NCBI GenBank assembly: GCA_949130485.1
Contig: OX422189.1
Location: forward strand, 9,966,492-10,030,491
DNA from: Agelas oroides
Lineage: Eukaryota; Porifera; Demospongiae; Agelasida; Agelasidae
Length of the DNA stretch: 64,000 nt
Direction: 5' to 3'
Notes under the pieces: generated by a model
Told to the model about the DNA's origin: nothing
The model's input: only the letters and a program-made list of their open reading frames with translations
The model's database searches: none
Made by a program: the position numbers and the translations under genes
In this document: in pieces, positions 1-64,000 of the stretch
How positions within the stretch are numbered: the stretch's first letter is position 1
How the letters are laid out: each line of letters opens with the position of its first letter

Positions 1-320
1 AGACCTGTAAAAGGCCTTGGCACAAGGCTACCTCCCACCTCCCTCCCTTCCTCCTCCCCTCCCTTCTTTCCTACCCTCCCTTCCTCCTCCCCTCCCTTCT
101 TTCCTACCCTCCCTTGCTCTCTTCCCCACCTTCCTTCCCTCCCTCCCCTTCTCTCCTTAGTTCCTTCCTTGCTCCCTCCCTCCACCCTCCACCCTCCCTT
201 CCTCTCCCATCCCTCTCTCTCCCTTCCCACTTCCACCCTCCCTCCTTCCCCTCTCTACTTCCCTTCCCTTTCTCTTTCCCCTCCTCTCTCCTCCCCTCCC
301 TCCCTCACAGTATCTCTCCG
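1..320. repeat. Polypyrimidine (C/T) tract
   Basis: Almost pure C and T on the + strand, built of CCTCCCTTCC-type words, with a visible tandem copy of a roughly 36-base block near 40-115. It ends at a CCCTCACAG that could act as a 3' splice acceptor near 309, as the C/T tracts do in TBL1XR1 and LRCH. Long ORFs across it are low-complexity and not believable genes. Confidence 0.8.
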
Positions 321-464
321 AAAGCAGGTAACAATCTGGGTAGCACAGGAGGCAAGGATGAGCAAGCAGACGAACGTTGGCCACACCACATTCACCACTG
401 ACTGCCATAAGGGAGGCTCTAGGTCATAGTGAGCAGTGCGCAACCTTCGCCATCCAATCTAGAA

Positions 465-770
465 TAGAGAGAGGGATGAAAAGGAGGGAGAGAGGAGAGA
501 AGGGGAGGGAGGAAAGGGAGGATAGAGAGGAGGAGAGAGGGATGAGAGGGAGGAGAGAGTGGGAGAAGGGAAGGAGGAAGGAGAGAGGCAAGAAGGGGAC
601 AAAGGAGAAAGGGAGGATAGAGAGAGGAGGGAGGGAGAGAGAGAGGTGAAGGGAGGGAGGGAGGATGAGGGAGGATTGAGAGAGGAGGGAGGGAGAGAGG
701 GAAGGTGAAGGGAGGGTTTAGGGAGGATGGAGGGAGGATGGAGGGAGGATGAGAAGGAAGACAAGAGGTA
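465..770. repeat. Polypurine (G/A) tract
   Basis: Nearly pure G and A on the + strand (GGGAGGGAGGA-type words). With the C/T tract at 1-320 it forms a purine/pyrimidine pair of opposite polarity about 150 bases apart. The sequence between, 320-465, holds no ORF I can assign. Confidence 0.8.
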
Positions 771-837
771 TATAGGCCGTCTCATGCGCTTATTTCACAA
801 TCTTCGGGTGTGATAACTCACAACTCACCACTTTCAG

Positions 838-975
838 GAAGATGAAGTAGGGATGCAAGACAGTCTTTTTGCAAGTTTCCAAAGCCTTTGCGGTGAGGTC
901 ATCCCCAAATATATCCTGACCTATCATAGGATGCTACAGAAAGTAGCATCCCAAGAAAATGAGAGAAACATTTAA
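838..975 (+). CDS. Probable terminal coding exon of an unknown + strand gene
   Basis: A pyrimidine-containing acceptor (CCACTTTCAG) at 828-837 is followed by 45 codons and TAA at 973-975. The peptide starts EDEVGMQDSLFASF, continues with CGEVIPKY, ends QENERNI and is ordinary in composition, unlike the repeats around it. An AATAAA lies at 1062-1067, about 90 bases past the stop, as expected for a last exon. The rest of the gene would lie to the left, probably beyond the edge. I do not recognise the family. The main alternative is a chance ORF. Confidence 0.42.
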   Translation, partial: EDEVGMQDSLFASFQSLCGEVIPKYILTYHRMLQKVASQENERNI

Positions 976-1770
976 ATCTGCACTAGTCTCGAACCTAGCT
1001 CTCTTTTAACTTGAACAAAAAGGTACGGTATTATGCTCCTGTACAATTCACAATTAGACATAATAAATTATAGGTAATCATGTCGGTCATGTCTTGCGAC
1101 TAGTAACAAATCAATGCACATTACACATTTTAAAAGCCAATCAAGGGATCTGGATCAATTTGAAGTGACTCAGGGGATCAACAAGTTCCCTCAGATACTA
1201 AAGAGGCATGGCTACCATTCTGAACTTTGAACCACTGTGAATCAAGCGATGACACACTCAAGCACACTTTTCGCTGATCAAAAAATCTTTGTCTTCAATC
1301 ATGAACACTTCTAGCAGCTACCCAGGACAAGACAAAGTCTACATCTTCGTGGACAGCCACTGGGTAACACTTGTATGTCCCCAGTCGAAGTGTTCTCAAC
1401 TGGGACCAAAATGGATCCAAGCAATCAATGTCCTTTTAAGAGCCGACATCAAGGTGACCTGAACTAAGGGGTCAATGATACTAAGAAGGCTGAGCAAGCA
1501 ATCATAATTTCCGCTGATCAAAAATCTTGATCACTGTTGCAAACACTTCAACAAGAGACATATTAAGAAACTACCTTGAATATTGATGTTTTTGCTGAGA
1601 GAGTGAGAGGTAAATCGACAGATTTCCAACTGATTCTCACTCTCTCAGAGCTAGACTGAACTGGAGCCCTGGCTCAACTTTGAAACATTTAAAAGGCCCA
1701 GTCGTGACACGTTGTCCTCCAAGCAGTCCAAGTAGCCATAACCAAAGGCTGGTGGTGAAATTCAGAGGTT
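976..1770. other. Non-coding spacer or first intron of the - strand gene
   Basis: Ordinary mixed sequence with AT-rich stretches and a putative AATAAA at 1062. I see no exon with convincing splice sites. It may be the 3' flank of the + gene and the first intron of the - gene whose exon ends at 1973. Confidence 0.5.
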
Positions 1771-1931
1771 TACTGTAAACGACAGTAGGCGCTCGTGAAT
1801 ACTGATGTTTTTGCTGGTTCAAATCCCAGCTGGATCCCAGATTTTTTCCCGTGGATTTATTTCTCACTCTCTTCAGCAAAAACATTCATGAGTGCCTGCT
1901 GTCGTTTACAGTAAATAACATCAAACCTCTA
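1771..1931. mobile_element. Inverted-repeat element (MITE-like)
   Basis: The left arm (about 1771-1823: AGAGGTTTACTGTAAACG ... TTTTTGCTG) and right arm (about 1877-1931: CAGCAAAAACATTCATGAG ... AAACCTCT) are imperfect reverse complements around a spacer. The spacer contains GGTTCAAATCCC, close to a Pol III B box. A related AGAGAGTGA plus GGGATTTGAGCCC stretch occurs near 2060 bases into the LRCH 12th intron region (about 32070-32130). Size and structure suggest a non-autonomous element; the class is unknown. Confidence 0.55.
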
Positions 1932-1972
1932 AACTACCCGCTGTTGGGCTCGATATAACCCCAAGCACGTAC

Positions 1973-2338
1973 CTCAATGGTTGCAAATCCACTGGAATTG
2001 GGGGAGAATGGTGTTCGAGGACTATCCTCCAACTCTCCATCACTCTCACTTTCCTCCTCAACTAGGTTGGAGCGAGGGGGACCAACAACGTTCTGCAACT
2101 GAGCATGCGCAGAACGCGCTGTACCAGGAAGGGGCATGATGGTGTCCATATCTGGTTCGCTATGCAGGCTCATGTGGCCGTCGCAATCCGCAGCAAAGGG
2201 AACAGATTGGATGGGAGATCCAGCGAAGCCTTGCATTTGGTAGGTGGAAGACTGGGTGAGCGGGAGCAACACCGGCCTCACGGTCATGTTACCCGAATGG
2301 AGGAGCTCCTCTGGCGTGCTGGGGCGAATCTCCGTCAT
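1973..2338 (-). CDS. First coding exon of an unknown - strand gene
   Basis: The ATG at 2338 opens 122 codons ending in frame at a consensus donor (GAG|GTACGT, exon end 1973). The peptide starts MTEIRPSTPEELL. Its C-terminal half is acidic and Ser/Pro-rich (EEESESDGELEDSP, then RTPFSPNSS), as in intrinsically disordered N-termini of nuclear or signalling proteins, with SP/TP sites that could be phosphorylated. Later exons would lie to the left, but none is convincing within 1-1930, so the next intron may extend past the edge. It diverges from the TBL1XR1 gene across about 350 bases. Family not recognised. Confidence 0.6.
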
Positions 2339-2693
2339 CGCCGCTCAGCCAAACGCAAATCGATCGAGTTGCCAATAATGCTTTTCTCCGAAACACGTGA
2401 CATTTTATGATTAGTCTCGTTCCCAGGCCAGTCCCTGCTCTGGCTCCTAGTCTTGCACTGTGACCCTGTCAATTGTTGGGCTGCAGAAGGCCGCAGGGCG
2501 CGCGCAAAAGCACTGTGCATAGTTTGAAGGTGAAAGCTTATTATTTACTGGCCTCAGAGAGAATTTGTTCCAGCTGACAGTGAACTCTGGGTTCGAAGAA
2601 AGCGAATACAACCTCTTGAATTGGTCGAATAGCGAAGACGGTGGAATTATTCTAATCAAAGAGCACCTGGTTTTTCTCTGCAAGTGGCCCACC
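2339..2693. promoter_or_regulatory. Bidirectional promoter region (unknown gene / TBL1XR1)
   Basis: Two start codons face away from each other across 355 bases. The interval is locally GC-rich near 2485-2510 and contains GGGCGCGCGCAAAA (2496-2509), whose reverse complement fits an E2F-type TTTSGCGC site. A half-copy of the short repeat CTCGTTCCCAGGCC lies near 2417-2430. The divergent arrangement is seen; promoter activity and E2F binding are inferred. Confidence 0.45.
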
Positions 2694-5600
2694 ATGAGTA
2701 TCACGAGCGATGAAGTGAACTTCCTGGTCTACAGATACCTACTGGAGTCAGGTACTGCTACTGAAATGACCTTTCTTACATGTAGAAATTAGTAGTTTGT
2801 GTGTGAGAGCTAGTCTGGACCCCAGACCCTTCCGACTGGGTTGTCTGAAGGTAGTCTGGACCCCAGACCGTTCTGACTGTGAGCTACTCATTTTTGTTTG
2901 CAGGCCAAAGAAACATCCTTGTTACATGAAGAAGCATTCTTTGTGTACGAGCTAGTACTTCCTAGAAGTCCTTACCCATACACACAACTCCACCCATCTC
3001 TGTCACGCACGCATACATGTCAGGTTTCCAGCACTCAGCATTTACGTTTGGTCTAGAGAGTCACATCCACCAGACCAGCATCAATGGTACCCTCATCCCG
3101 CCGGGGGCACTCATCTCTGTGCTACAGAAGGGACTGCAGTATGTGGAAGCAGAAGTCAGCATCACTGAGGTACGGGAAAGGAAGGGAGGGGGGAGAGGGA
3201 GGGAGGAGAGAGGGGGGTGGGCGAAGAGGAAGAGGAAGGAGTGGAAGGGGAGGAAGGAAGGGAGAGAGGGAGAGGGAGCAGAGGGAGTGCATGCCAATGT
3301 TAACTTAAGATCAAGCTGTACTTGGCATACGTTATACACACCAATGTGCAATGCATTCCTATTAGTCCTGTTAGTGTAGGCCCAAGATAATGGAAGAAAA
3401 AATTTTGAAGCATGGAAATTAGTGCCCTTAAATGTGTTGCAACTGGAATACTTCCATGTTACATTTGTCCCCTCCCCTTCTTCCCAACTTCCCCTTCCCT
3501 CCCACCACCACAGGATGGTACTGTCCTAGATGAGAAGGACATTTCTCCTCTCTCCTTGGTAGATGCTGTGCTCCGCGACAGCTCCCTCACCCAACGTCCC
3601 TCACAGACCAAGGTGGAGCTCACAAGTTCTCATGATACACCCTCCGCTGCTAGAGGTCCAATGCAGGAGAGCGGGGTGAAGAGCGAGAACGCAGGTCAGG
3701 GAGGGTCGTCCCTCTCTTACTCCTGCATACCCACCCATTCATCCACCCCTCCCTCTCTCCCCTCTCCCCTCTCTCTCTCCCTCTTTCCCTCCCTCCCCCT
3801 CTCCCCTCTCCCCTCCCTCTCTCCCTCTTCCCCTCCCTCCCTCTCTCCCTTGTCCCCTCACTTCCTTCCCTCCTCCCCTCCCTCCTCCCCTCTCTCCCTC
3901 TCTCCAGGCGAGCCAATGGAGGTTGATCGTCACTCCTCTGCAGCGGCCGCCCCTCCCTCCACCGATCTTCCTCCCAGCAGAGTGACGGTGCTAAGGGGAC
4001 ATGAGTCTGAGGTGTTCACGTGTGCCTGGAGCCCAAGTGGAGATATCATTGTGTCCGGGTAAGGAGGGGGTAGGGGTGGAATAGAAGAAGAGTAGTGGGA
4101 GGAAGGGGAGGGGCTGGGTGTGAGGAGGGAGGGATGGAAGGGTGTGAGGAGGGAGGGATGGAAGGGTGTGAGGAGGGAGGGATGGAAGGGTGTGAGTACA
4201 TTTGAAGGAAAGAGCTTCATACTACTCCTCTTTATTTCTGCAGCTCAGGTGATTCAACAGCTCGCTTGTGGCGACTACGAGAGGACCGGTCACATGACCC
4301 TCCTGTCGTCCTTCCTCATGAGCCAGTTGGCAGTGGTACACAAAAGTGCAACAGGGATGTCACCACTGTCCACTGGAATGTGAGTGGTTTGGTGGGGGGT
4401 TAGTTCATTTTGAATTGTGATACTTGAAACATATTGTAACACAGGTTTTGATAGACCTTCTACGTTCCCTTTTTTTCTCCACCTCCTCTTTCTTCCCTTT
4501 CCTCCTCTTCTCTTTCTAACCTTGTTCTCCTTCTCGTCCTTCTCCCCCTCCTCCTCCCCCTCCCCCTCCTGTCCTCCTCTCTCCTCCCAGTCGGAAGGCT
4601 CCATGCTAGCCACTGGGTCCTACGACGGCGTTGCCCGACTGTGGACCACGGAAGGGGAGCTAAAGGCCACTCTTGTACAGCACTCTGGGCCCATCTTTGC
4701 CCTCAAATGGAACGCCAAGGGAAGCTACATTGTGACTGGTGGGGTGGACAAGACAGCCATCGTGTGGGACGTGCAGAGTGGAGAGGTGAGGGAGGAGGAA
4801 GAGGGTGGATTGTGTGAAAGGGGAGGGGTGGGAATTGAAACTAGTATGTAACACAACCTCTCTCTTCCCTCCTCCCCCCCCCCCTCCTTCACCCCTCCTC
4901 CCTGCCTCCAACCCTTCCTCCTTCCTCTCATCTTTCTCGTACCCCCCCTCCCTCCCTATCCTTCCTTCCTTTCTCCCTTCACCCCTCCTCCTTCCTCCTC
5001 CCTCCAGGTAAAGCAGCAGTTTGCCCACCACAAGGCGCCCACCCTGGACGTGGACTGGCAGAATAACAACTGTTTCGCCTCCTGCTCCACAGACAAGCTC
5101 ATCCACGTCTGCAAGCTGGGAGCCGACCGACCCTTCAGAACCTTTCAAGGACACAAGGTCTGTCTGTCTGTCTTTGTATGGTGACATGTGACATGTTTGT
5201 ATTGGTGTGAGCCCTCCTCCCCTTCCTTCTGCCCTTCCTTCTGCCCTTCCTCCTTCCTCCTTTTCTTCCTTCTCTCTCGTCTTTCCTTTTCTTTCACCGC
5301 CTTTTCTTCTCCATTTCCTTCTCACTTTCGCTCTCCTTCCCTCTTTTCCTCCCTCCTCCCCTCCCTCCTCCCTCCTCCCTCCTCCCTCCTCCCTCCTCCC
5401 TCCTCCTCTCCTCTTCTCCCCTCTTCCTCCTCTCCACCACCACAGAATGGTGTTAATGCAGTGAAGTGGGACCCATCAGGCACTCTACTGGCTTCGTGCT
5501 CTGATGACCACACAGCCAAGGTAGCGTGCAACAATGTATGCATCCATGAGGATTCCAGCAGTCACCTGCTATCTCGCAATCTCTTCCCACTCCTCTCCTA

Positions 5601-8258
5601 CCTTCAACCCCCTCTTCTCCCTCCTTTTCCTTCTCCCTTCTATCCTCCTCTTCCTCTTCTCCCTCCTCTTTCTCTTCTCCCTCCTCTTCCTTCTCCCTTC
5701 TCCCTCCTCTTCTCTTCTCCCTCCTCTTCCTCTTCTCCCTCCTCTTCCTCTTCTCCCTCCTCTTTCTCTTCTCCCTTCTCCCTCCTCTTTCTCTTCTCCC
5801 TCCTCTTTCTCTTCTCCCTCCTCTTTCTCTTCTCCCTCCTCTTCCTTCTCCCTTCTATCCTCCTCTTCTTCATCAGATAAGTACGCTGATGAAGATCATG
5901 TACTGTCAATTGTTCTGCAGTAAACACCCAAAATAATCCACTACATTATCACACGTACTCTACTTCTGAGTGTGTTACTGCTTGTGTATGCCATCGACAG
6001 GTATGGACCACCAAGCAGGATTCCTGGCTGCACGACTTCCGGCAGCACTCGGGGGACATCTACACCCTGCAGTGGAGCCCCACGGGACCAGGCTCTCCTA
6101 ACCCCAATGCGTCCCTCATGCTAGCAACGTGAGCCACACACACACACATGGTGAAGGGGGAGGGGAAGGGGGGGTCAGCCTATTTAACCCCAACGCCTCC
6201 CTCATGCTAGCAACGTGAGCCACACACACACGAGGGGATGGGGGAGGGGAGGGGGAGGGGGAGAGGAAGGGGGGGTCAGCCTGTTTAACCCCAATGCCTC
6301 CCTCATGCTAGCAACGTGAGCCACACACACACATGAGGGGAGGGGAAGGGGGGAGGCTATTATGCTGTGTAAGCATACCTTTTATGCTAATTAACCCTTG
6401 TTCAGAAATCCGCTTTCATATACATGTGTTAGTTGGTCTTATGAGGCGGCAATCCCCATCTTACCCTAGCTGACAAGACTTGGTATTCTTAGCTGAAATG
6501 TGTCCTGCGCCACTGGTGACTCGGGCTTCATTCTCCTTCCACGTGGGCTAGGAAAGAGGTTGATATATATGTAGGCCTGCCTTTCAGCATGGAAATATGG
6601 TGGTGTTTTTGTGTGCAGGTGGGCTTGCTCCGGGTGCAAGCCTTTCAAAAATTCAATGCTCTTATAGCATCTGGTACACCAGTGTCTCAATCCAGTGACA
6701 GAGCCACGCAACTGCTTGCTTTTATACCACACTCATGTGCGCTTCACTTGTGGGTTTCGTCCTATATTCATAGCCACTGTCAAGTGTATTCATGGCTGTG
6801 AAATCCATTCACACCACCAAATTGTTCTGGTCTCAAAAATACCTTTCGTGATTACTGCCTGCACAATAATTGTGTTCAACCTCTTGTGAGAGTGCTAATG
6901 AACTACTGACGAGCTACTAGTTTGCCCTACAAGTGTGACTTGCAAACATCAGTTGAAAATGTTCTAGTTGCTAAATGTTAGTAACTTCTGAACGTGATGA
7001 ATGTGTAACATATGTGTTTGTATACAAGTACACTCGATTGCCATACCGATATCCAGTGACCCCCCCTTCCTCCCTTTCTCCCTCCTTCCGCTCTTCTTCC
7101 TTCTCTTCCTCCTCCCTCTCGCAGTGCCTCCTTTGACTCTACAGTGCGGCTGTGGGAGGTGGAGAAGGGAACCTGCCTGCACACACTCAGGAGGCACATT
7201 GACCCAGTCTACTCTGTGGCCTTCAGCCCAGACGGACGACTGCTAGCCAGTGGCTCCTTTGACAAGTGCCTCTACATCTGGTCAACACAGGTAAGTTCCT
7301 TACCAGATACTACCTCGAACCCAGCCTCAGCAACACGACGAATAATTACAAGTTAGATTTTCTGTACTTGGGGCATTGACTAGTTTGCAATGTGGGGATC
7401 ACTGAGAGTGAGTAGGAGGATGGGTTGTTACAAGTATTAATCTCTTGCAAGAGCGCATAAGAACGGGCGGCTAGAGGAAGAGCGTGTAACTCCAATAGAA
7501 GCCCGTAGAGTCTGGTCAAAATTATTGTCTAAAGTAGAACACCCGGCATGTGCTTAGCAACATGTCTACGCACAGCTGCGCATATGTGGTACTATTTTTA
7601 GTACTGGCGGTAAATTCCGACCAGTTTGGAATTTTACATAGTTACACGCTCTTACTCTAGCCGCCTGTTCTTATGCGCTCTTGTCTCTGGTTGTATAGGA
7701 TGGTTCTCTGGTGAAACAGTACAAGGGGGCAAGTGGGATCTACGAGGTGTGCTGGAACCGAGACGGCAGCAAACTGGCTACTAGTTTCTCTGACAACACA
7801 GTAAGTGGTTTGTCCACATACCCACACACGAAAGGCTAAAGGTCAATCCAACAATCTAGTGTACATGTAGTTCCCCAGAGGAGGTTAACCGTTGCTAATT
7901 GAAACAACTATGGTCCCCATTGATTAGGATATTGCAAGGCAGACGGCTTTTCTATGACTGGAACCAGCCTTGAATCTTGATTTGAAAACTGCCCCCCCCC
8001 CCCCCCCCCCCCCCCCAGCCCCCTCCTCAGTACAAAGTCGAGAGAGCTAGTCTGTTGAGTTTGTTGAGATACGAAAAATCAACTAGTGTGACTTCAGCCA
8101 TTTTAATTAGCAACCGTGTCCGACCTCCTCTGGTAGTTCCCAGGCTGTTCTGTTTGTAGTAAGTTTGCTAACGTGGCCAAAAACAAGAATGAAAGTTTTA
8201 ACATGACTGTCTCTCTGTCATCCTGCAGGTATGTGTTTTAGACATTAGGGGAATATAG
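2694..8258 (+). CDS. TBL1XR1: TBL1XR1/TBL1X-type WD40 corepressor subunit (12 exons)
   Basis: In animals this protein is a core subunit of the NCoR/SMRT-HDAC3 complex and acts in the nucleus. Exons read from the DNA: 2694-2751, 3024-3169, 3514-3694, 3908-4058, 4244-4379, 4591-4785, 5008-5157, 5446-5520, 6001-6128, 7125-7290, 7699-7800, 8229-8258. All junctions are GT..AG, phases agree and the sum is 1518 nt (505 aa plus stop; human about 514). The N-terminus [16 protein letters not shown] is the LisH domain. A variable Ser/Pro linker is followed by GEPMEVD and [10 protein letters not shown], then eight WD40 repeats (e.g. [26 protein letters not shown]). The protein ends VCVLDIRGI, matching the family end. 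The start is the conserved LisH methionine. Introns carry long C/T tracts before their acceptors. Confidence 0.95.
4115..4197. repeat. Tandem repeat in TBL1XR1 intron 4
   Basis: A 23-base unit (GGAGGGATGGAAGGGTGTGA core) is repeated about four times downstream of the exon 4 donor. Purine-rich, no coding potential. Confidence 0.75.
4855..5875. repeat. C/T tracts in TBL1XR1 introns 6-8
   Basis: Three blocks of almost pure pyrimidine on the coding strand (about 4858-5005, 5210-5443, 5580-5872) fill most of introns 6, 7 and 8. The first two run directly into CAG acceptors at 5007 and 5445. The third is CTCTTCTCCCTC repeats and ends about 125 bases before the exon 9 acceptor. Long ORFs across them are artefacts of simple sequence. 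Confidence 0.85.
6095..6345 (+). repeat. Triplicated exon 9 end with its splice donor
   Basis: A unit of roughly 90-100 bases, holding the last coding bases of TBL1XR1 exon 9 (AACCCCAATGC..CTCATGCTAGCAAC) plus the donor GTGAGC and a CACACA run, occurs three times. Candidate donors are at 6129, 6215 and 6316, and purine-rich GGGGAGGGG sequence separates the copies. Only the first donor keeps the frame: using the second or third adds 86 or 187 nt. Confidence 0.85.
6360..7060 (+). other. Intron 9 of TBL1XR1, unique part
   Basis: Mixed-composition intron with no exon I can support. It ends in a C/T tract (7060-7122) and the acceptor at 7124. Confidence 0.6.
7448..7683. mobile_element. MITE family 1, copy 1
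   Basis: Element of about 236 bases with terminal inverted repeats CAAGAGCGCATAAGAACGGG / CCTGTTCTTATGCGCTCTTG. Internal motifs GAACACCCGG, GCTTAGCAACA, CTATTTTTAGTACTGG and GTTACACGCTCTTACTCTAG are shared with copies at 12771, 21425 and 26073. It lies in TBL1XR1 intron 10, ending 15 bases before the exon 11 acceptor. No ORF, so non-autonomous. No convincing target duplication was found. Confidence 0.85.
7992..8016. repeat. Poly-C run
   Basis: More than 20 consecutive C on + in TBL1XR1 intron 11, a likely length-variable and assembly-fragile site. Confidence 0.9.
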
Positions 8259-8885
8259 TTCAGAACATTACACACACACATACGTAACACATACACATAC
8301 AGATACACATGTTCACTGACGCCACAATTTTCATTTCTATACATTTGCTGTCACTATTATTAAGAAGGTAGTTCTGTTCATGTGAGTGGAGGTAGTTTGA
8401 TGGTGTCGTGCATGGTGTGGTGGCATCTGTCTCGTTCCTGCTGTGCCACGGAGTTAGAGTGATTCAAAAGATCAAAGAACGTTGTCACTGGCCTACCTCG
8501 TGCCTGGGGGAGAAAGAGCAAAATTGTAGAGCTGACAAAACCGTGGCCAGTGGATTGAACACCCAGCACCACAGTGTGCAGAATTATTGTTCACAGCTGC
8601 AGGCTCCTCCCCACTGGTGAGCTTCCAGTAGCTTGTTGCGACCCTTTTTCTCCAGCTCCTCTCCAGTTTGTTACTATAATTATTCCAAGTTGTCATTCAC
8701 ACACTGTAAAGTGGTGAGGCTATAGATAACCTCTTTGTTAATCGACCAATGAGCTCCAATTTCTCTAGTCACATACCCAGTCTGTTCAATGGCCTGGGTA
8801 TGAGGCTATAATGTATCCCACGTGCATATTATATAGTTGGCAATGGCTGTAATACCAAAGGTTCACAAAATAACAATTGCAGATA
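8259..8885. other. Convergent intergenic spacer
   Basis: Lies between the TBL1XR1 stop and the stop of the - strand coiled-coil gene. It contains CA-rich sequence near 8265-8310 and no ORF or RNA I can support. It presumably holds the two 3' UTRs, but no clear AATAAA is visible. Confidence 0.5.
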
Positions 8886-11800
8886 TCAGTGATCAACCCT
8901 TACCTCAGCAGTGCTCCTTTCCATTGATCCCCCTCTTCCGACGTCTCTCACCTCCACCCCGCACCCCTCACCCCTCCCCACCATCCCTGCACTCTTGATA
9001 CCGACAGCCGGTGCTGTCTGGGGCGGAACATAATTGTTGACCTGGAGAAATGTCCTTACGTTCCTTGTGCCATTAAATGGCTTGCCCAGTTTTGATTTTC
9101 TTTGCTTCTGAAGTGGATTAACACCAGTGACTGCTTTTTCATGAAAGGGCCGTGTAGGCATGCTGGAGGACCCTCCACGACTATAGCCAGCATTTTTGGT
9201 CCCATTGTGTGCTGTCTTAGTGCCTTTACTGTGTGCGTGGTGTGCCGTGGTATTAATCTGTAACGGGTTGGATCCCCTCAGGGCACCTGACATTCCTGGG
9301 GCATGACTCTCATAGGGTTGTGTGTTGAATAGATGGTGGTGGTGGTTCTGAAATCCAAACAGCTTCTGGCTTAGGGGGAAAAACTTGCCCTGTGGAGGGG
9401 AGGGAGGAGGGAGGGAGGGAGGGAGGGAGGGAGGGAGGGAGGGAGGGAGGGAGGGAGGGAGGGAGGACATTGAGAAACTCTTTAATATAACTTTGTTTAC
9501 CTTATCCTAATTTCTAAACTGTTCTATCTTTCTATTCTAGCCCTAGAGACAGCCAATTTATTTGTGCGATGCAATAGCTCAGCATGTAGACAATGGCCGT
9601 ATCTCTAGGCCTTCTTGTATGTACCCTCACATGCAAAAGGAGATGTTTATATATGGGAGGGAGGAGGGTGGGAGGGAGGGAGGAGGGTGGGAGGGAGGGA
9701 GGAGGGTGGGAGGGAGGGAGGAGGGTGGGAGGGAGGGAGGAGGGTGGGAGGGAGGGAGGAGGGTGGGAGGGAGGGAGGGAGGGAGGGAGGGAGGGAGGGA
9801 GGGAGGGAGGGAGGGAGGGAGGGAGGGAGGGAGGGAGGGAGGGAGGGAGGGAGATATCTCACATAAACATCATTGCTATACCACAAACACGCCAACAGAT
9901 TCAAGCTTAATTGTTATCAACTTACAGCACGTGTGTGCATGTGTGAGTAGAAACGGTGCTGGAACGGTCTTGAAAAGTACTTGCGTCTTTCCCCTTTCAT
10001 TGGCCTCTGCTGGGATGGGCTCTGTGGAGAAGATAAACTGCAAGGTATGACCATATATGGGTTGGTAGCTACGTAACCCCAACAGTGATGACCCAGTGGC
10101 ATAATCACAGTCTATCACAGTATATCACAGTACATCACAGTATACCACAGTATACCACAGTACACCACAGTATACCACAGTACACCACAGTACACCACAG
10201 TACACCACAGTATACCACAGTACGCCACAGTATACCACAGTACACCACAGTATACCACAGTACACCACATTGTCACAGTATACCTGTTTGCTGCTGAGGT
10301 AGTGTGTACTGACACCTTGTGCCTCCAATACAAGACCCTGTACAGTAACAGCGCATAATAAAATGTCAATTTACACACCTCGTCGCTGCCAGCTTTAGTT
10401 GCATACTGTATCCTCTCTTGTTTCTCATACAACTAAAACCTTGCTACCAGTAAACTACATCTTCCTGTTAACCACAGCAGACATGTACAACTATATGTGT
10501 CACTCACGTGTATGCAACGTACATACGTATACCTTGACATCTGCAGGCATGGAGAACTTGAACGCTCGAGGTTGCTTCTCTCTGTGTTCAGCCATTGCAC
10601 TAACTACCGACTGCAGCTGTTTTTGCTACAAAGTGATACGTGATATAGGCTACGAATCAACCTGATAATATTAAACCGTCTTAATCTAGCATAGACGTAC
10701 ACAATGTAGCACAATGCTGAGAATGTCAAGGCCCATGTAATCTTTGATCTGCTGAGATCTTACCTGTGTGTGGATCTTTGTGGTAAGGACCTCCTCTCCC
10801 GCCTTCAACACTGCAGGAGGAGGGGATACCAAACATTGCTAGTGGCCACACATCTGGGGCATATGAGCATTCTTCATGGATGGTGCATGATTGAAGTTAG
10901 GCAACTGCAAAGCATCTTTACTCAACTATTCACATAGCAAGCAGTTTGACTAGAGTCTGGGACCAAGATTAGTATCCTACAGCAATGCAAATCTGGCTAT
11001 GTGGGAAAAACTTGCACCAAACTCCGGCGTGAATTGTTAGTCTCGGCCCCAGACCCAAAACCAATCCCAGCGTGAATTGCTCCCAGTAAGCAATATATGC
11101 ACCGGATGAGGTCTGGGGACGAGACTAGCAGGATACTGACCTTCAATGGCCTGGTCAGCAAACTTGACCACCTTCTCCTTCAGTTTCACCTGGTTGCTGC
11201 TGTTATGGTGGGTAGTACTGCTACCAACACTCTGTGGCGAAACATAAGATCATTGTCAGTGACACACAACCCTGTAATCTACGTACAGGAGGGCAAACTG
11301 CTACTCAACAGAATTTATGAGTCCAAGGAAAGAAGACGTGAAATATCAAGTGAAGTTCTACTAGAGGCTCTGCTTTCTGATTACTTTCACTTTCTGACCA
11401 ATGGAATTGCAGAAAATAGAGCTAGCACTAGTATAGTGGGTTTTTTTGAGCGGTCTAGTCCCACAAGCCAGCATGAAGCAGCACATGTGTATAGCATTCT
11501 ACGTACACTAGGGGTGTCTGGGGGCCCACTTACATTAGGAGTGTTTGGGGGCCTATTTACATTAGGGGTGTCTGGGGGCCCACTTACATTAGGAGTGTTT
11601 GGGGGCCTACTTACATTAGGGGTGTCTGGGGGCCTACTTACATTAGGAGTGTCTGGGGGCCCACTTACATTAGGGGTGTCTGGGGACCCACTTACATTAG
11701 GAGTGTCTGGGGACCCACTTACATTAGGAGTGTCTGGGGGCCCACTTACATTAGGGGCATCTGGGGGCCCACTTACATTAGGGGCATCTGGGGGCCCACC

Positions 11801-14800
11801 TACATTAGGGGCGTCTGGGGGCCCACTTACATTAGGGGTGTCTGGGGGCCCACTTACATTAGGAGTGTCTGGGGGCCCACTTACATTAGGGGCGTCTGGG
11901 GGCCCACTTACATTAGGGGCGTCTGGGGGCCCACTTACATTAGGAGTGTCTGGGGGCCCACTTACATTAGGGGTGTCTGGGGGCCCACGTACATTAGGAG
12001 TATCTGGGGGCCCACTTACATTAGGGGTGTCTGGGGGCCCACTTACATTAGGGGTGTCTGGGGGCCCACTTACATTAGGGGTGTCTGGGGCCCACTTACA
12101 TTAGGGGCGTCTGGGGACCCACTTATACAACAAAAACTTACGTACCGGGGCAGTTCTTTCCTTGGTTAGCTGTAGCTTTGTGTCTTCTGGCAGTTGTGTG
12201 AGGAGAGAGTCGGCAGCACTGGACATCACATCCGCTGGAAAAGAAAACAAAAGAGCAGTATATCATTGCTACCAATGGCATGACCCCACCAGTATCACGG
12301 GAGAGGCATTGTTGCAATCTAATGATTAATAGAATGAGGAGGTGGAGGATACTTGACACTGCCTACCTTCCTCACTGACAAGGTTTGTGGAGTATTCGAG
12401 AAACCCCTTCACAATCTCGCTCACTCTCTGCAGCTCAAAGTGCACCTCCTTCAGTGCCTTGCTGTCCATATCCGCCAGCTCTGCTTGGTTCTCATTAACT
12501 CTCTGAATCAGGTCCGCAACCAAATCGAGAGTCTCCATATTCTTATGTTCCTCTTTTGCAGTTTCTTCAGCTGCTGTCAGTTCAACCTCCTCTTCTTCCT
12601 CCCCATTAGCAGCAGACACTCTTAACTTCCACACACTACCTTCTTCTGGGGTGTGCAGTGAGGGATCATGTGAGGTCATGTGATTGCCAGTTTCCATGAC
12701 GATGGGTGGGAGTGTAGTACTGTTAGTGTTGGATGGTGTGCAGGTTTCCTGAAATGTTGCGGTATAAATGCATGAGAGCGTGTAACTCCGTAAAATTTGA
12801 AACCGGTCAGAATTTAGCACCAGTACTAAAAATAGTACTGGGCATGCTGCATAGACATAAGGCATTGTTGCTAAGCACGTGACCAGGTGTTCTATTTTTA
12901 GCAATAATTTTGACCGGACTACTGGCTTCTAGTGGAGTTACACGCTCTTACTCTAGCCACCCGTTCTTATACGCTCTTGATGTACATAAATGTATGATTG
13001 CACTAGCCCAGCTCATTCCAGATGTGTGCAGCCTTGTTCCTTTCCCCAAGAAAAAGCAGGTATAGGGCTGGGAAACTTTCAGAACTATACAATACCCAAT
13101 ATAACTGACCTCTTTCTTGAGGCTGGTGTGCAGGAGATCTGTTTCTTGTTTGCAGACACACTTCGCTTTCTCTGTATAACAAATGTTTAAAGCAGTGTAG
13201 TCAGCCTTCTTGCCAGGCCTTCCCCACCTCCAGTTTTTGCATATTCAAAGTATCAAAAAACTAGAGGTGGGGAAGACCTGGGAATGAGGCTGGTGCAGTT
13301 ACCATGATTGCAAAGCGGTGATCTTTGTGGCACAGAACAGCCTTTCCTTTCTCTTCTCCTTACCGTGCTACCTCCTCTACGGTCCTGCACTCTCTCCCCC
13401 TATCCCCTCCCCCCCCCCCCCCACCCCCTTCTCTCTCTCTATCTCTCTCCCCTTACCTTGCTGCCTCCTCAACAGCCCTGTGTTCTCTCTCTGCAGTTCC
13501 AGTAACTCTGCTTCTATCCTCCCGATGACCTCTCTGAGTTCCTCCACTTCCCCCCAGGCCTCCTGAAGCTGTTGTTCCTTCTCCTGCAGGAGACACTGTG
13601 CCTCTGCTCTGGCTGCCTCCAGATCCTCCACCCTAGCCAGCAAGGACTGCTCCTGCAATGATGAAACCTTGATGACATTCTCCTAAATACGTTAGTGTCT
13701 GAGGTCCCAATAATTTGTGACTGTCTAACTTTGGCTCTGCAGCTACACTGCTGCTAGAGTCTCCTAACTTTGGCTCTCCAGCTACATTGCTGCTAGAGTG
13801 ACCTAACTTTGGCTCTGCAGCTACACTGCTGCTAGAGTCTCCTAACTTTGGCTCCGCAGCTAGCTGCTGCTAGAGTCTCCTAACTTTGGCTCTGCAGCTA
13901 CACTGCTGCTAGAGTCTCCTAACTTTGGCTCTGCAGCTACACTGCTGCTGGAGTCTCCTAACTTTGGCTCTGCAGCTACACTGCTGCTGGAGTCTCCATG
14001 GCTTAATTTGGCAAAAATCAATGATGACTTTGTGATGCTTTAGAGCAACACAATAATAACCCTAAGTTAGCCCTATCTCTTCAGAATACGCAGTCACTAA
14101 GTAATATACATGTCTCCTCGGAATACAGGGTCACTAAGCCAAGTCACAAACTTGCAACAAGAACAGCACTTACAGAAGTGACCACTCTATGTATACATGT
14201 ACACAAGCACACGCATACACACAACACCCCATACATACACACAACACCCTAACAACACAGTGCATTCCGTAAAATTCCCTCCAGCTGCTCAGTAGAAACA
14301 CACATACCTCTCCAGCAAAGTTATTTGCCTCCCCTTGTGATGTCTGTTCCAGTTGTGGAAGTCTCGGTAACTCACAGCCCTCCTCCCTCTCAGACCGAGC
14401 ATCACTGCTGTCTTCTCTCTCTGGTTGTACCACCGCCTCACCTTCTTGGTCAGAAGAGGAAGGAGGAGGTGGAGGAGGAGAAGAGAGAGGAGGAAGAGGA
14501 GGAGAAGAGGGATCCGGAGGAGGCTGTGGAGATGTACCCCGCTTGGATTTCAGCTGCTCATCCTACAGCACAAGAAGAGAGATAGATTCATGCACAGGTA
14601 CACTGCACTGTGTAGAGCAGTTGTCTAATGTGTACATCTGTACCATAACACTATATTACGTACCCTCGTACCCAGGGAACGCGGGAGGAGGAAGTTTGTG
14701 GCCTAAACATTATAGATGAAACATTACCTTTAGTTCTTTCTGGATACTTTCCTTTAGGTCTAGGTTCTCCTGAATATAGAGAAGTGAAACATTTCCCAAG

Positions 14801-17800
14801 TAATCTGTCACTAGAACCAGAACCTTGCGTGTGTAGAAACATTAGGGAGCATAGTAACTGAGTACAGCTACATCAATGTGGTATATTCACAAATTTCATA
14901 TACTCCAGCTAATTGAGCAGGTTACCATCCTTGTCATACAATGGTGATTATTCTTTGCTGGGCACCTATAGTGCTTGAATACCTTCTCGAGTGCAGCTGC
15001 TTTCCTGGAGAGGTCTGCTATCTGTGCCTTGTACACCTCCACTGTCATTCCAGACTGATCCTCCTCCTCCCTAGACACAGCCTGTGGAAACACATGCATG
15101 CATTTTCATAGTTATACAGAATGTAAATGAATCAACAAAAATTTAATATGCTAGGTAGTAAAAACACATGATGAATAATCTCGGTTGTTTGAATGTTGCA
15201 AAATCAGTGACCACACTTGGGACTGACAATATCCTGAAAATAACACTCAGTGGACCTTCACAGAAACTGCAGAATAGCCTGATTCTATGATGATGATCAC
15301 CAAATAGCCTGTTGAATACTATTAGTTAGGTAAGACATAGGCTGAGGAACCAGGGAGAAAGATCTTGAATTTACTAGCTAATGCTTCCTCCACCAAATGT
15401 GAAAGAAAGCTGGGGTGTAATTATGCTTATACCACATTACATCACTTTGTAAGTATTTCATTGGATGAACAGCGGAGTATAATGGGTCATATACTCCTGT
15501 TATGTAAAAGTTGTAAATGATAGTCTGTACAAAACTTGCATGTTGTACCAGAATAGTTTACATGTTGTACCTAGCCTCGTACCCAGGCCACGTGGGAGGA
15601 GAAAGACGCGTCTTTCTCCTCCCACGCGGCCTGGGTACAAGGCTAATGTTGTACCAAAATAGTTTACACAAAATTGAGTTATAGTTTACTGTCTCATATA
15701 AATTGTTAGCTACCTATACTGGGAGTATAAACACGATATACTGTGGTATATCCAATACTTAGCAACACTTCATCAGCTCTGGAGTGAAAATATGGGCCAG
15801 TCAGTTGTTGTATATAATATTCAATAAGCCAGTGTGGATATGTACCTTCTTTTGTGCACTAGGTTTTCTCTCAGACTCCTCCTTCAGCTCGTTCTCCATC
15901 TTTAGTGTCTGCAGCTGTGCCTCCTGAGATGCCAGGGCCTTCTTGGCATCAATAAGCTGTTCCCGAGTCATCTCAAGCTCCTCTTTGAGGAGGGAGTTGT
16001 CACTGGAGAGCTTGGTAGTTGTCAGTTCAGAGAACTTCACCAACTGTATGGGGAGGAAGGAAGGAATGTTGCCTTTGGCAGAGATGCAGTGCTTTACTGG
16101 CCCACCTCTGGGTGATACCAGTGTCAACTAAATGACCGTATGGTGATTGGTGCCAGCCAGACACTTGTTTATCTTTCTGTGCCCCATCCAGGAGCCCACC
16201 CAATGGCGGCCTGACTAGATTCATCTTATATTTAAATCTTATCAGAAGGAAATGATTATGTACATATGTCAGTCTTGCCGACTCTATCCATTACAGTTGC
16301 TCACGCTCAGACAGTACAGATTTTCACAAGCTGTGTGGTTAGGAGGGAGGACCTGGCTATCAAGGACTCCTGTTACATTGTACACTTGTACATGCATTCA
16401 GAGAGATGTTGAAAGTCAGTGATATATACTCACCTCCTTCTGTTGCTGCAAGTCACTGTTGAGTAGTTCAATGATCTCAGTTTGCTGGTTCATGGAGGAC
16501 ACAAGATCCTGGATCTTCTGGTCCAACAAGTGGATGTCTGCCATCCCACTGTCACGAACCTTGGGGTGCATAGGGTGTGCAATTGCAAGGTGTGAATCAC
16601 AATATGTGAGGAGTATGTGTAGCTATATACCTTGTGAAGCATGCTGCATATTTCTACAGCAGCAAATTTCCATGAGTCCGTTACAGCAGCACTGACTGCA
16701 GTGAGTAAGGTATGGAAGAAAGAAGAATGGTTCGTAGAAGAAAGACAGGAGGACAGGGGTATATTTCAACCAGTGTCTGCTTCCCACCTCCTTCCTCCTG
16801 AGGTGCATGTTGTACTCCATTGATCTCGTCCACCATCTTCATTGACTTCAATAACTCCTTCTCAAGCTGTTGCTTCTCTCTGCAAACACACACACACACA
16901 CACACACATGTGCTCTCATAACTGCTCAATCATCCAAGGTAAGATACTACTTTGCTACAAGACGGTTACATCATGCATTACAACATCTTGCAGATAAGTA
17001 TATAGGATGAATGCATATTGTGGTTTGTGAGGGCTAGTGGTTGCTTGTGATTGTAGCTAAGTGAACAGAACACTGACAGGTCCTGGGTCTGATTTCCAGT
17101 GACTGCCAGTTTTCTCTCTTATTCATGAGACATAAAAATACACTTAGACTGTTGTAATCCCTACTGTCAGCTTTCTGTGTTGCTCCCTCAAAGGAGGACA
17201 TGCTGCAAGACAGTTTGCACTTACTCTTGGAGGTCATCTGTGGCTATGCCCTGGCTAGCTGCCTCCTCCATCCTGTGATTAATGGCTTTCAGCCTCTCCG
17301 ATGCTCGCTTGCCTTCCAAAAGAGATTTCCTGTTTGGATATTGATCAGAGTGATGGATAGGTTAGCTGAGAGGTAGAAAAGTTGCAAATTGTGTAGGGAA
17401 GTCAACTAACTTACCGTAGTCCTTCAGGATCAGCTGCCACTGATAGCTTTCTATGCTTGGCCTCTTCCATCTGAAGATGTAAGATGTATCAACATATAGT
17501 ACAGTGGTTCAAATTATGTGAGGCTCACTAATGCTTGGCCACAAAAGTCACTATCCCTTTTAAAGTTGCATGCGTAGACTGATAGTGTAACAAACACATT
17601 TGTTATAGTCGTGTTAGAGTGATGGTTTGTTAAGACAGGCAATGTATATATGGTATAGGGGTTGTACAACTGTGCGAAAATACCATTGAACTCAGAAGTG
17701 TGAGGCTCACTAGAGTCACTATATCCATTCAATAAAAAGCTGTGCGTGATGATGATCTGATAAATTTATTATGTCTTTTACAGTACTGTTACTGACCAGA

Positions 17801-19092
17801 TTGTCGATGTGTCCTTCTTCAAACCACTACAGAGGAGAACGAGAGAAACAAAAGAATATGTAAAATCAGAGAAGGAAGAAGAATGGAGAAAGAGAAGGAA
17901 GAAGATTGGAGAAAGAGGGGAAAAGGAGAGGAAAGAAGGGAAAGAGAAGCAGAGCATTTTACATGAAAGAAAATATTGCTCCATTCTTTGGTGAAATGGC
18001 ACTCACATCTGCAAGAGAAGAGAGCAACTCTTCTCTCTCCTCACACGTGTCCTTATAGTCAGCAATCATTAGCTGTATGTTGTTCTTGAGCTGTATGAGG
18101 GAAGGCACTGAAACCTTCATACACTGCACCATACACTGCGCTATTAGTCTAGTTAAGTAGACATGAACTCACTTTGGAGTTTTCAATACCTCCTATTTGT
18201 CCCCCAAGATCACTGAGGTAGCCCTGCCAAAAGAAATAAAACGATTAATGAATATTGCCATACAAAACTCTGTACCACAGATCTAAGCTATAGTAATTCA
18301 TTGCTTACTTACATGTCACAATACGGAGCCCCACACATTATTACCTTTCCATAAGAATTCTCCACTGCTGCATCATCGTCCTCATAATCATTCAAGACCT
18401 GCAAAGCGGGACAGCAGGACAATCTGTAGCTCATTAGCTAACACAGTACATCACATTGAATGTATCCGGTTGAACTTATTTTACAGAGCAAATTTCAAGC
18501 TCACACCTTATTTTTAATACCAGACTTTGCTTCATTTGAGATCCCAACAAACTTTCTACATACTAACTATCAGCACCTAGGTAGTACTTGTTACAGTTTT
18601 CTTGTTCCTTGTTGTGCCTTGCCAAGACTCTCTGTCTCGAGTCATAGACTTATACATACTAGACAGTTGTCCAGCCTCGTTCCCAGGCTCTCCTCAGCTT
18701 TACTGCACAGGATGCAACAAAGCTGGTAGGAGCCCGGGCCTTCACTACATCATACCCAGATAGCTCTTGTCTCTCCTCCCCGTATAAGTGTGTGTGTACC
18801 TGAAACATTCTTCCAGTTATGCTCTCAAGCTGGGCCTTAGCGTGCTCCCTCGCTTGGTCCGCGCAAAAGCATCATCCGTCGCAAGGCCCACCCAAACGCT
18901 TGGACGTCGCATATCCATGGGTGGGGCTGGTATGGGTGTGGCTTCACGCGATTGCAAACCACTGTTGTTTCCCTTTCCGAAAGCGACCCCGGTACACTCT
19001 GTGTTGAGGCGAGCGTTTGGAAGACGTCGTGCTTTTCTGGAGCCGTGCATTCTCTCGGCGGTGTGCGTACAAACGTACAAGCTGTCAAGCAA
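8886..19092 (-). CDS. Large coiled-coil protein, unidentified (24 or more exons)
   Basis: Exons, 5' to 3': first exon ending 18800 (5' limit uncertain), 18398-18345, 18223-18173, 18090-18007, 17826-17797, 17470-17415, 17329-17225, 16879-16788, 16695-16631, 16559-16434, 16043-15846, 15081-14983, 14769-14728, 14562-14308, 13652-13457, 13322-13303, 13169-13110, 12748-12367, 12234-12146, 11189-11141, 10810-10764, 10432-10379, 10037-9981, 9389-8886. From the second exon on, phases agree (about 904 codons). Heptad-rich segments include EKQQLEKELLKSMKMVDEI, LLDQKIQDLVSSM and LLARVEDLEAARAEAQ; a proline-rich stretch (PPPDPSSPPLPP) sits mid-protein and the C-terminus is basic and His-rich. No motor, kinase or membrane segment is visible. 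The likely class is a cytoskeletal, centrosomal or trafficking coiled coil. The start is unclear: the reading from MHGSRKARR at 19062 is one base out of frame with the end of that exon (REHAKAQLESITGRMFQ), so a short intron or an indel must lie near 18850. Family not recognised. Confidence 0.75.
9395..9466. repeat. (GGGA)n tract
   Basis: About 70 bases of GAGGGAGGGA on +, i.e. C/T on the coding strand just before the last acceptor (9390) of the - gene. It probably acts as an exaggerated polypyrimidine tract. Confidence 0.85.
9655..9853. repeat. (GGGA)n / GGAGGGTGGGAGG satellite
   Basis: About 200 bases. The first half is a roughly 20-base unit (GAGGAGGGTGGGAGGGAGG) and the second half is plain GGGA. 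The G-rich + strand could form G-quadruplexes. It lies in the last intron of the coiled-coil gene. Confidence 0.9.
10105..10275. repeat. 10-bp minisatellite CACAGTAYAC
   Basis: About 17 near-perfect 10-base units (variants TATACCACAG / TACACCACAG), intronic to the coiled-coil gene. ORFs reading YHSTPQYTTV are artefacts. Confidence 0.9.
11510..12122. repeat. 30-bp minisatellite, about 20 copies
   Basis: Unit on +: ACTTACATTAGG followed by GGTGTCTGGGGGCCC. Variation is confined to a few positions (GTG/GCG/GCA; CCC/ACC). It fills most of the intron downstream of the coiled-coil exon at 12234-12146. On the sense (-) strand every unit carries TGTAAGTGGG, a near-consensus 5' splice donor, followed by CCCCCAG. 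The 335-codon + strand ORF (GGPLTLGVS repeats) is a period-30 artefact. Confidence 0.92.
12771..12979. mobile_element. MITE family 1, copy 2 (left end lost)
   Basis: Matches copy 1 through GAGCGTGTAACTCC, CCAGTACTAAAAATAGTACTG, GCTAAGCACGTGACC and GGAGTTACACGCTCTTACTC. The right end is CCCGTTCTTATACGCTCTTG; the left terminal repeat is missing. It lies upstream of the coiled-coil exon at 12748. Confidence 0.8.
13199..13292. mobile_element. Fold-back element, family TAGCCTCGTTCCCAGG (diverged)
   Basis: Left arm GTCAGCCTTCTTGCCAGGCC TTCCCCACCTC and right arm GAGGTGGGGAAGACCTGGGA ATGAGGCT are near reverse complements around CAGTTTTTGCATATTC. Flanks resemble each other (GCAGTGTA / GCAGTTA) as a decayed target duplication would. 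Confidence 0.6.
13725..13995. repeat. About 42-bp minisatellite, 6-7 copies
   Basis: Unit CTAACTTTGGCTCTGCAG then CTACACTGCTGCTAGAGTCTC, with variants (TCCGCAG, GCTGGAG). Intronic to the coiled-coil gene. Confidence 0.9.
15572..15645. mobile_element. Fold-back element, 74 bp, with 10-bp target duplication
   Basis: The element begins TAGCCTCGTACCCAGGCC and ends GGCCTGGGTACAAGGCTA. The two halves form a near-perfect hairpin around ACGCGT (AGGAGAAAGA / TCTTTCTCCT next to it). It is flanked on both sides by ATGTTGTACC (15562-15571 and 15646-15655), a 10-bp direct repeat expected from transposition. Intronic. Confidence 0.88.
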
Positions 19093-19288
19093 GCTAGCTC
19101 GGAACGGTACTATGGAAGCACGCTAGTTTACGCATGCGCAGAAGGCCGCGGACCAGGAAGTTATTTATATCCCAAAATGGCGACCTATCCTTGGAAAACT
19201 CACTAGCGTGTAAAGTCTGTGTATCAAGTGCCGAACTAACTAAAGAGCTGTTTAAACTCGTGACAGGCGTAGTGTACGTGTTGAGAGG
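19093..19288. promoter_or_regulatory. Compact bidirectional promoter with NRF-1, ETS and YY1-like motifs
   Basis: About 200 bases separate the 5' region of the coiled-coil gene (-) from the LRCH ATG (+). In order: ACGCATGCGCAG (19130-19141), fitting the NRF-1 palindrome; ACCAGGAAGTT (19153-19163), an ETS core; AAAATGGCGAC (about 19175-19185), fitting YY1. These three motifs mark TATA-less housekeeping promoters in vertebrates. Use here is inferred from motif and position. Confidence 0.6.
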
Positions 19289-22200
19289 ATGGCAATGAGT
19301 TCTCCAATACGGATGTCTCAGCAGCGCCCTATCGACAAAGAATTTGAGGATGCCGACGATAATGGCGTACTGAATCTATCTGGTAGAAACCTCAGAATGT
19401 TCCCCAATGTTCCTGGGGAACTGTGCGACTTTGCCGATGTATTTGAAGCAGGTAAGCCGCCCATAAACCTACCCTCATAATTTCCCAGGCCTTCCATCAA
19501 CCTTTTGTAAACTTGAACCATGCTTGAGCACATAGTGTACCATAAAACAGTTGCAGCATTGCAAACCCTGAGCTCTGATTGCCAATAACTTGTACATAAG
19601 CTCATTGTCAGCTCTCTGATATGATGATTTTGAAGATAAGTCCTGATACACATACGTGTACTAGTCTTTGTTCCCAGGCCTCCCCCACTCTTTCACTACC
19701 CTCCTGGACTCCTCCCTCAGGCTCTTCCCCACCTGCACAGTATCAAGGGCGCATCGAGCCGCCATATGTGACAAAAGCTTGGGATGAGCTTAGGAATGAG
19801 GCCATTTCAATGTGCTATTGTTATTGTAGCCTAAGGCCACTCCAAATGAGACTTTAGTTTCCCGTCCTGACTTCTGTGATTTTACATGCGGGCGGGCGGT
19901 CTATTACCATTAACCATTACTATGAATCTCATTATAAATTCGTCCGAAATAAAATTTAACTGTGTCGGAATGTGTGCATCCTGGAGCTGTCGAACCCATT
20001 CACACTACTATCGTTCCACTGAATCTGGCAACTTTGGCGCAATGCTTTTACACGAGTCTACGTTTGCTACTGTACTGCGTACTAGTGCGCGCGCCGTAGT
20101 ACGTTGGACGGCACTGCAGTTAATAATGGACATAATGGTCAAATGACGCGGTAGACTCCGGAGGGGGCGGGCGGAGGACGGGAAACTATAGTCTCATTTG
20201 GAGTGGCCTAAGAAAACGAGGCCTTGTAGTATGCAGAATTACCTGGTGTTCCGGACTTACCTTTGGTGTATAATGATTAATGTGTAAATGATGCCGGGGT
20301 AATTCTGATATTGCAGGGTAAACCTTGTGTGCTGTGTGTAGCAAGTCTACTGACCATCAATATTGTATGACTTGTACACACAACACTGTCCTGCTGTAGC
20401 TTGGCACATGTGTGCCTGAAGCAATATTATGCATGCCCATGGCAATAACAAGATAGATACAGATGTGTATACAGTTGTACTATTGCCTGAGGTTATGTTA
20501 TGTATGTTTACAACTTGTACACAATACAAGGTCAGTTTGGATCGTGGTAGTTGTGTAGCTAAACAGTACCGTTTATACTGACTCCATGTAGACACACACG
20601 GTGGCACCATGTTGACACACATACACAAGCATCGTTGTTGCTCAGACCGTGTGCACCTCCCTCTACGGAATATTGTCAGGGTGGGGTCTGAGTACAAGAC
20701 AAAGCATCACCAGCACGGCTAAGACAATCACGCCATATACATGAGTGTGAGCCTTTGAGTTAGTTGGATGCTGTCCATCCCAAAATGATTCATCCCTTGC
20801 CAACATGCACTTGGCACAAACTCATCTTCCTCCTCAATATTGGTGTACATGCATTGGTGTGGAGTATGTGTGTCCTAGAACTGTGAGTGGTAATGCTTTG
20901 TCCCCGGCTGAAAATAAAGATACGTTGTGAGGACAAGAAGCTGTCAGTTTACGGTACACGAGTGCAGGATTTTGAAGGCTGATGGATAATTGAGCATGTA
21001 GCTCAGTGTTCTCAGAGTATATTGACAGCTTAAGCCTGAGGCCTTGTGACTACTAGCTTTGCAGGGTTTTGAAGGCTGGTGGCTGACGGATGATTGAGCA
21101 TGCTCTCTCATTCACCTTATGGCAACCCTTATGGTGGGGTGCATGGATCTTGCATTGTCTCTGAGGTGGCAGACATCACAGGAATGCAAGTCATGTTCGT
21201 CACAGACTGTTTGTAGCGTGCTATGATACAGTGGTGGGGTGTGTGGGTGTTGGAGAGATGGAACTCTTTGATATGGGTCATTGAGTAGTGTGCAATTGTG
21301 TATAGGGCTTTGTGGTTGGATTGTCTACTATATTGGTGTCTCCATACAGTGCCAAAACAGTGCCAAAACAGTCTCTCTTAAGTATGTATTGAACCACAAC
21401 TAGTATTTCTACTCATAGCATGCACAAGAGCGCATAACAACAGGCGGCTTGAGTAAGAGCGTGTTACTCCAATAGAAGCCCGTAGTCTGGTCAAAATTAT
21501 TGAACCGTACTAAAAATAGAACACCCGGTCACGTGCTTAGCAACAATCCCTTATGTCTACACAGCATGCACAGTACGTGTTACTATTTTTAGTACTGGCG
21601 GTAAATTCCGACCGGTTTCGAATTTTATGTAGTTACACGCTCTTACTCTAGCCGCCTGTTCTTATGCACTCATGCCATGCGGTATACAGACATCTCAAGC
21701 CAGGAATCACAGTTGCATTTTTGATCAGCATTAAACGCATGGGAGGGGGAGGGTGAGGGTGAGGGGGGGGGGGGAGGGGGAGGGGGAAGAAAAGACCTGG
21801 GTGTATGAGGCTAACTGGGAACCAAATCTACGAAAACATGTCATCTGCACTTCTGTTTTGATTGACCATGTGTATTAATGTTGTGTTTCTCTCCAGATTT
21901 CTCAAAGAACCGGCTTGACCGTATTCCAGATGAGGTGTGTAACTTCAGGGCGCTAGTGAAATTGAACTGTTATCATAATAGCATACGGTTTGTGCCGTAT
22001 GAGCTGAGTGACTTGATGAACCTTCAGGAGCTGGACCTGAGGTGAGGGGGGAGGAGGGGAGGAGGGGAGGAGGGGAGGGGGGGGGAAAGGGAAGGAGAGG
22101 CAGGGAGAAGAGACGAGAAAGTTGAGCTAGTAGTGAGGGGGTGCACGGGAGTTGAAGTGAGTGGAAGGGAACATTGAAGGGTGGGCGGTAGGATGCCTGG

Positions 22201-25200
22201 GCTAAGTTGAAGTGAGTGGGAAAAAGAGGGAGGTTGATTATGTAAAGAGCTGGGAAGGGACGAACTGTGTATGGCGGTTGATGTCCACCTTATTTAAGCA
22301 GCCTTACCTGTGTAGCAGGGCATACCAACTTAGAGTTGCAGACTTACAGGTACGATAAAGGGTATCCCAGCAGCCCTATATACACACATGTAGCTGGTTG
22401 CTATTGTCTGGGAACGGTGCAGCTATTCTGATTGGTTGCTACCAGAGGCCACCCAATGGGTGTGGTGCATCACTTAAGTGATGGATTGGGTTTCAGTGGT
22501 GGATTGAGGTAATGGCTGTAGACCGTGGCAGTGCACCAGCCAGCCACACACACAGTGTTGTGTTGTGTACACTGCACTGTATTGTGCACAGTTAGTCATG
22601 TGTACATAGTCAACAGTGCATTAGACTCATGTACTCCTTACTGCTCCATTCTTCGCTCCATTCTTCCCTCTCTCCCTCCCTTCCTCTCCTCCCTCCCTTC
22701 CTCTCCTCCCTCCTTCTGACCCGCCCTCAATCCAACCCTCCTTCCTCCCTTCCTCTCCTCCCTCCTCTCCCCTCCTTCCTCCCTTCCTCTCCTCCCTCCT
22801 CTCCCCTCCTTCCTCCCTTCCCTCCTTCCTTCCTTCCCTCCCTCCCTCTCCTTCTCCTCCTTCCCACAGTCGCAACTTCCTCCAGCAGATCCCACCAGAG
22901 CTATGCAAGATGAACCTCACGTCTCTCAATCTTAGTAACAACAGACTGGTCTCCCTCCCCCTGGAGCTGGGCAAACTAGCGCTACTCAGACACCTGGTAC
23001 GCACCATATGCATTAGTACCCACTACTTTCAATGTGACAGTCCCATGTAGAAATCGAAGATTGTTCCGTCGCGTACTTCGATTGCATCGCTGTATTTGAA
23101 GCACCGTATCACTGAACTTCTGTTAAGGGTGGGGCTCATACGTGCTATCTATTGAGTCCACGAAGCGAGTACATCTATTTCTACCTGGGACTGCCACATG
23201 TGTTATGATCTCTGTTTCTTTTCACTTTCATCTTCCTCCTTCCATCTCCTCTCTCTCCTCCCCTCTTCTCCCTCTTCTTCCTCCTCTCCCTCTTAATTTC
23301 TTCCTTCCTCCCACCTCTCCCTCCTCCTCTCCCTCTTAATTTCTTCCTTCCTCCCTCCTCTCCCTCCTCCTCTCCTCTTCTATCCTCCTCCCGCTCCTCC
23401 TTCCTCAGGACCTAAGCTGCAACCTTTTGCCTGACCTCCCCAACTCCATCTGCCAACTCTCGTCATTACAACACCTTGACCTGCACAGAAATGAACTCAA
23501 AGACATCCCAGCAGGTGTATAGTAAACAACACTGGTACAATATGACATGTTCATCTTGTGACAGCTGGTTGTATCATGAATGTAATACGTGTTGTGTTAT
23601 TGTAGTAGATCATTACATGATGTCACATAACAAACATACCGAGGTTTTCCAGTGAATTGCACTCATAAGCATGTCAGTAGTTTGCAGTGGCAAGATATAT
23701 CATGGCTGGGGTGTAATCTTGATGGGAGAGGCAGTAACTTTATTTTGTATGCACATTCCTCCCCCAGACATTTGTGTGCTCCCACTGATGTATCTGGACA
23801 TCTCCTCCAACTTTCTCTGTCGCCTTCCCACCACCCTACGTCTCATTGTCAGCCTCTACACTCTGCGAGTTGCAGACAACCCCCTGGAGTCTCCACCCAC
23901 ACAGGTGAACGCCCGACTAGGGTAGCTTGCGTACATGTAGCTTTCCTCCCTCCTCCTCCTTCTCCTCCTCCTCCTCCTCCCCCTCTCTTCTCCTCCCTTC
24001 TCCTCCCTTCTCCTCCCTTCTCCTCTCCTCCCTTCTCCTCCCTTCTCCTCCCTTCTCCTCCCTTCTCCTCCCTTCTCCCCCGTTCTTCTTTCTCTTTTCT
24101 CCTCCTCCACCTCCTCAATCCTTCTATTCTCTTCTGCCCCCTCCTCCTCCCTTCACTACCTCCTCTTCCTCCTCCTCCTCCTTGCCTCCACTTTCCCTCC
24201 CTCACAGGTGTGTGTCCGAGGTCTCGTACACATATCCAAGTACCTGGAGAGCCTAGAGAAGCGAGGCAGTGACCCTCACCTCCTCTCCCTCTCTGCACGT
24301 GACGAGACCCTTCGTAGACGCAAGGAGCACTCCAACAAGAAATCCCAGTCTGCCAGACCGATGTCTGAAAGCACACCACTTCACAATGGGTAAGGAAACC
24401 GTCTTGTATTCGTGAGCTGATGAAATTATGAGCTCCCTCCCCTCACTCCCCCTCACTCCCTTTTCTCTTCCACCCCACCCCTTCCTCCTCCCTCCTCTAG
24501 TCGTGACCATCCATTGGATTTCTATCACGAGATGGTAAGTCTGGTCAACACAACTATTGGTGATGACCCCGCCATCTTCAAGGACCAGGTGAGTGGAGCA
24601 CATCCACAGGGGGAAGGAACAGAGGGCTTAGCCTAGTTCCCAGGCTTCCCCTGTTTTTGTCTTCTGTTTGCACTCACAATAATACACGGGAGGGAAGACC
24701 GGCAGAAAAAATAAACGGGGAAGGCCTGGGAGCATTCATCACGTGAGTGGATGCGGGGTGGACATGGGGGGGGGGGGGGGGGGGGGGGCTGATATTCAAA
24801 GCGAGTTTCTTACCGGTCAAGACGAGTAGTTTCGATCACACTAACGTCTGGAGTCTAAAACTGCGATACAGCGCTCAAACAGATGATCCAGTGTGTTGTT
24901 TTGACAGTTGGGCCCCTCCCCCCCTATGTCCACCTCGCGTCTACATGACGTCATTCACGTGATGAATGCTCCCGGGCCTTCCCCGTTCTTCCCCAGCCGT
25001 GTATTATTGTGAACGCAAACGGGGGAGGCCTGGGAACGAGGCTACAGAGGGCTCACATACACACAAAGTAGGATACGTATACTAACACACACACACCTCC
25101 ACACCCTCACACACCTCATACCCTCACACACACCTCCACACCCTCACACACACACCTCCACACCCTCACACACACCTCCACACCCTCACACACCTCCACA

Positions 25201-28200
25201 CCCTCACACACACCTCCACACCCTCACACACACACCTCCACACCCTCACACACATCTCCACACCCTCACACACATGTATCGTCACACAGGGAGAGATGAC
25301 CCCTACAGGAGCAAAGCACTGGAGTGTTGCTCAGTTCATGACCCCAGACAAGGTAACAGCCAGCCACCACGACTCTTCTCATGCCCAGACCCCACCCTCT
25401 CACAAGGAACTACACAATGTAGGCCTGATGATTGTTGAGTGCTTTCTTGGTGTGTGCCAAGTCAGCAGTATTAGTTACATGAGCTAGAGCTACATGTCAC
25501 AGTCCTATGTACATTATTCTGTCATGGCACAGTAGTATAGAACTTCTGTTGAAGTTACATGGCTTACGATGGAACCTCTCTTGAAGTACATCCCTGAAAT
25601 ATGGACACCTGGTTAATCTGGACACTTGACTGAGTCCCAACTTTATAGTTATTCTCCCCCTGAAATAAGGACACCTCACTAATCAGGACAATTATTTTTG
25701 GTCCCAAGGGTGTCCGTATCAGAGAGGTTCCACTGTAGACCCAGCAGGTAATCACAGCACGTATGAGTCCCCTTGCCTTTAACGGAAGCTCTGCACCTCA
25801 AATGCGGTAACATAATATACAACAGAATAATGTACCTCAGACTGCCACGCATGTATGTTATACGAATGAAAAAAATCATGACTGGCCATGGATACCCAGA
25901 CGCTCTTGCCCAGACGCTACCCTCTCATGCACTAATGCAGAAATCACACAAAGATACTTGACTCAGCATCTAAACACTCAATTGTCATTTCCTCATGAGA
26001 GGGTGGTGTCTGGGGCTAAGAGTGTGATGTAAGGACCTTAAGAGTGTTTCTACTGTATGCTTTCTATATACTCAAGAGCGCATAAGAACAGGCGGCTTGA
26101 GTAAGAGCATACAATTCTGAAACCAGTTGGAATTTACCACCAGTACTAAACATAGTTACACGTACTGCGCATGCTGCGTAACATAAGCCATTGTTGCTAA
26201 GCACGTGACTGGGTGTTCTATTTTTAGTACAGTTCAATAATTTTGACCAGACTATGGGCTTCTATATGGAGTTACACGCTCTTACTCGAGCTGCCCGTTC
26301 TTGTGCGCTCTTGATATATATGTACTATATAGTTATGCACATGCTTATCCCACCTCCATGTAGCCCCCCAGGATGACGGACCAGTCAAAGGAGGAGTACC
26401 GAGAGGCTGCCCACCGGCTATACATGGAGCAGGAGAGGCAGAAGAGAAAGCTACAGAAATTCAGATCCTCCTCTCCTCCCCCTTCCTCCACTAGCTACAC
26501 CACTCCACACTCCACACAGAGGTATATTTAACCTTGACATAGTGGGAGGGGGAATGAGGTGGTTTCGTACACCCCAAGATGCTGGTATATACATGTTCCT
26601 ATTTATCATGGGAACACATCTTGTCGTTTCATCTACCATCATTTCATCTACTATCAGAAAAGCATTCTTGATCGCCTGACATGAGGTCATGGTTCTGATT
26701 TGTGCTTTAACCCTTTAACTTCTAATGACGACTATACTTGTCATCCAACTTTGGCTGCATGCTTGAAAAGATCAGTAGTCTAAAAAGGACCTCGAGAGAA
26801 TATAATTCAATGGTTAAAGGGCTAATATATAGAAGAGCTTTTAAGGTTGCCAGCTTCTTTTGTCTTTCAGCATATTTAAATTAACCAGGCTAATATTACA
26901 CTTTTCATGTAAATGTGAGTGGTGCGCAGAAAACTAAGTTAGAGAACTGGGACAAACTAAGATCTACTGTTCTAGTTAATGATGGATCCCAGGAATACTG
27001 TCTTGGTATACTTGTTCTGGTTATCACACCCACCCACCACTAACACTTGGTTGGATGATAGCTGTACTGCAGTGCAGACATAGCATGGCTCTGGTAGATC
27101 CCCAGTGATAACCCTGACCCAGGAGTTGGTGAGGGGGAGGAAAACGTGGACTGCTCGGGATTGTTTTGCTGGGGAAGGGTGGGTACCCACAGTGAAGAAG
27201 AGGGAGCAGAAAAACGTTAGGGACCCTGCTGCGAGGAAACCAGTTTCGTAATCACCCCCTCCCACAGCTAGGAGATTTCCACTGAGGCTTGCAGCAGCGG
27301 ACTGTATCAGTGGGGTGTCAGGGAGTGTCTTCCAGACTGTCATGTCGCTAGCTGACTGGTGAGTAGGTGAGGTAGCTTTCTGAATGAGGGTGGTAAGAGA
27401 CACGTACAGGACTGTGGTTAGGTCTTTGTCATCAGTACCAACTCCTCCCAGTTGGTACCATGTGTCTGCAATGGTGACAGAGGTCATGCCCAAACAAGGT
27501 ACAGGTAGGGGGTCAGCAGTGTGCCACTGAGAGGTTTCACTGCTGTACACCTCCACAGTGGCACAGAGCACAACCTTGCCATCCCTGGCACCAGTGTACC
27601 CCCCACTGGCGACAATGGCAGACTGGGTAGTGGCAACTGTAAATTGAAGCCTAGCAGTTGGCATAGGTGTGAGGAACTCTCTGGGATTGTTCTTTGAAGC
27701 GATACACTTTACCAGTGATACCAACATGTGGTATCAACCCCCCAACTGTGATGTTTCTTTCAAACGATACATGTATCTGCTGCGAGGAAACCAGTTTCGT
27801 AATCACCCCCTCCCACAGCTAGGAGATTTCCACTGAGGCTTGCAGTTGGTGATGAGGTTTTCTTTGAACTGAGCCATGAAAAATGCAATCACTTTGAGGG
27901 GAGGGAGACGGCTCCACTCGTCCCTGGACGGGTCATACTGGAGGACCTGATTACACTCCTCCTTGCTACACTCACTGATTCCCCCTCCAATGTAGACCTT
28001 CTCCCCCATCACAACAGCCTGTGGTCCCACCATCCCCGCTGGCATATCTGCACACCTCTTCCACTGCAGCTTAGCCTGGGGGTGGAAGAGGTGGGGCTGG
28101 AAGGAAGAAACAATGTTAGTATATACAGCTGACTCCCAGTTTCTTGGTGTATACGTGAACACAGCAAGAAGTGCAATGGTAGAGCACATTTGTTAGGCTC

Positions 28201-29453
28201 TATTCAAACTGGTAACATATATACCTGTGTTTTTATGCCAGACTCAGTAATATGACTGGGCCGACTGTGTATGTGTCGTATGAGGCTTTGAAGTGATAGT
28301 CTCTCCACCTCTGCCCTCAGAGACTCAATTTCAGACTTTGACTCGATACATTTCTCAAACGTTTGAAGCATCTCAACTCGGTTGGTGAATTGCTGGGGGA
28401 ATGCAGACAAGATGGTGTTGACTTGATTGAGGAGGGTTGAAGCCTCAGGCCTCCGAGCTGGAGCATTGCTGAGGCACTGGTGAATCACAGCCATGAGAGG
28501 ATGGTCATTGCCAATCTCCTGGAGATACTCTGCCTTGCGCTCAACTTCAGAGGCAGGGATGATTGCATCTGGGTTTAGTGGATGAGGACGGAACACACCT
28601 CCAGGAAATGGCCACCTTCCACAGAGAATGTGGATGATCAGGACACCATAGGAGTAGATGTCAATTTTTGAAGTGTACTTGGGATGGTCCACCATTGCCT
28701 CTGGTGGCATGTAGCAGGGGGTGCCAGGAGCTTTGGTCTATGTCATCTGGGTCATTCGGGCGGGAGTCAGGTTGAGGATCTTTGCCACCCCCAGGTCCGA
28801 GAGTTTGGCATTCATGTTGGATGTGAGAAGCACATTATTAGCTGAGAGGTCACGGTGTATTATTGGTGGGGATCTCTCATGCAAGTAGCGCAGGCCCAGG
28901 GCCACATCACGCAGTATTCCATAGCTGATCATCTTAGGTAGGACACCATACTTCTCCAGACAGGCAGACAGAGTGGTGTGGAGGTACTCCATCACCAGTA
29001 TGGGGAGCTGGGAGCCCTGTTCATACCACACACCGAGGAACTGTACAATACACGGGTGGTGCAGTCCACCAAGGAGTTCACATTCTCCTGCAAATCGCTC
29101 CAACATGGCTGCCTTCTCACGGGGTGTGGCTGATTCAAACAAAATGCCATGGATCTTCTTGCCCACACATTTCAGACCATGATACTCAAGCTCTTTCACC
29201 ACTGCATACGACCCATGTCCCACCTCTCTACCTGTATCACGAACCCCATCAAGTTCAAACCATCTCAGAGCACCAGCTGCACCTCCTGTGGCCATCTCTG
29301 TGCTTCACAGAAATTGTCCAAAAACCAAAAGGGGTGGGTACACAAAACACTACCTGTTGTCATGGGATCAGTGAGTGTGGAATGCAGGAAGTGGTTATGA
29401 ATATAGTGTAAGGGCACAAGGGCAAATTACTTACAGTATTACATGCGCGCACG

Positions 29454-29538
<85 letters not shown>

Positions 29539-30433
29539 CTCCTCCCACTTTGGTACGCTACCAAAATCAGAAGGGTCCAAAGGAGAGGGGAAAGTCAGAG
29601 AAGGTATGCGACCCAAGGTTGTTGGGAGAAGTCTGCCCAACGAGAGGTACCCTCGTAGCGGGTCCTGGAACTCACACATGAGGATATCCAGTCCTGCGCT
29701 GCCCAGCAAGTACAGCACCCCGCCCCCCGAGCGAGCAAGGTGAGGAGGGAACAAGAAAAGTTGCTAATTCTAGTTCAGTAAAAGAACAGGCCATCTATAG
29801 CCTCGTTCCCAGGAAGCTGGGCGGGGCCTGGAAACGAGGCTAGGCCATCTATGTATGGGGCACCATAACGTACCTTGTAATGATGGCACCACAAAAACAA
29901 AACTATACATCAGGTTAGCCTTAGTACTGTAATAAAAACACCGCTATGTAGCTAAGTGGTGCTTCATTACATGCCAAGAACAACTTACCTGGTGCAATAC
30001 TTGTGGTGTTACTTGCCAGTGGTGCCGGTCTCATTGTGCAGGAGTGACCCTGATGAAGAGAGGGTGATGGAGGAAATGGGGGGAGAGGAACGTCAGAGGA
30101 CCAAGCAGGCAACGAGGGAGGCTGTCAGAGACTTTGTGGTGAGAATGAGGCGGAGGATAGTGAAGTTAACTGGCAATCATGTCCACTGGTTTACACTCTT
30201 ATACCATGTGCTTTGACCCCCTCCCCTAACACACATGCATCCTTTCCTCCCCCCTCACACACTCACACCCTCCACAGATCAAGCGGGCCTCCCACAGTGC
30301 CACTGACCTGCGTTCTACTTCCACTGAAGTGCCGCCTCAGCCCCCACCCAAGAAGAGACCAGTAAGGAGTAGTTTTGAGTAGAGGAATAATTGTGTGCAT
30401 TGTAGTGTATGATTCTAGCTACCTACCTACCTA

Positions 30434-30505
<72 letters not shown>

Positions 30506-33500
30506 CCGCCACTCAACACTGCACAACCATCAACACCAACCGACCACCACCAAACCCCTCGTAAGCTTCAACTGTTTTTCCCCAACCCCAGTGGTCACGA
30601 ATCCAGCGTCTAGAGTCCCCACACCCTCATCCACACTCTAGTTCTGAATATTTTTTGCTTTCTTATTCTCATTTTCATTTTCTCCGGCTTAGTGTATAAG
30701 GATGTAATGGTAGTTGTGTACTGTTCATCGCAGTTGATGACAAGCTGGAATTCGTAGAACGTGACGACATCATAGCATTAATTTTTGCTTTCATTCTTCT
30801 TGTGTGTGTGAGGCGGGTGACAAACTTTCATAAAGACTAGTCCATATTTAGAGCTAGAATCATGGAAGCTCAGCATTTGTAAGCTCACGGCTACATAGGA
30901 TCTTATACATACAGTGTATGTATGTTTTTCAACCACCAAATTTTCATTCAACTAGCCTTACAATTTATCAATCATTTCAAATTCTGAACTAGGAAAACAT
31001 ATTATATTTTGTACATCATTATACATATGTACATATTCTTGTATGGTAGGTTTGTTGGAAGTACTTGTACACTAGAGAATGAGGAGTGTTTGTTAACTCA
31101 GTTCCATTCCATTCCAGTGGTATGGAACTGGAAATGGTCACCAACAAGTTCCATTCCAATCTCGTGAATGTGTATGTTAGGTGAGTCCAAATGAGCTTGG
31201 AGCCTTTTCTGTAGCATGTGTCCAACCACTGGAGTTCTGGATGTTTTCAAAGGAGAAATCTAGTTACTGCTCGTTGGGAACAAACGAAGAACTTAATGCG
31301 TCCTTTCAGTCAGGCACCTCCCCTTGCAGACATTGATTTGACTAACATGATAAATGGTACCAGGTCTCCCACCATTTTAGCACACTGTAAGTGCTAAAAG
31401 AAGGTGGTAAGGCCGGGGGACAAAGCTGTATTGATCATTCCTCATTCTCTAGACACTACGCCACACCTGTGTATTGCTGTGTTTTCCTTGTGACAGTTTG
31501 TACAAATACATAACATATTGTATCTGCAGTTCCAATGCATCTTGCGTGGACCTAATAATGAATCCACTCAAATGGTGTGCATGTGTAGATAGAGCAATAA
31601 GCCATCTTACTATGCCAACAGTGCCATACACCATGAGCTGAACTAATCTCTCGGTACATTCAATCTACATCCAAAACGTGTACCAAAGTGTGTGTCTGTA
31701 ATGGTACTCGGACCATGTGCTGTGTCATACCATCGCCGCAAGAGCCATAAACATTATGTTGTGTACCAATCAGTTTGTGTGGGTCCCATAGAGATGCATT
31801 GGAACTGCCCATGTGTGGCGGGTATTGATTAGCATTCCATTGGTGTTACCATGGCGACACATACTGTGTGTAATGATGGAGTGGAGTGTATCCGAGAGAT
31901 TAGGTTCTGCCCCACATCTTCACAGTTGGCATAGGAAGCTGGTTGCATGGGCTTGCATGTCACAGCGCTCATCAGCTCCTGGTACAGTGTAGCTAGGTGT
32001 TATACTCTCAGAGGTGTTTTGGTGTTACTGTAGGCATTAGTGGGTGCACATGAAGAGCGATGTGCTGAGAGAGTGAAAAATGAGTTCATGGAGAAAATAA
32101 TCAGTCAGCTGGGATTTGAGCCCAAGACCTGAATGCTGTAAGTCGGACACTTACAACAAAGCCACCCCTAAGGATGTAGGAGTGGAAGATGAGCTACATT
32201 AGCAGCATTGCCTAGAGGCCTCAACCAAACTCTCTTCCTGACGTCTGAATTGGCTCTTTTGCTCCACCTTGTGTGTTGATGCTTGGATGGTAAAGAAGCT
32301 TGTCGGGTCTTTGCACTGTCAAAAGGAGTGACTTTCAGATGGTGCTAATGTCATTTATGGTACGTATGGTTGCTAGTCAGTGTGCCAGTGAAGCCTGAGA
32401 ATGTGGGTAAGGTGGTAGCTCTCAGAGAGCAATAGAGTGCGGCATATGTCAACACCAATGAACTGCGGGGCAGAGCCGTGTCCTCTTGTGTGGATACACT
32501 CCAAAACTGTGAGACTGTCACGTGATTGTCACATGCCCTCCTTCAAGGTGATGATGCAGTTAGCCCTGCCTCCTCCCGAGAAGGTAGCATCACACCTACC
32601 AATGAACCTCCACCCATGGAAGAGCCACTTGAAGAACCAATGACACCCAAGGTGGGCAGACCAGACAACTTTCTCAACTCTTAAGTCAGAGACGGGAAGG
32701 GAAGCTTTCGTAATATGGATGTAGAAGAATACGCATGTAGGTGTTTCACCCTAGCTGAGCCTTGTCAGAGCATCAGGTGTTTTTTACGCTGGTTCATTTG
32801 TGCCCAGATGACTGAAGCATTCAGTTACAACGCGGTTAAAAAAGTTTCTAATTTTAAGTTGGTATCAGAGTACCATATTTCTTTGATCAGATTCCGTGGC
32901 TACTATTTATTTCACTGCTTGCTTTTCTGCGGCCACTATTCGAGGGCAGTGTCTATTCGAAGAAATACGGTAGTTTCGTTCCCAGACTCTTGTCCCCAGC
33001 TCTCACTAGTATGGGTGGAAACTGGCTCAGACTGAAGTGATTTCAGCTCTTCTTGTTACACCAACAGGACAGCAACAAGCGTCTCTCATACTCCATGGAT
33101 GACCTGCTTGAAATGGGGGAGAGGGGAGGTGAGGGGGGAGGGAGGAGGGTAACATTCTCCTCCACAGACAACTTGGTCATCTCCCCCTCCCCAGACCACG
33201 ACATGAAACAATCATCACCTCCACCCCAGCAGGAGCAGCAGCAGCCGGAGAAGTGGGGGGCACAAGGTATGTGGATCAGACACTTGGGAAGCCTTACGGC
33301 ACGCCAGGTCCACTATGCAAAGAAATAAAGCGCTTTCCACTCCTATCGTAATCAAACCTTTTGAGCTCATGAAGAACCTGAGCAAGCCCCACACTAGCAA
33401 GTTAAACTACAGGGGTTGCCACACATGGTAAATGCACAGTTCAACTTGGACAATCAAACCGAAAGCTGCTGCCTTCTGTGTCCTGTAAGTAGCCTAGTTT

Positions 33501-34696
33501 GTCTACACAACTTTTAACCCTTTAGGGCCGATAGCGGATTTATCCGCGCAATTAACGTAGTACCGTTTTGTGGCTACTTACTCGGCAGCAATGTGCGACA
33601 AAGAACTGACATTATTGCTGGTAATTTGTTAGTGCTTCCACTCTCTGAAACTGTAGTAATAAGGGCGGGCTAAGGTGCTGAGCATCAGAGCAAGCAGCTG
33701 TTTCGACAGAGATAAGTGTCCAACAAGAATATCGCTCGAACGGTACAAGTAGGAAGGCTTATCTTGGCTTCGTTTTTCGCTTACCTGGAGGAACACTCCT
33801 GATGTGAGTTACTGTAACCCCATTCTCTTCAGCAGCAATGCTAACAGCGGCGGTGAACAAGAAAACAGATGGTTCTATCGAGCAGTGACTTGCACACTTA
33901 CCACATGGCTATCTCAATGATCGTCCCACCTCTTCCTGCCTAGGATAACAGTCATTACAAATAACTACCTGGACATACCCCCGAGGTTTGGACAAGCTCT
34001 AACTATATCACGTTGAGAAATTTTTCAAGATAAATATAGGCCCTAAAGAGTTAATTAAGTTAGGTAAAGTCAATGCTTAAGCTCTAGCTGCCTATGAAGC
34101 CTTAGCTAGCTAGGTGATTTTGCTCTGTATTGCTAGCTCTAGCCTCGTTCCCAGGCTCTCTGTGCCCATGCATGAGAGCCTGGGAAGAGGGACGTGGACT
34201 GAGGGACAGGGACAGGGACAGGCAAGGCTGTGCTTGGTCAGGCTTGCCCCAACAGTATTCTACATTTCCACTGTATGATTTATTACTAATTTACACACAC
34301 AACACAGTGGAACGTCATAAAGAAAGGTCAGTATCAGCGACAGACAGTACAGTGGTAATTGAAGACCTCGAGAACTCTCCTAGTCAGAAGAAGAGGCCTC
34401 TTTCAGCTGGTGAGCAGTTGTAAGGACTGAGAATACGCACATAACAGTTACCTTCCCCAGACGGAACAGCATGAGCCGGCTGAAGGGTGAATGCTGTTCC
34501 GTCTGGGGAATGTAACTTATTTGTTGGATGCTACCCCTAGCAACCCACTGCCACACCCATTACCACCTCCACCCATTCCACTTCGTGTTATTCAAGTTCA
34601 AAGATTTGGTTGCTAAGCAACATCCAACAAACTCGCATACTAGTTGCAATACTACAAACACACACAACACACACACACACAACACACACACACAAC

Positions 34697-34737
<41 letters not shown>

Positions 34738-34760
34738 ACACACACCACACGCACCACACG

Positions 34761-34796
<36 letters not shown>

Positions 34797-34814
34797 ACAC
34801 ACACCACACGCACG

Positions 34815-34849
<35 letters not shown>

Positions 34850-36743
34850 ACACAGGAGACACAGAGTCCCCCTTCCCTGCAGACAGCACATGGCCAAATC
34901 TCAAATCCCCCCACCGCAAGAAGAACAAGGATGTGTTCCGGTTCCTCTCTAAACAGAGTGACACGAACTACACCGTTCGGAGACACCAGCTTCAAATGAG
35001 TCGCATCCTTGAGAAAAATCAACATGTTAAGAAGGTGAGGAGAGGAGGGGAGCAGGAGGAGGGGAGAGAGAGAAGGGAAAAGAGAATAGGGGAAGGGAGG
35101 GAAGTAGATGATCTAGAGAATGTGAAGAGAGAATGTGAAGAGAGAAAGTATAGGGAGGGGAGGAAAGGGGAGAAGGGTGACGTGGAAAGAAGGGAAGGAT
35201 ATGATTGAGAGAGAATTGGAAAAAAAAAAAGAAGAAGAGAGAGGATGGAAAGAGATGAAAGATAATTTTACAAGTACTCTGCACATGCCACAACTTTACT
35301 GGTTAAATGTAACAATATGTCTACTGCACTCTCCATGACTTGTTCTTACCTTATACTCACACTCTTTCAATCCTTCCTCTCCTCTCTCTACCAGTCCATT
35401 GAGTCTATGATGGGTGTGCAGCTCTCAGATGACATTGGGGACTGGATCATGGATGGAGTGCTGGTCTGCCAGGTGGTCAACAAGCTCCACCCAGGAACCA
35501 TCAACACCATCCACACAACTACCGAGGGACAGGTAGTACACCCCAGTAGTTCTCAGTATACCTCAGTAATTCTCAGTATACCTCAGTAGTTCTCAGTATA
35601 CCTGTTGTGTTTACGAGTGTTCAGCGTAGGATTAGAACAGATACTAGACAGAGAGAGAGACCACACAAATGTTCTCATCCAGCTCACGAGGCAGAAGGAA
35701 GATTAATCACATGATCCAGTCATCTGACACATTACATCATACCATGCATACATTACAACAGTACCCAGCACATTACATAACGGTAACTAAGTACAGTTAA
35801 TACAATACCTCAGAAATTCTCAGTATACCCCAGTAATTCTCAGTATACTCCGGTAATTCTCAGTATACCTCAGTAATTCTCAGTATACCCCAGTAATTCT
35901 CAGTATACCTCAGTAATTCTCAGTATACCCCAGTAATTCTCAGTATACCTCAGTAATTCTCAGTACACCCCAGTAATTCTCAGTATACCCCAGTAATTCT
36001 CAGTATACCTCAGTAATTCTCAGTATACCCCAGTAATTCTCAGTATACCCCAGTAATTCTCAGTATACCTCAGAAATTCTCAGTACACCTCAGTAATTCT
36101 CAGTACACCTCAGTAATTCTCAGTATACCTCAGTAATTCTCAGTATACCTGTCGTGTTTACGAGTGTTCAGCGTAGGATTAGAACAGATACTAGACAGAG
36201 AGAGAGACCACACAAATGTTCTCATCCAGCTCATGAGGCAGAAGGAAGATTAATCACATGATCCAGTCATCTGACACATTACATCATACCATGCATACAT
36301 TACAACAGTACCCAGCACATTACATAACGGTAACTAAGTACAGTTAATACAATACCTCAGAAATGCTCAGTATACCCCAGTAATTCTCAGTACACCTCAG
36401 TATAGTAAGCACTACACAATGTGTGAACAGCTGCTAACATTAGTTCATGTCTTCTCCCTCCTAGCCACTGCCTCTTTCAAAGCGGACCATGAACATTGCT
36501 GCCTTCATTGCAGCTTGCAGGAAACTCAACATACCAGAGGAAGAGGTGGGACAGGTCATGTGACAGAGGCATTCTGGTCATGTGACTTTGTGTAGTTGGT
36601 AATGAATGATGGTATTCAAGTGGGTATAATGGTAATTTACACACACACACACACAGCTATGTTCAGCAGGTGACATCATGGAGCTAAAAGATCCTTTGCG
36701 TGTAATCACATGCTTACAGCGAGTACTTGAAACTGCACAGTAG
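19289..36743 (+). CDS. LRCH: LRCH: leucine-rich repeat and calponin-homology protein (20 exons)
   Basis: Exons: 19289-19451, 21897-22041, 22870-22996, 23409-23514, 23768-23904, 24208-24389, 24501-24588, 25290-25352, 26364-26521, 29539-29739, 30042-30138, 30278-30361, 30506-30560, 32548-32651, 33068-33266, 34308-34409, 34856-35034, 35395-35532, 36465-36545, 36657-36743. Phases agree throughout; total 2496 nt (831 aa). Exons 1-5 encode LRRs (VLNLSGRNL, LTSLNLSNNRLVSLP, LRVADNPLESPP) and exon 6 the LRR cap (VRGLVHISKYLESL). A charged helix (EEYREAAHRLYMEQERQKRK) and a basic, Pro/Ser-rich middle follow. Exons 18-20 are the CH domain (DWIMDGVLVCQVVNKLHPG, MNIAAFIAACRKLNI, DPLRVITCLQRVLETAQ-stop). 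Mammalian LRCH proteins bind DOCK-family GEFs and affect septin/actin organisation. A possible AATAAA is at 36907. An unrelated kinase-kelch gene occupies the intron before exon 10. Exons 10, 13, 17 and 20 have (CA)n directly before the acceptor. Confidence 0.93.
19834..20209. mobile_element. MITE with about 34-bp terminal inverted repeats
   Basis: Left end AGGCCACTCCAAATGAGACT TTAGTTTCCCGTCC and right end GGACGGGAAACTA TAGTCTCATTTGGAGTGGCCT are reverse complements apart from a few bases. It lies in LRCH intron 1, about 376 bases, no ORF. The interior is GC-rich near the right end (GGGGGCGGGCGG). Confidence 0.8.
20215..21424 (+). other. LRCH intron 1, no identifiable feature
   Basis: Mixed-composition intron. 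Within it, TTGAAGGCTGATGG / TTGAAGGCTGGTGG plus a TGATTGAGCATG word near 20970-21100 is duplicated. No coding exon or RNA is supported. Confidence 0.5.
21425..21674. mobile_element. MITE family 1, copy 3
   Basis: Full-length relative of the copy at 7448: CAAGAGCGCATAACAACAGG at the left, GCCTGTTCTTATGCACTCATG at the right, same interior. In LRCH intron 1. Confidence 0.85.
22645..22868. repeat. C/T tract before LRCH exon 3
   Basis: About 220 bases of CCTTCCTCTCCTCCCTC-type sequence on the coding strand, ending at the CACAG acceptor at 22869. Similar tracts precede exons 4 (23215-23408) and 6 (23938-24200). Confidence 0.85.
24629..25043. mobile_element. Long fold-back element with 10-bp target duplication
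   Basis: Begins TAGCCTAGTTCCCAGGCTTC and ends GGCCTGGGAACGAGGCTA. Inner arms also pair (TTTGCACTCACAATAATACACGG versus CCGTGTATTATTGTGAACGCAAA; CATCACGTGA versus TCACGTGATG). A poly-G run sits at 24767-24788. ACAGAGGGCT flanks both ends (24619-24628, 25044-25053). The terminal motif is shared with the tiny elements at 15572 and 29798. In LRCH intron 7. Confidence 0.88.
25076..25275. repeat. About 20-bp minisatellite (CACACACACCTCCACACCCT)
   Basis: Eight to ten units with CA-length variation, directly upstream of the LRCH exon 8 acceptor (25289). Confidence 0.85.
25565..25737. mobile_element. MITE with TACAGTGGAACCTCTCT ends
   Basis: Left end TACGATGGAACCTCTCTTGA, right end AGAGAGGTTCCACTGTA, inverted. 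An internal word (CCTGAAATAWGGACACCT) occurs twice. Ends begin with TA, consistent with a Tc1/mariner-like TA target, which is inference. In LRCH intron 8. Confidence 0.7.
26073..26313. mobile_element. MITE family 1, copy 4
   Basis: CAAGAGCGCATAAGAACAGG at the left, CCCGTTCTTGTGCGCTCTTG at the right, interior as in the other copies but in the orientation of copy 2. It ends about 50 bases before LRCH exon 9. Confidence 0.85.
26708..26824. mobile_element. Small TTAACCCTTTAAC element
   Basis: TTAACCCTTTAAC at 26708 and GGTTAAAGGGCTAA at about 26813 form inverted ends around about 100 bases. The shape matches the larger TTAA element at 33518. The right flank CTAA would be a decayed TTAA. Confidence 0.45.
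26972..29295 (-). pseudogene. Kinase-kelch unit A, nested in LRCH intron, broken
   Basis: The kinase exon 29295-28225 starts MATGGAAGAL and has GHGSYAVV (G-loop), KCVGKKI (lysine), IIHRDLSANN and LSDLGVAK. It is interrupted by an in-frame TAG at 28740-28738, where every other unit has a Gln codon (QMT-stop-TKAPGTPCYMPPEA). The tail donor is ACACAG|GTATAT at 28225; the kelch exon starts at 28096 (PHLFHPQAKLQWKRCADMP). The kelch frame is broken near 27778-27848 by an insertion that copies 27228-27297, a later blade of the same gene. It lies wholly between LRCH exons 9 and 10, antisense to LRCH. A truncated kinase (about 185 aa) could still be made. Confidence 0.85.
29449..29538. repeat. (CA)n tract abutting LRCH exon 10 acceptor
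   Basis: About 80 bases of pure CA on + after a short CGCACGCAC stretch, ending ACACAG|CTCCTCC at the LRCH exon 10 acceptor. There is no pyrimidine tract between the repeat and the AG. Confidence 0.9.
29798..29842. mobile_element. 45-bp fold-back element with 9-bp target duplication
   Basis: TAGCCTCGTTCCCAGGAAGC ... GGGCCTGGAAACGAGGCTA (about 20-base inverted arms), flanked by GGCCATCTA at 29789-29797 and 29843-29851. It is little more than two terminal repeats, yet has a perfect direct repeat. Between LRCH exons 10 and 11. Confidence 0.9.
30435..30505. repeat. (CA)n tract abutting LRCH exon 13 acceptor
   Basis: About 70 bases of CA ending CACACAG|CCGCC at the 3' splice site of exon 13. Confidence 0.9.
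30561..32547 (+). other. LRCH intron 13
   Basis: About 2 kb with no supported gene. The stretch about 31490-31680 (TTGTGACAGTTTGTAC ... GGTACATTCAATCTACA) recurs at 47905-48065 in the kinase-kelch cluster. The stretch 32055-32165 contains AGAGAGTGA and GGGATTTGAGCCC, related to the element at 1771. Confidence 0.6.
33518..34050. mobile_element. piggyBac-like non-autonomous element with TTAA duplication
   Basis: Left: TTAA (33514-33517) then CCCTTTAGGGCC. Right: GGCCCTAAAGAG then TTAA (34051-34054). TTAA targets with CCYTTT-type termini are the signature of piggyBac-family elements. 533 bases, no transposase ORF. In LRCH intron 15. Confidence 0.75.
34138..34187. mobile_element. Fold-back element, family TAGCCTCGTTCCCAGG
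   Basis: TAGCCTCGTTCCCAGGCTCTC and GAGAGCCTGGGAAGAGGGA flank TGTGCCCATGCAT. The right end is imperfect and no clear target duplication was found. Confidence 0.6.
34655..34850. repeat. Compound (CA)n tract before LRCH exon 17
   Basis: About 195 bases of CA interrupted by ACACCACAC and GCACGCAC words, ending CACACTGACACAG at the exon 17 acceptor (34855). Confidence 0.9.
35545..36410. repeat. 20-bp minisatellite interrupted by a duplicated 210-bp block
   Basis: Units of CAGTAATTCTCAGTATACCY fill about 35545-35600, 35812-36147 and 36355-36410. A non-repetitive block of about 210 bases (TGTTTACGAGTGTTCAGCGT ... GTTAATACAATACCTCAGAAA) occurs at 35605-35815 and again at 36152-36362, nearly identical. 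It lies in LRCH intron 18, splitting the CH domain. A remnant (CTCAGTATACTAAGCACT) precedes the exon 19 copy at 46175. Confidence 0.9.
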
Positions 36744-39062
36744 ACCACACCCCTCTCCTCACTGTCCCACCACTCCCTAGATTATACTAATAACTGTGAA
36801 AGAAAACATTAATTTCAATTTAGAGAGAATCATCTTGAACATGCAACATGAGATTGCTTAGCATATGTGATGTTATTACATGCAATATGGATGTGCTGTG
36901 TGGTAAAATAAACCTTTTCTGTTTCCATGTTAGTTTGGTTACTTGCATGTGATATGTACTGTGGCTGAAATTGAGCCATTCAGTAGACCCATATGGTGTA
37001 TCTAACACTTAGCAATTATAACACCCAACCACTAGTTCTTCTAGAAAAAGTCTCACTTGTACTCATGTGCTAGAAAGAATCCAGCAGCATCGACCCCTCT
37101 TCTGAGGTATAAGGTACATAAGTACATTCTAAACATGGTAATTTTAGCTACTAATGGCCACAATAACAAGGCCAAAGTGGCGGTAGATAGCTGGACTTTA
37201 GATGAGACTAGTTTCTGTAGCCAGTCACAGGTTGGGAGTTTAAAGGAGCCGAAACCTGTGATTGTGCAAGGATCAGACTGGGGACTCCCTTGACAACCAG
37301 CAAAAGAAAACCATGAACTGGAAGCAGCAGAACATTATAATATAACTATAATGCATTTATAGAGTCTCTTTTTATTCTGTATAGTATATCACACACAAAC
37401 ATACGCCCACCAGGGCCACCCCCCCCCCCCAAAAAAAAAGAACAATTCATCTCATTTTTAATGACTCAAGGTACAATGGACAAGTTCCCTGCCACCCTCC
37501 TTAACAGGAAGACTCTCAAACACACACAACCATCAACACCACCAAACCCCTCATAAGCTTCAACTGTTCTTCTAACTTGTTCAATGATGACTGTTATATA
37601 CCATTATGTAGCTATACCAGCTCTTTGTCTAACAACAATGGTCTATGACCCTCTTCCTTACACATAATTCAGTGACTAATCAAATTGTAGTAGAACCCGC
37701 GAGCCAAAGGGTTCCATACTACACACAGCTTTTGGAGGGTGGAATGAAGGATGAAGGGTGCCTGGGGACACAGTAGATTAGGCTGAGATGATGGTGCACC
37801 CTGAACAATCCTCTCACATGCTATATTTTGGAAATCTTTCCCTGAACTGAAGCAGTGTGGGGAGTGGGTGACTGGGTGGGTTATGCTCACTGCGTCCTGC
37901 CCAACCTTCAGAAATGGTGGAGCCATACGTATGACTCCTGTCACACAACCCCAGGCTCTGGATCCTCCTCCTTAGTGGGGACAGTCTTATGAAAGGTAAC
38001 CTCGCACCAGAACGTATAGTTTACTGTCCGTCTTAGCACTGACATTGGAGTGGTTTTATGTTGCTCACTCATCGACGACAAAACTATGCACGGTTTGTGG
38101 TGGGTTAAAAATAGCATAAAACAGACCAACACAATACAAATGTTCTGAGTAGGCAGATTGGAGGAGGGTGGCTATTTATAGAACTACCATATTTAGAGGG
38201 AAAAAAAACTGAAATGTATCAAGTATACAAAACTAAGGCTATAAGTATTTTGAACCAAACAAGGTTAAAGAGTATTTTGAACTGAATACAAAATTGTGTG
38301 GTAAAACAAACCTTTCTGTTTCCGTGTTAGTTACTTGCATGTGATATGTACTGTGGCTGAAATTGAGAAGTCGGTTGATGCACTTTTTTCTGGTTACTTT
38401 TAGTTGCCCGTATATAGTATTATGGCTACAATTCAGAAATTCGTGGTGAATCCACCCACACAGGTGATAACCCTGTCTGATTTTATCTCTGCATTACCTG
38501 AAGTTAAAGCTAAATGCATGTTCCATATCATTCGTTTAACTGCCTTACTATACAATTACCTTCCTATTCACTTGTCTCCAACATAGTTAATTATGATGGC
38601 AAACTTAAACCTGTTTGACATCATAATTATGGGAACTGTGCTCTGTACATATTTACATGTGCATGTACACTGCAGTGACCCCACCCCCACACACACCTCC
38701 TCATGATGACAGACTAGGAGAGGCAGAAGAGAAAGCTACAGAGGTTCAAGTCCTCCTCACCTCTCAGTCTACCACACCCCTCCACACTCCACACAGAGAT
38801 ACAACTAAACACAGGAAGGAAGCTTAAGGGTGAGTAAGGGCTAGTGTAAATTAGTTGGCACAATGTATTTAAGTCAGTAACATGTAATTGTAAACAGCAC
38901 AGTAGAAAACACTACTACAAGGGTAAACAACACAAGTCTGGAACATTCTTTAGCTAACTCTGCAGCAGACCTCTGATGTAAATTGTGAAAAAGCCTGACC
39001 TTTGTGGCAAAAAATAGTTGTACAAGATAAGGTGGTGCACAGAAATCTGTACTATGACCGTT
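36744..39062. other. LRCH 3' flank with decayed LRCH copies
   Basis: Holds a possible LRCH poly(A) signal (AATAAA, 36907), then pieces copied from LRCH. 37525-37560 matches exon 13 (AACCATCAACACCACC), with the donor GTAAGC changed to ATAAGC. 38716-38806 matches exon 9 (GAGAGGCAGAAGAGAAAGCTACAG). The stretch 38300-38380 repeats 36915-36990. 37620-38620 is duplicated at 41690-42590. No intact gene is visible. Confidence 0.7.
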
Positions 39063-41354
39063 CTAGATGGTAATGGATCCCAGGAAAACCGTCTTGGTAA
39101 GCTTGTCCTGGTCATCCCTCCCACCAACCACTACCACTCGATTGGATGATAGCTGTACTGCAGTACAGGCATAGCGTGGTTCTGATAGATTCCAAGTGGT
39201 GACCCTGACCCAGGAGTTGGTGAGGGGGAGGAAGACATGGATTGCATGGGAGGCAGAGGTTTTGTCATCCCACCCTCCCACAGCTAGGAGGTTTCCACTC
39301 AGGCTTGCTGCAGCAGACCCCTTCAGTGGGGTGTCAGGGAGGGTCTTCCAGACTGACATGTAGCTAGCTGACTGGTGAGTAGGTGAGGCAGCTTTCTGAA
39401 TGAGGTCAGCAATAGGAGCGTACAGGGCGGTGGTTATGTGCTTATCACCTTTTCCCCCAAGTTGGTACCAGATGTCTGCAATGGTGACAGAGGTCATGCC
39501 CCAACAAGGTGCAGGTAGGGAGTCAGCAGTGTGCCACTGAGAGGTTTCACTGCTGTACACCTCCACAGTGGCACAGGGCACATAGATGCCATCCCTGACA
39601 CCAATGAGCCCCCCACTGGCAACAATGGCACACTGGGTGGTGGCAACTGAGAGGTGAGCTCTACCAGTTGGCATGGGTGTGAGAAGCTCCTCCCATTCCT
39701 GGGATTGTTCTTTGAAGTGATACACTTTGCCAGTGGTACTGTTACTACATGGTATCAAGCCTCCCACAGTGATCAGGTTTCCCATGAACTGAGCCATGGC
39801 AAAGGAAACTATGTGGTGGGGAGGGAGCCTGAGATGACTCCACTCATTCCTGGATGGGTCATATTGGAAAACCTGCAGTGCATTCTCAATAAGCTCATGT
39901 TTAGTAACCCCCCCTCCCATGTAGACTTTCTCCCCTATCACAACAGCCTGTAGCTTTCGCATTGCCACTAATACTGGTATATCAGCACACCTCTTCCACT
40001 CCAGCTTGGCCTGGGGGTGGAGGAGCTGGGGCTGGATGGAGAGAACAATGTTGGTATATAGCTAATCACACTTACTTCCTGAGTGTATGCATGAACACAC
40101 CAAAAACTGTACTGGTATAGGAAGTGGCAACAACTTACAAATGTTTTGTTAGGCTCTATTTTAACTTCACCTCAACTGGACAGTGGTTACTTCTACTTAT
40201 ATATGTACCTGGCTTTGTATGTCAGACTCTCTGGTATGGCTGGGCTGACTGTGTGCCTGTCGTGAGGGGCTTTGAACTGATAGTCTCTCCACCTCCGCCC
40301 TCAGAGACTCAATTTCAGACTGTTTTGAGTCAATTTCTGACTGTTTTGAGTCAATTATTGACTGCTTTGAGTCAATTAGTGACTGTTTTGACTGGTTTTC
40401 ATCAGTGAGGGCCTGTAGCTGTTGAAGCATCTCGACTCGATTGGTGAATGGTTGGGAAAGTGCAGACAAGATGGTGTTGACTCGATCAAGGAGCACTGGA
40501 GTCTCGGGTCTCCGAACTGGCGCATTGCTGAGGCACTGGCATATCACAGCCATGAGAAGATGGTCATTGCCAATCTCCTGGAGATACTCTGCCCTGCGTT
40601 CAACTTCAGAAACAGGGATGATTGCACCTTGGTTTCGTGGATCAGGACGAAAAGCATCCTCAGGAAATGGCCACCTTCCACAGAGGGTGTGGATGATCAG
40701 GACACCATAAGAGTAGATGTCGATCTTTGAGGTGTACTTTGGTTTTGCTATGAGAGCCTCTGGTGGCATGTAGCAGGGGGTGCCAGGTGCTTTGGTTTGT
40801 GTCATCTGGGTCATTCGGGCAGGGGTCAGGTTGAGGATCTTTGCTACCCCCAGGTCAGAGAGCTTGGCATTCATGTTGGATGTCAGAAGCACATTATTAG
40901 CTGAGAGGTCACGATGTATTATTGGTGGGGATCTCTCATGCAAGTAGCGCAGGCCAAGGGCCACATCTCGCAGTATTCCATAGCTGATCTCTTCTGGTAG
41001 GACACCATACCTCTCCAGACAGGCAGACAGGGTGGTGTGGAGGTGCTCCATCACCAGTACAGGCAGCCGGGAGCCGTGTTCAAACCACACACCGAGGAAC
41101 TGCACAATGCATGGGTGGTGCAGTCCACTGAGGAGTTCACATTCTCCTGCAAATCGCTCCAACATGGCTGCCTTCTCATGGGGTGTGGCTGATTCAAACA
41201 AAATGCTATGGATCTTCTTACCCACACATTTCAGACCATGATACTCAAGTTCTTTCACCACTGCATACGACCCATGCCCCACCTCTCTACCTGTATCACG
41301 AACCCCATGAAGTTCAAACCGTCTCAGAGCACCAGCTGCACCTCTTGTGGCCAT
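39063..41354 (-). CDS. Kinase-kelch unit B, intact (704 aa)
   Basis: Two exons: 41354-40209 (382 codons) and 40031-39063 (322 codons plus TAG), joined in phase 0 (CAG|GTACAT ... CCAG|CCCC). The kinase domain (about residues 18-315) has G26-x-G28 in GHGSYAVV, candidate lysine 46/47 (CVGKKI), an αC Glu in FAGECELL, HRD 147-149 in HRDLSANN, DLG 167-169 in place of DFG, and PPE 197-199. VQFLGVW and YSYGVLIIHTLCGRWPFP suggest a TKL-like kinase. The tail repeats DSKQSEI-type heptads (coiled coil). The kelch exon has six GG blades (VYMGGG, LITVGG, IVASGG, YQLGG, LLAVGG, VVVVGG). No signal peptide or membrane segment, so probably cytosolic. The start is the methionine conserved in all units (MAT..GAAGALR). 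Substrate unknown. Confidence 0.87.
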
Positions 41355-43161
41355 CACACAACATTGCAAAGAAAATTGTCCAAAAACCAAAAGGGGTGGG
41401 TACACAAAACACTACCTGTTGTCATGGGAGCAGTAGGTGTGGAATGCAGGAAGTGATTATGAATATAGTATAAAACATACTCATAGCATGCATTTTGCAC
41501 AAGGGCAAATGAAATTTTGTGCAAAGCAACAATATTAGCTACACACACACATACACACACACACACGCACATACACACACACAGCCACCACTCAACACTG
41601 CACAACCATCAACACCGACCGACCACCACCAAACCCCTCATAAGCTTCAGCTGTTCTTCTAACTTGTTCAATGATGACTGTTATATGTAGCTATACCAGT
41701 TCTTTGTCTAACAACAATGGTCTATGACCCTCTTCCTTACACATGTGTAATTTTGTGTGAACTAACCAAATTGTAGTAGAACAGCCAGCCAAAGGGTTCC
41801 ATACTACACACAGTTTTTGGAGGGTGGAATGAAGGATGAAGAGTGCCTGGGGACACAGTAGATTAGGCTGAGATGATGGTGTACCCTGAACAATCGTCTC
41901 ACATGCTATGTTGTGGAAACATTTTGAAAACAAATCCTGCCCAACCCTTATACGGGGCCGGGGTTTAAACGTTTTTTCAGAAATGGTGGAGCCATACGTA
42001 TGACTCCTGTCACACAACCCCAGGCTCTGGATCCTCCTCCTTAGTGGGGACAGTCTTATGAAAGGTAACCTCGCACCAGAACGTGTAGTTTACTGTACAT
42101 CTTAGCACTGACAGTGGGTTTATGTTGCTTACTCATCTACGACAAAACTATGCATGGCTTGTGGTGGGTTAAAAATAGCATAAAACAGACCAACACAATA
42201 CAAATGTAGCTTTAAGAGAGATTGGAGGAGGGTGGCTATTTATAGAACTACCATATTTGAAAAAAAAAAAACCAGAAATGTAACAGAGATGAAAGAGCAT
42301 TTTGCACTGAATACAAAATTTTATTACATGCAATTATGGATGTGCTATGTGGTAAAACAAACCTTTCTGTTTCCGTGTTAGTTACTTGCATGTGATATGT
42401 ACTGTGGCTGAAATTGTGAAGTCGGTTGATGCACTTCTTTTCTGGTCACTTTTAGTTGCCCGTATATAGTATTATGGCTACAATTCAGAAATTGGTGGTG
42501 ATCTCCACACACACAGGTGATAACCCTGTCTGATTATATCTCTGCATTACCTGAAGTTAAAGTTAAATGCATGCTCCATATCATTTGTTTAAATACATAA
42601 TACATGCACATGCATGCGCCACACAGCCCCTCAGAATGACAGACCAGTCAAAGAAGGAGTATCGGGAGGTTGCGCCACACAGCCCCTCAGAATGACAGAC
42701 CAGTCAAGGAAGGAGTATCGGGAGGTTGCTCACCAGCTGTACATGGCCAGAGCAAGAGAGGCATGCAGAAGAGAAAGCTACAGAAGTTCAAGTCCTTCTT
42801 TTAACAATGGGTATACATGTACATTGTTGCATCAGTATACATCCTGCATGTGAACTATAGTGTCAGTCCTGGGGTCTCACCGGGTCCCTTGTTATTGCAG
42901 TGAGAGTGTGCATGGGACCATGGCATCAGTATAAACTGCTCTTCAGTAACATGCAAGTAGCATAAAACAACACAAGAATGATCAAAACAAGTTAGTAAGT
43001 TGAGCAAAATAATGACATTTTGTGTTTTACGATGAGAAAATCTGGGTATGAGACTGCTCCAACAAAATAGTCACCAACTAAACAGTCCAATTTCTGTCTC
43101 TAATGTAAACTTGTTGAATTTATTGCAAAATGTATGGTACGCGGGCTACAATAAGTCTGTT
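41355..43161. other. Spacer B-C with LRCH exon 13- and exon 9-like fragments
   Basis: 41583-41640 copies LRCH exon 13 and its CACACACAG acceptor, but the donor is ATAAGC. 41690-42590 repeats the sequence at 37620-38620. 42618-42810 copies exon 9 (MTDQSKKEYREVAHQLYM reading), with a 56-base internal tandem duplication at 42616-42671/42672-42727. No functional gene is evident; ORFs here are relics. Confidence 0.75.
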
Positions 43162-45369
43162 CTAGATGGTGATGGATCCCAGGAATACTGTGTTGGTATG
43201 TTTGTCCTGGTTATCATACCCACCAACCACTAACACTTGGTTGGATGATAGCTGCACTGCAGTGCAGTGATAACGTGGCTCTGGTAGATCCCCAGCTGTG
43301 GCCCTGACCCAGGAGTTGGTGAGGGAGAGGAGGACGTTGACTGCTGGGGAGGCACCAGGGGAGGGAAGGATTTTGTCATCATAACCTCCCACAGCTAAAA
43401 GGTTTCCACTCAGGCTTCCTGCAGCAGACTCCATCAGTGGAGTGTCAAGGAGGGTCTTCCAGACTGAAATGTGACTAGCTGATGTGTGAAAAGGTGAGGT
43501 GGCTTTCTGAACAATATTGGTAAGAGGAGTGTACAGGACGGTGGGTATGGCCTTGTTTTCAGCACCAATTCCCCCCAGTAGGTACCAGGTGTCTTCAATG
43601 ATGACAGAGGTCATGGCTCCACAAGGCACAGGTAGGGGGTCAGCAGTGTACCACTGAGAGATTTCACTGCTGTACACCTCCACAGTAGCACAGAGCACAG
43701 GGTTGTCATCATCCCTGAAACCAGTGCACCCCCCACTGGCAACAATGGCGGACTGGGTGGTGACAATTGAAGGGCAAAATCTAGCAGATGGCATGGGTTT
43801 GAAGAACTCCTCCCATTTCTTGGATCGTTCTTTGAAGCAATACACTTTACCAGTGACAGCAGTTTCATCATGCAACCTACCCCCCACTGTGATGAGGTTT
43901 CCTTCAAACTGAGCCATGGCAAACCAAACCACTTGGTGGGGAGGGAGACGGCTCCATTCATCCCTGGATGAGTCATACTGAAAAACCTGATAATAATCAT
44001 CAACACTCTCAGTATCACCCCCTCCTAAGTAGACCCTCTCCCCCATCACAACAGCCTGTGGCTTACTCATCTTCACTGGCATATCAGCACACCTCTTCCA
44101 CTGCACCTTAGCCTGGGGTAGATGGAGCTGGGTCTAAAGAGAGAACAATGTTGGTATAATGTAGCTGACTCCCAATTCTGGTAGATGTTAAGCTCTATTT
44201 CTGCTTAACTTGTTACTGCTACTTACAAATGGATTGTATGGATGTATATACCTGGCTTTGTATGTCAGACTCTCTGGGCTGACTATGTGTGTGTCGTGAG
44301 GGGCTTCGAACTGATAGCCTCTCCACCTCTGCCCTCAGAGCCTCAATTTCGGACTGGTTTGACTGGTTGCAATTGGTAGCAGTGAGGGTCTGGATACGTG
44401 CCTCAAACCGTTGAAGCATCTCAACTCAGTTGGTGAATTGTTGGTTGAGCGCAGACAAGACAGTGTTGACTTGATCAAGAAGAGTTGGAGCCTCAGGCCT
44501 CCGAGCTGGGAAGTTGCTTAGGCATTGCACTGTAAAAGCAAATTTGCGGTTTTAGCTAATTATTTGGTTACTATACAATTGCATGACTGTCGTTCCTATG
44601 CTAATTCAAAGAATGTGGTGCTTGTAAAATATTTTTGGGAGGCTAGTAAAGATTACTCAAGTATCAGCTCCCACTGCATGAATCTTTTCTAGTCACACAA
44701 CTGTAGTAGCCAAATAACAACTCTGTTCTGCAGTGTGCATGGTGAATCACAGCCATGAGAGGATGGTCATTGCCAATCTCCCGGACATATTCTGCCCTGC
44801 GCTCAACTTCAGATGCTGGGATGATGGCATCTGGGTTTCGTGGATTGGGACGAAAAGCATCCTCAAGAAATGGTCACCTTCCACAAAGGGTGTGGATGAT
44901 CAGGACACCGTAAGAGTAGACGTCAATCTTTGTAGTGTACTTTGGTTTTGTTGTGAGAGCCTCTGGTGGCATGTAGCAGGGGGTGCCAGGTGCTTTGGTC
45001 TGTGTCATCTGGGTCATTCGGGCAGGAGTCAGGTTGAGGATCTTTGCCACCCCAAGGTCTGAAAGCTTGGCATTCATGTTGGATGTGAGAAGCACGTTAT
45101 TGGCTGAGAGATCATTGTGTATTATTGGTGGGGATCTCTCATGCAAGAAGCACAGGCCAAGGGCCACATCCTGCATTATTCCATAGCTGATCTCCTGAGG
45201 TAGGATGCCATACCTCTCCAGACAGATGGACAGAGGTACTCCATCACCAATACAGATGATACTCATCTTTAACCACTGCATACGAACCGTATCCCACCTC
45301 TCTCCCTGTATCATGAACCCCATCGAGTTCAAACCATCTTGAAGTACCAGCTGCACCTCCTGTGGCCAT
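43162..45369 (-). pseudogene. Kinase-kelch unit C: kinase broken, kelch exon open
   Basis: The ancestral ATG is at 45369 (MATGGAAG). After GYGSYAVVK, about 190 bases are missing compared with other units, removing the catalytic lysine, αC and hinge; the frame then ends in TGA. HRD is changed to HND (IIHNDLSANN) near 45115. The Trp codon of LCGRW is TGA near 44875. An insertion of about 210 bases (44526-44740) with CACTG/CAGTG ends splits the C-lobe. The kelch exon 44133-43162 is open (VQWKRCADMPV ... VFLGSITI) with six blades. A kelch-only product is possible but would need a new start. Confidence 0.82.
44526..44740. mobile_element. Small insertion in the kinase C-lobe of unit C
   Basis: Absent from all sister units. 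It begins about CACTGTAAAAGC and ends GCAGTGTGCATG, so its ends are short inverted repeats (ATTGCACTG / CAGTGTGCAT). About 210 bases, AT-rich, no ORF. Confidence 0.6.
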
Positions 45370-46174
45370 CTCGGTGCTTCACAATACACAGCAAGGAATA
45401 TTGTCCAAAAACCAAAGGGGGATGGGTACACAAAACACTACCTGTTGTCATGGGATCAGTGAGTGTGGAATCCAGGAAGTGGTTATGAAAAATATATTCA
45501 TCCTGCACAAGGGAAAACTACTTACAGTATTATGTGTGGTGACTTTTTTTCATGATGTCATAGGTTGGCTTATGTGCTAATTAGTTGGGTGTTGATCACT
45601 TATTGTTATCTATAAGTTGTGTGAGTTATGATTTATCTAATTTTGGTTAATGTTGTTATAATGTAAACTCAGAGAGAGAGTGTGGGTGTGTCCATGTGTC
45701 TGTGTGTGTGTCTGTGTGTGTGAGTAGAAGTGACAGTCTACAGTCATTAGCTACCAAGACACCGGTGACTCAAAGCATGTGTAAGATCGCATGTAGTGAG
45801 CCTACATGTTCTAAGCCAACATGCAGTATGTCCCAACTACCAGACTGAGCTGGAATCCATGTACATATGGGAGTGGCCCCATTCTTTCTGTAGCTATCCA
45901 CAGGTCGGGAGTTTAAAGGAGCCAAAACCTGTGTTTGTGCGATGATCAGACTGGGAACTCCACTGATGACCAGCAAATACAAACTGCAAGTTTTAAAAGA
46001 AAGTATCAAAACTATGTAAAGAGGGAAAAAATCATTGATCTTGTTTTCAAAGTGCAATGGACACGTACCCTGCCACCCCCCTTCTCAATCTACCCTGGTA
46101 ATTCTCAGTATACTAAGCACTGCATAATGTGTGAACATAGCTGCTAACATTAGTTCATGTCTTCTTCCTCCTAG

Positions 46175-46255
46175 CCACTGCCTCTTTCAAAGCGGACCAT
46201 GAACATTGCTGCCTTTATTGCGGCTTGCAGGAAACTCAACATACCAGAGGAAGAG
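46175..46255 (+). pseudogene. Copy of LRCH exon 19 (CH domain)
   Basis: 81 bases reading PLPLSKRTMNIAAFIAACRK, nearly identical to 36465-36545 and with the same CCTCCTAG acceptor. The donor changed from GAG|GTGGGA to GAG|TTAGGA, so it cannot splice as in LRCH. No exon 18 or 20 partner is nearby. Confidence 0.85.
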
Positions 46256-46335
46256 TTAGGACAGGTCATGTGACAGAGGCATTCTGGTCATGTGACTTTG
46301 TGTAGTTGGTAAAGATGATGGTATTATGGCAATTT

Positions 46336-46866
<531 letters not shown>

Positions 46867-48344
46867 CACACACACACACACACACACATGCGCACACGTA
46901 CACGCATGCACACGCACACGTGCACACACACACACACACACTCTCTCTCTCTCTGAGTCCACATAACAACATTAACCAAAATTAGATAAGTCACACAACT
47001 TGTAGATAACAATTAGTGATCCCACCCAACCAATTAACAATCATATCATAGCCTACCTATGACATCATGATCATGAGAAAAGGTCAGTCACATGTAGAAG
47101 AGAAAGAAGAGAGATAGACTAAAGAGAAGAATCTAGCAGCATCCATTGCCTTCCTAAGATGTAAGTCATAAAAGTATAAAAGAAAGTAGCAAAACTATGC
47201 TAAATGCACACAATATCCATATAGCTAGGTACTACGTAGCTCAGCTTGATAGTACTCTGTACAGTATATCACACACAAACAAGCACCTCCAAAGAAGAAT
47301 TTGAAAAAAAAAACAATGATTTTGTTTTCACTGACTCAACACGTTCCTTGCAACCCTCCTTAACAGGAAGACTCTCAAACACACATGCACACACACACAA
47401 CACATACACTAGCTCTGAGCTAGCAAGGGGGAAGTGAGAGGGGAGGGTAGAGAGGAGGAAGAAAAAGAGGGAGGAGTGAATAGTAAGAGTTACTATTCGA
47501 GTCCAAGGGAAAAAAATAAATAAATATGTCAGAGGTATCAAAGTACATCTTGTAGTTATGTACCACAAAACAAATAATTCAGGTTGACCTAGGTCCTATA
47601 GATAGAGCACGTATTAAATAGCTACAGCCTGCTTGTGGCTTAGTACTGCTTTTATTACACAGAAATTGATGTATCAAAAATGCCCTCACCTGTTGTTATA
47701 CTTTTATGATATTACTTGGGCTATGAAAGTGGTTCCTCTGTCTAAGTAAAAAACAGGCCTCCCCCATCTTGTCTTAGTGTGTCTGTAAGCATGCAGTCAA
47801 AAACTGGGCAGTAGAAGGCCCAGGAATGAAGCTAAGTTGAGCATCCCTTGTTTTCAAGATGATACTCCACACCTTTGCAATACTGTACATTGTGTATTAC
47901 TATTTGGTTTGTGACAGTTTGTGCAAGTACATAACATATTGTATGTGCAGACAAGTACGTACATCTTACGTGGACCAAATGGTGGATAGAGCAATAAGCC
48001 ATCTTACTGTGCCAACAGTGCCATACACCATGAGCTGAACTAATCTTTCGGTACATTCAATCTACACACAAGAAGCATTGGTCAAAGTGTGCTAACACAT
48101 GTCCAGGATCTGTGTATATAGCTACACCCAGCTAAATGAGTTGTTGACCATATTAAATATTGTACTTTCCATGCCATCCCTACTCAGAGCTCGAGAGAGT
48201 CTACCAACTCTCTGATGTGCTGATTTAAAATTTTTCACCAGACAGAGCGCTCGACATACGACCAATTGCCTTGTGCATGTGACATGCGCACAGAATAAAC
48301 TTGAACTTAATGAGTGAAGTGGTACAGAAATATGTAACACAAGA

Positions 48345-51268
48345 CTAGATGGTGATGGATTCCAGGAATACTGTCTCAGTATCTTTGCCCTGGTTATCTG
48401 CCCCACCAATCACTAACACTTGATTGGATGATAGCTGTAATGCAGTGCAGAAACGACGTGGCTCTGGTAGCTCCCCAGTGGTGACCCTGACCCAAGAGTC
48501 GGTGAGGGGGAGTAAAATGTGAACCGCTGGAGAGGCACCAGTTTCGTAATCCCACCCTCCCACCACTAGGAGGTTTCCACTCAGGCTTGCTGCAGCAGAT
48601 GTCTTCATTGGGGTGTCAGGAAGGGTCTTCCAGACTGACATGTGGCTAGCTGACTGGTGAGTAAGTGAGGTGGCTCTCTGAATGAGAGTGGTAAGAAGAG
48701 CGTACAGGACAGTAGGTATGGCCTTGTTATCAGCACCAATTCCCCCCAGTTGGTACCAGGTGTCTGCAATGGTGACAGAGGCCATGCCCACACAAGGTAC
48801 AGGTAGTGGGTCAGCAGTGTGCCACTGAGAGGTTTCACTGCTGTACACCTCCACAGTGGCACAGGACACGGTGACACCATCTCTGAAACCAGTGCTCCCC
48901 CCACTGGCGACAATGGCAGACTGGGTGGTAGCAACTGAAAGCTGATATCTAGCAGTTGGCATGGGTTTGAGAAATTCCTCCCAATTTTTAGATTGTTCTT
49001 TGAGGCGATACACTTTACCAGTAAAACCAACATTTTGTATCAAGCCTCCCACTGTGATGAGGTCTCCTGCAAACTGAGCCATGGCAAAGGAAACTACGTG
49101 GTGGGGTGGGAGACGGCTCCACTCATCCCTGGATGGGTCATACTGGAAGACCTGATTAAAATCCTCAACACTCTCAGTAACTCCCCCTCCTGCATAGACC
49201 TTGTTCCCTATCGAAACAGCTTGTGCCTTTGACATCCCCACTGGCATATTCGCACACCTCTTCCACTGCAGCTTTGCCTGGGGCTGAAGAAACTGGAGGG
49301 AGGGAACAAAGATAGTATAGAGCTGACTTCGGATCCCAAGCTACGTACACTTGATTGCTTTTTTTACCCACCCTAGTTGCAGACAAACTGAAGAGACAAT
49401 AAGAGATTCTAATTGCATAAGCAACCTGAGCAAAAGCTAGGCTGACAACCACAATCATGCCAAAAAAAACCTAAGAACATTTATGAGGGGTCACAGCTGT
49501 GTAGTTGTAACATGTGGGTTGTAAGATGGTCAGACTAGCTTCCTTTCTGGTTGTTTTGTGTTGGTTTAGCTACCTAAACAACTACCGGTTACCGGGGTAA
49601 CTACCCTCTAGATAAATTTTGCTTTTGTTGTTTTATATAAATATATATATATAGCTATATAAGCATGAACAATGCAATAATTGTACTGGTAAGCAGTGGC
49701 AGCAACATTTTAAGGCTCTCTTTCAACTATAGCCCACCTCTGCTTACATATATACCCTGGTTTTGTATGTCAGACTCCACAATATGACCAGTTACTATAT
49801 TCACCAGACCCTCCTTTCCTCTTTGGAGGAGGGTCTGGGTACGAGACTACCTGAGAGGAAGCTGTGCAAAACATCTGACAACCACAAGGGTCTAAAGCAC
49901 ACCAACAGTTCTCCGAATATCTGTGAGGAAATCACTACAATAAAATGATGATATAACATTCCTTACCTGGTTTTGTATGTCAGTCTCCATAATATGACCA
50001 GGTTGGTTGTGTGCCTGCTCTGATTGGCTTCGAACTGATAGTTTCTTGATCTCTGTCTTCAGAGACTCAATTTCAGATTGTTTCAACTTGATTTCAGATT
50101 GATTTGTTTGTGTGAGTGAGTCAATTTGTGACTGTTTGTAGTGAATTTCTGACTGGAATGTACCAGTGAGGGTCTGAATATGTGCTTCAAGAGACTCGAT
50201 TTCTGATTGTTTCAATTTAAGGCGAGATTGATGGTTTCGTATGATGGAGTCAATCTCTGACTCCTTGCAGTCAGTTTCTGACTGGTATGTATCAGTGAGG
50301 GTCTGAATACGTGCCTCGAACTGGTTAACCATCATCTGGAGCTGCTGAAGCATTTCGACTCGGTTGGTAAATTGCTGAGTTAGTGCTGACAAAATGGTGT
50401 TGACTCTATCGAGAATGGCTTGAGCCTCAGGCCTCTGAACTGGTGCATTGCTGAGGCACTGGCGTATCAGACCCATGAGAGGATGGTCGTTACCAATCTC
50501 CTGGAGATACTCTGCCCTGCGCTCAACTTCAGAGATTGGAATCAGTGTATCTGGGTTTTGTGGATCAGGACAAAATGCATCCTCGGGAAATGGCCACCTT
50601 CCGCAGAGGGTGTGGATGATCAGGACACCATAGGAGTAGATGTCGATCTTTGAGGTGTACTTTGGTTTTGCTGTGAGAGCTTCTGGTGGCATGTAGCAGG
50701 GGGTGCCAGGTGCTTTGGTCTGTGTCATTTGGGCAGGGATGAGGTTGAGGATCTTTGCCACCCCCAGGTCTGAGATTTTGGCATTCATGTTGGATGTGAG
50801 AAGAACATTATTGGCTGAAAGATCACGGTGTATTATTGGTGGGGATCTCTCATGCAAGTAGCGCAGGCCAAGGGCCACATCTCGCAGTATTCCATAGCTG
50901 ATCTCTTCTGGTAGGACACCATACCTCTCCAGACAGGCAGACAGAGTGGTGTGGAGGTGCTCCATCACCAGTACAGGCAGCTGGGAGCCCTGTTCGTACC
51001 ACACACCGAGGAACTGGACAATACATGGGTGGTGCAGTCCACCAAGGAGTTCACATTCTCCTGCAAACCGCTCCAACATGTCTGCCTTCTCATGGGGCAT
51101 GGCTGATTCATACAAAATGCCATGGATCTTCTTACCCACACATTTCAGACCATGATACTCAAGTTCTTTCACCACTGCATACGACCCATGTCCCACCTCT
51201 CTACCTGTATCACGAACCCCATCAAGTTCAAACCGTCTCAGAGCACCAGCTGCACCTCCTGTGGCCAT
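48345..51268 (-). CDS. Kinase-kelch unit D, intact, long coiled-coil tail (749 aa)
   Basis: Exons 51268-49967 (434 codons, donor CAG|GTAAGG) and 49292-48345 (315 codons plus stop, acceptor CCTCCAG), joined in phase 0. The kinase core is complete: GHGSYAVV, CVGKKIH, HRDLSANN, ISDLGVAK, APGTPCYMPPEA. The tail is the longest of the family, about 50 residues more than B, with alternating KQSEIESL / IQTLTDTYQSE heptads, so it probably dimerises. The kelch exon gives six blades and ends VFLESITI. The 0.67-kb intron holds a second copy of the exon 1 tail end (about 49752-49795, GTATGTCAGACTCCACAATATG on +), a relic of a local duplication. Confidence 0.87.
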
Positions 51269-51929
51269 CTTTCAAAACACAAATCACTGCAGAGAAGCAC
51301 AATTCTGTTCTCCACTATGGAATGCAGGAAATGGTTATGAATACATTCACAGGAAGAGTTAGGCAAGATGAAACTTTCACAAATTAAAGCACATGCTTAC
51401 AGAATTGCACTGTTTACCACACACACACACACACACACAATTTATTACATTAACCAGCAGGATGCATCTTGCAAGACTCATGCTCAGACTCCATGCACCC
51501 TCTGATATGGTGCTGTATAACTATACAGCGTACATACTCACCCTCTGGCTGCAGGTGGAGTAAACATGCAGGTGGAATGAATTCTAATTAGTTCCTACCA
51601 TAAGATGGTATCTCTTAAACTTTTACGGTTTATGTGAACTGTAGCTTACACAGCTACTTGTACATGTGCATGCATACCCTCCCCTCCACAGGATGACAGA
51701 TCGTTAAAGGAGGAGTAAATGGAGTAGGAGAGGTAGAAGAAAAAGTTCCAAGTCCTTTGACCTCCCACTCACTCTGCCAACTACACTAGACCCCTCTGCA
51801 CTCCACACAGAGATGCAGCTATAAACACAGTGATATATTATTTGCAAAAGAGTTGTGTACAAAAAGGTTGGGAAATGTGGGAGCAGAGAAACTGACTGGA
51901 ATTGAGTAAACATCAATCTAATGTGTGTT
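51269..51929. other. Spacer D-D' with LRCH exon 9 copy
   Basis: About 51690-51815 copies LRCH exon 9, with stops (ATGACAGATCGTTAAAGG, GAGTAAATGG) and frameshifts. The rest is unremarkable, with a short CA run at 51420-51438. Confidence 0.65.
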
Positions 51930-52711
51930 GTAAATCCCCAGTGGTGACCCTGACCCAGAAGTCAGTGAGGGGGAAGAAAATATGGATTGCTGCAGAGGCC
52001 AAGGTTTCATCATGCCCTCCCACAGCTAGGAGGTTTCCATTCAGGTTTGCTGCAGCAGATCCCATCAGTAGGGTGTCAGGGAGGGTCTTCCAGACTGATA
52101 TATGGCTAGCTGACTGGTCAGTAGGTGAAATAGCTTTCTGAACGAGGGTGTTAAGAGGAGCGTACAGGACAGTGGCTATGGTATGTCCTTGTCATCACCT
52201 CCCCCAAGTTGATACCAGATATCTGCAATAGCGACAGAGGTCATGATCCCACAAGGTACAGGTAGGGAGTCAGCAGTGTGCCACTGAGAGGTTTCACTGT
52301 TGTACACCTCCACAGTAGCACAGGGCATAGCCATGCCATCTCTGAAACCAGTGCTACTGGCGACAATGGCAGACTGGGTGGTGGCAACTGAAAGGTGATA
52401 TCTAGCAGTTGGCATGGGTGTGAGAAATTCTTCGGTTGTTCTTTGAAGCGGTGCACTTTACCATTAAAACAACCATTTCATATCCTACAGTGATGAGGTT
52501 TCCTTCAAACTGAGCCATGCCAAAGGCAACAATATGGTGGGGAGGGAGACGACTCCATTCATCCCTGGATGGGTCATACTGTAAAACCTGATTAAAATCG
52601 CTAACAATGTCAGTAACACCCCCTCCTATGTAGACCTTCTCTCCCATCACAACAGCTTGTGCTTTTGACATCCCCACTGGCATATTTGCACGCTCCTTCC
52701 ACTGCAGCTTG
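51930..52711 (-). pseudogene. Kelch-only unit D', frameshifted and lacking its kinase
   Basis: Starts with the kelch exon 5' part (LQWKERANMPVGMSKAQAVVMGEKVY) with no kinase exon upstream. The frame shifts near 52440 (after NLITV, where GG and several residues are missing) and again near 52180 (DDKDIP then stop). The last blade and stop region are absent. The sequence is closest to unit D (shares MPVGMSKAQA). Confidence 0.8.
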
Positions 52712-53783
52712 AATCCATAGTGGTCACGGTAGCAACCTCAAAGCTCGTTAACACGAGTAAGTTAAAATCCATATAAGGCTTGTGATTCAATACAGGATGG
52801 ATAAGAAAGTTTGACGCTCCTTCTCGCGTAGCGGTTCATAAGCTCCAGCCATGACTTACGACACAAGGGTGAATCATAATGGCTACATTTCTCTGCTTTC
52901 TCATTTTGCTTGCATTACCACCAGCAGCAAAAACTATAGCTTTAAAAGGTCTGGGTGTGAGACTACTCCAACAAAATTGATGTAGACTATAAGCTACCAA
53001 CTCAGGCCCGTAGCCAGGATTTTTAGAAGGGGGGTTACATGGATGTCTGATTTGCATAAGCATGCAAGAGTAGGGGGGTCTGGGGGCATGCTCCCCCAGG
53101 AAATTTTTAGAAATTAGATGCTCTGAGATTGCTTCTGAGACCATTTTGGGACAGAAGCAGAGCCGTAGTAGCTACATGGCTCGCGGAGTATTGCATCCAA
53201 TTTTTGGCTGTCCATGTATGCATTTGCTAAGCCAGCTGACTTCGAATTTTCACGAGAGAAGCTACTAAGGTTGGCAGAACAGCAGGTGGGTGACATCACT
53301 AGAAGGACAACTCCCGAGCGCCTGAACTAGCGATTTATTTACGCACGCATTTACGCGCGTCCTTTTCGTCGCAGCGGCGTAAACACCTTACGCGCGCTCG
53401 TTCTGCGCTAGCCCTCCATGTACGAACTCGCATACTGTAGCTGCAACCAGACTCGTTTGGACAGCGGTAATTCTCAATAGCAGCGAGACTAGTGGACCAC
53501 TTTCAAACGGTAGGATACTTAAATGTACAGTTTAGAGGTGTATATAAAATCTTTTGGAGGTCAAAAGGGGGGTTCGAGCGAACCCCCTCGAACCCCCCCT
53601 GCCTACGGGCCTGCAACTGGAACATTCTTCAGCAACACTGCAGCAAATTGCATGATCTCGGTCTTTAATACTTCACTATACACTCCTAGGTAAGACTGAC
53701 TATAGTCTTTTGTCAAGATATAGCTAGTTGTACAAAATGAGGGTGAAGAAAACCACAGGGATGAAGTACAAAGTTTGACAGTT
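52712..53783. other. Spacer D'-E, mostly an inserted element
   Basis: Apart from the element at 53003-53613 it holds only short family-wide 3' flank sequence (CAACTGGAACATTCTTCAGC). No gene supported. Confidence 0.6.
53003..53613. mobile_element. hAT-like non-autonomous element
   Basis: Ends CAGGCCCGTAGCCAGGA and CCTGCCTACGGGCCTG are inverted; subterminal AGAAGGGGGGTT pairs with AACCCCCCCT, and GGGGGGTTCGAGCGAACCCCC is an internal hairpin. CAACT abuts both ends (left ..ACCAACT, right CAACTGG). Sister units read ACCAACTGGAAC here, which pinpoints the insertion. The CAGGSCCGTAG termini resemble hAT elements; the expected 8-bp duplication is only partly readable. Confidence 0.7.
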
Positions 53784-55659
53784 CTAGATGGTGATGGATC
53801 CCAGGAATACTCTCTTTGTACGCATGAGCTGGTTATCCCTCCCACCAACCACTAACAGTTGATTGCATGATAGCTGTACTGCTGCACCAGCACGACATGG
53901 CTCTGGTAGTTCTCCAGTGGCGACCCTGACCCAGGAGTTGGTGAATGGAAGAAAAACGTGGACTGCTTGGGAGGAAGGAATTCCTAGATTGTACCCTCCC
54001 ACAGCTAGGAGGCTTCCACTCAGGCTTGCTGCAGCAGATGTCCTTAGTGGGGCATCAGGAAGGATCTTCCAGACTGACATGTCACTAGCTGACTGGTGAG
54101 TAGGTGAGGTAGCTTTCTGAATGAGGTCGGTAAGATGAGCGTACAGGACAGTGGGTATGTTTATGGTATCAGCACCAATTCCCCCCATTTGGTACCAGTT
54201 ATCTGCGATGGTGACAGAGGTCATCATCCCACAAGGTACAGGTAGGGGGTCAGCAGTGTGCCACTGAGAGGTTTCACTGCTGTACACCTCCACAGTAGTA
54301 CATACTGCCTTACCACCAGTGAACCCCCCACTGGCAACAATGGATGATTGAGTTGTGGCTACTGAAGGTGAACACCTAGCAGTAGGCATGGGTTTCAAGA
54401 ACTCCTCCCATTTTGCTGATCTCTCGTTGAAGCAATACACCTTGCCAGTGACACCAGCATGTATCTTACCCCCCACTGTAATAAGATATCCTGCAAACTG
54501 ATCCATGGCAAAGAGTCCCGCTTGGCAGTGAGGGAGACAGCTCCACTCATCCCTAGATTCGTCATACTGGAAGACTTGATGACCATCCTCATCAGTTTCA
54601 GTGAACCCCCCTCCTGTGTAGATCTTCTCCCCCAGCTTAACAGCCTGTGGCAAAATCACCTCCACTGGCATATCAGCACATCTCTTCCACTCCACTTTTG
54701 CCTGGGGGTTGAGGAGCTGTGGCAGGAAGGAGGGAACAATGTCGCTATAATATAGCTGACCAACTTTTCCTGGGGGCCAGTAAAAAGGATGTTTTATTCA
54801 CAAGATGACTAAAATCACATCTTGTGCTTTTGAATTGTCCTATTAGTATGTCCCACACTGCCTGCTTTCATGAACTTTCATGTATACCTCATGTGTAAGT
54901 TGAAAACTTGTAGTGTGTGTTAACATAACTTGTTTATCTACTTCCTATTTCCTGTGTACACTCAGATGATAATATACCTGGTTTTGCATGTTGGGCTCTC
55001 TGATAAGGCTGGGCTGTTTGTGTGCCTCTCATAAGGAGCCTATTTCTGACTGCTCTGACTCAATTTTTTGGTATGTGTCAACAGGCGTCTTGATACGTGT
55101 CTCAAACTGTTGAAGTTGTTGGAGCATCTCGACGCGGTTAGTAAATGGTTGGGGAAGTGTAGACAAGATGGTGCTGATTCGATCAAGAAGAGTCGGAGCC
55201 TCAGGCCTTCGAGCTGGCACATTGCTGAGGCACTGGCGAATCACAGCCATGAGAGGATGGTCATTGCCAATCTCCTGGAGATACTCTGCCCTGCGCTCAA
55301 CTTCAGAGATTGGAATCACTGCATCTGGGTTTTGTGGATCAGGACGAAATACGTCCTCAGGAAAAGGCCACCTTCCACAGAGGGTGTGGATGATCATGAC
55401 GCCATAAGAGTAGATGTCGATCTTTGAGGTGTATTTTGGCTTTGCTGTGAGAGCCTCTGGTGGCATATAGCAGGGAGTCCCAGGTGCTTTGGTCTGTGTC
55501 ATCAGAGACATTTGCGCGGGAGTCAGGTTGAGGATCTTTGCCATCCCTAGATCTGCGATTTTGGCACTCATGTTGGACATAAGAAGCACATTATTGGCTG
55601 AAAGATCACGGTGTATTATTGGTGGGGATCTCTCATGCAAGTAGCGCAGGCCAAGGGCT
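53784..55659 (-). pseudogene. Kinase-kelch unit E: N-lobe lost at a CA repeat
   Basis: Homology to sister kinases starts abruptly at about 55658 (ALGLRYLHERSPPIIHRD). Everything upstream (G-loop, lysine, αC, hinge) is replaced by a short unrelated stretch and a 180-base CA tract. HRDLSANN, IADLGMAK and GTPCYMPPEA remain. The tail has a deletion that shifts the frame (SEIGSL-stop near 55029). The kelch exon 54716-53784 is open (311 codons, LLNPQAKVEWKRCADMP ... VFLGSITI). A catalytic kinase is impossible; a kelch product is conceivable. Confidence 0.82.
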
Positions 55660-57064
<1,405 letters not shown>

Positions 57065-59449
57065 CTACACGGTGATGGATCCCAGAAATATTGCCTTGGA
57101 ATACTTTCTCTGGTTATTACACCCACCAACTACTAACACTCGGTTGGATGATAGCTGTACTGCAGTACAGGCACAGCATGGCTCTGGTAGATCCCCAGTG
57201 GTGGCCCTGACCCAGGAGTTGGTGAGGGAGTGGAAAATGTGGACTGCTCGGGAGGCAATGGTTTCGTCATCCCACCCTCCCACAGCTAAGAGACTTCCAC
57301 TCAGGCTTGCTGCAGCAGACTCCATCAGTGGGGTGTCAGGGAGGGTCTTCCAGACTGAGATGTGGCTAGCTGACGTGCGAAAAGCTGAGGTGGCTTTCTG
57401 AATAAGAGTAGTGAGAGGAGCATACAGGACAGTGGGTATGGCTTTATCGCCACCACCTCCCCCCAGTAGGTACCAGGTGTCTGCAATGGTGACAGAGGTC
57501 ATGCCCCCATAAGGTACAGGTAGGGGGTCAGCAGTGTGCCACTGAGAGGTTTCACTGCTGTACACCTCCACAATGGCACAGGTCAAAGGCTTACCGTCCC
57601 AGAAACCAGTGCCAAAGTTTCCCCCACTGGCAACAATGGCGGACTGGGTGGTGACAACTGAAAGGTGACACCTAGCAGTCGTCATGGGTTCGAGGAACTC
57701 CTCCCATTTCTGCGATTGTTTATTGAAGCAGTACACTTTACCTGTTAGACCACCACCATGTGGTATCTCCCCACCCACTGTGATGAGACTTTCTGCAAAC
57801 TGAGCCATGGCGAAACTAGTCATGTGGTGGGGAGGAAGACAGCTCCACTCATCCTTGAATGCCTCATACTGGAAGACCCAATTCTGATCTTCAGCATGCT
57901 TAGTAAATCCCCCTCCCATGTAGACCTTCTCCGCCATCAGAACAACTTGTGGCCCACACATATCCACTGGCATATCAGCACACCTCTTCCACTGCAGCCT
58001 GGCCTGGGGGTGAAGGAAGTGGGGCTAGAGGGAAGGAACAATGTGAGTATATATATGTATAGCTAGTCCCTAATTTCTGAGGGCTACCATGAATACATAA
58101 AGCAGAAATTTTGTTGGCAGCTCCTTTAGTGAACGTTTGGTGGACTCTTATTTCAATCAGTTAACCTAAGGGAGGATTTAGGTTTCTAGCTTTAAAAGAC
58201 TTCACAAAGCTTGTAATCAATGTGCCATGGTTAAGAAAACTGTGAGGTATAGCTGTCTACTAACCAACTTTTAGTACCATAAGTTAAAGAAGATTACATT
58301 GTACGTTTGCATAACTTGCTTAATCAACTATACTTCCTCACTGTGTATGTGTACCTGGTTTTGCACGTCAGGTTCTCTGACATGGTTGGGGTGACTGTGT
58401 GCCTGTTGTGAGGGGTTTTGAACTGATAGTCTCTCCACCTCTGCCCTCAGAGATTCAATTTTTGATCGTTGTAAGTTAATTACTGACTGCTTTGACTGGA
58501 CAAGTGCCTCAAACTGTCGAAGCATCTTGACTTGGTTGGTGAACAGTTGGGGAAGTGCAGACAAGATGGTGTTGACTTGATCAAGGAGGACTGGAGCCTC
58601 AGGTCTTTGAGCTGGCACATTGCTGAGGCATTGGCATATAGGAGCCATGAGAGGATGGTCATTGCCAATTTCATGGAGGTACTCTGCTCTACGCTGAACT
58701 TCGGAGACAGGGATGATTTTGTCTGGGTTTTGTGGATCAGGACGGAATGCATCCTCAGGAAATGGCCACCTTCCACAGAGGGTGTGGATGATCAGGACAC
58801 CATAGGAGTAGACATCGATTTTTGTGGTGTACTTTGGTTTTGCTGTGAGAGCCTCTGGTGGCATGTAGCAGGGAGTGCCAGGTGCTTTGGTCTGTGTCAT
58901 CTGGGTCATTTGAGTGGGGGTCAGGTTGAGGAGTTTGGCCACTCCCAGGTCTGACAGTTTGGCATTCATGTTGGACGTGAGAAGAACATTATTGGCTGAG
59001 AGATCACGGTGTATGATTGGTGGGGATCTCTTGTGCAAGTAGCGTAGTCCAAGGGCCACATCACGCAGTATTCCATAACTGATCTGCTTAGGTAGGATGG
59101 CATACTTTTCCAGACAGATGGACAGGGTGGTGTGGAGGTACTCCATCACCAGTATGGGGAGCCGTGAGCCCTGGTCATACCACACACCGAGGAACTGCAC
59201 GATACATGGGTGGTGCAGTCCACTGAGGAGTTCACATTCACCTGCGAACCGCTCCAACATGGCTGCCTTCTCATCAAGTGTGGCTGATTCAAGCAAAATA
59301 CCATGGATCTTCTTACCCACACATTTTAGGCCATGATACTCAAGCTCTTTCACCACTGCGTATGACCCATGTCCCACCTCTCTACCTGTATCACGAACCC
59401 CATCAAGTTCAAACTGTCTCAGAGCACCAGCTGCACCTCCTGTGGCCAT
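57065..59449 (-). CDS. Kinase-kelch unit F, intact (684 aa)
   Basis: Exons 59449-58355 (365 codons, donor CAG|GTACAC) and 58024-57065 (319 codons plus stop, acceptor CTCTAG|CCCC), phase 0. The kinase has GHGSYAVV, CVGKKIH, HRDLSANN, LSDLGVAK and APGTPCYMPPEA. Its tail is shorter than in B and D (SVINLQRSKIESLRAEVERL) but keeps the family end. Kelch blades VYMGGG, LITVGG, IVASGG, YLLGGGG, LLAVGG, VLVVGG give six. It differs from B and D mostly in the tail and in kelch loop residues. Confidence 0.87.
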
Positions 59450-59876
59450 GTCTATTTCACAAATTACTGCAGAAAAGTGATATCTCTGTTATACATCATT
59501 CTGTTATCATGTGATCTGTGAGCTACCTGTAGAATGTAGGTAGGAGGTTGTTATAAATTTTGATATATAAACAAAAGATGTTTGATAAAGCAAAAATCAT
59601 GTTTACAGAGTGCTTCAAACAAACAAACACGCATCACATTTTAACAGGCACTCAAGAAAATGTGCATACGATGAGAATACATTATCAAAACAGAAACTCT
59701 AATGTAGCTACCAACATGTAAGCGTACTATCAAAACAGAAACTCTAATGTAGCTACCAACATGTAAGTGTACTAGTCACCAACTGGAATATTGTTCAGTA
59801 AACTCTGCAGCAGTCCACGTCAAAAGTTCTCACTCGGATGCTAAATTGTACCAAAGCATTACGTATTAAGTCTGTT
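59450..59876. other. Spacer F-G
   Basis: No gene. It contains a 53-base direct tandem duplication (ATCAAAACAGAAACTCTAAT unit, about 59683-59735 and 59728-59780). Confidence 0.6.
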
Positions 59877-62756
59877 CTAGTTAATGATGGATCCCAGGAA
59901 TACTGTCTTGGTATACTTGTTCTGGTTATCACACCCACCCACCACTAACACTTGGTTGGATGATAGCTGTACTGCAGTGCAGGCATAGCGTGGCTCTGGT
60001 AGATCCCCAGCTGTGGCTCTTAACCGGGAATTGGTGAGGGGAAGGAAAATGTGGACTGCTGTGGAGGCAGGAGTTTTGTCATAGTACCCTCCCACAGCTA
60101 GGAGGTTTCCACTCAGGCTTGCTGCAGCAGAAAGCTTCAGTGGAATATCAGGGAGGGTCTTCTGGACAGACATTTGGCTAGCTAACTGGAAAGGAGGTGA
60201 GGTGACTTTCTGAAGAGGAGTGTACACGACAGTGTTGATGCCCTTGCCATCAGTATCAGCCCCCCCCAGTTGGTACCAAGTATCTTCAGTGGTGACAGAG
60301 GTCATGATCCTACAAGGTACAGGTAGGGGGTCAGCAGTGTACCACTGTGATCTTTCACTGTTGTACACCTCCACAGTAGCGCAAGGTACAGCCATGCCAT
60401 CCCTGAAACCAGTGCTCCCCCCACTTGCGACAATGGTGGACTGGGTGGTGGCAACTGAAAGGTAACACCTAGCAGTTGGCATGGGTTTGAGGAACTCCTC
60501 CCATTTGTGGGATTCTTCTTTGAAGCGATACACTTTGCCAGTGAAACCACCACCACGTGGTATCCCGCCCCCCACTGTGGTGAGGTTTCCTTTAAACGGA
60601 GTCATGGCAAAAACAACTACACTGTGCGGAGGAAGACGGCTCCACTCATTCCTGGATGGGTCATACTGGAAGACCTGCTTACGATCCTCACCACGCTCAG
60701 TATCTCCCCCTCCCATGTAGATTTTTTCTCCCATCGTAACAACCTGTGGCCTGTACATTGGCACCGGCATATCAGCCCACCTCTTCCAATGCAGCTTGGC
60801 CTGGGGGTGGAGGAGCTGGGGCTGGAGGGAGGGAACAATAACACCTTTAGTAAAGTTATGGTGTGTTTTTACTTGCTGCACATGTGCAACTGCTAGCTAG
60901 CTACCTTCCCAACTTCTAGTTTGGTTTGATCACTTATAGTTCTGTAATCATGGAGGGTGCATGGGAGCCGGGAAGGCCTAGGAACGACTTTATGCAACTG
61001 TTATACAAGCCATTGTGATAGTGTAGCTACATGCTATCATGAACAACACACAACTTTTACTATCTTCTGTACAATAAATGTTGGCATAACCACTTTAGCG
61101 TGTACTCATGGGTACCTGATTTTGTATGTTGGCCTGTTTGGTATGGTTGGGTTGACTGTGTGCCCGTTGTGAGGGGCTTCGAACTGATAACCTCTCCACC
61201 ATAGCCCTCAGAGACTCAATTTCAGATTGGTTTGAGTCAATTTCTGATTGCTTCGACTGGATATGCACTTGGAACTGTTGAAGCATCTTGACTCGGTTTG
61301 TGGGGAGTGCAGACAAGATGGTGTTGACTTGATCAAGGAGGACTGGAGCCCCAGGTCTCTGAGCTGGCATGTTACTGAGGCACTGGCATATCAGAGCAAT
61401 AAGTGGATGGTCGTTACCAATCTCCTGGAGATACTCAGCCCTGCGCTCAACTTCAGAGACAGGGATGATTGCATCTGGGTTTTGTGGATCAGGACGGAAT
61501 GAATCCTCGGGAAATGGCCACCTTCCACAGAGGGTGTGGATGATCAGGACACCATAGGAGTAGATGTCAATCTTTGAGGTGTATTTTGGTTTTGCCGTGA
61601 GAGCTTCTGGTGGCATGTAGCAGGGAGTCCCAGGTGCTTTGGTCTGTGTCATCTGGGTCATTCGGGCAGGGGTCAGGTTGAGGATCTTTGCCACCCCCAG
61701 GTCCCAGTGGCGTAGGAACCGTAGCGGCCGTAGCGGCTTTGGCCGCTACACTTTTTAGGGCGCAAATTAATATTCATAACCTGCTAAAATTACTATAATA
61801 GCTAAAGCTAGCCTCGTTCCCTGGGAACGAGCCTAAGCTCAAGCAGCCTCTTCGTTGCACCAGTCTCATATGCAGTTACATGCGTACATTTCCGCTTAAA
61901 GTACACTACAAAGCAATCAAAATCTTGGCAGTGAGATGGCTAGGTACGAGGCTAGTGCACATTTTCACAGAGACCTACTACTACAAGCGACGAAAGCTGG
62001 GCGGTCTCCTGGGAACAACGACGAAGTCAGTACGTATAATCTTACTGTTTTTCAAATATTTTACTGGACGGTTGGGAAGGTCTGAAAGCTTATACCCTTG
62101 AAAAAAGGCTTTATTTTGCAGTCTAAAGGTGCACACTTTGAAAAAATTCGCCGCCGCGCTATGCGCGGCGAAATTATTTAACATTTTTTCCGCCACGCTT
62201 CGCGCGGTACAACATGGCATCTACACTTCAAATTTGCTTCCTACGCCTATGCCAGGTCCGACAGTTTGGCATTCATGTTGGACGTGAGAAGAACATTATT
62301 GGCTGAAAGATCACGGTGTATGATTGGTGGGGATCTCTTGTGCAAGTAGCACAGACCAAGTGCCACGTCACACAGTATTTCATAGCTGATCTCCTCGGGT
62401 AGGACACCATTCCTCTCCAGACAGATGGACAGGGTGGTGTGGAGATACTCCATCACCAGTATGGGGAGCCGGAAATCCTGCTCATACCACACACCGAGGA
62501 ACTGCACAATACATGGGTGGTGCAGTCCACTGAGGAGTTCACATTCTCCTGCAAATCGCTCCAACATGGCTGCCTTCTCATGTGGCATGGCTGATTCAAA
62601 CAAAATGCCATGGATCTTCTTGCCCACACATTTTAGACCATGATACTCAAGCTCTTTCACCACTGCATATGACCCATGTCCCACCTCTCTACCTGCATCA
62701 CAAACCCCATCAAGTTCAAGATGCCTCAAAGCACTGGCTGCTCCTCCTGTGGCCAT
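59877..62756 (-). pseudogene. Kinase-kelch unit G, kinase exon split by a transposon
   Basis: The kinase exon 62756-61116 starts MATGGAASALRHLELDG and reads through HRDLSANN to LSDL, where a 547-base element (61705-62251) interrupts the LSDLGVAK loop; the frame resumes at GVAKILNLTPARM. Apart from the element and its duplicated 8 bases, I see no other lesion. Donor CAG|GTACCC at 61116; kelch exon 60821-59877 (314 codons plus stop) is open with six blades. The last roughly 110 bases match unit A almost perfectly. Translation into the element stops just after NAKLSDLA. Confidence 0.88.
61705..62251. mobile_element. hAT-like non-autonomous element in kinase G, 8-bp target duplication
   Basis: Ends CAGTGGCGTAGGAACC and GCTTCCTACGCCTATG are inverted. 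CCAGGTCC lies on both sides (61697-61704 and 62252-62259) but once in sister genes. An 8-bp duplication with CAGTGGCGTAG termini is typical of hAT elements. The interior has GC-rich palindromes (GCCGCCGCGC..GCGCGGCG; GTAGCGGCCGTAGCGGC) and a nested 27-base TAGCCTCGTTCCCTGGGAACGAGCCTA hairpin at 61809-61835. No transposase. Confidence 0.93.
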
Positions 62757-62845
62757 CTTTCTATTTCACAAATTTAATGCAGAGAAATGATGGATCCATA
62801 TACATTGTTATCATGTGATCTGTGAACTATCTGTAGAATGTTGTA

Positions 62846-63335
62846 TTGTACCATAGTCTCGCAAAAGAGCGTCCACCCTCGAAAGAGCGCCCACCCCCTA
62901 CTTGTGGTCCAATTTCCTGTGGGTCAATTGAATGAGCGCCCACCCTGGAGCGAGGCCCAAGTTAATCAGAGCGCACCGGTGGAGTGTTGAGAAGCACAGC
63001 GTTAAAGCGCTATGCACATCTGAAGTAAGAAAACTTCGCGTTACACTTTACCGAAGGGTGGCTTTGCGGAGTCGTAGCCGGCTATAAATCATGAAATGGG
63101 CCGCGCTTGCTCTGTAGCTCACGGTGGCATTTTGCAGTTCAGAGTCTAGCGTTCCGTCAGAGCGTGAGCTTCCAAGGCCCGCGGTTACGTTATTGTTTAT
63201 CCAATACTTCAGCGAATTTGTGGGCTGTAGGCGCTCTTTCGCGGAAACACTTCAAAGAGCGCCCCCCCCCCCCCCCCTTCTTTGACAGGCTTGTAACATG
63301 CTCCGCCCATGGGCGCTCTTTCGACTACGGTACAA
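62846..63335. mobile_element. Element with repeated GAAAGAGCGCCC motifs
   Basis: Ends TTGTACCATAGTCTCGCAAA and TTTCGACTACGGTACAA are inverted. The words GAAAGAGCGCCCACC (or AGCGCTCTTT inverted) occur at least six times inside. A poly-C run sits at 63264-63278. About 490 bases, GC-richer than its surroundings, no ORF with family signal. Confidence 0.7.
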
Positions 63336-63712
63336 TGTGTTTATAAATGTCTGAAGTATAAACATAGCATGTTTGATAAAGCTTTTTACAGATGCCTCCT
63401 CCTACTACACGTGCACACACACACCAGCACCTGTGTGGTTCATTCACACACACACACACACACTAATTAAAATACAAGGATGTGAATGTGTTTGAGTCCC
63501 TTGTACTGTATAATTGCCATCATACAAATGTTGTCTTTGGGACTGAAAAAAATGCTTGTCCATGCAACTGGGGAAAACACAAAATAATTTTTGAAAATAC
63601 AAAAATGTCATAGCTACTTGCAAAACAACCTCTGCAAAGGTTGAAGGTCAATAACTACTTTCAGTTCAGTAAAGTAGTTTTGCAAAAGAAGTCAGGCGTA
63701 GAGAAAAGTAAT
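63336..63712. other. Spacer G-H
   Basis: AT-rich with short CA runs (63410-63470). No gene supported. Confidence 0.5.
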
Positions 63713-64000
63713 TTAGAAGACATAAAAGTCTGCTCGAGACCCCAGGAATACCGTCTTGGTATGCTTGTCTTGGTTATCTTTCCCACCAACAACTAATACT
63801 CGATTGGATGATTGCTGTACTGCAGTGCAGGCATGACGTGGCTCTGGTAGATTCCCAGTGGTGGCTCTGACCCAGGAGTTGGTGAGAGGGATAAAAATGT
63901 GCACACTTGGGGAGGCAGGGGTTTTGTCACTGTATCCACCTATAGCTAGGAGGTTTCCACTCAGGCTTGCTGCAGCAGACGACTTCAGTGGGGTGTCAGG
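63713..64000 (-). CDS. Kinase-kelch unit H, last blades of kelch exon (cut by window edge)
   Basis: Only the 3' end is present: frame open from 64000 through TPLKSSAAASLSGNLLAIGG-like sequence, then WVRATTGNLPEPRHACTAV, VLVVGGKDNQDKHTKTVFLGS. It ends with RADFYVF instead of the usual ITI, owing to local sequence change before the stop. The kinase exon would lie beyond the window, so intactness cannot be judged. Confidence 0.75.
   Translation of the reverse strand, partial: PDTPLKSSAAASLSGNLLAIGGYSDKTPASPSVHIFIPLTNSWVRATTGNLPEPRHACTAVQQSSNRVLVVGGKDNQDKHTKTVFLGSRADFYVF

Follow-up and report, generated by a model that had tools for sequence, protein, structure and literature searches.

A slice of an LRCH gene, running from the exon numbered 9 here to or past the 3′ end of the gene, was probably duplicated together with a kinase–kelch gene nested within it, and this duplication seeded part of a tandem kinase–kelch array in the sponge Agelas oroides; we put the probability of this reading at about 0.8. 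The window referred to throughout is the whole stretch of 64,000 nucleotides that was analysed, C7:9966492-10030491 of a 259-Mb assembly in 141 contigs. Exon numbers are labels taken over from an earlier sequence-only reading of the window, and the limits of LRCH are approximate. The parts of the host gene that the argument uses are as follows.

19256..36743 (approximate), + strand: LRCH host gene, from open stretches; LRR exons, then CH-domain exons
26362..26524, + strand: exon 9, where copies begin and the duplicated slice probably has its left edge; the open frame runs up to a GT
~29538..29740 (approximate limits), + strand: exon 10, preceded by a CA repeat (29450-29537)
30505..30580, + strand: exon 13 block, preceded by a CA repeat (30435-30504)
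36396..36655, + strand: CH-domain exon and flanking intron sequence, from which the relic at 46104 derives
36870..36975, + strand: piece after the presumed LRCH stop codon, with similar pieces at 38295 and 42318

LRCH genes are characterized by leucine-rich repeats followed by a C-terminal calponin-homology domain, and the hand-joined exons of the host encode both: the LRR exons match Pfam LRR_8 (9.7e-19), and the CH exons match Pfam CH (1.4e-10) and the calponin 1 structure (6.8e-9). Within the CH-domain intron a 314-base stretch is doubled (35535-35848 and 36082-36395, 97% identity), and one open reading frame is common to both copies, which may represent a duplicated exon. A repeat of ~250 bases occurs in both orientations at 7448-7683, 12775-12987, 21425-21674 and 26073-26321, one copy lying directly upstream of exon 9, near the left edge of the slice. 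Upstream of the gene, 11501-12125 is a tandem repeat with a period of ~54 bases, copies ~91% alike and one frame open.

The kinase–kelch units of the window lie on the − strand, the first within LRCH and the others downstream of it; B, D, F and H are free of stops in the alignment.

26972..29295, − strand: unit A, the nested passenger; three stops in the alignment, one within the kinase and two within the kelch part
39063..41354, − strand: unit B; kinase and kelch frames without stops in the alignment
43162..45369, − strand: unit C; kinase broken, kelch open
48345..51268, − strand: unit D; open
51886..52683, − strand: D′, a kelch remnant
53784..55658, − strand: unit E; kinase without its first 131 residues
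57065..59449, − strand: unit F; no clear LRCH relic
59877..62756, − strand: unit G; kinase split in two, without a clear LRCH relic
63737..64000, − strand: unit H; runs past the window end

Unit A is a nested antisense gene, on the opposite strand between the LRCH exons at 26362-26524 and ~29538-29740, as the sequence-only reading had placed it. Its kelch part contains an exact 69-base direct repeat (27226-27294 and 27777-27845).

We searched LRCH (19000-37530, with unit A masked) against the spacers of the array (10,335 unmasked bases; E<=1e-5) and obtained 14 matches, all on the same strand and none on the opposite one. Three control queries, window 1-18900 and two downstream stretches of 18-19 kb, each returned no match to the same spacers, so the LRCH-like fragments are real and above chance. 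When LRCH was searched against the region at 66-144 kb, a target that includes 3315 masked bases, five matches were found (three same-strand, two opposite), from 19.8-20.2, 21.4-21.6 and 26.1-26.3 kb; the slice itself, exon 9 to the 3′ end, contributed none. Among the 14 spacer matches, those at 45885 and 47304 belong to a repeat family present on many contigs, that at 46886 is a bare CA repeat, and that at 55768-55893 is mainly CA repeat passing into exon 10. Alignment and profile searches gave the following relics and spacers.

37525..37572, + strand: exon 13 stub (nhmmer E 1.5e-8; alignment)
37573..38539, + strand: spacer X, first copy
38709..38801, + strand: exon 9 relic of unit B (nhmmer E 2.2e-21)
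41541..41659, + strand: exon 13 relic of unit B with the CA repeat before it (exon 13-like part 41584-41659); 93% to 30462-30580
41660..42592, + strand: spacer X, second copy (~1 kb)
42625..42801, + strand: exon 9 relic of unit C, its start tandemly doubled by a 56-base duplication
46104..46352, + strand: relic of the CH exon (‘exon 19’) between C and D; 90% to 36396-36655
47891..48066, + strand: relic of LRCH intron 31468-31669, out of order; 76%
51691..51814, + strand: exon 9 relic of D′ (nhmmer E 3.1e-34, this relic being part of the profile; BLAST E 0.012)
55881..56000, + strand: exon 10 relic of unit E, following a CA repeat (55686-55866)

All six LRCH-like fragments named beforehand (38709, 42625, 51691, 41584, 46104 and 55881) are thus genuine, and they lie on the side expected from the host: exon 9 relics are on the kelch side in four of four cases (B, C, D′ and the distant unit I described below), and relics of exon 13 (B and I) or exon 10 (E) are on the kinase side in three of three, including in the inverted copy. 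At B, D′ and I the GT donor that follows exon 9 in the host is missing from the relic. In unit E the shortened kinase abuts the CA repeat, and the exon 10 relic follows. Orientation is uniform (14/14), whereas order is broken in the spacer between C and D, where the piece from 36.4 kb stands ahead of the piece from 31.5 kb. Between the kelch end and exon 9, units A and B have no sequence in common, and unit A carries a dispersed repeat there.

The extent of the slice can be read from what recurs. Relics begin no more than a few tens of bases before exon 9, and six LRCH exon stretches upstream of it returned only themselves in the genome search, that is, they are single-copy; we therefore place the left edge at exon 9. 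Exon 10, exon 13, the CH exon and ~100 bases from beyond the presumed stop codon are all represented among the relics, so the slice would have reached the LRCH end or gone past it. This departs from the earlier claim that only LRCH pieces adjoining the nested gene recur: the CH exon, 7 kb away from unit A, recurs, as do 31468-31669 and 36870-36975, and exons 11 and 12 have no copy in the array spacers. The core of the proposal, a slice of LRCH carrying the gene rather than the gene alone, agrees with the blocks, their side and their orientation, but the slice exceeds the intron. The 1-kb spacer X that follows the exon 13 stub differs between its two window copies by 13% on average, poorly aligned stretches included, and seven of ten full 100-column windows differ by less than 10%. 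We considered spacer X as DNA from downstream of LRCH and ruled this out: the stub at its left edge makes it part of the repeated unit.

The best evidence for the slice duplication is a mirror image. Unit I lies on the + strand at C7:10.298 Mb, 290 kb from B, and its relics are reversed together with the unit: an exon 13 relic ~215-290 bases before the kinase start with spacer X beyond it, and, ~0.5 kb past the kelch match, an exon 9 relic followed by the start of another spacer X. Units B and I are sisters in both the kinase tree (80/95) and the kelch tree (100/99). In both, a CA repeat near the kinase precedes the exon 13 relic. The exon 9 relic of I is partly expanded into a minisatellite (L018 about 4670-5005).

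Ages are less uniform than had been predicted. The K2P distance from LRCH to the exon 9 relics is 0.19 (B), 0.17 (C), 0.39 (D′) and 0.08 (I, over 39 sites), and to the exon 10 relic of E it is 0.37, a rough value from an indel-rich alignment; at fourfold sites, the kinase of A is at a distance of 0.21 from B, 0.31 from C, 0.40 from E and 0.23 from I. Relic and unit are thus of roughly equal age where exon 9 stands beside B or C and exon 10 beside E. The exon 13 relics (0.07 for B, 0.04 for I), the CH exon relic (0.05) and the post-stop piece (0.03-0.04), by contrast, differ from LRCH by ~3-7% and look younger than exon 9 and the kinases; the 31468 piece is at 0.13. The spread is compatible with duplication in several rounds, with gene conversion involving LRCH and with uneven constraint alike.

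The coding parts look mosaic. Shared runs of informative sites exceeded every shuffle for 20 kinases (p <= 0.002, 500 shuffles; 20 of 25 rows, leaving out kinases C and E and three outgroups) and for 17 kelch sequences (p <= 0.0033, 300 shuffles; 17 of 22 rows, leaving out D′ and four Q units with kelch partly fetched). Such long runs are as expected from conversion or recombination, and uneven rates along the sequence may add to them. The kinase tree was accordingly dropped as a clock: well-supported branches number 6 of 22 in the kinase tree and 3 of 19 in the kelch tree, from which the kelch of P was left out, and the coding parts look mosaic.

It could be argued from this mosaic structure, from the unlike divergence of spacers and kinases, and from the CH-exon and 31468 relics that stand without matching neighbours, that LRCH fragments were duplicated by themselves and that kinase–kelch units later spread into the debris or replaced each other by gene conversion. 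We consider this quite unlikely, since an exon 9 relic and an exon 10 or 13 relic flank B and I as they do in LRCH, and C, D′ and E on one side, and since the whole set at unit I is inverted together. Still less probable is an assembly artefact in which haplotype copies were joined in tandem. Some repeated pieces are only 3-6% apart, and differences of this size fall within the heterozygosity of some marine animals; each piece, however, sits in a different context, pairs of kinases are 8-17% divergent when all sites are counted, and unit I lies at a distance of 290 kb.

Genome searches showed that the repeats of the array hold pieces of the neighbouring gene that, among the matches listed, are absent elsewhere in the genome. 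The matches listed for exon 9 are the host, B, C and C7:10300669 (− strand), the weaker D′ relic being found by local search only; the DNA search is insensitive near ~70% identity, and this relic escaped the exon 9 query. For the exon 13 block they are the host and B, together with the stub (at 37537) and C7:10297501. The CH-exon, exon 10 and 31468 pieces have one copy each beyond the host, all in the array, among the matches listed (the candidates scored being the best 40 of 297 in the search that took in the CH-exon block and the best 40 of 57 in the one that took in exons 10 and 13 and the 31468 piece). Many copies across contigs were seen for 37212-37528 and, among the matches listed, for none of the specific blocks; the stretch 32400-35540, for which the best 40 of 1722 candidates were scored, returned repeats and says little. 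That LRCH-like pieces are dispersed repeats present by chance in both LRCH and the spacers, which holds for the matches at 45885, 46047 and 47304 within a genome-wide repeat, is extremely improbable for the rest: the exon 9, exon 10, exon 13, CH-exon and 31468 blocks occur only beside the kinase–kelch family among the matches listed, 14 of 14 matches lie on one strand, and the mirror copy is inverted with unit I. Among the matches listed, the proposed slice duplication thus passes the genome-wide comparison that the sequence-only reading had named as a possible refutation.

LRCH homology is not wholly confined to the kinase–kelch family, since exon 12 (30270-30342) has eight relatives (79-83%) at C7:9.299-9.561 Mb, outside the kinase–kelch cluster and 0.4-0.7 Mb away on the same chromosome. 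Three of the eight were read (L043 780-855, L044 508-582 and L045 548-622), and all three lie near pieces of another kinase family, with weak (39-47% identity) matches to the kinase query. The exon 12-like piece itself looks like an exon, since a GT donor-like sequence follows it in three of three cases and an AG acceptor precedes it in at least one.

How much of the family the duplication explains is a separate matter. Kinases that share 75% identity or more with the kinase of unit D occupy 22 loci, the halves of G counted as one, all at C7 9.736-10.299 Mb and on both strands; adding D′ gives 23 units, a lower bound. Besides A, LRCH relics accompany 5 of 22 units (B, C, D′, E and I). The other 17 have no clear relic: D, F, G, H, J, K, M, N, O, P and seven Q units (C7:9.736-9.770 Mb), with flanks of 0.3-1.5 kb read at each of J to P and the Q units read as an unbroken 39.75 kb. 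Unit D, counted here as relic-free, has an ambiguous 31468 piece near its kelch end. The idea that LRCH relics mark the family throughout was rejected, since no profile match with E below 1 was obtained at 13 distant units. A kinase clade of A, B, C, E and I is likewise rejected (p-AU 2.8e-5), in a test whose assumptions sequence exchange violates. Because 17 of 22 units are relic-free and the clade is rejected, slice duplication is well supported for part of the array (B, C, D′, E and I) but does not explain, as had been suggested, how the family as a whole grew. Elsewhere in the genome, dense clusters of other kinase-domain matches, mainly on one strand, lie at C15:1.23-1.49 Mb and C8:4.86-5.94 Mb.

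These observations allow us to propose a course of events, the order and recombination route of which are conjectural. At the outset, the intron separating LRCH exons 9 and 10 would have housed a kinase–kelch gene in antisense orientation. Duplication would then have placed, downstream of LRCH, a block that started at exon 9, took in this passenger and extended to or beyond the 3′ end of the host gene. Units B and C, the kelch remnant D′ and the truncated unit E could have arisen by exchange between direct repeats, for example two spacer X copies around B. Unit I would be a B-type copy placed in inverted orientation 290 kb away. Superfluous LRCH pieces would have decayed or been deleted; recombination between the CA repeats at 29450-29537 and 30435-30504 may explain why B and I keep exon 13 and lose exons 10-12. 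Some kinase–kelch frames would have remained open while their coding parts swapped sequence among copies.

A wider version of this account can be imagined, in which the entire cluster (at least 23 units) descends from a single antisense passenger of the LRCH intron, host exons hitch-hiked early and were erased in most copies, the founder died, and exchange kept its descendants diverse. LRCH might further have been a repeated exon donor to neighbouring kinase families, as exon 12 would hint, and the exon 13 relic of B and I might have been taken up as a control sequence. The last suggestion stems from this relic, which lies within 310 bases of the kinase start on its upstream side, differing between B and I at only 2 of 76 sites, against 15% of fourfold sites in the two kinases. 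Taken jointly, we regard these extensions as unlikely.

The duplication of an LRCH slice appears to be a clear, readable case of a familiar kind, for which the yeast CUP1 locus with its part of RSC30 would be a precedent. In the CUP1 tandem arrays, YHR054C is the terminal 1 kb of RSC30, and CUP1 lies inside RUF5 in opposite orientation (PMC4232551). Both loci share tandem gene repeats carrying a truncated piece of a neighbouring gene, and a gene within another gene in opposite orientation; the CUP1 repeats are short and uniform (1.2-2.0 kb; PMC4232551), whereas those in the sponge are irregular, decayed and of greater length, with a multi-exon protein-coding host as donor. In Drosophila, tandem Sdic repeats are derived from the flanking genes sw and AnxB10 and undergo unequal crossing over and widespread gene conversion (PMC7475035); pieces of flanking genes and conversion would be common to both systems, but Sdic is itself a chimeric gene made of those pieces (PMC7475035), whereas the LRCH pieces are known here as relics. 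Another antisense nested gene copied together with its host is found among the LRRTM genes, which lie in alpha-catenin introns and were duplicated with them; some lineages went on to lose either the host or the passenger (PMC3933685). There, whole alpha-catenin hosts are kept in most lineages (PMC3933685), whereas an LRCH 3′ slice would have been copied locally and reduced to relics.

For the kinase–kelch family, the LRCH pieces serve as bar codes for the breakpoints and orientation of duplications whose coding parts, scrambled by exchange, cannot be ordered by a tree alone. The principle is already known from CUP1 and Sdic, and the locus offers a usable test case for the amplification of a nested gene.
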